This document shows positions 1-58,901 of a stretch of DNA of 58,901 nucleotides, piece after piece. The stretch's first letter is position 1. Every line of letters starts with the position of its first letter. Under the pieces are notes generated by a model that made no database searches, was not told where the DNA came from, and saw nothing but the letters and a program-made list of their open reading frames with translations. A program made the position numbers and the translations under genes. The stretch is from contig JAIPDC010000002.1 in NCBI GenBank assembly GCA_021737865.1, positions 1 through 58,901 of the forward strand, read 5' to 3'. The DNA comes from Rhodoferax sp. (GTDB taxonomy: Bacteria; Pseudomonadota; Gammaproteobacteria; Burkholderiales; Burkholderiaceae_C).

Positions 1-497
1 TGGCTATCCGGATCGGACAGCACGCCGGGCTGCAAACGGGCCACCGCGTCGAGCAACGCCATGGCGGCCACCTCTCCACCCGACAGCACAAAGTCGCCCA
101 GGCTGATCTGCTCATCCACATGGGTGTCGATAAAGCGCTGGTCTATGCCTTCGTAGCGGCCGCACAGCAATATAGCGCCAGTGCTGCCTGCCCATTTTTG
201 GACTTGGTCGTGGTTCAGGCGCTTTCCTATCGGTGAAAACAAGACCACGGGTGCTGCATCACTGCGTTGGGTCCGAATATGGGCGAGCGTCTGCTCCAGC
301 GGCTCTGCCATCATGACCATGCCTGGCCCACCACCAAAGGGACGATCATCAACCCGACGGTAGTTGCCGCTTGCAAAGTCACGCGGATTGGAGAACCGCA
401 CATCCAACTGCCCGGATTCAAAGGCGCGCCGCGTGATGCCGACCGATAGAAACGGTGCAAACAACTCAGGAAATAGGGTAACAACGTCAAAGCGCAT
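1..497 (-). CDS. trmD: tRNA (guanine-N1)-methyltransferase TrmD, C-terminus cut by window edge
   Basis: Methylates G37 of tRNAs carrying G36, using S-adenosylmethionine, which protects the reading frame during translation. The leftward reading frame begins [13 protein letters not shown], the usual TrmD start, and carries the FGGGPGM loop and the trefoil-knot SAM-binding segment GRYEGIDQR followed by [10 protein letters not shown]. About 165 residues are visible; the family is about 250 long, so the C-terminal third lies beyond position 1. It follows rimM with a 13-nt gap, in the classic rpsP-rimM-trmD(-rplS) ribosome/tRNA operon, so rplS is expected just outside the window. Identification is secure; only the end is missing. 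Confidence 0.96.
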
Positions 498-510
498 GCT
501 CACGCCGTGC

Positions 511-1074
511 TCAATAGTCGGTTTGCCAGTCCACGCGGATGCGCCGTTCCTTGAGATCTACATCGTCGACGTAGGCGGCAACAAACGGAATCATGCGCTC
601 ACAGGACTTACCGTCCTGCTCGTACTCGATCACCAGCACGGTCTGTGGGCCGGTGGACAGCAGTTCCTTGACGCAACCCAGGGGCTCGTCCTGGCGATTG
701 ATGACGGACAAGCCAATCAGGTCAACCCAGTAGTACTCATCGGTTGCCGCAGCAGGGAAGTTGGAGCGTGAAACAAAGATACGCGCACCACGCAACGCCT
801 CAGCCTCCGTGCGACCGTCCACTCCATGAGCCGAAGCAACAATGGTATCGGAATGCTCTTTGACTTCCTTGACCGCCAGTCGTGCTACTCCAGTAAAGGT
901 CTGGGCACCGCGTTCAGTAGGCAACAAAAACCAATGGCTGGAAGAAAAAAGCGCCTCCGGGTGGGCGCTGTAGGGCAAAACCTTAAACCAGCCCTTGATG
1001 CCCCAAGCGTCTGCAATTCGCCCAACCTCAATGGCATCCGCCGGCAATTCAGCAGGTTCGAGTCCGTTAAGCAT
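511..1074 (-). CDS. rimM: 16S rRNA processing protein RimM
   Basis: Ribosome maturation factor that binds S19 and helps assemble the head of the 30S subunit. The 187-residue product has the N-terminal RimM barrel ([18 protein letters not shown], about residues 16-33) and a C-terminal PRC-barrel ([13 protein letters not shown], then LVIEYEQDG and [13 protein letters not shown]), ending in the usual IRVDW. Length is normal for the family. It lies 52 nt after rpsP and 13 nt before trmD, so the three are almost certainly one transcript. The start [17 protein letters not shown] carries a short non-conserved tail; a later start is possible but there is no better candidate. Confidence 0.95.
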
Positions 1075-1126
1075 ACACGTGGGACGCCGCGCGGGGAAGT
1101 AATTGCACCCCGTGCGGCAAGTGGAA

Positions 1127-1378
1127 TCAAGCCGCTTTTTTAGCCGCTTGCTGAATCAGGCGTTCCACTGTGGGGGAGGCTTGTGCGCCAACACCTTGCC
1201 AGTACGTCAGACGGTCCTGGGCGATGCGGATGCTTTCTTCACTAGCGGTGGCGATTGGGTTGTAAAAACCAATGCGCTCAATGAAGCGGCCATCACGGCG
1301 TGTGCGCTTGTCAGCGACAACAATATTGAAAAACGGGCGTGCTTTTGCACCGCCACGGGCGAGTCGAATGACGACCAT
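1127..1378 (-). CDS. rpsP: 30S ribosomal protein S16
   Basis: Small-subunit ribosomal protein S16, 83 residues, with the family signature at the N-terminus ([20 protein letters not shown]) and the conserved [14 protein letters not shown] segment. An AAGGA ribosome-binding site lies just before the ATG. It is first in the rpsP-rimM-trmD operon. The candidate promoter at 1478-1506 would give a leader of roughly 90 nt containing a short perfect hairpin (1440-1457). Confidence 0.98.
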
Positions 1379-1439
1379 GATTTATCCTTTGGGTGGCAGA
1401 AATTACTTCCGACCATAAAATTCAAAGTTGAGACACGCA

Positions 1440-1457
1440 ACTGGCCACCCGGCCAGT
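1440..1457 (-). promoter_or_regulatory. Perfect hairpin in the rpsP leader
   Basis: The self-complementary arms ACTGGCC and GGCCAGT flank a 4-nt loop, giving a 7-bp stem. It lies about 60 nt upstream of the rpsP start, inside the leader expected from the candidate promoter at 1478-1506. There is no U-run after it, so it is not a terminator. A role in mRNA stability or autoregulation is only a guess. Confidence 0.35.
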
Positions 1458-1477
1458 GACACTCTGAACAGCCTGCC

Positions 1478-1506
1478 ATTATAACCCGATACCTATCCAT
1501 GACCAA
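1478..1506 (-). promoter_or_regulatory. Candidate sigma-70 promoter of the rpsP-rimM-trmD operon
   Basis: Reading leftward, a perfect TATAAT (1478-1483) lies 17 bp after TTGGTC (1501-1506), which matches half of the -35 consensus. It faces rpsP, and no other good -10 element is seen in the gap. The -35 hexamer falls inside codons 1-3 of the divergent acetyltransferase gene. Confidence 0.6.
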
Positions 1507-2035
1507 GATTCGCCCGAGCACCGACACAGACATCCCTGCCATCACCGCTATTTACGCCCACCACGTGCTCCATGGAACCGGCACCTTCGAAACCGATCCT
1601 CCCAGCGCACAGGACATGGCCGCACGCCGCAGTGACGTACTGTCGAAGAACCTCCCCTATCTTGTGGTTGAGGATGAAGCCGGTGTATTGGGGTTTGCCT
1701 ACTGCAACTGGTTCAAACCCCGACCAGCCTACCGCTACTCCGCAGAAGACTCGATTTACCTAGCTCCATCCGCACGAGGAAAAGGCCTCGGTAAATTACT
1801 TTTGACTGAGCTCATGGCGCAGGCTGAGCGGCACGGTGTTCGCAAGTTGATCGCGGTCATTGGTGACTCGGCCAACCAGGGCTCGGTCGGTCTGCACAAA
1901 GCGTGCGGCTTCAATCACGTGGGGCTGCTGGCCAATTGCGGCTGGAAGTTCGACCGCTGGCTGGATGTGGTTTTGATGGACAAGACCATCGGCAGCGGAA
2001 ACTCAAACCCGCCAAACAGCACGCAGGACCAGTAA
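1499..2035 (+). CDS. GNAT N-acetyltransferase, phosphinothricin/methionine-sulfone acetyltransferase type
   Basis: Acetyl-CoA-dependent N-acetyltransferase of the Pat/YncA subgroup, which acetylates small amines such as phosphinothricin, methionine sulfone or methionine sulfoximine. The 178-residue product opens IRPSTDTDIPAITAIYAHHV, has the hallmark TFE near residue 29, the acetyl-CoA pyrophosphate loop RGKGLG (residues 93-98), and the NQGSVGLHKACGF motif that ends in the GF typical of this group. The C-terminal 15 residues (GSGNSNPPNSTQDQ) look like a non-conserved tail. It is divergent from rpsP and convergent with the phosphate transporter gene. The actual substrate cannot be read from sequence. 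Confidence 0.88.
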   Translation: MTKIRPSTDTDIPAITAIYAHHVLHGTGTFETDPPSAQDMAARRSDVLSKNLPYLVVEDEAGVLGFAYCNWFKPRPAYRYSAEDSIYLAPSARGKGLGKLLLTELMAQAERHGVRKLIAVIGDSANQGSVGLHKACGFNHVGLLANCGWKFDRWLDVVLMDKTIGSGNSNPPNSTQDQ

Positions 2036-2088
2036 CACTGACTGACTCTGTGGCAGAGGATGCGCGCACGTTTTTCGGACGAATGGAT

Positions 2089-3099
2089 TCAAAAAATCTG
2101 CAGACTGATCCAGTAGGCCACGGCCGCAACAAACGCGCTGGCCGGGATCGTGAAAATCCAGGCCCAGACGATGTTGCCCGCCACGCCCCAGCGCACGGCG
2201 CTGGCGCGCTGTGTTGAACCGACTCCGACGATGGCCCCGGTGATGGTATGGGTTGTTGACACCGGAATTCCCATGGCGGTTGCCAAAAACAGCGTGATGG
2301 CACCGCCTGTTTCGGCGCAAAACCCGCCCACCGGCTTTAGCTTGGTGATTTTTTGCCCCATGGTCTTGACGATGCGCCAGCCACCAAACATGGTGCCCAT
2401 ACCAATGGCTGCGTAGCAACACACGATGACCCAAGTCGGTGGAGAGGTTGAACCTGCGGTCGAATAACCCGTGGCGATCAACAGCATCCAGATGATGCCA
2501 ATGGTCTTCTGGGCGTCGTTGCCACCATGGCCCAGACTGTAGGCACCAGCGGAAACCAACTGCAAACGCCGGAACCATTTGTCCACCTTGGAGGGGCGGC
2601 TTCTGCGAAATATCCAGGCCACGATCACCATCATGACCGACCCCAATACGAAGCCCAATATCGGCGACACAAATATAAACACCACGGTTTTCAGAATGCC
2701 TCCAGATAACAGGGCCCCCGCACCCGACTTGGCAATGACCGCGCCCACAATGCCGCCAATCAGGGCATGCGAAGAGCTGCTGGGAATGCCGTAATACCAG
2801 GTGATGACATTCCAGAAAATGGCCCCCAACAGGGCGCCAAACACCACATGGGTATCCACCACCCCCGGCTGCACAATGCCCTTGCCCACCGTGGCAGCCA
2901 CACTGAGCTGAAAGATCAGGATGGCAATGACATTGAAAAAAGCGGCAAAAAGAATCGCCTGCCCGGGCTTCAGAACCCCAGTGGACACCACAGTCGCTAT
3001 CGAATTGGCGGCGTCATGAAAACCATTCATGAAGTCGAACAAAAGAGCCAGCACCACCAGCATGACTACCACCCAAAGGGTCGCTTGAACGGTTTCCAT
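2089..3099 (-). CDS. pit: Inorganic phosphate transporter, PiT family
   Basis: Low-affinity phosphate permease driven by proton or metal-phosphate symport, in the inner membrane. The product is about 336 residues and almost wholly hydrophobic. It has the two PHO4 repeats with signatures FDFMNGFHDAANSIATVVS near the N-terminus and SLGHGGNDAQKTIGI in the second half; GIPVSTTHTITGAIVG lies near the end. I chose the ATG at 3099 (METVQATLW): the in-frame ATG at 3147 would overlap the upstream gene by 29 bp and add a non-conserved leader. The gene follows a DUF47 gene by 19 bp, the standard pairing for this transporter. Confidence 0.95.
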   Translation of the reverse strand: METVQATLWVVVMLVVLALLFDFMNGFHDAANSIATVVSTGVLKPGQAILFAAFFNVIAILIFQLSVAATVGKGIVQPGVVDTHVVFGALLGAIFWNVITWYYGIPSSSSHALIGGIVGAVIAKSGAGALLSGGILKTVVFIFVSPILGFVLGSVMMVIVAWIFRRSRPSKVDKWFRRLQLVSAGAYSLGHGGNDAQKTIGIIWMLLIATGYSTAGSTSPPTWVIVCCYAAIGMGTMFGGWRIVKTMGQKITKLKPVGGFCAETGGAITLFLATAMGIPVSTTHTITGAIVGVGSTQRASAVRWGVAGNIVWAWIFTIPASAFVAAVAYWISLQIF

Positions 3100-3118
3100 C
3101 GTCGTCAGACCGACCGGC

Positions 3119-3766
3119 TCAGGAATTTTCGAGGACGATGCCCTCAATCACATTGGCCACGTCTTCGCACTTGTCGGTAATGGTCTCCAGCAATTCGTAG
3201 ATCGCTTTGAGCTTGATGACTTCGCGCACATCGGGCTCTTCCCGGAAAAGCTTGCTCATGGCAGTGCGCATCACACGGTCGGCATCGGACTCCAATCGGT
3301 CGATCTCTTCGCAGGTCTTGAGCGCCGCCTCGGCGGAGGAAGGTTCCGCAATATTCCCCAAAAGCTGGACCGCATCGCGCAAGCGCTCGCAACACTTCAC
3401 GCTCAGATCCGTCAGTCGGGAGATTTCTTCCGTCATGTGCCGCACATCGTACAGAGCCATCGTTTCAGCCGAATCCTGAATCAGATCCGCCACATCATCC
3501 ATGGTGTTGATAAGAGCATGAATCTGCTCACGATCAATGGGGGTGATGAAAGTGATATGAATAGCCTTATTGCACTCATGCGTCACGCGGTCGGCTGCAC
3601 GTTCAGCATCATCGACCTCCTGGTTGTACTTGGCCCGCAAATCCAGATCGCTGTAGTTGGCGACCAGCTTGGAAAACGCGTGCGCGGCTTCCACAATGCG
3701 GTCTGCATGCTGATTAAACATCTCAAAAAAATTGCCTTCCCGCGGCAGTAGTTTTCCAAACAGCAT
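3119..3766 (-). CDS. DUF47 (PhoU-like) phosphate transport regulator
   Basis: PhoU-like all-helical protein of the DUF47/TIGR00153 family, encoded next to Pit transporters and thought to modulate phosphate uptake; no enzyme activity is known. The product is about 215 residues. It begins MLFGKLLPREGNFFEMFNQH and shows the conserved acidic helices (DLDLRAKYNQEVDDAERAAD, TPIDREQIHALINTMDDVAD). The start at 3766 is preferred because AAGGAAA lies 8 nt before it; the longer frame would need a TTG at 3781. It is first in a two-gene unit with pit. Confidence 0.93.
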   Translation of the reverse strand: MLFGKLLPREGNFFEMFNQHADRIVEAAHAFSKLVANYSDLDLRAKYNQEVDDAERAADRVTHECNKAIHITFITPIDREQIHALINTMDDVADLIQDSAETMALYDVRHMTEEISRLTDLSVKCCERLRDAVQLLGNIAEPSSAEAALKTCEEIDRLESDADRVMRTAMSKLFREEPDVREVIKLKAIYELLETITDKCEDVANVIEGIVLENS

Positions 3767-3918
3767 CACGATTTCCTTCAACCAAACAACAAACTTCTTG
3801 AGATTTTCAAGACGCCGCAGTTTAACCGCCCCATCTCAAATCGACTCAGCAACTCTTTAGCGGCTCCTAAAATACAGTACACCCCCCCATGCAAAGGCCC
3901 GTCCAGACGTAATCGAGT

Positions 3919-3935
3919 ATGAATGGTTCATTCAT
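3919..3935. promoter_or_regulatory. Inverted repeat in the 306-bp gap upstream of the DUF47-pit unit
   Basis: Perfect 7-bp arms ATGAATG and CATTCAT around GTT, about 150 bp upstream of the DUF47 start. It might be an operator for the phosphate genes, but no Pho-box-like direct repeat is visible and no convincing promoter hexamers could be assigned. Apart from this repeat and the acnB terminator, I see nothing else in 3767-4072. Confidence 0.25.
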
Positions 3936-4006
3936 GTAGACCATGGCAAACGGTACAACGACGCTCAGCGCGACGACTTCCTGCACGATTATCAGTATTG
4001 CGCACC

Positions 4007-4038
4007 AAAAAAAAGCCCCGCAGCTTTCACTGCGGGGC
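4007..4038 (-). terminator. Rho-independent terminator of acnB
   Basis: Reading leftward, GCCCCGCAG (complement of 4030-4038) pairs perfectly with CTGCGGGGC (complement of 4015-4023) around a 6-nt loop, followed by a run of eight U residues (4007-4014). It lies 35 nt after the acnB stop codon and is a textbook intrinsic terminator. Confidence 0.93.
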
Positions 4039-4072
4039 CTTGATGCGGTGACGCAATGCGTCAGGTTGAAGA

Positions 4073-6658
4073 TCAGGCCTTAACCGTCGCAGCCGATTCC
4101 GTGTAGTCGCTGATCTTGTCAAAGTTCAGGTATTGGTAAACCTTGTCGCTAGCGGCAGTTAACACACCCATGTCGGCCAGGTACTCTTCCTTGGTCGGGA
4201 TGCGCCCCAGCTTCGAGCAAATAGCAGCCATCTCGGCCGAGCCCAAATAGACGAAGCTGTTCTTGCCCAGACGGTTCGGGAAGTTGCGGGTGGACGTTGA
4301 GAACACCGTCGCACCTTCCTTCACCTGCGCCTGGTTGCCCATGCACAAGCTGCAACCCGGCATCTCCATGCGCGCGCCGGCACTGCCCAGGACGCCGTAG
4401 TGGCCTTCGTCGCTCAACTGCTTGGCATCCATCTTGGTGGGTGGTGCGACCCACAGCTTCACCGGGATGTCGCGCTTGTTTTCCAGCAGCTTGGAGGCTG
4501 CACGGAAGTGGCCGATGTTGGTCATGCAGCTGCCAATGAACACTTCGTCAATCTTGGCACCGGCCACTTCGGCCAGGGTCTTGACATCGTCCGGATCATT
4601 GGGACAAGCCAGAATCGGTTCATGGATGTCGGCCAGGTCGATCTCGATCACTGCAGCGTAGTCCGCATCGGCATCACCCTTGAGCAACTGGGGAGCTTTC
4701 AGCCAGGCTTCCTGCGCCGCGATGCGACGGGCCAGGGTGCGGGCATCGGAATAACCATTGGCAATCATCCACTTCATCATGGTGATGTTGCTGTTGATGT
4801 ACTCCTGAATCGGCTCCTTGTTCAGGTGCACCGTGCAACCGGCGGCGGAGCGTTCGGCAGACGCGTCGGACAACTCGAACGCCTGCTCCACCTTCAGATC
4901 GGGCAGACCTTCGATTTCAAGAATGCGCCCTGAGAAGATATTCTGCTTGCCTTTCTTCTCCACCGTCAGCAAGCCGGCCTTGATGGCGTACAACGGAATG
5001 GCATTCACCAGATCGCGCAAGGTGATGCCGTTTTGCATCTTGCCCTTGAAACGCACCAGCACACTCTCAGGCATGTCCAGCGGCATCACACCGGTGGCGG
5101 CAGCAAACGCGACCAAACCGGAACCGGCAGGGAAGCTGATGCCAATTGGGAAGCGGGTGTGGCTGTCACCGCCGGTGCCAACGGTGTCAGGCAACAGCAA
5201 ACGGTTCAACCAGCTGTGAATAACACCATCGCCGGGGCGCAAGGAGATGCCGCCACGGGTGCTGATGAACTCTGGCAATTCGTGGTGCATCTTCACGTCC
5301 ACGGGCTTGGGATAAGCGGCGGTGTGGCAGAACGACTGCATGACCAAGTCCGCGCTGAAGCCCAGGCAAGCCAGGTCTTTAAGTTCGTCGCGCGTCATCG
5401 GGCCGGTGGTGTCTTGCGACCCAACCGATGTCATCTTGGGCTCGCAATAGGTACCCGGGCGCACGCCCTGGCCCTCAGGCAAACCGCAGGCACGCCCAAC
5501 CATCTTTTGTGCCAGGCTGAAACCCTTTTTGGTATCCGCCGGATCTTGCGGTAAACGGAACAGCGTGGAAGGCTTGAGCCCGAGCGCTTCGCGGGCTTTG
5601 GCGGTCAGACCACGGCCAATGATCAAAGGGATACGGCCGCCGGCGCGCACTTCGTCAAACAGCACGTCGCTCTTGACCTGGAAAGATGCGATCTCCTTTC
5701 CGTCCTTAAAAGCCTTACCGTCATAGGGGCGCAATTCGACCACATCGCCCATGTTCATGGAATTCACATCCAGCTCGATCGGCAAAGCGCCCGCATCTTC
5801 CATGGTGTTGTAGAAAATAGGTGCAATCTTGGTGCCCAGGCAGACACCACCGAAACGTTTGTTGGGCACAAAGGGAATGTCTTCGCCGGTGAACCACAGC
5901 ACGGAATTGGTAGCGGACTTGCGGCTCGATCCAGTGCCAACGACGTCACCCACGTAAGCCACCAGGTTGCCACGCGCGCGCAGGTCTTCGATGAACTTGA
6001 CCGGGCCACGCTTGCCGTCATCCTCGGGGGTGATGCCGTCGCGCTTGTTCTTCAACATGGCCAGGGCATGCAGTGGAATGTCGGGTCGGCTCCATGCGTC
6101 GGGCGCGGGAGACAGGTCGTCGGTGTTGGTTTCGCCAGTCACCTTCAAAATCGTGACGGTGATGCTCTGGGGCACTTCGGGACGGCTGGTGAACCACTCT
6201 GCGTCAGCCCAACTTTGCAGCACGGCCTTGGCATGGTCATTGCCCTTGTCGGCCTTTTCCTTGACATCGTGGAACTGATCGAACATCAGCAGAGTCTTCT
6301 TCAAACCTTCTGCAGCCTGGCTTGCAACCGCTGCGTCGTCCAGCAAGTCCACCATCGGGCTGATGTTGTAGCCACCCAGCATGGTGCCCAGCAACTCGGT
6401 GGCGCGGGCGCGGGAAATCAGTGCGCACTTTTCGGTGCCGTGAGCCACGGCAGCCAGGTAACTGGCCTTGACCTTCGCGGCGTCATCAACTCCAGCGGGG
6501 ACGCGATGGGTGATGAGGTCCACCAACGTGGCTTCTTCACCCTTGGGTGGCGACTTCAGGAGTTCAATCAACTCGCCCGTCTGCTTGGCGGACAACGGTA
6601 GCGGCGGGATGCCCAATGCAGCACGCTCAGCCACATGTTCACGGTAAGTCTTCAACAT
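4073..6658 (-). CDS. acnB: Bifunctional aconitate hydratase 2 / 2-methylisocitrate dehydratase
   Basis: Interconverts citrate and isocitrate through cis-aconitate in the TCA cycle, and usually also handles 2-methylisocitrate. The product of about 861 residues has the AcnB layout: N-terminal HEAT-like domain, swivel domain early in the chain, then the catalytic domains. Visible signatures are [35 protein letters not shown], and the 4Fe-4S ligands in [11 protein letters not shown] and [10 protein letters not shown] start at the ATG (MLKTYREHV) because AAAAAGGAG is correctly spaced before it; a GTG 9 nt upstream overlaps that site. A strong terminator follows. It heads a leftward block of TCA-related genes. 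Confidence 0.97.
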
Positions 6659-6724
6659 GGTTTTCACTCCTTTTTAAGCAACAAAAATACATCTAGCCCC
6701 CGTAAAGAGGGCCTACCCAGCTAT

Positions 6725-7300
6725 CTATTTAATAGTGTTTGGCACCATCTCCTGCGCCACCTTATCTGAACCCAGCGGTACCAGCGCGTCCTTGGGTGCA
6801 TCCAGCAAATGTGGCGCCGGGGACTTCAAGAGCGCCTGAGCAACCAGTAACTGCTGGGGATTCATGCAGTCATCCGCAATGCGCTGACCCAACTTCTGGT
6901 TCATCAACATCGACTTGTTTGCCAATTGCAACCACACGGCGCCTGATGACAGCTCCTCCAGTCGAACCGCGCCGGTACTAGTCACTATCGGGTCCAGCAT
7001 GTAGCGCTTGCGTCCGGACTCCAAAACAAATCGTCCGGCCGTGTGCGCATCGGCGCGCAGGGTCACAACAACAGCCAACTCACATTGGCTCGTTCCCACT
7101 TGCACTCTTTCAGCAATGGCCAGTTGTTCCGCTGACAAAACGGAAGGCCCCGCAGCCTCGACTGCCGGCTTGCTTACCCCTCGCAAGGGCTTTGCTGCAG
7201 GCTTTGCAGCAGGCTTTACTGCGCTGTCTTTGAGCAGTGCCCAGGCAGGAAGGGCAACGACCAAAGAAACCATCAGCCCAGCAAACAATCGATTCATCAT
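6725..7300 (-). CDS. Secreted hypothetical protein between acnB and a CoA-ester lyase gene
   Basis: I do not recognise a named family. The 191-residue product starts MMNRLFAGLMVSLVVALPAWA, a clear Sec signal peptide, followed by a short Lys/Pro/Ala-rich stretch with a KPAAKPAAKP repeat and a compact domain with two cysteines (SQCELAVVV near residue 73 and DDCMNP near residue 144), which could pair in the periplasm. It is 15 nt downstream of the lyase gene and 66 nt upstream of acnB in the same direction, so it may be co-transcribed. Likely periplasmic; function unknown. Confidence 0.75.
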   Translation of the reverse strand: MMNRLFAGLMVSLVVALPAWALLKDSAVKPAAKPAAKPLRGVSKPAVEAAGPSVLSAEQLAIAERVQVGTSQCELAVVVTLRADAHTAGRFVLESGRKRYMLDPIVTSTGAVRLEELSSGAVWLQLANKSMLMNQKLGQRIADDCMNPQQLLVAQALLKSPAPHLLDAPKDALVPLGSDKVAQEMVPNTIK

Positions 7301-7315
7301 GGCGGCTTCTCGGGT

Positions 7316-8368
7316 TTAGTGGATCCGTGCAGGGAAAAACCCCTGCACCGACTGCGGCAATTTACATCCGGTCTGGTGTGCGCGCTCCAGCACCTGCCAA
7401 AAATACCGGAAGCTCGCCCGGTCATGCAATTTGCCATCCACCGAGATGGGGGCCCATTCTTCACTTTGGGCCTGCTGCACGATACGCGCTGCCAACTCCA
7501 GCTCAGACCTGGACGGCGTGAAGGCATGCAATATGGGTCGAATCTGCCCGGGGTGGATACTCCACATCCTCGTATATCCGAACGCAGTGGCGGCGCGCTT
7601 TGCTGCGCGTTCAATGCCAGCCTCATCACGCAACTCGGTCACCACACAATGCGAGGGCACTTTGCCGGATGCATGGCAGGCACTGGCGATGTCGAGCTTG
7701 GCTCGCACCACCAGCGGATGGTGAAACTGGTCCAGAGTCGATGCATCACCCGCATCGCGCAAACCCATGGCCGTGTGGGGAATCGCGCCAGCATGTGCAG
7801 AGACAAAGTCCATCAACCCAAAACTCAAGGACTCGACACGGGGATGCGCCGCAATCTCGAACGCCCGGTGCACCGCAGCCGGCGACTCAATCAACACATG
7901 CAAAGGCAGCGGAATGCTGCGTTGTCCTGGCCGCACAGCGGCGTCCACTGCGGCCAAAGCATGCTCGACATCGGCGAGCGATTCCACTTTGGGAATCATG
8001 ATGTAGCTCAACGAATGGGCGGCACCGCCCACAACAATGTCCACATCCGACGCAAACGAAGCATGATCGACCGCATGCAACCGCACGCCAACCCGGCGTG
8101 ACAACCCTTTTGCTATTAAATCAGGAGCAGCTTGCGCAGCATTGGCGAGGGCTACAACCAGATCTGCCTGAAAAATCTCGCCGCCAACCGGGGCTCCGTC
8201 TTCGCAATCCAGCGTCACGTCAAAGACACAAACGCCGAACTCCTGCGTCATATCAGCCTGCAATTGAAGGCTCTTGACCATGCGCGCCTCGACCCCACTG
8301 TAGTGGTCACAAACAGGCAGCAAACCCGCTACCCCTTGTGCGTCCATGAGTACGTCACGCGGATGCAT
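7316..8368 (-). CDS. HpcH/HpaI aldolase / citrate-lyase-beta-like CoA-ester lyase
   Basis: Member of the CitE/malyl-CoA lyase superfamily: TIM-barrel enzymes that cleave or hydrolyse CoA esters such as malyl-CoA, citramalyl-CoA or citryl-CoA with Mg2+. Visible family features are [11 protein letters not shown] (metal-binding Glu/Asp), [10 protein letters not shown], the Glu in [23 protein letters not shown], and [13 protein letters not shown] near the end. I start at ATG 8368 (MHPRDVLMD), which has AAGGG upstream; the frame is open further. It sits between mdh and acnB, which fits a role around malate/acetyl-CoA, but the substrate is not decided by sequence. A dispersed repeat (8111-8156) overlaps codons for [14 protein letters not shown]. 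Confidence 0.85.
8111..8156 (+). repeat. Dispersed ~45-bp repeat, copy A (inside CoA-ester lyase gene)
   Basis: Begins TGCTATTAAA, contains the core GCAGCTTGCGCA, and ends GAGGGCTACA, matching the pattern TGCTAY..(A-rich)..AGCTGCTTGCGCA..GGGGGCTA seen in the four other copies. It is read in frame on the opposite strand as part of the lyase. It is the most diverged full-length copy. Confidence 0.6.
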
Positions 8369-8411
8369 TACACAGGCCCTTGAGCGCACGCAGCACAATC
8401 GCGGGCCACTG

Positions 8412-8484
8412 CGGAACCGGCTTTGCCGGGCCGCTGGTGGCGCCCCCTTGAGGGGGAGGCGCCGCAGGCGCTTCGGGGGCGGGT
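8412..8484. repeat. GC-rich triple-hairpin intergenic repeat downstream of mdh
   Basis: Three perfect hairpins in tandem: CCGGC-TTT-GCCGG (8417-8429), CCCCC-TTGA-GGGGG (8443-8456) and GCGCC-GCA-GGCGC (8459-8471), followed by TTCGGGGGCGGGT. From memory, very similar elements are scattered between genes in many Comamonadaceae genomes. It starts 5 bp beyond the mdh stop, so it may act as a transcript end or RNA stabiliser for mdh. No second copy is seen in this window. Confidence 0.65.
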
Positions 8485-8488
8485 CATT

Positions 8489-9475
8489 TCACAGCAGGTG
8501 TGCGACGCCGGCTTGCTCGTCTTGCAATTCTTTCAGGGTTTTGTTGATGCATTCCTGGCTGAACGCGTCAACTGGCAGGCCTTCGACCAGTGTGTACTCG
8601 CCACCGGCGCAAGTCACTGCGAAACCAAACATGGTGTCCTTTGGAATGCCATACTGGCCGTCCGACGGAATACCCATGGTGACCCACTTGCCATTGGTGC
8701 CCAGGGCCCAATCACGCATGTGGTCGATCGCTGCGTTGGCCGCTGAGGCGGCCGAAGATACACCCCGCGCTGCGATGATGGCCGCGCCACGCTTACCAAC
8801 GGTCGGCAGGAACGTATTCGCATTCCAATCCTGGTCGTTGATCATGTCCTTAACGCTTTGGCCATTGATGGTGGCAAAGCGGTAATCCGCGTACATGGTG
8901 GGCGAATGGTTGCCCCAGACGGCCATCTTTTCGATATCAGCCACGGCCTTACCGGTCTTGGCAGCCAGTTGGCTCAAGGCACGGTTATGGTCCAGGCGCA
9001 GCATGGCAGTGAAGTTTTTGCGTGGCAGATCAGGCGCGCTCTTCATGGCGATGTAGGCATTGGTGTTGGCTGGGTTACCCACCACCAGTACGCGCACATC
9101 ACGGCTGGCCACTGCATTCAGCGCCTTACCTTGGGCAGTGAAGATCTCGGCATTAACAGCCAGTAACTCGGCACGCTCCATGCCGGGGCCGCGGGGGCGT
9201 GAACCAATTAACAATGCGTAATCGACATCTTTGAATGCGGTCATAGGATCGCTGTGGGCTTCCATACCCACCAGCAGCGGGAACGCGCAATCCTGCAACT
9301 CCATCATCACGCCCTGCAGTGCCTGCTGGGCCTTCTCAACTGGTACTTCCAGCAAGCTCAACACGATGGGCTGGTCCTTGCCCAACATTTCGCCCGAGGC
9401 GATACGAAACAGAATTGCGTATCCAATTTGACCGGCTGCTCCGGTGACTGCAACGCGAACGGGCTTTTTGCTCAT
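8489..9475 (-). CDS. mdh: Malate dehydrogenase
   Basis: NAD-dependent oxidation of malate to oxaloacetate in the TCA cycle. The 328-residue product has the Rossmann motif [11 protein letters not shown] (residues 10-20), the substrate arginines in [22 protein letters not shown], the LRLDHNRA segment and the catalytic His in [13 protein letters not shown]. This is the MDH form common in betaproteobacteria and Actinobacteria. The ATG at 9475 ([10 protein letters not shown]) is preferred because GGAG is properly placed before it; the frame stays open upstream. It is divergent from the gntR regulator gene and its candidate promoter abuts the regulator's palindrome. Confidence 0.97.
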
Positions 9476-9557
9476 GGTGTTAACTCCAGGAAGTGTTGTA
9501 AAAACGGCGACTGTCCGGGGACCCAAGCGAAAGGGTGAGTCCTTCAGAATGGGACGG

Positions 9558-9587
9558 AGTTTACCCCCGAAATTACGGCAAAGTCAA
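9558..9587 (-). promoter_or_regulatory. Candidate mdh promoter
   Basis: Reading leftward, TTGACT (9582-9587, five of six -35 bases) is followed after 18 bp by TAAACT (9558-9563, four of six -10 bases). The TCTTATATAAGA palindrome at 9599-9610 lies just upstream of the -35 element, where a bound regulator could affect polymerase. Confidence 0.45.
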
Positions 9588-9588
9588 T

Positions 9589-9616
9589 TTGTCTTATGTC
9601 TTATATAAGATATGAT
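9589..9616 (+). promoter_or_regulatory. Candidate gntR promoter with embedded palindromic operator
   Basis: TTGTCT (9589-9594), a 16-bp spacer and TATGAT (9611-9616, five of six -10 bases) form a plausible promoter. The spacer contains the perfect 12-bp palindrome TCTTATATAAGA (9599-9610), preceded by a direct copy of its left arm (TCTTAT, 9592-9597). A palindrome between -35 and -10 of a GntR-family gene is the usual position of an autoregulatory operator. The same site could control mdh on the other strand. No other copy of the palindrome was noticed near sdhC, gltA or acnB. Confidence 0.6.
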
Positions 9617-9666
9617 TCAACATTAATTCGAGACTGACTCGAAGCTGACTTTTTAAGCCATTTTTC

Positions 9667-10476
9667 ATGTCCGCAACGCCCACTTTTCACACCGACAGCA
9701 CCGCCGCGCAAGCCCCGGATGTGAACGCGTCTGCGGCCATGGCGCAACAAACACCGGCTTTCAGCCCTCTGTACCAGCAAATCAAGGTCCTGATCCTGCA
9801 AAGCCTGCAGGCTGGCGAGTGGAAACCCAGCACTGCCATACCCAGCGAAATGGAACTTGCTGCCCGCTTCAAGGTCAGCCAGGGCACGGTGCGCAAAGCC
9901 ATCGACGAACTTGCATCTGAAAATCTGCTGGTGCGGCGCCAAGGCAAAGGCACCTTTGTTGCCACCCATGCCGAGCGCCAAATCCAATACCGGTTTCTCA
10001 AGCTGATCCCGGACAATGGCGACCCTAGCAGCGAGGGGCCTGCACAGCGGCACATCATTGACTGCAAGCGTTCTCGCGCATCCATGGAGGTTGCACGGGC
10101 GCTTGCGATTCGGCAGGCAGACGCTGTGCTGCAGGTGCGCCGCGTGCTGTCGTTCGCCTCAACACCCACCATTCTTGAGGACTTGTGGCTGCCGGCCGCG
10201 CCGTTTAAGGGTTTGACCGCAGAGCGCCTGCGGGACTATGACGGTCCAATGTACGCGCTGTTTGAAACCGAATTTGACGTGCGAATGGTACGGGCCGAGG
10301 AAAAAATTCGAGCAGTCCTGCCCGATGCTGAACAATGTGCGCTTCTGAAAATCAGCCCACAATCGCCTCTACTGAGCGTTGAGCGCATCGCTTACACCTA
10401 TAACGACGTCCCAATGGAAATGCGACGCGGTTTGTATCTGACAAACAAGCATTACTATCGGAATGCTCTAAGTTGA
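9667..10476 (+). CDS. GntR-family transcriptional regulator, HutC type with UTRA domain
   Basis: DNA-binding regulator. The N-terminal winged helix (about residues 35-105) shows the GntR pattern: LYQQIKVLILQSL, IPSEMELAARFKVSQGTVRK, then LVRRQGKGTFVA in the wing. The remaining ~150 residues form a UTRA effector domain (PLLSVERIAYTYNDVPMEMR near the end), which typically binds a small acid or sugar. It is divergent from mdh and directly upstream of sdhCDAB-sdhE-gltA, so control of TCA genes by a TCA metabolite is likely but inferred. The start at 9667 is the first ATG of the frame; a weak Ala/Thr-rich tail of about 30 residues precedes the domain. Confidence 0.9.
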   Translation: MSATPTFHTDSTAAQAPDVNASAAMAQQTPAFSPLYQQIKVLILQSLQAGEWKPSTAIPSEMELAARFKVSQGTVRKAIDELASENLLVRRQGKGTFVATHAERQIQYRFLKLIPDNGDPSSEGPAQRHIIDCKRSRASMEVARALAIRQADAVLQVRRVLSFASTPTILEDLWLPAAPFKGLTAERLRDYDGPMYALFETEFDVRMVRAEEKIRAVLPDAEQCALLKISPQSPLLSVERIAYTYNDVPMEMRRGLYLTNKHYYRNALS

Positions 10477-10578
10477 ATAGTTTGTTGATGCAAGTCCAGC
10501 GTCAGCCTGTTGCAGTGCAATAGAATTTTGACCTGCAGCAGCAATAATTACATATGGTTACATCCAGAAAGCCTACTC

Positions 10579-11022
10579 ATGTCTGAGCTCCATTCTGCCC
10601 CCCGCGCCAAACGGCCCGAATTCCGCAACATCAATGCCTTCGGCGACTTGCCGGGTTACCGTTGGCCTTTAGCAGCCATCGTTTCTGGCATGCACCGTGC
10701 CAGCGGACTGATGATGTTCGTGCTGATGCCATTCATCATCTGGATGTTTGACACATCGGTCAGTTCTGAATTTTCGTTCGCACGATTCACCTCCGCCTTC
10801 AATAATGGCATTGGTTTTGTACCCGGCATCTTGATCAAAGTGGTCGCTCTGGGTCTGATCTGGGCCTACTTGCACCACTTTTTTGCCGGCATGCGCCACA
10901 TCCGCATGGACTTATTTCACACGGTTACCAAAGAAGCGGGCAAGAAAACAGCACAACTGACCCTGGTTCTAAGCCTGGGCCTGACTGCCGTGCTGGGCGC
11001 CAAGCTGTTCGGCCTGTACTAA
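10579..11022 (+). CDS. sdhC: Succinate dehydrogenase cytochrome b556 subunit
   Basis: Membrane anchor of respiratory complex II, binding heme b and ubiquinone together with SdhD. About 147 residues with three hydrophobic helices; the signature region RWPLAAIVSGMHRASGLMM lies near residue 36-54 and the heme-ligand region HHFFAGMRHIRMD after the second helix. I chose the ATG at 10579 (MSELHSAPRAKRPEF) because the upstream part of the open frame has no family similarity. First gene of sdhCDAB-sdhE-gltA; the 102-bp gap before it has no convincing promoter. Confidence 0.95.
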   Translation: MSELHSAPRAKRPEFRNINAFGDLPGYRWPLAAIVSGMHRASGLMMFVLMPFIIWMFDTSVSSEFSFARFTSAFNNGIGFVPGILIKVVALGLIWAYLHHFFAGMRHIRMDLFHTVTKEAGKKTAQLTLVLSLGLTAVLGAKLFGLY

Positions 11023-11076
11023 TCCAGCGCCCTTCCCCGTTCAATCGTCTCCGATTTTTCAATCCAGGAACCCACT

Positions 11077-11442
11077 ATGTCTGTTAACTACGGATCCAAG
11101 CGCATCGTCGTTGGTGCCCACTATGGTCTGCGCGATTGGCTGGCGCAGCGCGTCACCGGTCTGCTGATGGCCCTTTTCACCGCCATTGTCCTCGCACAGA
11201 TTCTGTTCACCAAGGGCCCCATGGGTTACGACAAATGGTCCGGGATCTTTTCGGCCCAGTGGATGAAAACCCTAACCTTCTGCGTCATCATTTCCCTGCT
11301 GTACCACGCTTGGGTGGGCATGCGCGAAATCTTCATGGACTACATCAAGCCTGTTTATCTGCGCCTGGCGCTGCAGGTTTTCTCCATTGTCTGGCTCGTG
11401 GGCTGTGCGGGCTGGGGCATCCAGGTCCTGTGGCGCCTTTGA
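11077..11442 (+). CDS. sdhD: Succinate dehydrogenase hydrophobic membrane anchor subunit
   Basis: Second membrane subunit of complex II, 121 residues with three predicted helices (about residues 24-46, 62-82 and 92-115). It shows the conserved GLRDWLAQRVTGLLMALF start of helix I and YHAWVGMREIFMDYI, the heme/quinone region. It sits 54 bp after sdhC and 27 bp before sdhA. An AGGAA ribosome-binding site precedes the ATG. Confidence 0.95.
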   Translation: MSVNYGSKRIVVGAHYGLRDWLAQRVTGLLMALFTAIVLAQILFTKGPMGYDKWSGIFSAQWMKTLTFCVIISLLYHAWVGMREIFMDYIKPVYLRLALQVFSIVWLVGCAGWGIQVLWRL

Positions 11443-11469
11443 TCCCACTGAATTATTGAGGCTGATTTC

Positions 11470-13260
11470 ATGACCTACTCCGTTACAACAAGAAAATTTG
11501 ACGTCGTTATCGTCGGGGCCGGTGGCTCTGGCATGCGCGCATCGCTGCAGTTGGCTCGCGCCGGGCTGAACGTCGCCGTCCTTAGCAAGGTGTTTCCGAC
11601 CCGCTCACACACCGTCGCTGCGCAGGGAGGCATTGGTGCCTCGCTGGGCAACATGAATGATGACAATTGGCACTACCATTTCTACGACACCATCAAAGGT
11701 TCAGACTGGCTGGGCGACCAGGATGCCATCGAATTCATGTGCCGTGAAGCACCCAAGGTCGTGTATGACCTCGAGCACATGGGTATGCCCTTTGACCGCA
11801 ACCCGGACGGCACCATTTACCAGCGTCCCTTTGGGGGACACACCGCCAACTACGGTGAAAAGGCTGTCGAACGGGCCTGCGCTGCAGCCGACCGCACCGG
11901 TCACGCCATGTTGCACACGCTGTACCAGAAGAATGTCGAAGCCAAGACCAGTTTCTTCGTCGAGTGGATGGCTCTGGACCTGATTCGCGACGCCGAAGGC
12001 GACGTGGTCGGCGTCACGGCACTGGAAATGGAAACCGGCGACCTCCATGTTTTGCACGCCAAGACCGTGCTGCTGGCAACCGGTGGTGCTGGACGCATTT
12101 TTGCCGCCTCGACCAACGCCTTCATCAACACCGGTGACGGCCTGGGCATGGCCGCGCGTGCCGGCATACCGCTGGAAGACATGGAGTTCTGGCAATTCCA
12201 CCCCACTGGTGTTGCAGGCGCTGGTGTGCTGCTGACCGAAGGCTGCCGAGGCGAAGGCGCCATTTTGCTCAACAGCAATGGTGAACGCTTCATGGAGCGC
12301 TACGCACCAACCCTGAAAGACCTCGCCCCACGTGACTTCGTGTCGCGCTCCATGGACCAGGAAATCAAGGAAGGCCGCGGCTGCGGTCCCAACAAGGACT
12401 ACGTGTTGCTCAAGCTGGACCACCTGGGTGCCGACACCATCCACAAGCGACTGCCTTCCGTCTACGAAATCGGCGTGAATTTTGCCAACGTGGACATCAC
12501 CCGCGAACCCATTCCGGTGGTGCCGACCATCCACTACCAGATGGGTGGCATCCCCACCAACGTCAATGGGCAGGTTGTCGTGCCGAAAGGCGATGTGCAC
12601 AACGCGGTTGTAAATGGCTTGTATGCGGTTGGCGAATGCTCCTGCGTAAGCGTTCACGGAGCCAACCGTCTCGGCACCAATTCGCTACTTGATTTGCTGG
12701 TATTCGGGCGGGCTGCGGGCAACCACATCGTGGATTTCGCCAGCAAGACCAAGGCCCACAAGCCGCTTCCTGCAGACGCTGCTGACCGCACCATTGCACG
12801 CCTCGCACGTTTAGACAGCTCGACCAGCGGCGAGTACGCACAAAACGTGGCCGATGACTTGCGTGCCAGCATGCAGCTGCATGCGGGTGTATTCCGCACA
12901 CAAGCCAGCATGGACAGGGGCGTCGTCAAGGTCGCCGAATTACGCAACCGCGTCAACGCCATCACGTTGAAAGACAAATCCAAGGTATTCAACACTGCAC
13001 GTATTGAAGCGCTGGAAGTGGACAACCTGATTGAGGCAGCCCAGGCCACCATCGTCTCGGCAGCGGCACGCCATGAAAGCCGTGGCGCCCACACCGTCGA
13101 TGACTACAACGATACGCCAGAGCACCCGAATGGCCGAAACGACACCGATTGGCACAAGCACACGCTGTGGCACAGCAAGACCAATTCGCTGAGCTACAAG
13201 CCGGTGCAAATGAAGCCCTTGACCGTTGAATCGGTGCCCCTCAAAGTAAGGACGTTCTAA
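11470..13260 (+). CDS. sdhA: Succinate dehydrogenase flavoprotein subunit
   Basis: Catalytic subunit oxidising succinate to fumarate, with covalently bound FAD. The 596-residue product has the dinucleotide-binding motif VIVGAGGSGMRASLQLA (residues 13-29), the FAD-linking histidine in RSHTVAAQGG (His47), the active-site segments QFHPTGVAGAGVLLTEGCRG and ERYAPTLKDLAPRD, and GECSCVSVHGANRLGTNSLL near residue 390. Full length. The FAD is expected to be attached with help from SdhE, encoded two genes downstream. Confidence 0.98.
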   Translation: MTYSVTTRKFDVVIVGAGGSGMRASLQLARAGLNVAVLSKVFPTRSHTVAAQGGIGASLGNMNDDNWHYHFYDTIKGSDWLGDQDAIEFMCREAPKVVYDLEHMGMPFDRNPDGTIYQRPFGGHTANYGEKAVERACAAADRTGHAMLHTLYQKNVEAKTSFFVEWMALDLIRDAEGDVVGVTALEMETGDLHVLHAKTVLLATGGAGRIFAASTNAFINTGDGLGMAARAGIPLEDMEFWQFHPTGVAGAGVLLTEGCRGEGAILLNSNGERFMERYAPTLKDLAPRDFVSRSMDQEIKEGRGCGPNKDYVLLKLDHLGADTIHKRLPSVYEIGVNFANVDITREPIPVVPTIHYQMGGIPTNVNGQVVVPKGDVHNAVVNGLYAVGECSCVSVHGANRLGTNSLLDLLVFGRAAGNHIVDFASKTKAHKPLPADAADRTIARLARLDSSTSGEYAQNVADDLRASMQLHAGVFRTQASMDRGVVKVAELRNRVNAITLKDKSKVFNTARIEALEVDNLIEAAQATIVSAAARHESRGAHTVDDYNDTPEHPNGRNDTDWHKHTLWHSKTNSLSYKPVQMKPLTVESVPLKVRTF

Positions 13261-13262
13261 TC

Positions 13263-13967
13263 ATGACCAAACGCACTTTCTCCATATACCGCTACGATCC
13301 GGACAAAGACGCCAAACCTTACATGCAGACCATTGAGGTCGAACTCGATGGCAGCGAGAGGATGTTGCTCGACGCCTTGATGAAACTCAAGGCCCTGGAC
13401 CCTACGATCTCCTTCCGTCGCTCTTGCCGCGAGGGCGTGTGTGGCTCCGACGCTATGAACATCAATGGCAAAAACGGTTTGGCCTGTTTGACCAACATGC
13501 TGACCCTGCCCGGGACCATTGTGCTCAAACCACTGCCAGGTCTGCCCGTTATCCGTGACCTGATCGTGGATATGACGCAGTTCTTCAAGCAGTACAACTC
13601 GATCAAGCCCTACTTGATCAACGACACCATCCCGCCCGAGAAGGAGCGCTTGCAGAGCCCCGAGGAGCGCGAAGAACTCAATGGCCTTTATGAATGCATT
13701 TTGTGCGCAAGTTGCTCCACCAGCTGCCCCAGCTTTTGGTGGAACCCGGACAAATTTGTAGGTCCGGCCGGCTTGTTGCAGGCCTACCGCTTTCTGGCTG
13801 ACAGCCGCGACCAAGCGACGGCGGAGCGACTGGATAATCTGGAAGACCCTTACCGCTTGTTCCGTTGCCACACCATCATGAATTGTGTGGATGTATGTCC
13901 TAAGGGATTGAACCCAACCAAGGCCATCGGCAAGATCAAGGAAATGATGGTGATGCGCGCTGTTTGA
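13263..13967 (+). CDS. sdhB: Succinate dehydrogenase iron-sulfur subunit
   Basis: Carries the three Fe-S clusters that pass electrons from FAD to quinone. The 234-residue product shows the 2Fe-2S ligands in SCREGVCGSDAMNINGKNG followed by AC, the 4Fe-4S motif CILCASCSTSCP and the final CHTIMNCVDVCPKG shared by the 4Fe-4S and 3Fe-4S centres. The start codon is 2 nt after the sdhA stop, indicating close translational coupling. Confidence 0.98.
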   Translation: MTKRTFSIYRYDPDKDAKPYMQTIEVELDGSERMLLDALMKLKALDPTISFRRSCREGVCGSDAMNINGKNGLACLTNMLTLPGTIVLKPLPGLPVIRDLIVDMTQFFKQYNSIKPYLINDTIPPEKERLQSPEEREELNGLYECILCASCSTSCPSFWWNPDKFVGPAGLLQAYRFLADSRDQATAERLDNLEDPYRLFRCHTIMNCVDVCPKGLNPTKAIGKIKEMMVMRAV

Positions 13968-13968
13968 T

Positions 13969-14256
13969 ATGCATCAGCTAAGCGATCAATTGCTCGATGA
14001 GCGGGGTTTAAGCAAGCTACAGTGGCGGTGCCGGCGAGGGCTCTTGGAAAACGATCTCTTTATAGAGCGCTTTTTCAAGCGATTCAGCGCAACGCTCACC
14101 GTTCGCCAGGCAAGCGCTCTGGGTCTGCTGATGGACCTGAGTGACAACGATTTGCTGGACGTGCAGTTGGCTCGCAAATCGCTGGCAGAGGTAGCCGCCC
14201 CGTTGGATCGCGAAGATGTGCATGAAGTTTTGAGTATGTTGAGACTAAACTGTTGA
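13969..14256 (+). CDS. sdhE: FAD assembly factor SdhE
   Basis: Small soluble helical protein that promotes covalent flavinylation of SdhA. The 95-residue product carries the diagnostic [14 protein letters not shown] (the RGxxE motif) near residue 22 and the acidic [12 protein letters not shown] helix. It begins one base after the sdhB stop codon and ends 10 bp before gltA, the usual betaproteobacterial arrangement. In gammaproteobacteria SdhE is paired with the membrane protein YgfX; here a YgfX-like gene lies about 38 kb away next to rpoE. Confidence 0.92.
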
Positions 14257-14266
14257 AAGGTCGAAA

Positions 14267-15577
14267 ATGAAACTAGCTGACAACAAAGCCACCCTGTCAT
14301 TCAGCAATGGCAGCCCGAGCGTCGAACTACCCGTCTACCAGGGCAGCGTAGGGCCTGACGTTGTGGACATCCGCAAACTGTATGCGCAAACCGGCATGTT
14401 TACCTACGACCCGGGCTTCCTCTCGACGGCCTCATGCCAATCTGCCATTACCTATATTGATGGTGACAAGGGCGAGTTGCTGTACCGCGGCTACCCGATC
14501 GAGCAGTTGGCTACCAACTGTGATTTCATGGAAACCTGCCATCTCCTGCTGTACGGCAACCTGCCCAATGCCGCCGGAAAGGCCGAGTTCACCAAGCGCG
14601 TGGCCAATCACACCATGGTCAACGAGCAAATGCAGTTTTTCCTGCGGGGCTTCCGCCGTGATGCCCACCCCATGGCCATCATGACCGGCCTGGTTGGCGC
14701 CTTGTCTGCGTTCTACCACGACAGCACCGACATCAACAATCCGGAGCACCGGGAAGTGTCCGCGATTCGCTTGATCGCCAAGATGCCCACGCTGGTTGCC
14801 ATGGCGTACAAATACAGTGCCGGACAGCCCTATATGTACCCCAAGAACAACCTGAGCTATGCAGGCAACTTCTTGCACATGATGTTCGCCACTCCTTGCG
14901 AAGAATACGTGGTCAACCCCGTCATCGAACGCGCGCTGGACCGCATTTTTGTGCTTCACGCCGACCACGAGCAAAACGCATCCACCTCGACCGTGCGCCT
15001 GTGTGGTAGCTCCGGAACCAACCCGTTTGCTGCGATTGCCGCAGGTGTGGCCTGCCTTTGGGGCCCGGCCCATGGTGGCGCCAATGAGGCGTGCCTGAAC
15101 ATGCTGGAAGACATCCAGAAGATGGGTGGCATCTCCAAAGTCGGCGAGTTCATGGAGCAGGTCAAGGACAAGAACTCCGGTGTCAAGCTCATGGGCTTTG
15201 GCCACCGGGTTTACAAAAACTACGACCCGCGCGCAAAGCTCATGCAGGAAACCTGCAAGGAAGTGCTGGCAGCCTTGGGACTGGAAAACGATCCTTTGTT
15301 CAAACTGGCAATGGCCCTGGAGAAAATCGCGCTGGAAGATGAGTACTTCGTTTCACGCAAGCTCTACCCCAACGTCGATTTTTACTCCGGGATCGTTCAG
15401 CGTGCCATTGGCATTCCAGTCGGATTGTTCACGGCAGTCTTTGCGCTGGCACGTACCGTGGGCTGGATTGCTCAACTGAACGAAATGATCGGCGACCCCG
15501 AATACAAAATCGGCCGTCCGCGCCAGTTATTTACCGGTGCAGTTCGCCGCGATGTGATGCCAATTGCACAACGCTAA
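14267..15577 (+). CDS. gltA: Citrate synthase
   Basis: Condenses oxaloacetate with acetyl-CoA to citrate. The 436-residue product is the hexameric type II enzyme. It shows the catalytic-His region [20 protein letters not shown] and [11 protein letters not shown], the [14 protein letters not shown] signature, and [18 protein letters not shown] near the end. AAGG lies before the ATG. It closes the sdhCDAB-sdhE-gltA unit and is followed by a strong terminator. Confidence 0.98.
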
Positions 15578-15592
15578 GGCTTTTGATTCAGC

Positions 15593-15622
15593 AAAAGGCC
15601 CGCTTCCAGCGGGCCTTTTTTT
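15593..15622 (+). terminator. Rho-independent terminator of the sdh-gltA operon
   Basis: AAGGCCCGC pairs with GCGGGCCTT around a 4-5-nt loop (TTCCA), followed by a U-run through 15622. It lies 16 nt after the gltA stop codon. Confidence 0.93.
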
Positions 15623-15679
15623 GCGCAATTACGTGATGACCCAGCGTATAAAATGGAAAGCTTGACTGAAAGACCGCTC

Positions 15680-17128
15680 ATGGCACGAACCCTGTACGAC
15701 AAGCTTTGGGACGAACACGTCGTCCACACCGAAGAGGACGGCACCGCTGTACTCTACATTGACCGCCATCTGGTGCACGAAGTGACCAGCCCACAAGCCT
15801 TTGAGGGTCTGCGCCAAGCCGGACGCAAGGTGTGGCGCGTCAGCTCCATCGTGGCCACCGCCGACCACAACACGCCCACCACGGGCTGGGACCTTGGGTA
15901 CGATGGCATCACCGACCCGACCAGCAAGGAACAGGTCACGACGCTGGACAGTAACATCAAGGAATTTGGTTCAGCCGCGTATTTCCCGTTTTTGTCCAAG
16001 CGGCAGGGCATCGTCCACGTCATTGGGCCCGAAAACGGAGCCACGCTACCCGGCATGACGGTGGTCTGTGGTGACTCCCACACTTCAACCCACGGCGCAT
16101 TCGGCGCACTGTCGCATGGCATCGGGACCAGCGAAGTCGAACACGTCATGGCCACGCAAACTCTATTGGCCAAGAAAGCCAAGAATCTTCTGATCAAGGT
16201 TGACGGAGTGGCGGTGCGCGGCGTAACCGCCAAAGACATTGTGCTGGCAATCATCGGCAAAATCGGCACGGCAGGTGGTACTGGCTATACCATCGAATTT
16301 GGAGGCTCCGCCATCCGTGCACTGAGCATGGAAGGCCGTATGACCGTCTGCAACATGGCCATTGAAGCCGGTGCTCGTGCGGGTCTGGTCGCGGTGGACG
16401 AAAAAACCATTGAATATGTCCGTGGTCGCCCGCTGGCGCCCGGTCACAGCGCCGTAAACGGTGATGCGGCGGCCGTTGAGTGGGACCAAGCTGTTGCCTA
16501 CTGGCGCACACTGCACTCTGACGCTGGCGCACATTTCGATGCGGTGGTGGAACTCGATGCCAGCCAAATCCTGCCGCAAGTGACCTGGGGCACTTCACCG
16601 GAAATGGTCCTGGGCATTGACGGTCTGGTACCTGACCCGGACAAGGAGAAAGACGTCAACAAGCGCGGTGCAATTGAGCGCGCCCTCGTTTACATGGATC
16701 TGAAGCCAGGCAAGGCCTTGAACGACTTGTTCGTGGACAAGGTGTTCATCGGCTCATGCACCAACAGTCGCATCGAGGATATGCGTGAAGCCGCGGCCAT
16801 CGTCAAGACGCTGGGCCAAAAGGTTGCCAAAAACATCAAACTGGCTCTGGTCGTACCTGGCTCCGGATTGGTCAAAGCCGAGGCAGAGAAAGAGGGCCTG
16901 CATGAGATTTTCAAGGCTGCAGGCTTTGAGTGGCGCGAACCCGGGTGTTCCATGTGCCTTGCCATGAACGCCGACCGTCTGGAACCCGGCGAGCGCTGTG
17001 CATCGACGAGTAACCGCAATTTTGAAGGGCGCCAGGGAGCGGGTGGTCGCACCCACTTGGTGAGCCCCGCTATGGCCGCAGCGGCCGCCATTCGCGGCCA
17101 CTTTGTTGATGTGCGTAAATTCAGTTGA
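15680..17128 (+). CDS. leuC: 3-isopropylmalate dehydratase large subunit
   Basis: With LeuD, isomerises 2-isopropylmalate to 3-isopropylmalate in leucine synthesis. About 482 residues of the aconitase superfamily: [20 protein letters not shown], the 4Fe-4S ligand cysteines in [17 protein letters not shown] and [13 protein letters not shown], and [21 protein letters not shown] chose the ATG at 15680 ([15 protein letters not shown]), the standard start; the frame opens at 15653. It is 102 bp after gltA, beyond the terminator, so it should have its own promoter, which I could not identify. Confidence 0.97.
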
Positions 17129-17157
17129 ATCCTGGTGTTCAAAACAAAGGAAAAACC

Positions 17158-17286
17158 ATGAAAAGCCTAATCACCCTGTTTATTGTTTCGACTGCTTTGC
17201 TGCTCAGTGGCTGCAATACCGTGAAAGGCATGGGCCAGGATATCCAAAAGGCCGGTGAAAAAATCGAAGGTGCTGCAAAGAAATGA
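17158..17286 (+). CDS. Entericidin-like small lipoprotein between leuC and leuD
   Basis: A 42-residue lipoprotein of the entericidin A/B type. It opens [19 protein letters not shown], a short lipoprotein signal with lipobox LSGC and the lipidated cysteine at residue 19. The mature part [20 protein letters not shown] matches the entericidin pattern (NT-GxGxDI-xxGxxI-GA). AAAGGA precedes the ATG. Its stop codon overlaps the leuD start by 4 bp (ATGA), so leuD translation is probably coupled to it. Known members are small membrane-associated lipoproteins with toxin-like activity; its presence inside a leucine operon is functionally unexplained. Confidence 0.88.
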
Positions 17287-17933
17287 AACAGTTCACCATC
17301 CACCAGGGCGTGGTTGCGCCTATGGACCGCGAGAACGTTGACACCGACGCGATCATCCCCAAGCAGTTTCTCAAGTCAATCCGTCGCACCGGTTTTGGCC
17401 AAAATCTGTTCGATGAGTGGCGCTACCTGGATGCGGGTTTTCCCGGCCAGGACCCGGCCAGTCGCCGCCCCAATCCGGAATTTGTGCTGAACCAGCCGCG
17501 TTACCAAGGCGCCTCAGTCTTGCTGGCGCGAAAAAACTTTGGCTGTGGATCTTCACGCGAGCACGCACCGTGGGCTCTTGAGCAATATGGATTTCGCGCA
17601 TTGATAGCACCCAGCTATGCCGACATCTTCTTTAACAATAGCTTCAAAAATGGCATCCTGCCCATCGTGCTGACCGAAGCACAGGTCGACCAGTTGTTCA
17701 GCGAGGCCATGGCCTTTCCAGGCTATGCGCTGACCATCGATCTGGAGCGCCAGGTGGTGGTCAAGCCCCAAGGCGAAGAAATTCCCTTTGAAGTGCAGGC
17801 CTTTCGCAAATACTGTCTGCTCAACGGCTTTGACGATATCGGCCTGACGCTGCGCCACGCCGACAAAATCAAGGCCTTCGAAGCCCAACGCCTTGCACAG
17901 AAACCGTGGCTGGCCCACGCAATGATTGCGTGA
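17283..17933 (+). CDS. leuD: 3-isopropylmalate dehydratase small subunit
   Basis: Swivel-domain subunit of isopropylmalate isomerase. 216 residues, with [21 protein letters not shown] near the N-terminus and the substrate loop [15 protein letters not shown] near residue 90. Length is normal. The start overlaps the stop codon of the entericidin-like gene. Confidence 0.97.
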
Positions 17934-18011
17934 GCAATTTGTAAAACCTTGCGGTTCAGACCGCTCGCGCAAGCGATGTGCTCTGTCCCCAACTGATGAT
18001 GGAAATCTGAG

Positions 18012-19079
18012 ATGAAAATTGCAGTTTTGCCGGGTGACGGCATTGGTACCGAAATTGTGGCCGAGGCCGTCAAGGTCTTGAATGTGCTGGGCCTGCCTCT
18101 GGAAATGGAAACCGCCCTGGTCGGCGGTGCCGCGTATGAAGCTCACGGCCACCCGCTGCCCGACTCCACCCTCAAGCTGGCCAAAGAAGCCGACGCCGTG
18201 CTGTTCGGCGCCGTCGGTGACTGGAAGTACGACAAACTCGACCGCCCCCTGCGCCCCGAACAGGCCATCCTGGGCCTGCGCAAAAACCTGGGCCTGTTCG
18301 CCAACTTCCGTCCGGCCATTTGCTACGAGCAACTGGTGGGGGCCTCCAGCCTCAAGCCTGAACTGATTGCGGGGCTGGACATCCTGATCATCCGCGAGTT
18401 GACCGGTGACATCTATTTTGGCCAGCCGCGGGGCCGCCGGATTGCCGCCGATGGACACTTTCCCGGTGCTGAAGAAGCCTTTGACACCATGCGCTACAGC
18501 AAGCCCGAGATCGAGCGTATCGCACACGTCGCCTTCCAGGCGGCGCGCAAGCGCAGCAAGCGCGTGACCAGCGTGGACAAGGCCAACGTGCTGGAAACCT
18601 TCCAATTCTGGAAGGACGTGGTTACCGAAGTGCATGCCCAATACCCCGATGTAGAACTGCAGCACATGTATGTGGACAACGCAGCCATGCAACTGGTCAA
18701 GGCACCCAAGGCCTTTGACGTCATCGTCACCGGCAACATGTTTGGCGACATTCTGTCGGACGAAGCCTCGATGCTGACCGGCTCCATTGGCATGCTGCCC
18801 TCGGCCAGCCTGAACTCCAAGGGCCAGGGGCTATATGAGCCCAGCCACGGCAGCGCGCCTGACATTGCGGGCAAGGGTATCGCCAATCCACTGGCCACCA
18901 TTCTGAGCGCAGCCATGATGCTGCGCTTCAGCCTGAACCAGGAAGCCTCTGCCGTACGCATCGAAGCCGCCGTGCAAAAGGTGCTGGCACAGGGGCTGCG
19001 GACCGGCGACATCTACAGTGAAGGCACCACCCGTGTCAGCACGCGCGAGATGGGCGACGCCGTCGTCAAGGTCCTGTAA
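18012..19079 (+). CDS. leuB: 3-isopropylmalate dehydrogenase
   Basis: NAD-dependent oxidative decarboxylation of 3-isopropylmalate in leucine synthesis. 355 residues starting [16 protein letters not shown], with [14 protein letters not shown], the substrate Lys/Asp positions in [14 protein letters not shown], and the signature [19 protein letters not shown]. It is 78 bp after leuD in the same direction. Confidence 0.97.
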
Positions 19080-19101
19080 GCGTCGAGCTTACAATCAGGC
19101 C

Positions 19102-19218
19102 ATGCAAAACAAACGCTCCGTTTCCCTGGTACTGCCCTTATGCGGCGGCACAGGCGCGTGGGCCGGTGTGTCGTCGGCGATGCCTTCGACCACCACGACG
19201 ACAACCATTAAAGGCTAA
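19102..19218 (+). CDS. Possible very small protein between leuB and asd
   Basis: An ATG-started 38-codon frame encoding MQNKRSVSLVLPLCGGTGAW and ending PSTTTTTIKG. The first half could be a weak signal peptide (basic residues then a short hydrophobic stretch), but it lacks a clear ribosome-binding site and I recognise no family. It may be a leftover or an unused frame in the 227-bp gap before asd. Confidence 0.25.
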   Translation: MQNKRSVSLVLPLCGGTGAWAGVSSAMPSTTTTTTIKG

Positions 19219-19222
19219 CTGA

Positions 19223-19262
19223 GCCCGGTTCGTCGCGCCCCTTCCGGCTAGACGAGCCGGGC
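19223..19262 (+). terminator. Long hairpin between leuB and asd
   Basis: GCCCGGTTCGTC (19223-19234) pairs with GACGAGCCGGGC (19251-19262) with one G-U pair and a 16-nt loop. A T-rich stretch follows about 10 nt later. It may terminate leu transcription weakly, or fold in the asd leader, whose start is only 44 nt downstream. Confidence 0.4.
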
Positions 19263-19306
19263 AGATCAAATTCTTGTTTTTTGAATTTTTCTGAAAGGGC
19301 AATGTC

Positions 19307-20443
19307 ATGAAAGTAGGTAATCTCGTAGGCCTCGTCGGTTGGCGCGGCATGGTCGGATCTGTTCTGATGGACCGTATGGAAACCGAAGGCGACTTCGCTC
19401 TGATCGAGCCTGTTTTCTTCTCCACGTCCAACTCCGGCGGAAAGGCCCCGGCACAGGCCAAAAATGAAACCACCTTGCAGGACGCCTTTAACATCGAGGC
19501 ACTCAAACGCTGCGACATCATCATCAGTTGCCAGGGTGGCGACTACACCACCGAAGTATTTCCCAAACTAAGGGCCGCCGGCTGGGGTGGCCACTGGATC
19601 GATGCTGCCTCCACCCTTCGCATGGACAAGGAAGCGATCATTATTCTGGACCCGGTCAACATGCCAGTCATCCAGAATGCTCTATCCAAAGGTGGCAAGA
19701 ACTGGATTGGTGGCAACTGCACCGTTAGCTGCATGTTGATGGGCGTGGGCGCCCTCTACAAGGCCGGCCTGGTCGAGTGGATGAGCACCCAGACTTACCA
19801 GGCGGCTTCGGGCGGCGGCGCACAACACATGCGTGAACTGCTGACCCAATACGGCACGCTGAATGCCGAGGTCAAGGCCCTGTTGGACGACCCCAAGAGC
19901 GCGATTCTCGAAATCGATCGCAAAGTCATCGCCAAGCAGCGCGCTCTGACCGCTTCCGAAACCGCCAACTTTGGCGTACCCCTGGGCGGATCGCTGATTC
20001 CCTGGATTGACAAAGATCTGGGCAATGGCCAATCCAAGGAAGAATGGAAGGGCATGGCTGAGACCAATAAGATCATGGGAATGGGTGAAGGCTTCAGCGT
20101 GCCAGCGATTCCCGTGGATGGCTTTTGCGTGCGTGTGGGTGCCATGCGCTGCCACAGCCAAGCCCTGACCTTCAAGTTAAACAAGGACGTACCAGTGGCC
20201 GATCTGGAGGCCATGATGGCGGCAGACAACCAGTGGGTGAAGGTCGTTCCCAACACCCGCGAGGCCACCATCAGGGACCTGACGCCCGTGGCTGTGACCG
20301 GCACCATGACGATTCCGGTCGGCCGCGTACGCAAACTGGCCATGGGACCGCAGTATGTTGGTGCGTTCACCATTGGTGACCAATTACTCTGGGGAGCCGC
20401 AGAGCCACTGCGTCGGATGCTACGGATTTTGCTAGCAGCGTAA
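19307..20443 (+). CDS. asd: Aspartate-semialdehyde dehydrogenase
   Basis: Reduces aspartyl phosphate to aspartate semialdehyde, the branch point to lysine, diaminopimelate, methionine and threonine. The 378-residue product is the Gram-negative type: [18 protein letters not shown] in the NADP fold, the active-site cysteine in [14 protein letters not shown], and the [11 protein letters not shown] loop. AAAGGG precedes the ATG. It follows the leu genes and precedes fimV, as in many betaproteobacteria. Confidence 0.97.
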
Positions 20444-20557
20444 TTACCAATAACGCTCGGGTTTGACGCAGATTACACTCCCGAGGCGTTGTCGACAGGC
20501 AACAAATCACAGACAAGATGGCCGGCAACGGGAGATGCGTACAAAGTTAAGCGCTTT

Positions 20558-20576
20558 CTTAGCTTGTCAGGCTAAG
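20558..20576 (+). other. Inverted repeat in the 235-bp asd-fimV gap
   Basis: CTTAGC (20558-20563) and GCTAAG (20571-20576) form a perfect 6-bp inverted repeat with a 7-nt spacer. A second small hairpin, CGGGC-TTTCT-GCCCG, lies at 20613-20627. Neither is followed by a U-run, so they are not obvious terminators; they may be in the fimV leader. Nothing else stands out in this gap. Confidence 0.25.
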
Positions 20577-20678
20577 ACATTGATGTTATGGTACTTTTTA
20601 CGTTTTGAGAGTCGGGCTTTCTGCCCGCAAAAAGCATAGTAATTGCCGCTCGCGTGAGCAGCACCGGAGGCATATAAA

Positions 20679-23255
20679 TTGATTGCTAAGTCACACCGTT
20701 GGCAGAAGACCGCTGTAGCCGCTGCAGCCATTGCGTTGCTGGGCCTGTCCACAACTGGGGCTTGGGCCTTGTCACTGGGCCGTATCAACGTGCAATCCGC
20801 CTTGGGCGAACCGCTGCGCGCCGAAATCGAGGTCCCGGAAATCAATGCCGAAGAAGCATCATCACTGAAAGCCAGCATTGCCTCACCGGAGGCCTTTGCT
20901 GCGGCCGGACTGGAATACAACCCCGCCATGTCAAGCCTGCAGGCCACGCTCCAGCGGCGCCCAGATGGACGCGCCTATCTTCGCTTGAGCAGCGACCGCG
21001 CCATCAACGACCCTTTTGTCGACATGATTGTCGAAGCCAGTTGGTCGTCAGGTCGGATTCTGCGTGACTACACCATGCTGTTTGACCCGCCAGCGCTGCG
21101 CAAGCCGGCACCCATTGCGCCTACTCCGGCACAAATCAGTGCGGCCCCGGGTCTGGCAGCAAGCACAACCACCAAGGCGCCAGCGCCAACGCCTGCACCA
21201 CAACCCGATTCGTCACGGCCAACAACGCCGCCCAAGCCCGCCGTTGCGGCCACGCCCTCGGCACCAACAAAGCCGCTGGCCGCAGACCAAGCCGGCAGCA
21301 CCACCCGTGTGGTCGTCAAAACGGGTGACACTGCCAGCAAAATTGCAGCCGGCACCAAAGCCTCAGGGGTATCGCTTGATCAAATGCTGGTCGCCCTGAT
21401 TCGTGCCAACCCCGATGCATTTGTCCATAGCAATATCAACCGGATTCGCGCTGGGGCTGTACTGGATATACCCACTGAAGAGCAGGCCAAGGCCCTGTCA
21501 ACTGCAGAGGCAACACAAACAGTGATTGCACAGAGCAAGGACTTCAATGAATTCCGCCGCAATCTGGCATCGAACGCACCGGCTGCGACCGTCGACTCTG
21601 CCAGCCGTAAATCGGCTGGTGCAATTGACACCAAGGTTGAAGACAAGAAGTCGCCGACCATCACCCCCGACAAGTTGACCCTGTCCAAGGGATCGATTCA
21701 GTCGAAGGCAAGTGATGCAAAGATTGTCAAAGACCGCGCTGACAAGGACGCTGCCAGTCGCGCCGCAGAGATCACCAAAAACATTAGCGATCTGAAAAAT
21801 CTGGGGGCCTCCCCGGTCACAGCGCCGCCACCCACGGCGTCTGCAGCTGCCGCGCAGCAGAAACCCGCATCAGCCGCCATGCCCTCGGTGCCCGTTACCG
21901 CAGCACCCCCAGCGTCGGCCGCATCGGCAGCTCCGCTGGCGCCAGCGTCGGCTGCAGCTTCAGCACCGTTCAAACCCAAAGTTGCAGTGGTTCCCGTACC
22001 GGAGCCAGTCGAGCCACCCGGCTTTATTGACGAGTTGCTTGAAAATCCCTTGCTCCCGGCTGGTGCAGGCGGTTTGATCGCCCTTCTGGCCGGGATTGCT
22101 TTCTGGCGCAATCGCCAACGCAAAAAGAGCCAATCCCACATGGACAGCTCATTCCTGGAGAGCCGACTCCAGCCCGATTCATTTTTTGGCGCGAGCGGCG
22201 GTCAACGGGTCGACACTAACAATGAGAGTGTGGCCACCGGTTCTTCCATGGTTTATTCGGCAAGCCAGCTCGACGCGGCGGATGACGTCGATCCAGTGGC
22301 GGAGGCCGATGTCTACTTGGCCTACGGACGCGACCTGCAAGCGGAAGAAATTCTGCGTGAAGCAGTTCAAACAAACCCGGGCCGTCTGGCCATTCATACC
22401 AAACTTCTGGAAATCTTCGCAAAACGGCGTGATGCCAAGAATTTTGAAGCCACTGCAACACAGGCCTACCAACTGACCGGCAGCAATAGCCCAGACTGGA
22501 CCCGAATTTGTGAAATGGGTCTCAGCTTCGACCCAAACAATCCGCTCTACCAGGCGGGTGGAACACCGGCAAGTGCTGCGTCTCCATCAGTTGCGGACGG
22601 GCCTGCTCCGGACTTTGGAAGCACAATTGCACAATCGGCCAGCGCAGAGTTGGGTGAGTCCGTTTCGGGCGTTGATCTGGACCTGGATCTGGACTTTTCG
22701 CTCGATGAAGAGCCTGCCGGTGCAATCAGTGAAGTGGCCAACGAGCCTTTCAGTGCACCACTGCCGGAACAAGCAGACAAGGTGCCGTCGGTCGATCTCA
22801 ATAGTCCCATGGACATGGACTTTGATTTGTCAGATGCAGAGCCGGTACCCGCACCACCGAGCATGCCCGAAACCCCGCCTTCGTTCCCGGATGTTTCGCT
22901 TTCGATGGATGAGCTCAAGCTGGACGACGATGATCTGCAGGCCCTGCCCAACTTCAATGCCACGGCTCCGATGCCGGTCAGCGCGATAGAACCACCGGCG
23001 GCGGCACATGATGCGGGGATGCTGGAATTTGACATAGGCTCGTTGTCGCTGGATCTCGAGTCTCCGGCTGAAAAGCCGACGGAAGCACCAGACAGCGTTG
23101 GCGAAGACCCGCTGGAAACCAAGCTGGCACTGGCCGAGGAGTTTGTCTCCATCGGTGATGAAGACGGCGCCCGTGCCCTGATCGAAGAAGTCGTGGCAGA
23201 AGCCACTGGCGATATGCGTGCCAAGGCACAGCGCGCACTGGCAAATCTGAGCTGA
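20679..23255 (+). CDS. fimV: FimV/HubP-family polar landmark protein
   Basis: Inner-membrane hub protein with a peptidoglycan-binding periplasmic part and an acidic cytoplasmic part; relatives organise the cell pole, type IV pili and chemotaxis. The 858-residue product has a signal peptide (cleaved near AWALSLGRIN), a conserved N-terminal FimV domain (about 29-145), a Pro/Ala-rich linker, a LysM motif (about 208-265), Ala/Pro-rich sequence, one membrane segment (about 457-476), a TPR-like stretch, and an acidic region ending in the FimV C-terminal motif LAEEFVSIGDEDGARALIEE. The start is TTG, supported by a strong CGGAGG 8 nt upstream; no better ATG exists. Confidence 0.92.
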   Translation: MIAKSHRWQKTAVAAAAIALLGLSTTGAWALSLGRINVQSALGEPLRAEIEVPEINAEEASSLKASIASPEAFAAAGLEYNPAMSSLQATLQRRPDGRAYLRLSSDRAINDPFVDMIVEASWSSGRILRDYTMLFDPPALRKPAPIAPTPAQISAAPGLAASTTTKAPAPTPAPQPDSSRPTTPPKPAVAATPSAPTKPLAADQAGSTTRVVVKTGDTASKIAAGTKASGVSLDQMLVALIRANPDAFVHSNINRIRAGAVLDIPTEEQAKALSTAEATQTVIAQSKDFNEFRRNLASNAPAATVDSASRKSAGAIDTKVEDKKSPTITPDKLTLSKGSIQSKASDAKIVKDRADKDAASRAAEITKNISDLKNLGASPVTAPPPTASAAAAQQKPASAAMPSVPVTAAPPASAASAAPLAPASAAASAPFKPKVAVVPVPEPVEPPGFIDELLENPLLPAGAGGLIALLAGIAFWRNRQRKKSQSHMDSSFLESRLQPDSFFGASGGQRVDTNNESVATGSSMVYSASQLDAADDVDPVAEADVYLAYGRDLQAEEILREAVQTNPGRLAIHTKLLEIFAKRRDAKNFEATATQAYQLTGSNSPDWTRICEMGLSFDPNNPLYQAGGTPASAASPSVADGPAPDFGSTIAQSASAELGESVSGVDLDLDLDFSLDEEPAGAISEVANEPFSAPLPEQADKVPSVDLNSPMDMDFDLSDAEPVPAPPSMPETPPSFPDVSLSMDELKLDDDDLQALPNFNATAPMPVSAIEPPAAAHDAGMLEFDIGSLSLDLESPAEKPTEAPDSVGEDPLETKLALAEEFVSIGDEDGARALIEEVVAEATGDMRAKAQRALANLS

Positions 23256-23304
23256 GCACACACCCCGAGGTCGGTTTGGCGTTTGATCCAGGTTTAACAG
23301 CGTT

Positions 23305-24087
23305 GTGAGGATTGCACTGGGCCTGAGCTACAACGGGCAAGCCTACCAGGGCTGGCAAAGCCAGAGTACGGGGCTGACCGTTCAAGACAAACTCGAAAAG
23401 GCGCTGGGCCAATTTACCGCTCAGCGTGTCTCCACGCTGTGTGCCGGGCGCACCGATACGGGCGTGCATGCTCTCATGCAGGTGGTCCACTTTGACACTG
23501 ACCGGGAGCGCGACACACACGCCTGGATTCGCGGCACCAACGCCTGTCTGCCACGGGACATCGCCGTGCAGTGGGCCCTCAACACGCCCGAAGCCTTTCA
23601 CTGCAGGGCCTGCGCCACGTCGCGCCGCTACGCTTATGTGCTACTGGAATCTCCCGTGCGCCCCAGCGTTGAAACTGGGCGCGTTGGCTGGTCCTTTCGT
23701 CCGCTCGACCAAGCGGCCATGCAGCAGGCTGCCGGTTACCTTTTGGGCGAGCACGACTTCACCTCGTTCCGCGCGTCCCAATGCCAGGCTTTGAGTCCCG
23801 TCAAAACCATGCTTGCAATTAACCTGCACAAGCGCGGAGCCTACTGGCGCATCGAGTTCGAGGCCAATGCCTTTCTGCACCACATGATCCGCAACATCAT
23901 GGGCTGCCTGATCCAGATCGGCCAAGGCAAGAAGCCGCCCGAATGGATGCAAACCGTACTGACTGCGCGCGACCGCAAGGCCGCCGCCCCAACCTTTTCA
24001 CCCGACGGTTTGTATTTTCTGGGGCCGCGCTACGACGCCCGGTGGGGCATACCCGAGCGCACGCCTGCGTATGATGGACTGCCATGA
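23305..24087 (+). CDS. truA: tRNA pseudouridine synthase A
   Basis: Converts U38-U40 of the tRNA anticodon stem to pseudouridine. 260 residues, starting with GTG (RIALGLSYNGQAYQGWQ), with the catalytic Asp51 in CAGRTDTGVHA and the conserved FHCRACATSRRYAYVL and FLHHMIRNIMG segments. It overlaps trpF by 4 bp (ATGA), so the two are translationally coupled. The fimV-truA-trpF order is common in this order of bacteria. Confidence 0.96.
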   Translation: MRIALGLSYNGQAYQGWQSQSTGLTVQDKLEKALGQFTAQRVSTLCAGRTDTGVHALMQVVHFDTDRERDTHAWIRGTNACLPRDIAVQWALNTPEAFHCRACATSRRYAYVLLESPVRPSVETGRVGWSFRPLDQAAMQQAAGYLLGEHDFTSFRASQCQALSPVKTMLAINLHKRGAYWRIEFEANAFLHHMIRNIMGCLIQIGQGKKPPEWMQTVLTARDRKAAAPTFSPDGLYFLGPRYDARWGIPERTPAYDGLP

Positions 24088-24794
24088 AAGCTATTGGCCC
24101 CACGCTTGCGCGAACCCGAATCAAAATCTGCGGTCTGACCCGGGAACAAGACGTTGACGCGGCGGTCGCTGCCGGAGCGGATGCCATTGGCTTTGTGCTG
24201 TACGCCAAAAGCCCGCGCGCCGTCAGTGCCCAGCGCGCCGCAGAACTGGCCAAGCGCCTACCCCCCTTCATAACACCCGTGCTGTTGTTCGTCAACGCAC
24301 CTGCTACAGAAATAATAGCTGCTTGCGCAATGATTGCGGGGGCTACCGTGCAATTTCATGGAGATGAGTCGGCACAGGACTGTGCTACTGCCACCGCGAA
24401 CAATAGCCGTCCGTGGCTGCGCGCCGCTCGGATTCCACTGGGCGATGGCGCGCAAGACTTTGACCTCGTAAAATACGCCCAAGATTACTCAAACGCCCAA
24501 GCCATCCTGCTCGACGCCCATGTTGACGGATTTGGCGGTGGCGGCAAGGCATTCAATTGGTCACTGCTTCCTCCAAACGTCAACGCTCACCTCGTCTTGA
24601 GTGGTGGACTCACACCTGCAAATGTGGGCGATGGGGTCAAACAGGTTCGCCCGCGCTGTAAGACGCTGGCCGTGGACGTGAGCTCGGGCGTGGAAGCCGT
24701 GGACGCCCAGGGAACCCCTCTAAGAGGCATCAAGGATCCCGAAAAAATTTTCCAGTTCGTTGCCGCCGTGCGTGCAGCGGATCAGTTCTCCTGA
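24084..24794 (+). CDS. trpF: Phosphoribosylanthranilate isomerase
   Basis: Amadori rearrangement step of tryptophan synthesis. 236 residues forming a TIM barrel: the catalytic Cys in RIKICGLTREQDVDAA, FHGDES at strand 3, the catalytic Asp in ILLDAHVDGFGGGGKAF, and LVLSGGLTPANV and VDVSSGVE at the phosphate site. The helix ATEIIAACAMIAGA (about residues 75-88) is encoded by a dispersed repeat (24302-24346). The protein is only about two residues longer there than typical relatives, so the repeat appears to replace rather than merely interrupt native sequence. Confidence 0.95.
   Translation: MKAIGPTLARTRIKICGLTREQDVDAAVAAGADAIGFVLYAKSPRAVSAQRAAELAKRLPPFITPVLLFVNAPATEIIAACAMIAGATVQFHGDESAQDCATATANNSRPWLRAARIPLGDGAQDFDLVKYAQDYSNAQAILLDAHVDGFGGGGKAFNWSLLPPNVNAHLVLSGGLTPANVGDGVKQVRPRCKTLAVDVSSGVEAVDAQGTPLRGIKDPEKIFQFVAAVRAADQFS
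24302..24346 (+). repeat. Dispersed ~45-bp repeat, copy B (inside trpF)
   Basis: TGCTACAGAAATAATAGCTG, then CTTGCGCA, and GCGGGGGCTAC at the end. It is one of the best matches to the consensus and lies wholly in the coding frame of trpF without disrupting it. Confidence 0.7.
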
Positions 24795-24859
24795 AACTTT
24801 GTGGGACAGACTGCCGCCACGCGCCGCGAGTTCGCTCTGTCACTAATTGATTGAAAATA

Positions 24860-26146
24860 ATGTACGAATACCACCAACCGGACCCGACCGGCCACTTCGG
24901 CAAGTTCGGCGGCAGCTTTGTCTCAGAGACACTGACCCACGCCATCAATGAACTCAAGGACGCCTACGCCAAATACCAGCATGACCCCGAATTCATTGCC
25001 GAATTCAAGTCCGAGCTGGCGCACTTTGTCGGCCGCCCCTCCCCCGTGTACCACGCAGCCCGCATGAGCCGCGAAATGGGTGGCGCGCAGATCTTTTTGA
25101 AGCGCGAAGACCTGAACCACACCGGCGCCCACAAGATCAACAACACCATCGGCCAGGCCATGCTCGCCAAGCGCATGGGCAAGCCCCGCGTGATTGCAGA
25201 AACCGGCGCCGGCCAGCACGGCGTTGCCACCGCCACCATCTGCGCCCGTTACGGACTGGAATGCGTGGTCTACATGGGCAGCGAGGACGTGAAGCGCCAA
25301 AGCCCCAACGTCTACCGCATGAAGCTGCTGGGCGCCACCGTGGTGCCAGTGACCAGCGGCAGCAAAACACTGAAAGACGCGCTGAACGAGGCCATGCGCG
25401 ACTGGGTTGCCAACGTGGACAACACGTTCTACATCATCGGCACTGTGGCCGGTCCACACCCGTACCCGATGATGGTGCGCGACTTCCAAAGCGTGATCGG
25501 CGAGGAGTGCCTGGTGCAAATGCCCGAGATGCTGAAGGCGGCTGACTGCAAAACGGAGCAGCCGGATGCGGTGATTGCCTGCGTAGGCGGTGGCTCCAAC
25601 GCCATGGGCATCTTCCACCCCTACATCCAGCATGAGAAAACCCGCCTGATCGGCGTGGAAGCGGCCGGCGAAGGCATGGACAGCGGCAAGCACTCAGCCA
25701 GCATCCAGCGCGGCAGCCCCGGCGTGTTGCACGGCAACCGCACCTATGTGCTGCAGGACGACAACGGCCAGGTCACCGAGACGCACAGCATCAGCGCCGG
25801 CCTGGACTACCCCGGCGTCGGCCCCGAGCACGCCTTTCTGCACGACATTGGCCGGGCCGAATACGTGGGTATCACTGACATGGAGGCACTCGATGCCTTC
25901 CACTACCTGTGCCGCACCGAGGGCATCATCCCGGCACTGGAATCCAGCCATGCCGTGGCCTACGCAATGAAGCTGGCAAAGACCATGCGCACCGATCAAA
26001 GCATTCTGGTCAATCTGTCGGGGCGCGGCGACAAGGACATTGGGACGGTGGCCGACCTGAGCAACGGAGAATTCTTCTGCCGACCCAGCTGCACAGGCCA
26101 GTCTGTGAAGGGAAATGTGGTTGCAGCCCCCGTAAAACGTGCGTGA
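24860..26146 (+). CDS. trpB: Tryptophan synthase beta chain
   Basis: Condenses indole with serine using PLP. About 428 residues; the start [20 protein letters not shown] is typical. The PLP lysine is Lys92 in [15 protein letters not shown], and the phosphate-binding loop is [13 protein letters not shown] use the ATG at 24860, not the in-frame TTG at 24851, because the family begins here. It follows trpF by 65 bp and precedes trpA by 20 bp. Confidence 0.98.
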
Positions 26147-26149
26147 GCA

Positions 26150-26166
26150 GCTACGAAAGTAATAGC
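26150..26166 (+). repeat. Possible truncated copy of the dispersed repeat between trpB and trpA
   Basis: GCTACGAAAGTAATAGC closely resembles the 5' half of copy B (GCTACAGAAATAATAGC). It fills most of the 20-bp trpB-trpA spacer and ends where the trpA ATG begins. Short enough to be chance, so low confidence. Confidence 0.35.
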
Positions 26167-26988
26167 ATGAGCCGAATCGACAAAACTTTTCAAACCCTTG
26201 GCGCCCAAGGGCGCAAGGCTCTCATTCCGTTCGTCACTGCGGGTTTTCCGTATGCCGATGTCACGCCTGAACTCATGCACGCCATGGTGGCAGGTGGCGC
26301 CGATGTGATTGAACTGGGCGTGCCCTTTTCCGACCCCAGCGCCGATGGCCCTGTCATCCAGAAGGCCGGCGATAAGGCGCTGGCCTTCGGGATCGGTATG
26401 GTTCAGGTGTTGGACATGGTGCGTGATTTTCGCCGGACCAACAACAGCACCCCGGTGGTGTTGATGGGCTATGCCAACCCAGTGGAACGCTACGACCAGA
26501 AGCACACAGCGCCGGGGGTCTCGAGCGCTTTCGTACGGGACGCGGCAGCGGCCGGTGTGGACGGCGTATTAATCGTCGACTACCCGCCGGAAGAATGTGA
26601 GGCCTTTGCAGCCGACCTGCGCGTCCACGACATGGATCTGATCTTTCTGCTGGCACCCACCAGCACCGATGCCCGCATGGCACAGGTTGCACGCGTGGCC
26701 AGCGGCTATGTGTACTACGTGTCGCTCAAGGGTGTGACGGGCTCGGGGGCGCTCGATACCAATGCCGTAGAGGCCATGCTGCCACGCATCCGACGGCACA
26801 TCAGCGTGCCAGTGGGCGTGGGTTTTGGCATCCGCGATGCGGAAACCGCCCGAACGATCTCCCGGGTGGCAGATGCTGTGGTGATTGGCAGCAAGATTAT
26901 CCAGCTGATTGAAAACCAGCCTCGTGACAAGGTGGCCCACACGGCCCAGCAATTCTTGAGCGAGATTCGATCCGCCCTGGATAGCTGA
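26167..26988 (+). CDS. trpA: Tryptophan synthase alpha chain
   Basis: Cleaves indole-3-glycerol phosphate to indole, which is channelled to TrpB. 273 residues; catalytic Glu49 and Asp60 are present in [18 protein letters not shown], with [12 protein letters not shown] and [13 protein letters not shown] at the phosphate site. The ATG at 26167 ([20 protein letters not shown]) is the standard start. In many Burkholderiales accD follows trpA directly; here two signalling genes come in between. Confidence 0.97.
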
Positions 26989-27051
26989 ACCCTTCGCCAT
27001 GGGCTGTCGTGAACACCCAGCGCGCCAGGACATGCCAATCACTTTGCTCCT

Positions 27052-30000
27052 ATGACGGCCATGATGAACACGACGTCTTTGACTGGTTTGGTCCTCGTGG
27101 CATTTTTGGCATTTGCTTTCACGCTTTGGCGACTCCAGATTGCGAGGCGGACGCTGCGCCACGAGCGCAAGGCACGCGCACAAGCATCGCCCCAGTCCCC
27201 GATGACACAACCGCAACTCGCGCTGCAAAGCCAGGTCGCCATGTCGGAGATATTGAAAGCGATTGCAGAGGCCCCCTTGGATCTGCAGCCCATGTTTGGT
27301 GCCATCGCAGAGCACTGCAACCACCTTTCCGATGGCTTGTCGACAGCGGTTTTTCGCATCGAGGATGACGCGCTGCACCTGCTGGCCTTCACCCCCACCA
27401 ATGCGGCAGCAGATGCCGCTTTAGTGGCCCTCTTTCCTCGACCGCTGGACGGCTATCCGTTTGCCGATCAGTTGCGCCAGGGCCAACTCGTCCAGGTCTG
27501 CGACACTGAAACTGAGCTACCTCCGACACTGCGCGACCTGGCACGCTTGCGGGGCTACCGCAGCCAGCTGTTTGTACCCCTGATGCACATGGGTGTGCCC
27601 ATCGGCACCATCGGTGTGACGCGAACCGGCACCGGCAGCTTTGACGACAAGCATGTCCAGTTGCTGCAGTCATTCGCTACACCCGCTGTCATATCGATCC
27701 AGAACATGCAGCTCTTCAATGAGACCCGCGAAGTACTGGCACGCCAAACGGCAACGGCCGAGGTGCTGCGTGTGCTCAACAACTCCCTGACCGATTCCCA
27801 ACCGGTGCTGGATGCCATCGTCAACAACTGCGGCCGTCTGCTCCATGGCAGTCGGGTTGTGCTGTGGCTAGTCGAAGGCGATCACCTGCGCGCGCGCGCC
27901 AGCAATGGGGAACTGCCCAGCAACCCTGTTCCCATCAACACTGGCACAGCGATGGGAACGGCGGTGCTTGAAAAAGCCTTGCTGCACCACCCGGACCTGG
28001 AATTGGCGGCACAACGATTTCCCAGCATGATCAACCTGTCACTCAAGAGTGGCTTCCGCTCAGGCCTGTGTGGCCCCTTGCTACGAGGCGACACTGCCGA
28101 GGGCGCGCTGGTCGTATTACGCCGCGAGAAAGGTGCGTTCAACGACAAAGACATTGACCTCTTTGGAACTTTTGCGGCTCAAGCAGTGATTGCCGTGCAA
28201 AACTCGCGTTTATTCAAGGAAAACAAGGAAGCACGCGCGGCTGCAGAAGCAGCCAATCAGCACAAAAGCGAGTTTCTTGCCAATATGAGCCATGAAATTC
28301 GCACACCGCTCAATGCCATCATCGGCATGGGTTATTTGGCTCTCGGCACCAACCTGACACCCCAGCAACGCGGCTACCTGCAAAAAATCCAGCAATCAGG
28401 CCAGCATCTGGTGGGCATCATCAATGATGTGCTGGACTTCAGCAAGGTCGAAGCGGGCATGCTAAATATTGAGTCAGGACAGGTGGTACTCGAAGATCTG
28501 ATGGACGATGTGGCTACCCTGGTGGCCGAAAAGTCGATGCAAAAAGAGCTGGAACTCGTCATTGACATCGCCAGTGACAGCCCTGGCCTGCTGGTTGGCG
28601 ATGCCTTGCGCCTGCGCCAGATTTTGATCAATTACGCCAACAATGCCGTCAAGTTCACCGAGCGCGGCGAGATATGTATCTCGGTGGCGGTGCTGGAGCG
28701 CACCAGGCTCGATGTCCTGCTACGTTTTGCCGTGCGTGACACCGGCATTGGCCTGACCGAGGAGCAGATCAGCCGACTATTCCAGAGTTTTCAGCAAGCC
28801 GATGCCTCCACCACGCGCAAATACGGCGGCACCGGCCTGGGCCTGGCTATTTCCAAGCAACTGGCCGAACTGATGGGCGGTGCAGTGGGTGTGGACAGCA
28901 CGATCGGGCAGGGCTCCACCTTCTGGTTTACTGCCAGACTGGGGATTGACCGCGGTCAGCCCGCGCGGCGCTTGCCGCAACCCGATCTTCGCGGGCGCCG
29001 CGTCATGGTGGTGGATGACAACGACCATGCCCGCACCGTGATGTCTGGCATGTTGGAGTCCATGAGTTTTTCTGTGACGGCTTGCGCCAGTGGGCAGGAG
29101 GCGCTAGACAACTTGCGCCAGGCTCAAGACACCAACCCCTTTGAAGTGGTGCTGATGGACTGGCAAATGCCGGGCATGAGTGGCATTGAGACCGTTAAAC
29201 AACTGCAAGCCCTGCAGCTGTCGGCCATGCCGCGGGTGGCCATGGTGTCGGCTTATTCGCGTGACGACTTTTTGCCAATGGCGCAGGCGCTGGGTTTGAC
29301 AGAAGTGCTGACCAAACCGGTCAACCCCTCAACCCTGTTTGACTGCATCATTCGCCTGTTGACGAACGACTCCACTGGTACTGAAGTCTTTACACCCCGC
29401 AGTGCCGAGACGGTCGAGTCGCACCGCCGGGTACTCTCCGGACTGCAAGTGCTGCTGGCCGAAGACAATGAACTCAACCAGCAAGTGGCACGCGAGATAT
29501 TGGCAGAAGTCGGCGTGAGCGTGCATATTGCCGCTAACGGGAAAATGGCCGTTGCCATGGCGCAGAGCATGCGCTTCGATGCCATTTTGATGGACATGCA
29601 AATGCCCGAAATGAATGGAATGGATGCCACCCGGCTGCTCCAAGCCGCACCCGGTTGGGCTGGCACGCCGATCATTGCCATGACCGCCAACGCCATGGGA
29701 GCCGACCGCACGCGCTGCCTGGAAGCAGGCATGGTTGACTTCGTACCCAAACCGATCGAGCCCGAGCAATTGTTCAAAACCCTGCAGCGCTGGACCGGGC
29801 GCGTGGCAGCACTTGAATCAGGGCACAAAAACGAACCGGTCAAACAGGACAGTACCCCCGACGCGCTGCCGCCCATAGCAGGACTGGACATGGTGGCCGG
29901 GCTGCGCCGCACGCTGGGTAACCAGGCCCGCTATGTCGAACTGTTGCGCGCTTTTGCGGTGCAACAAGCCGATGCATCGCAACGGATTGCAAGCAGTCTG

Positions 30001-30513
30001 GAGCATGGTGCGCTATCAGAAGCAGAGCGCACTGCGCATACCGTCAAAGGGCTGGCGGGCACTTTGGGTGCAAATTCCCTGTACCAGTTGGCGCAAACCC
30101 TGGAGTTGACACTGCAGCCGCCAGTGACATCTTCCGACCGGTCAGTGCCAGAACCATTGCAACACCATCTATCGCGGGAGGCAGCGCTGCAAGCCGTGGC
30201 CGATGAACTCGATCGCCTGCTCGCCGCGCTGGCTGCCGCATTGCCAACCATCGATTCACCAGAGCATGGTGCTACAAACGAAGGGGCCCAATCGCAGCAG
30301 CGCGATGAAATTATTCGTACACTCAGCGCTCTGTTGGAAAATGACGATGCCAAGGCACAGACACTGTTTACAGAACATGCGCATTGGCTGGTTGATGCAT
30401 TCCCCAGCGAATTTGAAACTCTCAAGAACGCAATCTACGGGTTTGCACTGGACGAAGCGCTGCAGATTCTTCGCTTGGCCATTGAAACTTCACGCAGCAA
30501 TCGGAGCTCTTGA
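27052..30513 (+). CDS. Hybrid sensor histidine kinase (TM-GAF-GAF-HisKA-HATPase-REC-REC-HPt)
   Basis: Multidomain phosphorelay kinase of 1153 residues. In order: one N-terminal membrane segment (about 9-29); two GAF sensor domains (about 70-225 and 240-390); HisKA with His414 in [18 protein letters not shown]; an HATPase domain with [20 protein letters not shown] and [16 protein letters not shown]1 with VVDDN and phospho-acceptor Asp703; REC2 with AEDNELNQQ and Asp848; and an HPt domain with His996 in [13 protein letters not shown]. All phosphotransfer residues are present, so the full His-Asp-His-Asp relay is intact. The stop codon overlaps the start of the HD-GYP regulator, its likely partner. 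The signal is unknown; GAF domains suggest a small intracellular ligand. Confidence 0.93.
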
Positions 30514-31715
30514 TGAAAGCACCCGTAAACGTAGTCAGCCGTCCCACCGTGTTGGTGGTGGACGATACGCCGACCAATCTCATCTTGATGAACGACTTGC
30601 TGCAAGACCTGTACAACGTGAAGGTCGCCTCCAACGGTGTGCGTGCCCTCAAAATAGCACGCGCGCTGCCCATGCCGGACTTGATCCTGCTGGACATCAT
30701 GATGCCGGAGATGGACGGTTTTGAAGTGTGCCGTCAACTCAAGGCAGATGCCAAAACCTGCGACATTCCGGTCATTTTTCTAACAGCGAAAAACGATACC
30801 TCCAATGAGGCACAGGGCTTCGAGCTGGGTGCCGTGGACTACATCACCAAGCCCATTTCGCCGGCCATCGTGCAAGCGCGCGTGAAAACCAATTTGACGC
30901 TGAAGGCCTCGGCAGACTTTTTGAAAGACAAAAATGCTTTCCTGGAGCAAGAGGTAGCGCGGCGCACCGAGGAAGTACGTGACATTCAGGATGTGACCAT
31001 TTTGACCATGGCATCGCTGGCTGAAACACGTGACAACGAAACCGGCAACCACATCATCCGCACCCAGCATTATGTGAAGCTGCTGGCGGTGCAGTTGCAA
31101 CACCACCCGCGTTTTGTCGACTATCTGACCGACGACACCATCGCCCTTTTGTTCAAATCCGCCCCACTGCACGACATCGGCAAAGTGGGTATTCCGGACA
31201 AGATTTTGCTCAAACCAGGCAAACTTGATGCGGACGAATTTGAACTGATGAAGACCCATCCGGCGCTCGGAAAGGCCGCCATAGAGAGCGCGGAAAATCG
31301 TCTGGGCAAAAATGTGCCGTTTTTGCGTTGCGCCAAGGAAATTGCCTATTCACACCAGGAAAAGTGGGACGGGTCAGGCTACCCGCAGGGGCTGGTCGGG
31401 GACGCGATCCCAATTTCAGCCCGCTTGATGGCGATTGCCGATGTGTATGACGCACTCATCAGCAAGCGCGTCTACAAGCCGCCGTTTAGCCACGACATGG
31501 CGCTGGGTATCCTCAAAGAGGGTCGGGGGCAACACTTTGATCCGGATGTGGTTGACGCGTTTTTTGAAATAAGCGAGCAGTGCGATGCCATCGCCCGACA
31601 GCATGCCAATGCGGACAATGAAGTGCCAAGTGAAGAACCATCCAACCAGGACAGGGCCCTTGTCCGCGCCCGACTAACCCCCGATAATCGATCCCCATTG
31701 GAGAACACCCCATGA
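30513..31715 (+). CDS. Response regulator with HD-GYP c-di-GMP phosphodiesterase domain
   Basis: RpfG-like regulator predicted to hydrolyse cyclic di-GMP when activated. Of 400 residues, the first 125 form a receiver domain ([16 protein letters not shown], phospho-acceptor Asp61 in [21 protein letters not shown]). A short coiled linker then leads to the HD-GYP domain with the metal dyad His220-Asp221 ([14 protein letters not shown]), and GSGYPQG at 287-293 with the GYP intact. The ATG overlaps the kinase stop by 1 nt, and its own stop overlaps the accD start by 4 nt, so kinase, regulator and accD are probably one translationally coupled unit. Confidence 0.94.
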
Positions 31716-32584
31716 GTTGGCTTGAAAAACTGCTTCCCCCAAAAATTCAGCAAACCGACCCGGCGGACCGCCGTAGCGTCCCTGAGGGCCTATGGATCAA
31801 GTGCCCCAGCTGCGAAACGGTGCTGTACAAGACCGATCTGGAGCAAAACCAGAACGTCTGCCCCAGCTGCAGTCACCACCACCGCATAGGGGCACGCGCA
31901 CGGCTCAATGTATTTCTTGATAACGAGGGCCGATTCGAGATCGGGCAGGAAGTCCTCCCGGTGGACCCGCTCAAGTTCAAGGACAGCCGCAAATACCCAG
32001 AACGCCTGAAAGAAGCCCTGGAGAACACCGGCGAGACCGACGCACTGGTGGTCATGGGTGGCGCAGTGCATGGCATCAGTCTGGTGGCGGCCTGCTTTGA
32101 ATTCGACTTCATGGGGGGCAGCATGGGCTCGGTGGTAGGCGAGCGTTTTGTGCGCGGCGTCGAGTCCGCCATTGAGCAAAAAGTGCCCTTCCTGTGCTTT
32201 ACCGCAACCGGTGGCGCTCGCATGCAGGAAGGCCTGCTGTCTCTGATGCAAATGGCCAAGACCAACGCCGCGTTGACCCGTTTGGCCAAGAAAGGCCTGC
32301 CCTATATCAGCGTACTGACCGACCCGACCATGGGCGGTGTGAGTGCAGGGTTTGCGTTCCTGGGCGATGTGGTGATGGCCGAGCCCAAGGCCCTGATCGG
32401 GTTTGCCGGCCCGCGCGTCATTGAGTCCACTGTGCGGGTCACCTTGCCCGAAGGGTTTCAACGCTCAGAATTTCTGCAAACCAAAGGGGCCATCGACCTG
32501 ATTTGTGACCGCCGCGAACTGCGCAAGACCGTAGCCAGCACCCTGGCCATGTTGCAGCGCCAACCAGCCGATGCGGTGATTTAA
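31712..32584 (+). CDS. accD: Acetyl-CoA carboxylase carboxyltransferase subunit beta
   Basis: Transfers the carboxyl group from carboxybiotin to acetyl-CoA, forming malonyl-CoA for fatty acid synthesis. 290 residues: an N-terminal Cys4 zinc ribbon (Cys31, 34, 50, 53), then the crotonase-like carboxyltransferase core with [19 protein letters not shown] and [20 protein letters not shown] lies 8 nt before the ATG, which overlaps the stop of the HD-GYP gene. folC, often the next gene in this order, is absent; a convergent yggT gene follows 9 bp later. Confidence 0.97.
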
Positions 32585-32593
32585 GAACTTGCC

Positions 32594-33160
32594 TCAGATG
32601 GCAAACAACACCGCCGCCTGAACCGATCCCAGCACAATCCCGGCCACTTGCAGGATCAGCAGCAACACCAATGGCGACAGATCAATGCCGCCAATCAGAG
32701 GCACCACGCGACGAATCGGTATCAAGACCGGCAGCACCAGCCGCTCCAGAAAGTCGGCCGCCATCGACTGCGTCTGCACCCATGACAGGATGGCGTACAC
32801 GATGACCAGGCCGGTCAGACCTGAAATAGCCATGCGCACCAGCCCAAAGGCCGCCAACACCACCACTGACAGCAAACCGGCAGCCATGCCCATGATGGCC
32901 CACAAAATCACAAACTGCGCCAGCTGAACCAGAAAAGCCCCCACCAGGCTGGCCATATCCCAGCGACCCGCAGCGGGGATGACCCGGCGCAGTGGCAACA
33001 CCAGCCAGTCGGTCAATGCAAAAATAAACTTGGCCAGCGGATTGCCTGATCGCACCGACATGGGAATGCGCTGGTATTGCATATACAGGCGCAAAAGGCA
33101 GGTTCCGGCGACTAGACCGGCGGCCACTTCCAGCAACAGCGATGTGATTTGGTAGAGCAT
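32594..33160 (-). CDS. YggT family membrane protein
   Basis: Integral membrane protein of the YggT family, about 188 residues with two copies of the YggT unit ([27 protein letters not shown] and [34 protein letters not shown], split here), each with a membrane segment before and after. Homologues are linked to osmotic and ion homeostasis, but no biochemical role is established. The start [12 protein letters not shown] at 33160 is chosen over an ATG 30 nt upstream. Convergent with accD and divergent from lysS. Confidence 0.88.
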
Positions 33161-33268
33161 GGTGTCCAATCCAATGAGCGTTTGCATCATATACGCACCA
33201 CCCCTCTTAGAATCAAGGGTTATGGCCTTCTATTAGGGCCCAATTTGACTCCACTTGCCCTTACCTCC

Positions 33269-34834
33269 ATGTCTGACCCACAAGCCCCCGTTTCCGCATC
33301 TGCTCACGCCCCCGCTCCCCAGGACGAAAACCAGCTGATTCTCGAGCGCCGGGAAAAACTCAAAGCCATTCGACAGCGTCAGACCGAGGGCCATGGGGTG
33401 GCTTTTCCCAACGACTTCAAGCCCAGCCACAAAGCAGAAGCGCTGTTTGCCGAGTACGACTCGCATTCCACCGAAATTCTGGCTTCCATGAACGCCACCG
33501 CCAAGGTGGCCGGTCGCATGATGCTCAAGCGTGTCATGGGCAAGGCCAGCTTCTGCACGCTGCAGGACGCGTCCTTTGGCCCCAGCGGCGGGCGCATCCA
33601 GATTTACGTCAAGGGTGAAGATATCGGCGCGGACCTGTATGCCTTGTTCAAACACTGGGACCTGGGTGACATCGTGGCCGCAGAAGGTACCGTATTCAAA
33701 ACCAAGACGGGTGAGTTGTCCCTGCACGCCAGCAGCATCCGACTGCTCACCAAGAGCCTGCGCCCAATGCCTGACAAGTTCCACGGCATCAACGACCAGG
33801 AAGTGAAATACCGCCAGCGTTACGTTGACCTGATGATGGACGAGACCTCCCGCAAACGCTTCGTGGCCCGCAGCAAGGCCGTCAGCGGTCTGCGCGAGTT
33901 CATGGTACAGCACGGTTTTCTGGAGGTGGAAACGCCCATGCTCCACCCCATTCCCGGTGGCGCAAACGCCAGACCGTTTGCCACGCACCATAACGCGCTG
34001 GACCAGCAAATGTTCCTGCGCATTGCGCCCGAGCTGTACCTGAAGCGCCTGATCGTCGGCGGCTTTGACCGGGTGTTCGAGATCAACCGCAACTTCCGTA
34101 ACGAAGGCATCTCGGTGCGCCACAACCCGGAGTTCACCATGATGGAGTTCTACGCGGCGTATTGGAACTACCAGGACCTGATGAGCTTCACTGAAGCCCT
34201 GGTGCGCGATGCAGCCATCAAGGCCGGCGACAGCCTGCACCTCACCTACGGCGGCAAACCCGTAGACCTGGCCGCACCATTTGAGCGCCTGACGATCAAG
34301 CAGGCCATCGCCAAGTACACCGATGCCGGCGAGGGCGTCAACGACTCGGTCTGGCTGACGAACGCCCTGCGCAAACTGGGCCTGACGGAGGCCAAGCACC
34401 AACTCTCCGCCCGCAGCCTGGCAAGTCTGCAGGTGTTGTACTTTGAAGAAACCGTGGAGGAAAAGCTGTGGCAGCCCACGTTCATTTGCGAGCATCCGGT
34501 TGAAATTTCTCCTCTGGCCCGGGCCAGCGACACGAATTCCGAAGTGACCGAGCGTTTTGAGCTCTACATCACCGGACGTGAATTCGGCAACGGCTTCAGC
34601 GAATTGAACGACGCCGAAGACCAGGCCGCACGCTTCAAGTCACAAGTCGACGCAAAAGACGGCGGCGACGATGAAGCCATGCACTACGACCATGACTTTG
34701 TGCGCGCGCTCGAGTACGGCATGCCCCCCACGGGGGGCTGTGGCATCGGCATTGACCGCCTGATGATGCTGCTGACCGACAGCCCCAGCATCCGGGACAT
34801 CATCCTGTTCCCCGCCCTGCGCCGGGAAATTTAG
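33269..34834 (+). CDS. lysS: Lysine--tRNA ligase, class II
   Basis: Charges tRNA-Lys. About 521 residues: an N-terminal OB-fold anticodon domain ([16 protein letters not shown] to [14 protein letters not shown]) and a class II catalytic core with motif 2 [20 protein letters not shown] and motif 3 [15 protein letters not shown] near the C-terminus. I start at the ATG at 33269 ([10 protein letters not shown]); the longer open frame adds non-conserved sequence overlapping the divergent yggT start region. A TAGAAT at 33208-33213 could be its -10 but no matching -35 is evident. Confidence 0.97.
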
Positions 34835-34877
34835 GTAAAAACAGCCTCCAGACCGCGTGGAATAAGCGTAGACAGCT

Positions 34878-35423
34878 ATGAAACCTGTAGCAACTGTCGC
34901 ATTGAAGTTTTTGCAGGGTTACCCGCAAGAAACGCTGATCCAGGTGCAACAGATGTTCGACGGCGGACGCATCGGCCCCTGGCTGCTGCAAAAATACCCT
35001 TCGGCCCACAACGTGCGCACCGACCGTGCGCTATACGACTACGTGCAGGCGCTCAAGACGGAACACCTGCGGGGCGCCGAGCCGCTGAGCAAGGTGGCAT
35101 TCGACAGCAAACTGCAAATCGTCCAGCACGCACTGGGCACACACACCACCGTGTCACGGGTGCAGGGCAACAAGCTCAAGGCCAAACGCGAGATTCGTGT
35201 TGCTTCGCTGTTCAAGGACGGCCCGGCCGAGTTCCTGAAGATGATTGTGGTCCATGAGCTGGCCCACCTGCGCGAGCGCAGCCACGACAAGGCGTTCTAC
35301 CAGCTCTGTGCTTATATGGAACCCGCCTATCACCAGCTGGAATTTGAGTTGCGCCTGTACCTGACGCACCTGGAGGGTAGCGGTGTGCGGTTGTGGGAAT
35401 CAACCCCAGCAACGCCCGTCTGA
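34878..35423 (+). CDS. YgjP-like (DUF45/WLM-type) metal-dependent hydrolase
   Basis: Putative zinc metallopeptidase of the YgjP family. The 181-residue product has HELAHLRERSH with zinc-ligand histidines 126, 130 and 136 and catalytic Glu127, then AFYQLCAYMEPAYHQLE. The residue pattern fits the minimal gluzincin-like fold of the family; substrates are unknown. It lies 43 bp after lysS in the same direction and may be co-transcribed. Confidence 0.85.
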   Translation: MKPVATVALKFLQGYPQETLIQVQQMFDGGRIGPWLLQKYPSAHNVRTDRALYDYVQALKTEHLRGAEPLSKVAFDSKLQIVQHALGTHTTVSRVQGNKLKAKREIRVASLFKDGPAEFLKMIVVHELAHLRERSHDKAFYQLCAYMEPAYHQLEFELRLYLTHLEGSGVRLWESTPATPV

Positions 35424-35454
35424 ATCCCTGTCAATTTGCGGCCAACCGGGCGCC

Positions 35455-35790
35455 CTAACCCGCGTGAGCCGCTTGGTTTAACGCCTTTTCAGCCCATTTG
35501 TTCAGGCTTTGGCCGCTACGTGCACTGGCTTTGGCTGCTGCGGCGTGAACTGCAGGATCAATGCGCAGCATCAGGCGACCACTGGCTGGCCTCTCGGCCG
35601 CCTGGCCCAGTTGTTCACTGGCAAAAAGATAACCATCCACCGCCGTTTGCATGGCCGTCTCAAACTCCACAATCGACTCGCCATGAAACGTAATGATGTC
35701 GTCAATGTCGATGACGCGGCCGACAATGATTTTGTCTTCTGCATCAAATTCCATGTGAGCCGTATAGCCCTTGTAGGTCATTTTGTTCAT
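35455..35790 (-). CDS. hicB: HicB-family antitoxin
   Basis: Antitoxin of a HicAB type II pair. 111 residues: an N-terminal partial RNase-H-like domain (YKGYTAHMEFDAEDKIIVGR, VDGYLFASEQLG) that would cap HicA, and a C-terminal ribbon-helix-helix (LMLRIDPAVHAAAAKASARS, then LNKWAEKAL) for DNA binding. Its start overlaps the hicA stop by 4 bp, so toxin and antitoxin are translationally coupled, with the toxin gene first. The perfect palindrome upstream of hicA (36072-36087) is a candidate operator. Confidence 0.9.
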   Translation of the reverse strand: MNKMTYKGYTAHMEFDAEDKIIVGRVIDIDDIITFHGESIVEFETAMQTAVDGYLFASEQLGQAAERPASGRLMLRIDPAVHAAAAKASARSGQSLNKWAEKALNQAAHAG

Positions 35791-36041
35791 GGTGCTACTC
35801 CAATCTTTTCTATAAATTCGCGCACCGCTTTGACGCGGTACCGCAATGCCTCTTTGGCGGGGTGTGGCCGGTGGAAATTGGCTTTGCGGCCACTGTGTTC
35901 AAACGTCACCGCAGAGCCGGGGCCTTCAATGACGCGGCACCCCAACGCGACCAACAATGCCTCGATACGCGCCCATTCCATGGTGCCGTTGATGGGGTCA
36001 TGCAGCAAGACTTCAAGTGTTTTACTGTGCCTGCTATTCAT
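35787..36041 (-). CDS. hicA: HicA-like mRNA interferase toxin (variant lacking the usual catalytic His)
   Basis: Small 84-residue dsRBD-like protein of the HicA/YncN toxin family, expected to cleave mRNA in translating ribosomes. It starts MNSRHSKTLEVLLHDPINGT. The family's catalytic histidine lies in a GSH motif; here the motif is GPGSAVTF (residues 41-47), with Ala44 in that place. The later FHRPHPAKEA is conserved in this subgroup and holds two other histidines (57 and 60). It may therefore be a variant with altered chemistry or an inactive toxin. It is first in the hicA-hicB pair. Confidence 0.82.
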   Translation of the reverse strand: MNSRHSKTLEVLLHDPINGTMEWARIEALLVALGCRVIEGPGSAVTFEHSGRKANFHRPHPAKEALRYRVKAVREFIEKIGVAP

Positions 36042-36071
36042 AAAGTGATGATATCAAAAATAGATATAAGT

Positions 36072-36087
36072 GCAAGCACGTGCTTGC
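36072..36087. promoter_or_regulatory. Perfect 16-bp palindrome upstream of hicAB
   Basis: GCAAGCACGTGCTTGC is perfectly self-complementary and lies 30 bp upstream of the hicA start. Its left-going end abuts TTGCAC, a possible -35, with TATCAT 16 bp further on, though that -10 would put transcription start almost at the ATG. A ribbon-helix-helix HicB binding such a palindrome to repress its own operon is the expected arrangement. Confidence 0.55.
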
Positions 36088-36152
36088 GGTTGCCCCCCCC
36101 CAAACCAATCCATTCGATCCAACTGAGAAGGCGGGCTGGGAAGGGACTCGCC

Positions 36153-36826
36153 CTACCTCTGATCAATAACCGTCAAGGTAAATGTCCTGACCAGTGGACG
36201 GGTTCCGCCAGCCGGTGTGGCCGTGACGGTGACGGTCTCGGTAACGAACGCATCATAGCCACCGCTGATCATGCCGGTACTGCTATTGATACCCAGCCCT
36301 GTCGGTAGCCCCGATGCCGTGTAGGCGATAACCCGCCCCAATGGGTCCGTGGTCCTCCCGGCGTTGAAGGTAATGCCGGACGCCCCGGCGAAGTCACCCG
36401 TCGCCCCAATGGCCAGCGCCACTCCCGTCGGCGTAGGATCCGGCGCCGCATTCACTGTCACCGTGCGGGTGGCCGTGCCGGTGTTGCCTGCCACATCTGT
36501 CTTTCGGTAGGTCAGCGTGTAGCTTCCCACCACAGCGGTGTTGACCGTGCCCGTGATGTCGGTCACCGTGTCAGTGCCGTCCACCACATCGCTCCAACTG
36601 GCGCCCCTGCTCGGTGTAGCTGCCGCCTGCGGTGAGGCTGACACTGCTGGCGCCATTGAGGGTGATGACAGGGGTGTTGAATTCGGTGGTGAGGCTCTGG
36701 TCGGTGGCTACCAGGGCGCGAATGGTGTCTCCGAGCCGCCTCCGCCGCAGGCTATTAGCCCCCCAGCACAACGGTTAGCGCGAGGGTGGCCACGGATGCG
36801 GCTATTTTGAAGCTGATGCATTGCAT
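36153..36826 (-). pseudogene. Frameshifted lipoprotein with DUF5011 Ig-like and putative Ig (He_PIG) domains
   Basis: Fragments of one protein are spread over three leftward frames. The first (from 36826) gives a lipoprotein signal MQCISFKIAASVATLALTVV that would run into LIACGGGGSE only after a shift at a run of G residues. The second frame gives FNTPVITLNGASSVSLTAGG, ending in SYTEQG. The third continues GASWSDVVDGTDTVTDITG through VGSYTLTYRKTDVAGNTG (DUF5011 type), then a YTASGLPTGLGINSSTGMIS Ig-like domain. At least two shifts separate them, so an intact product is not possible. It was probably a surface or secreted lipoprotein; the downstream subtilase carries a similar Ig-like domain. 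Confidence 0.75.
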
Positions 36827-36948
36827 GGTGATCTGGGCGAATACTGTCAGCGCCCCCGATAGCCGTTGACCTGGCCGTGTGCACCGCCTCCACTGGTTTT
36901 TGTTAGTCGTTGGTGAGGTTCGACGGCTACACCAGTTCGGGCGCTGCT

Positions 36949-37155
36949 TTACCGCAGCGGCTTGAGCAAGTCGCTCAGCCCATTGTGGTCAATCTCATGC
37001 ATCAGCTCCAGCAAACGGCCAATTTCGCCCTTGGGAAAGCCGGTGCGGGCGAACCAGGTCAGGTAGTTGCCGGGCAGGTCAGCGATGACGCGCCCCTGGT
37101 ACTTCCCAAAGGGCATGGTGCGGGTGACGAGCAATTGGAGGTCCTGGGCTTGCAT
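36949..37155 (-). CDS. DUF3820 family protein
   Basis: A 68-residue soluble protein with the family core TRTMPFGKYQGRVIADLPGN and YLTWFARTGFPKGEIGRLLE. The family is labelled a putative quorum-sensing-regulated virulence factor in domain databases, and the fold resembles exonuclease-associated small domains, but there is no firm function. It stands alone on the leftward strand between the lipoprotein pseudogene and an orphan gene. Confidence 0.8.
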   Translation of the reverse strand: MQAQDLQLLVTRTMPFGKYQGRVIADLPGNYLTWFARTGFPKGEIGRLLELMHEIDHNGLSDLLKPLR

Positions 37156-37225
37156 GGCACAAGCATAAGGCCATGCCGGCCCTACGCGCCGCCGCCACGT
37201 CGGTCGTGGTCCGCAAGCGCTGTTT

Positions 37226-37270
37226 TGCTACTTTTTTGATAGCTATTGACGCATATTCCACGGGGGCTAT
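37226..37270 (+). repeat. Dispersed ~45-bp repeat, copy C (intergenic)
   Basis: TGCTACTTTTTTGATAGCTA, then TTGACGCATATTCCACGGGGGCTAT. It lies in the gap before the small gene at 37316 and is nearly identical at both ends to copies B and D. Confidence 0.7.
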
Positions 37271-37315
37271 GTGCCACAATCGCTGTAAGAATTTTGTTCT
37301 GAGAGGATTTCAACC

Positions 37316-37543
37316 ATGTCCCGTCCCGCCATTTGGGCTACCAAGGTCGTTGCACTGATTCAAGGCGGCAACACGCAGGCCGCGCTGGCGCAGATCAAAG
37401 TCGCGCCCTCGGTAAAAGATGTGGAACAACTGCGCGCCCTGCTCGAAAACGGCGGTCTGCTCAAGCGGCATCCTGTCATTGACAGCGCCACGCAGGACCA
37501 GATCACTGCGCTCAAGGGCTCGCGCCTGCACCGCGCCCCCTGA
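37316..37543 (+). CDS. Small hypothetical protein
   Basis: A 75-residue soluble protein starting MSRPAIWATKVVALIQGGNT, with a strong GAGAGGA ribosome-binding site, which makes real expression likely. It looks like two or three amphipathic helices followed by a KHPxxDxAT-like tail; no recognised family. It may be transcribed with the lipoprotein and subtilase genes downstream. Confidence 0.6.
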   Translation: MSRPAIWATKVVALIQGGNTQAALAQIKVAPSVKDVEQLRALLENGGLLKRHPVIDSATQDQITALKGSRLHRAP

Positions 37544-37582
37544 AGCACGCACGGCCCTGTCCTTATGACTGGAGAACCCATT

Positions 37583-37975
37583 TTGAAAGCCACCCGTCGA
37601 CTGCTGCTGGTCCTGGCATCTGTTTCAGGCCTGCTGGCGTGTGCAAAAGACACGTCCGAGTGGTCTGTAGGCGTACCGCCGCCGCCCAATGTGGCGGATC
37701 TGGCAGAAAAGGCCGCCAGCCCATCCGGACTGGCAACTCTGCGGGTCATTGTGCAATTCAACCAGCCGGTGGCCGCAAGTGACCCCGCCTTTCTGAAAAC
37801 AATGCAGGACCACGCCCAGGCCCGCGTGCGCTACATCGGCCCCATATCGGGCGACACCCACGTCTATAGCCTGCAACTGCCGGCCGATCAAAGTACCGCG
37901 CCGGTGCTGCAGAGACTTGCCACCCTGCCCACCGTGACCCGGGTTGAGCTGGACCAAAAGGCCAAAGCGCAATAG
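37583..37975 (+). CDS. Lipoprotein resembling a free-standing subtilase propeptide (inhibitor I9-like)
   Basis: About 130 residues with a lipoprotein signal (KATRRLLLVLASVSGLLAC, lipobox LLAC) and then a single small domain: LRVIVQFNQPVAASDPAFLK, IGPISGDTHVYSLQLP, LATLPTVTRVELDQ. This alternation, a strand, two helices and a closing TVTRVELD, is that of the I9 prodomains which fold and inhibit subtilases. The next gene encodes an S8 protease, so a dedicated membrane-anchored chaperone or inhibitor is plausible but inferred. I prefer the TTG at 37583 because GGAG lies 8 nt upstream; an in-frame ATG at 37565 has no such site. Confidence 0.65.
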   Translation: MKATRRLLLVLASVSGLLACAKDTSEWSVGVPPPPNVADLAEKAASPSGLATLRVIVQFNQPVAASDPAFLKTMQDHAQARVRYIGPISGDTHVYSLQLPADQSTAPVLQRLATLPTVTRVELDQKAKAQ

Positions 37976-38019
37976 CACTACATCACCCGCGGCCCCGCCG
38001 GCCAACTATGATGTAACCC

Positions 38020-40038
38020 ATGTCTACCGCCCGAAACCTGTTTTTATCGGTGGCCAGCGCGGTCGCGCTGACATCCTCGTACTTCGCACTCGCGCAGTCG
38101 GAGGCGCACCACGGTTTCAAATCATCCGTTCAAGCGCAGCAAAGGGCCCTGCACCCGGATTCAGCGGTGCGCATGAACCGCCTCATTGTGAAGTTCCGCA
38201 GCGATGGGGACGACAAGGCCGCGGCACAGACCGACACATCAGCCAGGCAGCGGGTCCACGCTCTCAACACCCGCATCACGTCCAGCGCGGCAGCGCACGC
38301 CGGCACCACGCTGAGTTACCTGAAGTCGGTCTCGGCACACACCCACGTGGCACAAACCAGCCGGGCCATGGGGCACACCGAATTGAGCGCACTGGCGCAC
38401 GCCGTGGCCCAAGACCCAAGGGTGGAATACGCCGAGGTGGATGAGCGCGTCTACCCCCACTTTGTGCCCAACGACAGCCTGTATGCGGCGCACCAAGGAA
38501 ATTTGAAGTCCCCGGCGGTTGTGGCCGGTGGTGCCAACCTGCCCAACGCATGGGGCCGCACCGTGGGCGGCATGCCCGTCAGCGGTGCGGGCGTGACCGT
38601 GGCCGTGCTGGACACCGGCTATCAACCACACGCCGACCTGGCTGCCAATGTGGTGTCCGGCTACGATTTCGTCAGTCCCGATGGGCTGAACAACTATTTC
38701 ACTGCCAACGATGGGGACGGACGCGATGCCAGCGCCCTCGACCCGGGCGACTGGAACACGAACGCAAACCAATGCGATGTTGAGGACTCCTCATGGCACG
38801 GCACACACGCGGCCGGAATTATTGGCGCCTTGGGTAATAACAATGTCGGTGTGATTGGCGTGGCCTACCGTGCCCGCATTTTGCCGGTTCGTGTGCTCGG
38901 TGTGTGTGGCGGCTTCACCTCGGACACCGCAGCCGCGCTTCAGTGGGCTGTGGGTTTGACCGTGCCGGGTGTACCGGTCAACCCCAATGTGGCCAAGGTG
39001 ATCAACATGAGCTTTGGCCGCAGTGGGAGTTGCTCACCCACCTACCAGGCAGCGATTACGGCGGCGCGCAACACGGGCGCTGTGATTGTGGTGTCGACCG
39101 GTAATGAATACTCCCGCTCGGCCATCACCCAGCCCGCCAACTGCTCGGGCGTGATTGCGGTGACCGCACACACCAGTACCGGCACCCTTGCCGACTACGC
39201 CAACGTCGGCGTCAGTACCGTTATCAGCGCGCCCGGCAACAGCATCTACACCACCAGCAACACCGGCCTTACCGTGCCGGTTGCCGACAACTACAGTGCG
39301 TTCACAGGCACCAGCTTTTCCGCCCCGCAGGTGGCGGGTGTGGCGGCCTTGCTCATGCAACTGAAGCCCGGCATCAGCCCCACTGAAGTGCAGAACCATC
39401 TGGTCAGTTCAGCGCGGGCATTTCCCAGTGGAACCTATTGCGCTACCCGCACCGACTGCGGGGCCGGTCTGTTGGACGCTTTCAGGGCCGTGAATGCCTT
39501 GCTGACCTCGCAGGGCACCGCCAATGCGGCACCGGTTCTCAATGCCCTACCCACGCAGTACGTGCTGCCAGGCGGCAACCTGCAATTCACGGCGACCGCC
39601 ACCGATGCCGAAGGTGACGAAGTGGTTTTTAACGGGACGGGGCTGCCCAGCGGCGCCACCTTCAACTCGGTGACGGGTGCATTCAGCTGGCCCAAGGCAC
39701 AGCCTGCGGGGGACTATGTGTTTGTGATTCAGCCCACAGATGGTGCCGCTTTGGGAGCCAGCGTGTCAGTGAAGATTTCCGTCACTGCAGTGATTCCGGC
39801 AGAGCCTGTGGCGCCTGTGGTGCCGGTCACACCAGTCGTGCCCGTTGCCCCAGTGGCCCCAGTTGCCCCTGTTGCCACAGGCGGTGGTGGCGGCGGCGCT
39901 CTGGGCTGGGCGGAATTGCTGGCAGGCTTGTTATTGTTGCTGTCGGCCCGCTATTTGACCGACCCACGCGGCACGACTGCCGTTGTCTATATCAAGCAAT
40001 CCAGTCCAGCGCCCGCATGTAGGCACCCTGCACCATAA
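38020..40038 (+). CDS. Secreted S8 (subtilisin-like) serine protease with GlyGly-CTERM-like tail
   Basis: Extracellular or surface serine protease of 672 residues. In order: signal peptide (to about FALAQ), prodomain (about 50-150, MNRLIVKFRSDGDD to VEYAEVDERVYP), S8 catalytic domain with Asp198 (VAVLDTGY), His260 (SSWHGTHAAG) and Ser432 (GTSFSAPQVAG), one Ig-like domain (PVLNALPTQYVLPGGNLQF), a PVAPV repeat linker, then GGGGGGALGWAELLAGLLLL with SARYL. That last block resembles GlyGly-CTERM sorting signals handled by rhombosortases. Unusually, about 25 residues follow it, and the last 47 bp run antisense through the nagZ C-terminus, so the natural end may have been lost by mutation. Confidence 0.9.
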   Translation: MSTARNLFLSVASAVALTSSYFALAQSEAHHGFKSSVQAQQRALHPDSAVRMNRLIVKFRSDGDDKAAAQTDTSARQRVHALNTRITSSAAAHAGTTLSYLKSVSAHTHVAQTSRAMGHTELSALAHAVAQDPRVEYAEVDERVYPHFVPNDSLYAAHQGNLKSPAVVAGGANLPNAWGRTVGGMPVSGAGVTVAVLDTGYQPHADLAANVVSGYDFVSPDGLNNYFTANDGDGRDASALDPGDWNTNANQCDVEDSSWHGTHAAGIIGALGNNNVGVIGVAYRARILPVRVLGVCGGFTSDTAAALQWAVGLTVPGVPVNPNVAKVINMSFGRSGSCSPTYQAAITAARNTGAVIVVSTGNEYSRSAITQPANCSGVIAVTAHTSTGTLADYANVGVSTVISAPGNSIYTTSNTGLTVPVADNYSAFTGTSFSAPQVAGVAALLMQLKPGISPTEVQNHLVSSARAFPSGTYCATRTDCGAGLLDAFRAVNALLTSQGTANAAPVLNALPTQYVLPGGNLQFTATATDAEGDEVVFNGTGLPSGATFNSVTGAFSWPKAQPAGDYVFVIQPTDGAALGASVSVKISVTAVIPAEPVAPVVPVTPVVPVAPVAPVAPVATGGGGGGALGWAELLAGLLLLLSARYLTDPRGTTAVVYIKQSSPAPACRHPAP

Positions 40039-41104
40039 GCGAATCCCACTCCAGCGCGGGCGTCCGGGGCAACAGAGCGCGGCGACGCGCCTCACTGGCA
40101 TCGCTGGCCTGCCACTGGCCTTTGAGCTGCGCTTCGGTCAGGCCGGCAATCAATTCATCGACGGCACTTCCGCCGCCCTGACTGCTTGCCGTGGACTGGT
40201 TGCACAGCAGCACCATGTCACACCCTGCCGTCAACGCCACCACGGCAGCCTGCGTGTAGCTGACCGCTTGCCCATCAATCACCCGTGCACCGGCCATCGA
40301 CAGGTCGTCGCTGAAAATGGCGCCGCCAAAACCGAGCCGGCCGCGCAAAATGTCGTTCAACCATGTGCTGGAAAACCCGGCCGGGCGTGCGTCCACCGTG
40401 GGGTAGATCACGTGCGCCGGCATCACGCTCATGGTGACGGTGTTGAGCCAGCGGTACGGCGCGGCATCGTCGGCCAGAATGGTCTTGAGGCTGCGCTTGT
40501 CCACCGGGATATCGGTGTGTGAATCGGCTTTGACAAAGCCATGGCCCGGGAAATGTTTGCCGCAGTTGGCCATGCCGCTTTGCAGCAGGCCGTGCATCAG
40601 GCTCTTGGCCAGCAGGCTCACCACGCGCGGATCGCGCGCGAAGGCACGGCTGCCGATCACGCTGCTCTCACCATAGTCCAGGTCCAGCACCGGCGTAAAG
40701 CTCAAGTCCACACCACAGGCGCGCAGTTCTGCGCCCAGCACGTAACCACAGGCGGTAGCGGCGTTGGTGGCGTCCATGGGACCGGCGTGGGTGTGGGTGT
40801 GGGTGTGGGTATTGGCCTTGGGCTCAGCCATCCACATCTCGCCCAGGGCGCGCATGGGCGGCAGGTGGGTAAAACCGTCGGTCTTGAAGCGCTGCACCGC
40901 ACCGCCCTCATGGTCCACGCAGATCAGCAGGTCGGAGCGGACCTTTTTGATGTCGCCGCACAGGGCCATGAGTTGCGCGCGATCCTGCCAGTTACGGGCA
41001 AACAAAATCAGTCCACCCACCAGCGGGTGCTTGAGTCGCTGGCGGTCAACCCGGGTCAAAGTCAGGCCGGCAATATCGATGATGAGGGGGGCGTGGAAGG
41101 TCAT
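39992..41104 (-). CDS. nagZ: Beta-N-acetylhexosaminidase NagZ
   Basis: Cytoplasmic GH3 enzyme that releases N-acetylglucosamine from anhydromuropeptides in peptidoglycan recycling. About 370 residues; VDHEGGAVQRF, GKHFPGHGFVKADSHTDIP (general acid/base His loop) and FSDDLSMAG (nucleophile Asp) are present. The surface loop after PPMRALGEMWMAEPKA carries a THTHTHTH run coded by four GTGGGT units (40787-40810). ATG 41104 (MTFHAPLIID) is preferred to the TTG at 41119. Its 3' end overlaps the convergent subtilase gene by 47 bp. Confidence 0.95.
   Translation of the reverse strand: MTFHAPLIIDIAGLTLTRVDRQRLKHPLVGGLILFARNWQDRAQLMALCGDIKKVRSDLLICVDHEGGAVQRFKTDGFTHLPPMRALGEMWMAEPKANTHTHTHTHAGPMDATNAATACGYVLGAELRACGVDLSFTPVLDLDYGESSVIGSRAFARDPRVVSLLAKSLMHGLLQSGMANCGKHFPGHGFVKADSHTDIPVDKRSLKTILADDAAPYRWLNTVTMSVMPAHVIYPTVDARPAGFSSTWLNDILRGRLGFGGAIFSDDLSMAGARVIDGQAVSYTQAAVVALTAGCDMVLLCNQSTASSQGGGSAVDELIAGLTEAQLKGQWQASDASEARRRALLPRTPALEWDSLMVQGAYMRALDWIA
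40787..40810. repeat. Hexanucleotide microsatellite in nagZ
   Basis: Four perfect tandem GTGGGT units, read on the coding strand as alternating Thr-His codons. Changes in unit number would keep the frame and alter the length of a loop rather than switch the gene off. Confidence 0.85.
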
Positions 41105-41128
41105 GAAAATAGTTCGCAATGAAAGTCG

Positions 41129-41171
41129 TGCTATAAATTCAATAGCTGCATGCGCATATTGTACGGGGGCC
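41129..41171 (+). repeat. Dispersed ~45-bp repeat, copy D (intergenic)
   Basis: TGCTATAAATTCAATAGCTG, then CATGCGCATATTGTACGGGGGCC. It lies 24 bp upstream of the nagZ start, in the 212-bp gap before the fmdB-like gene, whose remaining part shows no clear promoter. Confidence 0.7.
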
Positions 41172-41316
41172 GGGGTCCAATAGCAGCATCACCTGGGGTT
41201 GGAAATAGTCAGTTCAGGGATGCACTACCTGCCTGCAGTCACTGATGCGCACGCAAAGCACCCGTCGCTCAACTCCCCCGCAAAGCGGGTAAAGTATGCA
41301 CTGAGGAGGAGTTGTC

Positions 41317-41541
41317 ATGCCCATGTACGAATACGCCTGCGAAGACTGCAGCCATCAATTTGAAACGCTTGTTCGCGCCGGGTCCGTGCCGGAATGTCCA
41401 AATTGTCATTCGACCAAACTGCAGAAGCTACTGTCAGTGTTTGCGACCACCGGTGACTCGGCCAAGGCGGCACCGGTCATGCCAGGGCCGTGTGGTTCCT
41501 GTGGACACCCCAATGGTCCGGGCGCCTGCGGCTTTCAATGA
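41317..41541 (+). CDS. FmdB family zinc-ribbon protein
   Basis: A 74-residue putative regulatory protein with an N-terminal zinc ribbon, MPMYEYACEDCSHQFE and ECPNCHST (Cys8, Cys11 and the CPNC pair), and a Cys-rich tail (GPCGSCGHPNGPGACGF). GAGGAGG lies upstream. The family name comes from a formamidase gene cluster; its job is not known in general. In betaproteobacteria it often stands near aspartyl-tRNA synthetase genes, which are not seen here. Its stop is 3 bp from the convergent acpS stop. Confidence 0.88.
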   Translation: MPMYEYACEDCSHQFETLVRAGSVPECPNCHSTKLQKLLSVFATTGDSAKAAPVMPGPCGSCGHPNGPGACGFQ

Positions 41542-41544
41542 AGA

Positions 41545-41940
41545 TTATTCTTTGAACTCGACAACGCAAAAGCTGGCGGCGTAATCGGTTTCATCCGTCA
41601 CGCTGATATGGGCGCTGAGTTTGCGCCCGTCAAACCATTCTTTCAAGCCGCCATGCAGGACGATGGTCGGCGCCCCACTGGGCAGCTTTGCCACTTCGCA
41701 GAGACGCCAGGTCATGGGCATACGCATGCCCAGCCCTATGGCCTTGCTGAAGGCTTCCTTGGCAGAGAAGCGCGTGGCCAGGTAGCGCACACCCCGTTCG
41801 GGCCAGCGCTGGCTGCGGACTTTCCAGGTGGCAAGCTCGCCATCGCTGAGAATCTTCGCCGCGAAGCGCTCGCCATGGCGCTGCAGACTCTCGCGGATGC
41901 GGCGCACGTCGCAGATGTCAGTGCCGATGCCGTAGATCAT
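41545..41940 (-). CDS. acpS: Holo-[acyl-carrier-protein] synthase
   Basis: Transfers phosphopantetheine from CoA to the serine of apo-ACP, activating it for fatty acid synthesis (acpP is encoded in this window). 131 residues, with the Mg-binding [18 protein letters not shown] and [13 protein letters not shown] motifs. It is the last gene of the lepA-to-acpS cluster, 13 bp after pdxJ. Confidence 0.96.
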
Positions 41941-41953
41941 GGTGGACGAGTTT

Positions 41954-42709
41954 TCAAGCCTTCAGCCGCAAACACTGCAGGTAGGCCTGCACCGTGGCGG
42001 TGTAGCCCAGTTCCAGCGCATCGGCAATCAAGGCGTGGCCGATGGAGACTTCGGCGACGTCCGGTACCGTGCGCACAAACGCGGCCAGGTTGTCGCGATT
42101 GAGGTCGTGCCCAGCGTTCACACCCAGCCCGACGTCCAGCGCCGCTCGAGCGGCGGCGGCGAAGCGTTGCAGTTGCGCTTCCTGCCCGGAGGTGCCCCAG
42201 GCGGCCGCGTAGGGCTCGGTGTACAGCTCCACCCGGTCCGCCCCCACGGCCTTGGCGGCAGGCATGGCATCAGATTCAGCGTCCATGAACAGGCTCACAC
42301 GCAATCCCAGCGCGTGTGCCTGCGCAATCAGCGGCGTCAGGCGTTCGGCGTCCTGCGGAAAATTCCACCCGTGGTCACTGGTGAACTGGCCTTCAGAGTC
42401 TGGCACGAAGGTGACCTGGTGCACTGGCAGCTTGCGTGCCACCAGATCAGCCACGCAGTCCATCAGGTTGTGAAACGGGTTGCCTTCGACGTTGAACTCC
42501 CGGTCCGGCCAGGCTTGCAGCAGTTGGGCCAGCTGAACCACATCATCGGGGCGAATGTGGCGGGCGTCCGGACGCGGATGCACCGTAATACCCCCGGCAC
42601 CCGCCTCAAGGCACAAGGTAGCAGCACGGGTCACACTGGGGATGCCCAGATGACGCGTGTTGCGCACCAGCGCGACTTTGTTGAGGTTGACTGAAAGTTT
42701 AGCGGGCAT
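41954..42709 (-). CDS. pdxJ: Pyridoxine 5'-phosphate synthase
   Basis: Condenses 1-deoxyxylulose 5-phosphate with 3-amino-2-oxopropyl phosphate to form pyridoxine phosphate. About 251 residues: [15 protein letters not shown] at the N-terminus, [21 protein letters not shown] and the [11 protein letters not shown] phosphate site. I start at the ATG at 42709 ([10 protein letters not shown]), two bases past the recO stop; the longer open frame would overlap recO. Confidence 0.96.
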
Positions 42710-42711
42710 AG

Positions 42712-43461
42712 TTACAAGTTTTGAATATCCATCATCATCTGGCGGGTACGCAGAGTTCTGACACCGCAATGGTAGTGCAACAGGGTCCGCAGCTGCGGCT
42801 TGAGTTCACTGGCAACTGCGGCGCAGGCACGCAACGTAGTCGTAAATGCTGCACCATCCGCCAGCGAAACCTGCAAAACGCTCCATTGCGCACCGCTCAG
42901 ACTGGCGCGGTCATCCGCGTGGGCCAGACGCAGGCCACCTTCAGGAACCAGGCAATAGCGGCCATCGGGAGCCAGAGCACCCAGGGTCATGGTTTGCCTA
43001 TCCAGCTCCGGCAGGAGGCCGATTTCCCGCAACAGCAGCAGCTCGTAGGTTCGCAGCGCGGCCTGCAAGACTTCACCGTGTTCGCTGGCCAGCACCCTCA
43101 CCACGTTGGCATAGACATCGAACAGCACCGGGTGCGGATCGTCCCGGGCCAGCAGGGTCAACAACAGTTCATTAAGGTAATAGCCCGACAACAGCGCATC
43201 GCCCGTGGGCATGACGTGGCCGCCCTGCCACTCGGCGCTCTTGAGGGTGCGGATTTCCGCGTCGCCGCCAAATGCCACATGCAGCATCTGCAGTGGCAGC
43301 AACACGGGACGAAAACTCGAACTGGGGCGCTTGGCGCCCTTGGCCACCAGCGCGATACGACCATGGTGGCGGGTCAACACCTCCAAAATCAGGCTTGACT
43401 CGCTCCAGTCGTAGCGGTGCAACACATACGCGGGTTCGTCGGATATGCGCTTGGTGGCCAC
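42712..43461 (-). CDS. recO: DNA repair protein RecO
   Basis: Mediator that loads RecA on SSB-coated DNA in the RecFOR pathway. 249 residues with an OB-fold start ([30 protein letters not shown]) and helical C-terminal part ([19 protein letters not shown]). The zinc-site cysteines seen in some RecO proteins are largely absent. The start is GTG, directly abutting the era stop. Confidence 0.94.
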
Positions 43462-44505
43462 TTACTCATATCCGAAAGACCGCACCCGCGCTTCATCATC
43501 GGCCCAGCCCGAGCGTACTTTCACCCACAGCTCGATGAAAACCTTGGCATCGGCGAGCTTCTCCAGTTCGACCCGGGTTTCCATGCCGATGCGCTTGATA
43601 CGTTCGCCTTTGTCGCCAATGACCATGGCCTTATGGGTGTCGCGCTCCACCACAATAGTGGCAGCGATGCGCAGCAGGCGCTTCTGGCCCTTGCGTTGTG
43701 GCGGCTCTTCATCGAACTTGTCGATGACCACCGTTGAGGTGTATGGCAATTCGTCCCCGGTCAGGCGAAACAGCTTTTCGCGCACCAGTTCGCTGGCCAA
43801 AAACTTTTCGCTGCGGTCGGTGAGCTCGTCTTCAGCGTACCACCAGGCCTGCTCGGGCAGGTACTTTTCACAAATTCCCAGCAGCCGTTCGGTGTCTTTG
43901 GCACTCTTGGCCGACATTGGCACAAATTCTGCAAACTTGTGCTTGTCCTGCATGGTCTGCAACCAGGGCGCGATGTCACCACGGCGGTGAATATTGTCGA
44001 GCTTGTTGGCAATCAGCAGCGTGGGGATGTTCTTGCCCAGCAGAGCCAGCACGCGCGCATCCGCCGGCGTAAAGCTGCCCGCCTCGACCACAAACAGAAT
44101 CAGGTCCACGTCAGCAACGGCGCCTTGCACCGTTTTGTTCAGCGATTTATTGAGTGCATTGGCGTGCAGGGTCTGAAAGCCCGGCGTATCGACAAACACA
44201 AACTGGGTCGCGCCGCGTGTGTGCATGCCAGTGATGCGGTGGCGCGTGGTCTGCGCCTTGCGCGAGGTGATGCTGATCTTCTGCCCTACCAACGCATTCA
44301 GGAGTGTCGACTTGCCCACGTTGGGCTTGCCAACGATGGCGACCAGGCCGCAGCGCTGTCCCTGAGCGACGGTGCCGGGCTGCGCCAACTTAGGCGTGCT
44401 CTTGAGTAGTCCTTCGAGCATGGTGTCGAGATCGGCTTGTTGATCGTTTTGGCCGTCAGCCTTCGTGAAATCTGCGCTAGCAGCTATTTTTTTTGTAGCA
44501 TTCAT
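43462..44505 (-). CDS. era: GTPase Era with repeat-derived N-terminal extension
   Basis: Essential GTPase that binds the 3' end of 16S rRNA during 30S assembly. 347 residues: a G domain with [18 protein letters not shown] (residues 56-73), DTPG and NKLD, and a C-terminal KH domain with [12 protein letters not shown]. Typical Era is about 300 long. The extra ~50 residues at the N-terminus begin [10 protein letters not shown], which is encoded by copy E of the dispersed repeat. The ATG overlaps the rnc stop by one base (TAATG), so this extended start appears to be the real one. Confidence 0.95.
44471..44500 (-). repeat. Dispersed repeat, copy E (5' part, encodes the Era N-terminus)
   Basis: On the leftward strand: TGCTACAAAAAAAATAGCTG, then CTAGCGCAGA, matching the 5' two-thirds of copies B and D; the GGGGGCTA end is missing. 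It starts in codon 2 of era. Confidence 0.6.
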
Positions 44506-45188
44506 TAACGAATTTGTGCCTTGATTGTTTGCAGCATGGCGGCAGCTGCGGCCTGTTCCCCGGATCGGCGCGAACCACCGATGCCGCGCTCGGTGAGGCG
44601 CATTTCAGAAATCTCGCACTCGACGTCGAAACTTTGCTTATGGGCCGCGCCCAGGGTGGCAACCACCTTGTACTGGGGCAGCTTCATCTTGCGGCCCTGC
44701 AGCCACTCTTGCAATTCGGTTTTGGGGTCCTTGCCAATCGCGTCCATGGTGGGGTTGATCTCAACCGCCTCGAACAAACGCTGAACCAGCGCTTGCGCAG
44801 CGCTAAAACCGGCATCCAGATAGACCGCGCCAATGATGGCTTCCAGCGTATCGGCAAGGATCGAGGGCCGCTTTTGACCGCCGGATCGGACCTCGCCCTC
44901 ACCCAGTCGCATGACATCGGGCAAACCAAGCCCGACTGCAAGTTGGTGCAGGGTTTCCTGCTTGACCAGATTGGCACGCACACGGGACAGGTCACCTTCT
45001 GGCAGGCTGCCCAGGCGGGCGTACAGCAGATCCGAGACCGCAAGATTCAGAACCGAATCGCCCAGAAACTCGAGCCGCTCATAGTGGTCACTGGAGAAGC
45101 TGCGATGCGTCAGCGCCTGAGTCAACAACGAGGCATTGGAAAATTCATGCTGCAGGCGACGCTGCAACTCCAGCAGACCCGGTGCCAC
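44505..45188 (-). CDS. rnc: Ribonuclease III
   Basis: Double-strand-specific endoribonuclease for rRNA and mRNA processing. 227 residues with the signature [17 protein letters not shown], the metal-binding [14 protein letters not shown] helix, and a C-terminal dsRNA-binding domain ([14 protein letters not shown] onward, [16 protein letters not shown]). The start is GTG, one base after the DUF4845 stop. Part of lepA-lepB-DUF4845-rnc-era-recO-pdxJ-acpS. Confidence 0.97.
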
Positions 45189-45189
45189 G

Positions 45190-45543
45190 CTATTTGGAAC
45201 GGCCGGCGTACTTGAGCGTCAGCCAGGCCGGACCGACCAGGTGAATCTCTCGCTCATAGGCAAACCGCACGACGACTTTGTCACCCTCTTTGGTTACTTC
45301 CAGGTCTTTGGCTGTGATCGAAGTGATGCTGTCAATGGCCGACGCCTTTTCAAAAATGCTGCGAACCTCGACCACCGAGTTGCCTTCCTGCGCCTTGTTG
45401 ACGGCTTTGGTGACCATCTGGTATTCCAGAACCGTGGGGAACACCTGAGCCGCAATCACGCCCGAAATGCCAACCACTGCACCAACAAAAACCAGTCCGA
45501 AGAATGTAATGCCCCGTTGCCTGGACCTGCTTTGAACTGTCAT
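45190..45543 (-). CDS. DUF4845 membrane protein between lepB and rnc
   Basis: 117 residues with one N-terminal membrane segment (about 11-36). The start TVQSRSRQRGITFFGLVFVG looks like a type IV prepilin leader (basic stretch, Gly, then a hydrophobic helix), which is a feature of the family. The soluble part is EVRSIFEKASAIDSITSITA and a beta-rich end. It is nearly always next to lepB in betaproteobacteria; function is unknown. Confidence 0.85.
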   Translation of the reverse strand: MTVQSRSRQRGITFFGLVFVGAVVGISGVIAAQVFPTVLEYQMVTKAVNKAQEGNSVVEVRSIFEKASAIDSITSITAKDLEVTKEGDKVVVRFAYEREIHLVGPAWLTLKYAGRSK

Positions 45544-45558
45544 GTGTCAACTCCCATT

Positions 45559-46524
45559 TCAGTTAAATCCGCCGATGCGTTTGGGATTTCCAAAATTCAT
45601 CCAAACGAAAAAGGCCCGGCCGACGATATTTTTCTCCGGCACGAAGCCCCAGTATCTTGAATCCAGTGAATTATCGCGATTGTCACCCATCATGAAATAG
45701 TGACCCTGCGGCACCTTGCAGGTGACGCCTTCCACGGAATATTGACAACCGTCGCGCCCGGCAAAATTGTCTGCGCCTGGAATAAAGGCGGGGCGCTCGT
45801 CGTCGTTCAAAAGTTTGTGCTTCCTGTCACCAAACGCTTCTTCGAACTGTTTGAAATAGCGCATGGCGTCGTCATCAAAAAACTCTGGCAGTGCATTTGT
45901 CGAAACGGCCTCACCATTGATGGTCAAACGCTTGTTGATGTAGGACACCGTGTCGCCCGGCAACCCCACCACGCGCTTGATGTAATCCAGGCTTGGCTTG
46001 GGTGGGTAACGAAACACCATGACGTCCCCACGCTGCGGGGGTGTACCTTCAGTCATCTTGGTGTTGAGTACCGGAAGGCGCAAACCGTAGGTGAATTTAT
46101 TCACCAGAATGAGATCTCCCACCAGAAGAGTCGGGATCATCGAACCCGATGGAATCTTGAACGGTTCCACCAGAAACGACCTCAGAAAGAAGACCGAAAT
46201 GATGACGGGGAACAACCCTGCAGTCCAATCGAGCCACCACGGTTGCATCAGGACGCGACTCTTGGCCTCGGCCACGTTGCCATCAACCTGGTTGATCCCC
46301 ATCTTGACGAGGCCTTCGCGGCGCTTGATGTCAGAGGCCTCGAGCAAGGCCGCTGCGTTTTGCCGTTGCGGCAGGAAATAGAAGCGCTCCGCCACCCAAT
46401 AGGCGCCGGTTACAACCGTGGCGAGAAACAGCAGCAAGGCAAAGTTGCCCTCCACAAGGCCAAAGTACCACGAACCCGCATAAAGCACGAAGGCGGCCAA
46501 CACGGCCGAGGTCAGCGCCTGCAT
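45559..46524 (-). CDS. lepB: Signal peptidase I
   Basis: Inner-membrane protease that removes signal peptides from exported proteins. 321 residues, two or three N-terminal membrane segments, then the catalytic Ser128 in FKIPSGSMIPTLLVGD and Lys183 in YIKRVVGLPGD; GDNRDNSLDSRYWGFV is the conserved box E. The start overlaps the lepA stop (TGATG), the widespread lepA-lepB pairing. Confidence 0.97.
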   Translation of the reverse strand: MQALTSAVLAAFVLYAGSWYFGLVEGNFALLLFLATVVTGAYWVAERFYFLPQRQNAAALLEASDIKRREGLVKMGINQVDGNVAEAKSRVLMQPWWLDWTAGLFPVIISVFFLRSFLVEPFKIPSGSMIPTLLVGDLILVNKFTYGLRLPVLNTKMTEGTPPQRGDVMVFRYPPKPSLDYIKRVVGLPGDTVSYINKRLTINGEAVSTNALPEFFDDDAMRYFKQFEEAFGDRKHKLLNDDERPAFIPGADNFAGRDGCQYSVEGVTCKVPQGHYFMMGDNRDNSLDSRYWGFVPEKNIVGRAFFVWMNFGNPKRIGGFN

Positions 46525-48335
46525 CAGTCTTCCACCTGCAAAATAGCCAGGAATGCTTCCTGGGGAACTTCAACGGATCCGATTTGCTTCATGCGTTTCT
46601 TGCCTGCTTTCTGCTTTTCAAGGAGTTTACGTTTGCGTGAAATATCTCCGCCATAACACTTGGCGAGCACATTTTTTCGCAGTGCTTTGATTGTCTCACG
46701 CGCAATGATGTTGGAGCCGATGGCAGCCTGGATAGCGACGTCGTACATCTGACGCGAAATAATCTCCCGCATCTTGCCCACCACCGCACGACCGCGATAG
46801 ATGCTTTGGCTGCGGTGCAGCATGATGGACAGCGCATCGACCTTTTCGGTATTCAGCAAAATGTCCACCTTCACGACATCGGCGGCGCGGTATTCCTTGA
46901 ACTCGTAGTCCATCGACGCATAACCGCGCGACACGGACTTCAGCTTGTCAAAAAAGTCCAACACGATTTCGGCCAACGGCATTTCATAGGTCAACACTAC
47001 CTGCCGCCCTTTGTAGGCCATGTTCATCTGCACGCCGCGCTTTTGGTTCGCCAGCGTCATGACCACGCCCACATACTCTTGCGGCATATAAAGGTGCACG
47101 GTCACGATGGGCTCGCGAATTTCCGCCGTCTTGCCGATCTCCGGCATCTTGGACGGGTTCTCGACCATGACGACTTCCCCGTCATTCTTGACCACCTGGT
47201 AGACCACGCTGGGTGCGGTGGTGATCAGGTCCTGATCAAACTCGCGTTCCAGTCGCTCCTGCACAATTTCCATGTGCAGCAGCCCCAGAAAACCGCACCG
47301 AAAACCGAAGCCGAGGGCCTGTGACACTTCGGGTTCGTAATGCAGCGAGGCGTCATTGAGCTTGAGTTTTTCAAGGGCATCGCGCAACGAGTCGTACTCG
47401 CTGGCTTCGGTGGGATACAAACCGGCAAAGACTTGCGGCTGTATTTCTTTAAAACCGGGCAAAGCTTCGGTAGCGGTGGAGGCTGCACCACCGGTTCCCG
47501 GTTTGATCAGCGTTACCGTGTCGCCCACCTTGGCCGCCTGCAATTCCTTGATGCCGGCGATGATGTAGCCGACCTCACCCGCCTCCAGCGACTGCCGCGG
47601 TTGATTGGCCGGAGTAAAAACACCCAGGTTATCGGCGTTGTACATGGCGCCCGATGCCATCATCTTGATGCGCTCACCTTTAGCCAACCGCCCATCGACC
47701 ACACGGACCAGCATCACCACCCCGACGTAGCTGTCAAACCAGCTGTCGATGATCATGGCGCGCAAGGGGCCATCAGGATTTCCTTTGGGTGCAGGAATTT
47801 TGGCGACGATAGCTTCCAGAATGTCGTCAATGCCAAGACCGGTCTTGGCCGAGCAGACTATTGCATCTGATGCGTCGATGCCAATCACGTCTTCGATCTC
47901 GCTTCTAGCGTTTTCTGGATCGGCATTGGGCAAGTCAATCTTGTTCAGCACGGGCAACACTTCCACGTGCAGATCAAGTGCGGTGTAACAATTCGCCACC
48001 GTCTGCGCCTCTACCCCTTGGCTGGCGTCCACAACCAGCAGCGCGCCCTCGCACGCAGACAGTGATCGACTCACTTCATATGAGAAGTCCACATGCCCGG
48101 GCGTGTCGATCAAGTTCAGGTTGTAAACCTGCCCATCTTTCGCCTTGTATTGAAGCGCTGCGGTCTGCGCTTTGATAGTTATCCCACGCTCTTTCTCGAT
48201 GTCCATCGAGTCCAACACCTGCGCCTCCATCTCGCGTGCTTCGAGTCCTCCACAACGCTGAATCAAACGATCGGCTAGCGTGGATTTGCCGTGATCAATG
48301 TGTGCAATGATCGAAAAATTTCTGATGTGATTCAT
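46524..48335 (-). CDS. lepA: Elongation factor 4 (LepA)
   Basis: Ribosome-associated translational GTPase. About 603 residues: [14 protein letters not shown] and [16 protein letters not shown] in the G domain, NKIDLP, the elongation-factor domains, and the LepA-specific C-terminal domain ([20 protein letters not shown]). The ATG at 48335 is preferred over the adjacent TTG at 48338. First gene of the lepA-to-acpS cluster. Confidence 0.98.
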
Positions 48336-48380
48336 CAACGAGAACGCTTAAGTGATTGAATTAATTTGGAATGCACAAGA

Positions 48381-48410
48381 AAAAAGGGCGCGTCGAGAAA
48401 CGACACGCCC
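48381..48410 (-). terminator. Hairpin with U-run just upstream of lepA
   Basis: Reading leftward, GGGCGTGTCG pairs with CGACGCGCCC (one mismatch) around a short loop, followed by a U-run. It lies 46 nt before the lepA ATG and would stop transcripts coming from the mucD side, or act as an attenuator for lepA. Confidence 0.7.
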
Positions 48411-48526
48411 TGAACCAACAATCATTGGCAACTGCGAAGGTTGGAACTTCATTGTAGGCAAAAAGTCGTGAAAACAAAACGGAAAAAACAGCATATCGGT
48501 GTCGTTGCAACTCAGCAACAGTAATC

Positions 48527-48604
48527 TTATTCACAGGTTGTTAACAATTTCATGGGTGAGACTCTGAACAACTTGTGGGTGATCTGTGGATCAGCTGTGG
48601 GGGA
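48527..48604. other. Cluster of DnaA-box-like sites in the lepA-mucD gap
   Basis: TTATTCACA (48527-48535) fits the TTATNCACA consensus exactly. TGTGGATCA (48585-48593) is a one-mismatch reverse box; TGTGGGTGA (48574-48582) and TGTGGGGGA (48596-48604) are weaker. The palindrome TTGTTAACAA lies at 48538-48547. Also in this 484-bp gap are inverted repeats at 48504-48519 and 48624-48643 (ATGGATT/AATCCAT) and an A/T-rich tract near 48746-48760. No reading frame in the gap looks real. Confidence 0.45.
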
Positions 48605-48768
48605 CTTATCAGCATCCCATATCATGGATTTTTGGCAATCCATATATCCAGAAAATCTGTCGCTGGGTCCACATTCTAACTAGCTTCCAGAAATCGCCAA
48701 AAGTTAGCGAGTACACACATATAGATTTCAAAGTCTAAAGCGGTGCAAAAAAAATATTAAAGGGACCC

Positions 48769-48807
48769 AAAACAACCCATAAACCCTGACGGCAGACGGG
48801 TTGTTTT
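48769..48807 (-). terminator. Terminator hairpin after mucD
   Basis: AAAACAACCC (48769-48778) and GGGTTGTTTT (48798-48807) form a perfect 10-bp stem with a 19-nt loop, 12 nt beyond the mucD stop. The A-U end of the stem gives a short U-run; it could work on both strands. Confidence 0.65.
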
Positions 48808-48819
48808 GCCTTCTCGAAG

Positions 48820-50295
48820 CTATCGGGCAGGCTTGATCAAAACCCACTGCACCAAATCAGCACGACGAACCAGCACAGCCAAGGTCTTGCTTTTGTCATG
48901 CTTGGCAAGTGCTGCTTCAAACTCTTTAACCGATGAAATCTCTGTGTTGCCCAGCGACATGATGATGTCGCCCTCGCGCAATCCGGCACGCGCTGCTGCA
49001 TCCACGGCGCTATCGACTCGCACACCGCCCTTGATTTTCAGCTCCTTCTTCTGGGCTTCCGTTGCCTCACTGACACCAAGCCCCACCGCTTGACCGGCGG
49101 TCGATGTCTTGGGCTTCTCGTCGCGCGCCGATGCTTTGGCCAGCGGCTTGTCGGCCTCGACCTCAGCGATCGAGATGCTCAGGTCCTTGTAAGCACCGCG
49201 CCTGAAGACGGTCAGTGTGCTCTTGGTACCGGGCTTGGTGCCGCCAACCATTCGTGGAAGGTCACTGGACTTCTCGATGGTCTTTCCGTCAAACCGCGTG
49301 ATGATGTCACCCGCTTCGACCCCTGCTTTTTCCGCCGGTAAACCCGGCTCTACCGCACGCACCATTGCACCGGCTGCTTTGCCCAACCCGAGCGACTCAG
49401 CAACATCTTTACTAACCTGTTCGATCTGCACCCCGATACGGCCACGGGAAACTCTGCCGGAACTGCGCAACTGGTCACTGACACGAACCGCCTCGTCCAT
49501 GGGAATCGCAAAAGAGATGCCCATGAAACCGCCTGAGCGAGAATAGATTTGGCTGTTAATACCCACCACTTCACCACGCATATTGATCAGGGGGCCACCG
49601 GAATTTCCAGGGTTGATCGCCACGTCTGTCTGGATAAAAGGAAGGTAGTCACCGGTGTCGCGCTGCTTGGCACTCACAATGCCGGCGGTAACCGAATTTT
49701 CCAGACCAAATGGTGAACCGATGGCCATCACCCACTCGCCCACCCGCAGACGACCCACATCGCCAACTTTGACCGCAGGCAAACCGACAGCCTCAATCTT
49801 CACAACCGCGACATCACTGCGCTTGTCCGCACCGATGATCTTGGCCTTGAACTCGCGCTTGTCGGTCAGCGTCACCAATACTTCATCAGCCCCGTCAACG
49901 ACATGGGCATTGGTCATGATGAAACCGTCTGCAGTAAGAATGAAACCAGAACCCACGCCGCGAGGCTGCTCTTCTTCGTGCTGTGGGCGATTCTGACGCG
50001 GGGCTTGTTTCGGATTACCAGGCATATTGGGCATCGGTATGCCAAAACGCCGGAAAAACTCCATCATGTCTTCGTCGCCCTGACCACCTTGAGCGCTGCG
50101 CAGGCTCACTTTCTCCATGGTGCGGATGTTGACCACCGACGGGCCCACCAAATCGACCAGGTCGGTGAAGTCGGGCAGTGCGCGCGCCTGCGCCATGGCG
50201 GGCTGCAAGGGTGATACTGCAATGAATGCAGTCGTGGTCATCGTGAGCGCCACAAAAATCGTACGCAGGGTTTTGAGCATCAGAGGTTTCGTCAT
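48820..50295 (-). CDS. mucD: Periplasmic serine protease DegP/MucD (HtrA family)
   Basis: Periplasmic quality-control protease/chaperone. About 491 residues: signal peptide (cleaved near PAMAQA), trypsin-like domain with catalytic His131 (TNAHVVDG), Asp161 (RSDVAVVKIE) and Ser232 (NPGNSGGPLIN), and two PDZ domains (from GRIGVQIEQV and from GVRVDSAVDAAARAG). The start at 50295 (MTKPLMLKTL) has GGAAG upstream; the frame is open further. Last of the ygfX-rpoE-rseA-rseB-mucD unit, about 68 bp after rseB. Confidence 0.95.
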   Translation of the reverse strand: MTKPLMLKTLRTIFVALTMTTTAFIAVSPLQPAMAQARALPDFTDLVDLVGPSVVNIRTMEKVSLRSAQGGQGDEDMMEFFRRFGIPMPNMPGNPKQAPRQNRPQHEEEQPRGVGSGFILTADGFIMTNAHVVDGADEVLVTLTDKREFKAKIIGADKRSDVAVVKIEAVGLPAVKVGDVGRLRVGEWVMAIGSPFGLENSVTAGIVSAKQRDTGDYLPFIQTDVAINPGNSGGPLINMRGEVVGINSQIYSRSGGFMGISFAIPMDEAVRVSDQLRSSGRVSRGRIGVQIEQVSKDVAESLGLGKAAGAMVRAVEPGLPAEKAGVEAGDIITRFDGKTIEKSSDLPRMVGGTKPGTKSTLTVFRRGAYKDLSISIAEVEADKPLAKASARDEKPKTSTAGQAVGLGVSEATEAQKKELKIKGGVRVDSAVDAAARAGLREGDIIMSLGNTEISSVKEFEAALAKHDKSKTLAVLVRRADLVQWVLIKPAR

Positions 50296-50363
50296 ATTTC
50301 TTCCATTCAAACAAACAGTCTGGTCATTGACCAGAATCCACCGGCAGGGTTCCAAATAGGGCC

Positions 50364-51365
50364 TTATTTTTTTCGTTCAAGGGCATTTGCAAATGCGCTC
50401 AGGGTCGTCGGTGGCACCTCGCCGACCACGGTCACCCACCAGTCATTGATGCGGCGGGTCTGGGTGTGGGTCGCGCCTCCCATGTCGGTCAAGCCTTCGC
50501 TTGCGTGGCGTTGGCGGTCATAGGCCTCCACAAAAAGTGAAACCGTGGCCACTCCATCCGAGAACATCCATTGCATCGTGGTCTGCCCATTGCCAGTCGC
50601 CCCGGTCACGGCTGGGGTCGCCGGGCGCTGGTAGCAGGCCATGGAGGTGAATCCATCAATTTCCCGTTGCAACATCCAGCCCTGCGCATCTGCGGAGGTC
50701 TTCTGCAGGCCCGGTCGCAGCACGCGGTAGCCATCCGTGCTTCCCGACTTCGACAACCTGGCGACGTTCACCGAAGCATTCAACTGCAGTTCCGAGAATG
50801 CAGCCTGCTCCAGAACCTTCCCATCCAGATCCAGCGTTTGCAACTGAATGATCAGTCCGGTTTTCTTTTCATTCCAGACGCGGTAGCCATAGCGCAAGCG
50901 GTCATTTGGAACGAGTTGAACCACGTCTGCGTCAAAGCCGGCAATTCGTTCCTGGCCAAGCACCTTGAGTCGATAGAAATTACCAATTGATGAGTCGTTC
51001 GACTTGAGCAGATTGGGAAACACGCCCAGCGATTCGCGTACCTCGGCAACAGCCATGCGGGACTGCGGGAAAAATGTCACGACCTGATCATTGCGCCGAA
51101 AGATCGCCCGTGGTGTGCCACTCAAGGATTCGACCCGTTCCAATTGCTGGCTGCCGTCACAAACATGCCAGATGCGGGCGCTTGCCAGTCGGCCCCCGGC
51201 AGACACCACAAAAGTTCCGGTGTAGACACTTTGCCGCGCTGCCTGGTGCACGCGCAGCAACCAGGCATTCAATGGCAGTTCCACTTGCGCCCAACCCGTG
51301 CTCTGGACGCTGAACAGACACCATGCAATGAACGAAACCAGCCGCTTTCCCAACATCGGCCTCAC
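50364..51365 (-). CDS. rseB: Sigma-E regulatory protein RseB/MucB
   Basis: Periplasmic protein that shields the anti-sigma factor RseA/MucA from proteolysis and senses envelope stress. 333 residues with a signal peptide (LVSFIAWCLFSVQSTGWAQ), an N-terminal lipoprotein-carrier-like domain (YTGTFVVSAGGRLASARIWH) and a smaller C-terminal domain. The start is probably GTG at 51365, overlapping the rseA stop by 4 bp; ATG at 51356 is the alternative. The last residues (ALERKK) end 68 bp before mucD. Confidence 0.92.
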   Translation of the reverse strand: MRPMLGKRLVSFIAWCLFSVQSTGWAQVELPLNAWLLRVHQAARQSVYTGTFVVSAGGRLASARIWHVCDGSQQLERVESLSGTPRAIFRRNDQVVTFFPQSRMAVAEVRESLGVFPNLLKSNDSSIGNFYRLKVLGQERIAGFDADVVQLVPNDRLRYGYRVWNEKKTGLIIQLQTLDLDGKVLEQAAFSELQLNASVNVARLSKSGSTDGYRVLRPGLQKTSADAQGWMLQREIDGFTSMACYQRPATPAVTGATGNGQTTMQWMFSDGVATVSLFVEAYDRQRHASEGLTDMGGATHTQTRRINDWWVTVVGEVPPTTLSAFANALERKK

Positions 51366-51961
51366 CGACCATTCCCCTCATATGTGGCATTGCGCAAAAA
51401 GCCAGCCGGCACTTGCAGTGCCGAATGACCGCCGAGCTGGCGGTGTGCGGCCATCAACTCGTCCAGGCGTGGATCACGCAGCATGGGGCCTATCGGCGTC
51501 TCGGTGGCGACCTGCGCCGATGCCACTTCCCCACCACCACGCAGGTCGGCTTGATTCAACAACCCGATCGCCACCACAGCCACCAAGGCCGAGCAAGCGA
51601 CGCCTGCCAGCGCCTTCCATCGAAACAAAGGATCATTGGCGACCGGCTTACGAATATTCACCATGACTGGCGCAGCGTCACTTCCCACCGGAGAGATTTC
51701 GCCTTCAAGGGCGATAAAAGGCCTTTGCGGTTCCTGCAACAGCCGCTGTTCAATTTTTTCCAAAAATGCCAAGTCATTTCGCATTGGCGCCAACTCGGCG
51801 CTCCGCAACGCATCGCCAACCACCTGGTAGACGTGCCAGGTTTCAATCGACTGCTTATCCGCCAAGACTGCATTCAAAACATGCGCACATTCATCTGCGT
51901 GCAGTTCCCCATCCATCAAAGCGGATATGCGTTCGTTTGAGATTGATTTCGAATCATCCAT
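51362..51961 (-). CDS. rseA: Anti-sigma-E factor RseA/MucA
   Basis: Single-pass inner-membrane anti-sigma factor that holds RpoE inactive. About 199 residues: a cytoplasmic N-terminal sigma-binding domain (ISNERISALMDGELHADECA, TWHVYQVVGDALRS), one membrane segment (LAGVACSALVAVVAIGLL, about 116-133 in the mature reading) and a periplasmic tail. The ATG at 51961 leaves 8 bp after rpoE, with GAGGTG upstream. Overlaps rseB. Confidence 0.93.
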   Translation of the reverse strand: MDDSKSISNERISALMDGELHADECAHVLNAVLADKQSIETWHVYQVVGDALRSAELAPMRNDLAFLEKIEQRLLQEPQRPFIALEGEISPVGSDAAPVMVNIRKPVANDPLFRWKALAGVACSALVAVVAIGLLNQADLRGGGEVASAQVATETPIGPMLRDPRLDELMAAHRQLGGHSALQVPAGFLRNATYEGNGR

Positions 51962-51969
51962 TACACACC

Positions 51970-52593
51970 TCACCACCGTTTACCCGCTTGCTGACTTAGC
52001 AATGGCCGCACCCGCTGCGAGATGGCCTCGCGGGCTCGAAAAATACGGGACCTGACAGTCCCAATGGGACAATCCATTGCGGCCGCGATGTCTTCGTAAC
52101 TCATACCTTCAATTTCCCGCAAAATGATCGCCTCACGCAAATCCGCCGGCAACGCGTCCATCGCCGCATTAACAACAACCGCTATCTCCTTGGCAGCCAG
52201 AATAGTGTCAGGCCCCTCATCCGTGGTTGGTTCATTCTTTTTCCAGGAAGTTTCATCGTCATCATCAGATGTGCTGAAATTTTCAGAAATGGTCGGGTCA
52301 TTTTTGAGTTCGAGCAGAAATTTCTTGGCTGTGTTGACAGCAATTCGGTATAGCCAGGTGTAGAACTGCGCATCGCCACGGAACTGGTGCAGCGCACGGT
52401 AGGCGCGAATAAACGTTTCTTGCGCAATGTCTTCGACCAGATCAACATCACGCACCATGCGGCCAATGAGCCTCTGGATTCGGCGCTGGTACTTCAGCAC
52501 CAGCAAGCCGTAAGCCTTTTGGTCACCGGCGACCGTGCGCTGCACCAGCACGGTATCGGTGACCTGATCCGAGGGGTTTTCAGTCGCCGTCAT
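51970..52593 (-). CDS. rpoE: RNA polymerase sigma factor RpoE
   Basis: ECF sigma factor for envelope stress. 207 residues with sigma-2 (QKAYGLLVLKYQRRIQRLIG, DVDLVEDIAQETFIRAYRAL, FYTWLYRIAVNTAKKFL) and sigma-4 (LPADLREAIILREIEGMSYE, then CPIGTVRSRIFRARE). Start overlaps the stop of the YgfX-like gene by 4 bp. A sigma-E type promoter upstream could not be identified with confidence; the gap before the YgfX-like gene is only 26 bp. Confidence 0.96.
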   Translation of the reverse strand: MTATENPSDQVTDTVLVQRTVAGDQKAYGLLVLKYQRRIQRLIGRMVRDVDLVEDIAQETFIRAYRALHQFRGDAQFYTWLYRIAVNTAKKFLLELKNDPTISENFSTSDDDDETSWKKNEPTTDEGPDTILAAKEIAVVVNAAMDALPADLREAIILREIEGMSYEDIAAAMDCPIGTVRSRIFRAREAISQRVRPLLSQQAGKRW

Positions 52594-53063
52594 CCGACCT
52601 CCGCGTGGCGCGGACTGGCCTCCACACCGTCATCCCCGGGGGCAATGCTCTGGCCGGAAAAAATGGCCCGCCGCAAGGCGTTCCACTGGGCAAAGTCGGA
52701 GCGAGCGTCAAGCCACAACCAGAGCGACCGGTCGCCCTCACGCTGCAGCGTCACCAACATGCCACTTTGCCAGTCCATGCGCAATATCAGGCCGCATGCG
52801 GCGCTGTCACTCCACCCGGACCAGTGCCAATGCTGTCGATCCCATCGCAGGCAACCCACTGGAGACCTGCTCCAGTCGATCAGTGCCATGCAAGCAGATA
52901 CCAGCCCTGCACACCCGAGGATCAAAAGTTGCCATTGTGATTGCGGCTGACCCAGCCCGAAGCCGACCAAGGCCACACCCGCGCTGGTTGCCAGCACCAG
53001 CACGAACCGCAAATGCCAACGCGACCTGGCTGTTAAAAAACTGACCGCCGGGGCCCGGTGCAT
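52590..53063 (-). CDS. YgfX-like membrane protein coupled to rpoE
   Basis: 157 residues with two membrane segments (about 18-38 and 46-62) and a C-terminal soluble part. That part, CLRWDRQHWHWSGW to SLWLWLDARSDFAQWNALRR, lines up with the tail of E. coli YgfX/CptA (LWLxADSMDxAEWRDLRR pattern), the inner-membrane partner of SdhE reported to affect the cytoskeleton. The match is from memory and moderate. Unlike in gammaproteobacteria it is not next to sdhE, but overlaps rpoE by 4 bp, so it is probably translated with the sigma factor. Confidence 0.6.
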   Translation of the reverse strand: MHRAPAVSFLTARSRWHLRFVLVLATSAGVALVGFGLGQPQSQWQLLILGCAGLVSACMALIDWSRSPVGCLRWDRQHWHWSGWSDSAACGLILRMDWQSGMLVTLQREGDRSLWLWLDARSDFAQWNALRRAIFSGQSIAPGDDGVEASPRHAEVG

Positions 53064-53089
53064 GTCCTGTTGCGGGTAACTGGCATCGC

Positions 53090-54334
53090 TCAGACGCGCT
53101 TGAACACCAGCGATCCGTTCGTGCCACCAAAACCAAAGTTATTCTTGATGGCCACATCAATGCGCATATCACGGGCTACGTTTGCACAATAGTCGAGATC
53201 GCATTCAGGATCCTGATTGAAGATATTGATGGTCGGCGGACTTTTCTGATGGTGCAAAGCCAAAATCGTAAAGACCGACTCGATGCCACCGGCCCCACCG
53301 AGCAAATGCCCGGTCATGGATTTTGTGGAGTTAACGACCACCTTTTTGGCATGATCGCCCAAAGCGGCCTTGATCGCATTGGTTTCGTTCAGATCGCCCA
53401 GCGGGGTAGAGGTGCCGTGCGCGTTCAAATAGTCCACCTGATCTACGTTGACGCCCGCATTGCGCATTGCGCCCAGCATGGCGCGCCGTGGGCCATCCAT
53501 ATTTGGAGCGGTCATGTGCCCCGCATCGGCGCTCATGCCAAAGCCGGCAAGCTCAGCATAAATTTTCGCTCCGCGGGCCACAGCATGCTCGTATTCCTCC
53601 AGCACCACCACACCCGCTCCTTCACCGAGCACGAAACCATCACGGTCCTTGTCCCACGGCCGTGAGGCGGTCGCAGGGTCATCGTTTCGCGTACTCAAAG
53701 CCCGCATGGCGGCAAACCCGCCGATTCCCAGCGGAGAAACGGTCGCCTCGGACCCGCCGGCAACCATTACGTCGGCATCTCCATATTCGATCATGCGACC
53801 GGCCTCACCGATGCAATGCAAACCCGTGGTGCAAGCGGTCACGATGGCAATGTTGGGGCCCTTGAATCCAAACCGCATCGACACATGACCAGCCGTCATA
53901 TTGATGATGGTGGCGGGAACAAAAAATGGTGAAATACGACGCGGGCCCCGATTGGTGTATTCAACATGCATGCCCTCAATCATGGGCAGACCGCCAATAC
54001 CGGAACCAATCACACAACCGATGCGCGTGGCGGCTTCTTCGCCCAACGCATCGCCGGTCGGCACCCCCGAATCAACCACGGCCTGAACAGCCGCGGCAAT
54101 GCCGTAATGGATAAACGTATCCATGGTGCGGGCCTCTTTGGACGTCATGTAGGCATCCAAATTGAAATCTCGAACCTCACCAGCGATCTGGCAGGAAAAC
54201 GCCGATGCATCAAAGCGCGATATCTTCCCAATACCGGACTTGCCGGCAAGAATGTTGGACCACGCTTCGTCCACCGTGTTTCCAACAGGACTCACGCAAC
54301 CCAAACCAGTAACAACAACGCGACGACGGGCCAT
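53090..54334 (-). CDS. fabF: 3-oxoacyl-[ACP] synthase II (KAS II)
   Basis: Condenses malonyl-ACP with growing acyl-ACP in fatty acid elongation. 414 residues starting [20 protein letters not shown]. The catalytic triad is present: Cys168 (VTACTTGLH), His306 ([12 protein letters not shown]) and His343 ([15 protein letters not shown]), with Lys338. The C-terminus [16 protein letters not shown] is standard. It closes the fab cluster, 132 bp after acpP. Confidence 0.97.
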
Positions 54335-54466
54335 AGCAATCAGTCTTCAGATTTGGTCAAAAAAAAGCCGTCTGCAACGGCCCTGTTCCGGGTCAGTGGA
54401 CCTGCATTCCCCATGGATACACCCAGCCCACGATCCACGCGGCACCGCAGTGCCGCACAAGCCCAA

Positions 54467-54715
<249 letters not shown>

Positions 54716-54810
54716 CTAAGGGTTGTAAAAGAATCCGTAATTTTACCCGGGCTTAGAGACTTAACTCTAACCAGATCGCCGAACGGACAAATCGGCTGAA
54801 TTTCCATAGC

Positions 54811-55557
54811 TTACATGTACATGCCACCATTGACATGCAGTTCCTGCCCCGTCACATAACTCGCGTGCGGAGACGCCAAGTATGCGACAGCATGCGCAAT
54901 GTCAGATGGTTTGCCCAGTTGGCCCAGCGGGATCTGGCCCAAAAGTGTCTTTTGCTGATCTTCGCTCAGACTGGCGGTCATGTCGGTCTCGATAAATCCA
55001 GGCGCAATGCAATTGACCGTGATGTTACGCGACCCCAGTTCACGCGCCAAGGCGCGCGTCATGCCCGCCACGCCTGCCTTGGCGGCTGCATAGTTGGCTT
55101 GACCGGGATTACCGGATGCTCCCACCACCGAGGTAATGTTAATGATGCGACCGTAGCGCTGCTTCATCATCGTGCGCATAACAGCGCGGCTCATGCGGAA
55201 TACACCCTTGAGATTGGCTTCCATCACCGCATCCCACTCGTCATCCTTCATCCGCATGGCCAGGTTGTCACGCGTAATACCGGCGTTGTTGACCAGCACC
55301 TGCAACCCGCCATATTCCTTCACGATGGCGTCCACCAGAGCCTCGCCAGCCCCGCCCTGGGTGACGTCCAGTGTGCGCCCGCTGCAACCGGCAAAACCGG
55401 ACAGGGCGGCACTGATCTTTGCTGCGCCCGCGTCGGTCGTTGCCGTGCCGACCACCCTCAGACCCCTGCGCGCCAGCTCAAGCGCAATGGCCTCCCCGAT
55501 ACCCCGGGAGGCACCGGTTACCAGGGCTGTCTGGCCTTCAAATTTCACGTCAGTCAT
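54811..55557 (-). CDS. fabG: 3-oxoacyl-[ACP] reductase
   Basis: NADPH-dependent reduction of 3-oxoacyl-ACP. 248 residues of the short-chain dehydrogenase type: TGASRGIGEAIALELA (residues 14-29), NNAGITRDNLAMRM, catalytic Ser143, Tyr156 and Lys160 (ANYAAAKAGVAG), and the C-terminus YVTGQELHVNGGMYM. The true start is the ATG at 55557 (MTDVKFEGQTALVTG), which overlaps the fabD stop by 4 bp; the frame remains open upstream only as a shadow. Confidence 0.97.
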   Translation of the reverse strand: MTDVKFEGQTALVTGASRGIGEAIALELARRGLRVVGTATTDAGAAKISAALSGFAGCSGRTLDVTQGGAGEALVDAIVKEYGGLQVLVNNAGITRDNLAMRMKDDEWDAVMEANLKGVFRMSRAVMRTMMKQRYGRIINITSVVGASGNPGQANYAAAKAGVAGMTRALARELGSRNITVNCIAPGFIETDMTASLSEDQQKTLLGQIPLGQLGKPSDIAHAVAYLASPHASYVTGQELHVNGGMYM

Positions 55558-56504
55558 ACCAATGCACCTTTGATGTCTTGCAGTGTGACCGGATCCAACA
55601 ACGCTAGACCCGTCAACTCTGGATCGATGCGTTTGACCATCCCGGCCAGCACCTTGCCCGGACCACACTCGACCAATGTAGTCAACCCACGGGCCTTGAT
55701 AGCCTGCACACACTCCACCCAGCGCACCGGACCAAAGGCCTGGCGGTACAGGGCGTCACGAATACGGCTGATATCGGCTTCAACCGCCACATCAATGTTG
55801 TTGATCAAGTCAATCTGCGGTGCGGCGAATGCGACTGCCAGCAGACGGTCGCGGAGCTTCTCGGCGGCCGGCTGCATCAATCGAGAATGGAATGGTGCTG
55901 ACACAGGCAGCGGCAAGGCCCGCTTGGCCCCGTTGGCCTTGAGCACCTCGCAAGCCTTTTCGACTGCGGCCTTGCTGCCAGCAATCACGGTCTGGGCGGG
56001 GTCATTAAAATTCACGGCTTCCACGATTTCTGACGAACCGGCGCCAAACGACTGGGTCACTTCCAGACAACCTGCCGTCACTTTCCCTGCTTCCATGCCC
56101 AAAATCGCAGCCATGGCGCCCATGCCCACGGGTACTGCTTCCTGCATGGCCTGCGCACGCAGACGAACCAGAGGCGCTGCCTGCTGCAAAGTCAGTGCAC
56201 CCGCTGCCACCAAAGCCGAGTACTCCCCCAACGAGTGACCTGCTACAACAAGCGGGGCAATGCCGACTTCGGCCATCCAGACCCTGAATGCCGCAACACC
56301 TGCCACCAGCATCACGGGCTGTGTATTGGTCGTCAAGGCCAGTGCTTCCTTGGGTCCTTCACGGATCAGCTTGGCAACGTCCTCGCCCAAGGCGTCAGAG
56401 GCTTCCTGCAATGTCTGGACAACCACGGGGTGAGCCCCCCAGGCGTCAAGCATGCCAACCGATTGGGAGCCCTGCCCTGGAAATACAAAAGCAAACGATT
56501 TCAT
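55554..56504 (-). CDS. fabD: Malonyl-CoA:ACP transacylase
   Basis: Loads malonate from malonyl-CoA onto ACP. 316 residues: FVFPGQGSQSVGML at the N-terminus, catalytic Ser91 in VVAGHSLGEYSALVAAG, and the second active-site region PVSAPFHSRLM. Overlaps fabG; 53 bp after fabH. Confidence 0.97.
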   Translation of the reverse strand: MKSFAFVFPGQGSQSVGMLDAWGAHPVVVQTLQEASDALGEDVAKLIREGPKEALALTTNTQPVMLVAGVAAFRVWMAEVGIAPLVVAGHSLGEYSALVAAGALTLQQAAPLVRLRAQAMQEAVPVGMGAMAAILGMEAGKVTAGCLEVTQSFGAGSSEIVEAVNFNDPAQTVIAGSKAAVEKACEVLKANGAKRALPLPVSAPFHSRLMQPAAEKLRDRLLAVAFAAPQIDLINNIDVAVEADISRIRDALYRQAFGPVRWVECVQAIKARGLTTLVECGPGKVLAGMVKRIDPELTGLALLDPVTLQDIKGALV

Positions 56505-56557
56505 AACTATTTAATTGCAAAAGTGGCCGTAAACGCTCGTCAAAAGCATGTGTAGCG

Positions 56558-57535
56558 CTACAGAATAACGAGCAAAGCACCCCAGGTAAAGCCGCCGCCA
56601 ACGCCCTCGAGCAACAGGGTCTGGCCTGGCTTAACCTGACCAGATCGGACTGCCGCATCCAAGGCCAAAGGAATGGATGCTGCCGACGTATTGCCATGCT
56701 GATCGACAGTGACCACCACCTTGTCCATCGACAACTTGAGTTTGCGGGCCGTGCTTTGCATGATGCGGATGTTGGCCTGGTGTGGCACCAACCAGTCAAT
56801 GTCTGCTTCGGTCAAATTGGCCTTGGCCAACGTTGCCCGTGCGGCGCTTTCCAGAAGCCCCACAGCCAATTTAAAGACAGCCTGGCCATCCATCTTGAGC
56901 AGTGGATCGCCCAAAATGCCGCCGCCAGATACATGCCCGGGGACGCACAAGATGCCCACGTGCTTGCCATCAGCATGCAAATCGCTGGCCAGAATGCCCG
57001 GGGTTTCCGAGGCCTCCAACACAACCGCACCAGCGCCATCGCCAAACAGCACGCAGGTGGTGCGGTCCTTGAAATCGAGAATGCGGGAAAAAACCTCGGC
57101 GCCCACCACCAGCGCGCATTTGGCAGCCCCGGTCTGGATCATCGAATCCGCAACTGCCAATGCATAGACAAAACCGCTGCATACGGCTTGCACATCAAAC
57201 GCTGCACATCCATTGGCACCCAGTTTGTTTTGCAAAATGCAGGCGGTCGAAGGGAACACCATATCCGGTGTCGAGGTCGCAACAATAATGAGGTCAATAT
57301 CCTGCGCAACGCGCCCAGCGGCTTGAAGGGCCATTTTTGCCGCCTCCAGCCCCAGGTCGCTGCTGTGGACGCCGTCCGACGCAAAATGCCGGGCGCGGAT
57401 GCCGGTTCGCTCCACGATCCACTCATCGGACGTTTCCACGCCTTTGGTCGCCAACTCGGCAACCAAGTCGGCATTCGTCAGCCTGCGCGTGGGCAGAAAA
57501 CTGCCAGTGCCTGTGATTCGCGAATATCGTTTCAT
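56558..57535 (-). CDS. fabH: 3-oxoacyl-[ACP] synthase III (KAS III)
   Basis: Starts fatty acid synthesis by condensing acetyl-CoA with malonyl-ACP. About 325 residues, with catalytic Cys119 ([13 protein letters not shown]), His252 ([12 protein letters not shown]) and Asn282 ([15 protein letters not shown]). I use the ATG at 57535 ([15 protein letters not shown]); a GTG at 57553 is the alternative and would leave 8 bp after plsX. Confidence 0.96.
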
Positions 57536-57561
57536 GGTGGGGTTATTGACCACTGTACGGG

Positions 57562-58587
57562 TTATTGCACGCCTTCTGCCGCTGCCAGCAGGGGCGCAGC
57601 ATGTGCAATGCGAACCTGTACGCGGTCAAGCAGGTTGTTTCGGGCTGCATCATACGCCCGGTTCAACGCGAAACCAAAACCCATCGCATCCGCCGAACCA
57701 TGACTCTTGAACACCAAGCCGCGCAGACCCAGCAAGGCCGCGCCGTTGTACCGACGATGATCAACTCGCTTTTTAAGCGCATTTAATACAGAATAAGCAG
57801 CAATTGCGGACATTTTGGTGAAAATATTGCGCGAAAACTCCGCCTTCAGAAAGCTGCCGATCATCGCCGCGAGACCTTCACTGGTCTTAAGAGCCACATT
57901 TCCAACAAAACCATCACAAACGACAAGATCGACGCTGCCTTTAAAAATATCATTTCCTTCGACATTGCCATAGAAGTTCAAATCTCCCGCTTTAGCAGCA
58001 GATCGCAGCAATTCACCCGCTTTTTTGATAGTTTCGTTGCCCTTGATGATTTCCTCACCAATATTGAGCAGTCCGACCGTAGGAGACTCCTTGTCGTTGA
58101 GCACAGAAACCAGGGCCGACCCCATCACCGCGAATTGCAACAAATGCTCTGCAGTGCAGTCCACATTGGCCCCGAGATCAAGCACCGTTGTGGCGCCACC
58201 GGTGGCATTGGGAATTTGGCCGGCAATCGCCGGGCGCTCAATGCCGTCAATGGTCTTCAGAATATAGCGGGAGATAGCCATCAGCGCCGCGGTGTTGCCG
58301 GCGGAAACCGCAGCCAGCGCCCTGCCGTCCTTTACTTGTTGTATCGCCACGCGCATGGAGGAATCCTTCTTCCTGCGCAGGGCAATCTCCAGAGGGTCAT
58401 CCATGGTCACCACCTCACTGGCAGCAACAACATGGGCGCGGGGGTGGGAAAAATCTGACAGGGCTTGCGGCAAACCCACCAGAATCAGGCTTGCATCGGC
58501 GTGTTGATCAAGGAATTGCCTGCAAGCAGGCAACGTGACTCGAGGACCATGGTCGCCCCCCATGCAGTCGACAGCGATTGTGATCAT
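57562..58587 (-). CDS. plsX: Phosphate acyltransferase PlsX
   Basis: Makes acyl-phosphate from acyl-ACP for phospholipid synthesis. About 341 residues: the start [20 protein letters not shown] is diagnostic, followed by [10 protein letters not shown] and [16 protein letters not shown]. The ATG at 58587 is preferred over the upstream ATG at 58602. Between rpmF and fabH in the usual rpmF-plsX-fab order. Confidence 0.97.
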
Positions 58588-58644
58588 GGGGCAGACACCC
58601 AATCAGAAAGAAACATCAAACAATGGCCACTGGCCAAAAACGAC

Positions 58645-58682
58645 AAAAGCCCGATGCCACAGTATCTGTAGCTTCGGGCTTT
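58645..58682 (-). terminator. Hairpin between rpmF and plsX
   Basis: AAAGCCCGA (58646-58654) pairs perfectly with TCGGGCTTT (58674-58682) around a 19-nt loop; on the leftward strand a short U-run ends the stem. It could partly terminate rpmF transcripts before plsX. Confidence 0.5.
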
Positions 58683-58697
58683 ACATGAAAAACCTGA

Positions 58698-58880
58698 TCA
58701 GGCTTCAGCTTTGGTCTTCAGCACCTTGCGACCACGGTAAAAACCGGTGGGGCTGATGTGGTGACGCAGGTGGGTTTCACCCGTAGTGGATTCCACAGCA
58801 ATGCCAGGAACAACCAGAGCATTGTGCGAACGGTGCATACCGCGCTTGGAAGGGGACTTTTTATTTTGTTGGACGGCCAT
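58698..58880 (-). CDS. rpmF: 50S ribosomal protein L32
   Basis: Large-subunit ribosomal protein L32, 60 residues, with [20 protein letters not shown] at the start and [20 protein letters not shown] near the end. GGAG precedes the ATG. This form lacks the zinc-binding cysteine pairs seen in some L32 proteins. It is at the right edge and heads the plsX-fab cluster; the region before it (rpmF promoter, probably a DUF177 gene) lies outside the window. Confidence 0.97.
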
Positions 58881-58901
58881 GATCCGCTCCTGGGCAAGAG
58901 T

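Follow-up and report, generated by a model that had tools for sequence, protein, structure and literature searches.

What is the repeat of about 70 bp that recurs in this DNA, and how did it come to lie both between genes and inside them? An earlier note on the window, i.e., the whole 58,901-nucleotide stretch of the Rhodoferax sp. contig, had listed five sites of a dispersed family. All five are present and share one common pattern, with scores of 46.7-60.3 bits under an independent matrix trained on 29 copies from the same genome, outside the window. A matrix scan combined with cmsearch showed that the window contains eight copies. With the first matrix they scored 42.5-68.7 bits, compared with at most 4.9 bits for the best match in 25 dinucleotide-preserving shuffles of the window, and reversed sequence gave no match at 15 bits. 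The cmsearch E-values ranged from 7.3e-16 to 1.9e-7; three of the window copies were themselves part of the model. The unit is longer than the ~45 bp originally proposed, as conservation spans about -5 to +65 around GCTAY, which gives ~70 bp. The short core pattern TAGCTGCTTGCGCA is weak evidence when taken alone (with three mismatches it has 14 matches in the window, and 6 of 100 shuffles reach 14); the case stands on the whole unit. In the window's own genome, the pattern GCTAYN7ATAGCTGC has 54 exact matches and the reversed pattern none, which places the genome-wide count above chance. The model search of this genome returned at least 150 matches, every one of the 150 candidates scored before it stopped.

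The eight copies are dispersed singly and have a GC content of 41-50%. Their scores are given here in bits, cmsearch before the outside-trained matrix, and the protein families named for copies 1, 2, 5 and 7 were assigned by Pfam. Copy 1 (6671-6741, minus strand; 26.5, E = 1.9e-7, and 44.2) is located between the aconitase-B gene (4076-6667, minus) and the 3′ end of an ORF (6725-7300, minus). Copy 2 (8107-8177, plus; 29.4 and 50.5) lies within an HpcH/HpaI aldolase-family gene (7316-8398, minus), on the opposite strand. Copy 3 (24298-24368, plus; 52.4 and 54.8) is found inside trpF, in frame and on the same strand. Copy 4 (26101-26171, minus; 36.7, E = 1.3e-10, and 46.0) covers the trpB end, the spacer and the trpA start; it had been taken for a fragment and proved to be a full copy. 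Copy 5 (34826-34896, minus; 43.0 and 62.1) occupies the spacer that separates a class II tRNA synthetase gene (33149-34834, plus) from a YgjP-like ORF (34878-35423, plus). Copies 1, 4 and 5 had previously been missed or under-called. Copy 6 (37222-37292, plus; 30.6 and 46.7) is intergenic, and copy 7 (41125-41195, plus; 52.1 and 48.4) is positioned directly upstream of a glycosyl hydrolase family 3 gene (39992-41119, minus). Copy 8 (44434-44504, minus; 53.5 and 60.3) forms the 5′ end of an era-like ORF (43462-44505, minus), in which Pfam places a GTPase domain from residue 55 and a KH domain; if translation begins at the listed start, the copy encodes residues N-terminal of the GTPase domain. 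Copies 2, 3 and 8 account for the three coding cases reported among the original five.

High counts were found only within the window's own family, Comamonadaceae, where they are patchy, and the genome counts bear out the suggestion that the repeat is scattered there. In the element-rich genomes sampled, density was 0.11-0.24 copies per kb (one per ~4-9 kb). Dialects of the element differ by genus, and the matrix represents one dialect, so that the numbers for other genera are minimum values. Within one genus, species with and without the element occur (0 copies in G584 and 209 in G655). The element-rich and element-poor congeners are G655, G495 and G765 versus G584 and G715; G551 and G745 versus G790; G535 versus G618; G752 versus G795; and G462 and G641 versus G567. 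The element is present in genome-wide excess, tolerates either strand and different frames, exists in dialects and has been lost repeatedly.

The distribution was followed in strain OS-4, where 98 copies were found in 800 kb of chromosome and none in the reversed sequence. In 800 kb, GCTAYN7ATAGCTGC gave 11 perfect matches (control 0), 38 one-off (5) and 83 two-off (41). The regions 0.4-0.8, 3.0-3.4 and 1.84-1.92 Mb contained 0.130, 0.115 and 0.1125 copies per kb, the last being a region of 80 kb. Strands were divided 25/27 and 23/23 in two blocks with opposite GC skew; replichore bias and strand bias were looked for in OS-4, and neither was seen. Copies are spaced at random and not evenly (CV 1.00 and 0.78). 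Predicted genes contain 48 of 96 classified copies, 28 on the same strand as the gene and 20 on the opposite one. Regions of higher GC have more copies (Spearman 0.49 between copy density and local GC, 80 bins), low-GC bins being poorer, and one copy-free gap has 45% GC. The copy-free gaps were considered as foreign islands, an explanation that we rejected since the 10 proteins taken from three of the eight gaps longer than 20 kb all belonged to household genes (rpoC, uvrD-like, sensor kinase, flagellar, ABC transporter and chemotaxis).

The OS-4 plasmid carries 4 copies in 305 kb, about one-tenth of the chromosomal density, so the element is depleted on this plasmid as well as in the low-GC DNA of the strain. 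A BLAST search with the consensus matched 3 of 72,556 plasmid records and none of 50,697 phage records, both totals taking in records irrespective of family. A 31.9-kb plasmid of Rhodoferax antarcticus has three element places, which means that plasmids are not always element-poor. In IMG/VR, 30 stretches with one exact dialect pattern were found, and the 283 kb examined held 28 copies of at least 15 bits, a figure that takes no account of how many Comamonadaceae viruses the collection contains. Plasmid depletion and chromosome-wide spread fit a chromosome-marking signal too.

The earlier note had proposed insertion or templated replacement, and the comparison of sites with and without a copy that it suggested was run. 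At 10 sites, grouped by eye, none of 41 copy-less orthologue pairs was shorter by 60-80 bp. Mobile insertion was rejected on this comparison of lengths. The position of copy 2 is common to G015, G026, G007, G034 and G001, and G032, which lacks the copy, differs in length by 0 to +3; among copy-less genes of other genera, 24 of 26 are 24-27 nt shorter at this site. Copy-less orthologues at the copy 4 site are mostly 3-15 bp shorter, one (L081) being equal and another (L073) 78 bp longer. The sequences of the copies were also compared with one another. Among the 98 copies of one strain, one exactly duplicates another, and a further two match some other copy at 75% identity or more; the closest pair of the other 95 is 73% identical, within the 68-75% obtained in column shuffles. 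Mutual information between columns was 0.0513, compared with 0.0497 ± 0.0005 in shuffles, and the spread of pairwise identity was 0.065, compared with 0.053. Subfamilies were rejected on this basis, the excess of mutual information being small and the identity spread only somewhat wider. Half-built copies are scarce, with 4 matches between 0 and 15 bits in nine regions.

Copy 3 was compared across species and genera. The trpF copy lies at the same codons in all 20 element-rich genomes of other genera and in 1 of 10 element-poor ones (G567). The gene is ungapped over the element in 29 of 30 genomes, the exception being G612 (+4 residues), and the encoded peptide varies between genomes. At one Ile position, 19 of the 20 rich genomes use ATA (counted by eye); ATA makes up 3.3% of Ile codons in OS-4. 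From genus to genus, the codons around the copy change individually. In the window's own genus, the element-rich G034 has no copy in trpF (-41 bits, +15 bp). The coding copies are under constraint at the DNA level, and the element is best explained as a cis-acting DNA signal of ~70 bp, gained and kept by base substitution in place, within genes as well as between them.

Several explanations of such a signal were weighed. One of them is a REP- or MITE-type element spread in trans by a RAYT (Y1_Tnp) or another transposase. Like REP sequences with RAYT (TnpA-REP), the element is short, dispersed and chromosomal. Of 44 rich genomes, 41 have a Y1_Tnp gene, usually one per genome and similar in length to a RAYT gene; in 20 rich genomes, 14 element matches lie within 600 bp of the Y1 core, where 3-5 are expected from mean density, and in 9 of these 20 a copy of at least 10 bits sits at the stop codon of the RAYT-like gene. 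This appeared suggestive at first. The stop-codon copy, however, recurs at one place, as the trpF copy equally does, and may be an inherited site, and the RAYT-like genes have their own ends, unlike the element. No Y1_Tnp match was found in the window's own genome (79% complete), in keeping with the transposase-free family described before, and the profile gives no sign of terminal inverted repeats. A conserved stem is not seen either in the consensus fold, which is weak, or in covariation at the pair 4-12. Rich genomes that are 99-100% complete also have no Y1_Tnp match (G685, G551 and G752), whereas 27 of 36 element-poor genomes have one. The element is not extragenic, half of its classified OS-4 copies being in genes, the copies show little family structure, and the insertion signature is absent, so we consider spread by a transposase improbable. 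Templated replacement, in which a DNA copy overwrites a stretch of equal length by gene conversion or homing, would account for equal lengths with many differences at once, for the few half-built copies, and for the slightly raised mutual information and wider identity spread. The equal lengths do favour replacement over simple insertion, the part of the earlier proposal that stands. Templated copying has little support, as the copies have few variable positions in common (once the three near-duplicates are left out, even the closest pair is within the shuffled range) and the codons flanking the trpF copy differ singly between genera; we judge it quite improbable.

An element acting as RNA, i.e., a terminator, attenuator or small RNA, would agree with the excess in spacers and with copies that are rarer in divergent (4 in 83) than in convergent (11 in 45) spacers of OS-4. 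Orientation preference is nevertheless absent, both in genes and in co-directional spacers (19/14), and half of the copies lie within genes. The consensus of 32 copies folds at -2.0 kcal/mol, compared with -5.0 for the reverse strand, and the arm pair 4-12 shows no stem-like covariation (TG 37, TA 25, CA 23, CG 8). RNA structure is not supported by these data, and this explanation is highly improbable. The chief rival of the uptake reading discussed below is another chromosome-wide DNA-binding signal, namely the binding site of a protein of nucleoid organisation, segregation, recombination or repair, selected site by site. It agrees with the origin in place, the DNA-level constraint and the preference for the OS-4 chromosome over the plasmid. 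The distance between A/T blocks is roughly one or two turns of the helix (spacing ~11 bp, a figure without a shuffle control), and the recurrence of the trpF site in every rich genome of other genera resembles selection at the level of the site. The lack of replichore or strand bias in OS-4, with similar density in three regions, argues against it, as do congeneric species with and without the element. Known chromosome-organising sites are shorter than the element, which also counts against a binding site. We regard this rival as rather unlikely.

The reading that we prefer, with a probability of about 0.5, is that the element is a putative long DNA-uptake signal. The type IV pilus and competence machinery would prefer DNA fragments with the element, and alleles close to the consensus would enter cells and recombine more often. 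Hundreds of sites would thereby accumulate and persist over the chromosome. We infer that the uptake machinery would be the reader of the signal and that uptake bias would maintain it. Regardless of element content, the genomes have ComEC (80 of 80, 77 above the cut-off) and DprA (79 of 80). Neither these proteins, in the 80 genomes, nor GspH-type pilins separated element-rich from element-poor genomes. Loss of competence genes was thus rejected as the cause of signal loss, and the comparison points to no reader protein, which counts against the uptake reading. Further points against it are the trpF exceptions G034 and G567, the three places on the R. antarcticus plasmid, the random spacing of copies and the shorter copy-less genes at the copy 2 site.

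The element was compared with known uptake sequences. The DUS of Neisseriaceae is 10-12 bp long, occurs about once per kb and has the receptor ComP. In the accounts available in part, it resembles the element in its dialects, many coding copies and core-genome bias. According to the accessible part of the study of Haemophilus USS (PMC1626085), the test used here, for the absence of gaps, is the one that showed the USS not to be insertions. The same part describes Pasteurellaceae USS as genome-wide, present in genes and spacers, of substitution origin, stable over the long term, divided into dialects and flanked by A/T-rich segments, all of which holds for the element. The USS, however, has a 9-bp core with A/T segments and is 65% coding, and its uptake preference is proven, whereas the element is a candidate signal known from sequence. 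In USS and DUS, perfect copies outnumber one-off copies; the element shows the reverse. It is far longer and sparser than known uptake sequences. Beta-proteobacterial repeat elements (BRE), as described in the available part of PMC3110155, are also repeats of similar size (75-91 bp), found in Comamonadaceae too, with some copies inside genes; unlike the element, they have 69% GC and tandem copies of variable number, reach at most 29 per genome and also occur in Bordetella.

Pieces of the element are probably already in print as unexplained motif pairs. The consulted part of PMC5217627 gives ATAGCT(N)22CAAAAG in Polaromonas naphthalenivorans and GCTTAT(N)5AAGCG in Acidovorax ebreus, with 125 and 114 copies, 81% and 94% of them intergenic, the function being left open; the highest number of pairs, 140, was found in Rhodoferax ferrireducens. 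Judged by the ATAGCT core, these pairs are probably dialect pieces of the same element. In that part they appear as separate motifs, not as one family, with no insertion or uptake tests. Our literature search, of partial coverage, found no report of the whole element or of an uptake sequence in Comamonadaceae. Self-selective transformation of Acidovorax and Verminephrobacter is reported in the accessible part of PMC4212676, which describes Acidovorax temperans ATCC 49665 and Verminephrobacter eiseniae EF05-2r as competent.

We tentatively propose that the element may represent a third natural family of uptake signals, in addition to those known from Neisseriaceae and Pasteurellaceae, and that it would be much the longest of the three (~70 bp, ~55 bits), with A/T blocks at helical turns, an old trpF site, dialects and repeated loss. 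Should the uptake reading hold, sequence-specific DNA uptake would have evolved in a third bacterial family, of environmental and symbiotic bacteria. A signal of such length would require views on how pilins read DNA to be rethought, and could explain the own-DNA preference in transformation of Acidovorax and Verminephrobacter. As one genus can include species that have the signal and species that lack it, the gain, change and loss of uptake specificity are directly testable. Even with another reader protein, it would be unusual for a 70-bp signal to rewrite coding genes in place across hundreds of sites.

All five sites of about 45 bp listed in the earlier note are present and belong to one family, the unit of which is about 70 bp long. 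In an alignment of 32 copies matching GCTAYN7ATAGCTGC, taken from the window and from loci of the same genome, conservation spans about -5 to +65 around GCTAY, with none beyond. The consensus reads T GCTAY nWWWWnn ATAGCTGC TTGCGCA tatt nn ACGgGGGCTA g nGgCC n ATTT, followed by A/T-rich DNA. An independent matrix, trained on 29 copies all from outside the window, found eight copies at 44-62 bits: 8107-8177, 24298-24368, 37222-37292 and 41125-41195 on the plus strand, and 6671-6741, 26101-26171, 34826-34896 and 44434-44504 on the minus strand. With the first matrix, the eight copies scored 42.5-68.7 bits vs. at most 4.9 bits in 25 shuffled windows, and reversed sequence gave no match at 15 bits. 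Exact occurrences of the 20-base pattern number 54 in the source genome (3.5 Mb, 79% complete), where the reversed pattern has none; a model of the element matched there at least 150 times. Provided that the listed start is correct, the copy at 44434-44504 encodes part of the stretch that extends an Era-like protein N-terminal to its GTPase domain.

Regions syntenic to the window were taken from relatives in the genus, and the copies were compared with their orthologues. Pairs were kept when both flanks aligned to within 25 bp (n = 185); pairs with a length difference above 600 bp, or whose flanks aligned less well, were excluded. The element was present in 142 orthologues, absent in 41 and intermediate in 2. 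The 41 lacking pairs represent 10 sites (grouped by eye), and 25 of them come from one genome, G032, with no element copy in 80 kb. The lacking orthologues differed in length by -34 (2 pairs), -32 (1), -12 (5), -6 (1), -5 (1), -2 (2), 0 (9), +1 (5), +3 (1), +6 (2), +43 to +46 (5), +92 (1), +117 (1) and +313 to +315 bp (5). None of the 41 was shorter by near 70 bp. The element is not an insertion; insertion, one of the two routes suggested in the earlier note, was not supported by the empty-site comparison. Among 13 copy-less trpF loci of the genus, nine were of equal length and the others differed by -6, -6, -3 and +15 bp; the gaps shown in two of these loci (L085 and L076) lie downstream of the element. 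The trpB-trpA junction of copy-less species was mostly 3-15 bp shorter, with one of equal length and one 78 bp longer. Weak copies were few, with four scoring 0 to 15 bits in nine regions.

The trpF site was followed in 30 genomes of 24 other genera, chosen as 20 rich (at least 61 pattern matches) and 10 poor (at most 3). Every one of the 20 rich genomes has a copy at the same codons (18-49 bits), as does one poor genome, G567 (49 bits). Among the other poor genomes, G790 and G618 scored 5.0 and -7.9 bits, and their copies look decayed; the remaining seven scored below -30. G612 has four additional residues over the element; all other trpF alignments are ungapped there. The encoded peptide differs among genomes (EIIAACAMIAGA, NIIAAQAINTPA, NIIAARAMIPWA), while the GCTAY...ATAGCTGC DNA is mostly retained, a pattern that points to constraint at the DNA level inside trpF. 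One Ile codon is ATA in 19 of the 20 rich and 1 of the 10 poor genomes (counted by eye); ATA makes up 3.3% of Ile codons in Comamonadaceae bacterium OS-4. A counter-example is G034, an element-rich member of the window's genus (143 matches) without the trpF copy (-41 bits). The copy of G567 (G567:C39:176732-176751) lies in a genome with 3 pattern matches, two genus-mates of which have more than 100. The coding site at 8107 is occupied more rarely than trpF, at 15 bits or more in 3/20 rich genomes (G535, G462, G612) and 1/10 poor ones (G567). Of the 26 copy-less genes there, 24 fall short of the window's gene by 24-27 nt, G618 equals it in length and G489 has one residue less; the length change is not of the unit's size.

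High pattern counts were confined to the window's own family in 399 genomes drawn across the order, and no genome outside it had more than 3 matches. Within the family, 169 of 397 genomes (126 genera) had at least one match, and presence was patchy even inside genera. Such contrasts within single genera were G655 (209 matches), G495 (172) and G765 (276) vs. G584 (0) and G715 (1); G551 (161) vs. G790 (0); G535 (64) vs. G618 (0); G752 (90) vs. G795 (0); and G462 (106) and G641 (126) vs. G567 (3). Among named genomes, the exact pattern of the window's dialect matched 25 stretches, from Rhodoferax spp. (including R. antarcticus), Curvibacter sp. GWA2_63_95, OS-4, and otherwise uncultured Burkholderiales or beta-proteobacteria. 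Contig 91 of genome G015 holds seven copies within 11 kb (L100:6739-17433), scoring 54-73 bits and mostly in intergenic gaps; a search of the compared relatives found no orthologous flanks for this stretch.

GCTAY-A/T-ATAGCTGC is common to the copies of other genera, whose middle part differs genus-wide: TTGAGCAgTattt.CATGGGC in G466, TCCCGCGATATTCTATTGG in G489 and GCGCA..ttc.acg.GcGCtag in OS-4. Information over unit and flanks was 47-74 bits per dialect, from 8 to 98 copies each, small samples inflating the value; copies were collected with the matrix of the window's dialect. An A/T period of 10.5-11 bp came first or nearly first in three samples, and in OS-4 one of about 23 bp was marginally stronger (both without a shuffle control). 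The 98 OS-4 copies include one exact duplicate and two more with a partner at least 75% identical; no two of the remaining 95 are more than 73% identical (closest pairs in shuffles, 68-75%). Mutual information among OS-4 copies slightly exceeded that of shuffles (0.0513 vs. 0.0497 ± 0.0005), and pairwise identities were somewhat more widely spread. RNA structure of the element found no support.

The 98 OS-4 copies were found in 800 kb of chromosome (two 0.4-Mb blocks), with strands balanced at 0.4-0.8 Mb (+25/-27) and 3.0-3.4 Mb (+23/-23); the blocks have opposite GC skew and therefore lie on opposite replichores. An 80-kb block near mid-chromosome held 9 copies (0.1125 per kb). Spacing was random (CV 1.00 and 0.78), and density was higher where local GC was higher. 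The 305-kb OS-4 plasmid carries 4 copies. Scarcity does not extend to every plasmid: a BLAST search with the consensus matched 3 of 72,556 plasmid records and placed the element at 3 places on a 31.9-kb R. antarcticus plasmid. A simple gene-calling script (coding fractions 0.90 and 0.89) allowed 96 of the 98 OS-4 copies to be classified; 48 lay in predicted genes, of which 28 share the strand of the gene and 20 are on the other strand. In co-directional spacers, 19 copies were same-strand and 14 opposite; convergent spacers held 11 (45 gaps of at least 40 nt) vs. 4 in divergent ones (83 gaps). Reading frames were uneven in 47 copies, with 23/28 same-strand and 13/19 opposite-strand copies in one frame each, probably in part because the TAG of ATAGC puts a stop codon into one same-strand frame.

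The strongest hint that the element belongs to a REP system is a RAYT-like gene beside a copy. In 20 rich genomes, 14 element matches lie within 600 bp of a Y1 core, where mean density predicts 3-5, and the stop codon of the RAYT-like gene holds a copy of at least 10 bits in 9 of them. However, most of the 20 loci show conserved ends specific to these genes (GGGGTCAGATTCC / GGAATCTGACCCC, GATGTGTCCCC), Y1_Tnp is without a match in three rich genomes (G685, G551 and G752) and matched in 27 of 36 poor ones, and trpF likewise shows a recurrent copy at one gene. Across many genera of the family, RAYT-like genes (L212-L231; about 230-290 aa) are bounded by conserved sequences, commonly GGGGTCAGATTCC on the upstream side and GATGTGTCCCC...GGAATCTGACCCC on the downstream side, which appear to form a separate repeat family. 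Genome G447 has twenty Y1_Tnp matches, several scoring identically, and may carry a recently active IS200-like element besides its single RAYT-like gene. Short stretches at other places in G031 and G023 match the trpF-trpB spacer (window 24789-24856), which may contain a second dispersed repeat; in two relatives, L074 and L090, this spacer has a GC-rich inverted repeat (CCCTCTCTCGCCC...GGGCGAGAGAGGG), absent in the other 16 aligned loci.

The main rival to DNA uptake is that the element serves as a binding site for some other function across the chromosome. ComEC was found in 80/80 and DprA in 79/80 genomes, so the uptake machinery is present; neither these two nor GspH (79/80) separated rich from poor genomes. 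According to the available part of PMC4212676, natural transformation occurs in this family: Acidovorax temperans and A. facilis transform, A. temperans solely with DNA of its own species, and uptake by Verminephrobacter eiseniae needs type IV pili and is cut only about tenfold by a large excess of foreign DNA; that part names no uptake signal. Unexplained spaced motif pairs were described in 2017 in Polaromonas naphthalenivorans and A. ebreus (PMC5217627), and their shared ATAGCT core suggests that they are pieces of dialects of the element. Neither the whole element nor its origin in place nor the uptake reading came up in the literature searches. Pasteurellaceae uptake signal sequences (USS) were likewise shown by a no-gap test not to be insertions (PMC1626085). 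The element differs from USS and from the DNA uptake sequences of Neisseriaceae (DUS) in its length, its low density and its lack of an excess of perfect over one-off copies. The element is gained in place, is tolerated on either strand and in several reading frames, and is sparse both in low-GC DNA and on the plasmid of OS-4, with whole-genome dialect shifts and wholesale loss in some species; taken together, these properties resemble those of uptake sequences. We put the probability that the element is a DNA-uptake signal at about 0.5; the G034 exception, the R. antarcticus plasmid and the uncontrolled A/T period weaken individual points and leave this estimate as it is. Given its length, low density and missing perfect-copy excess, the element is not placed among USS or DUS and is regarded as a candidate that would work like them.
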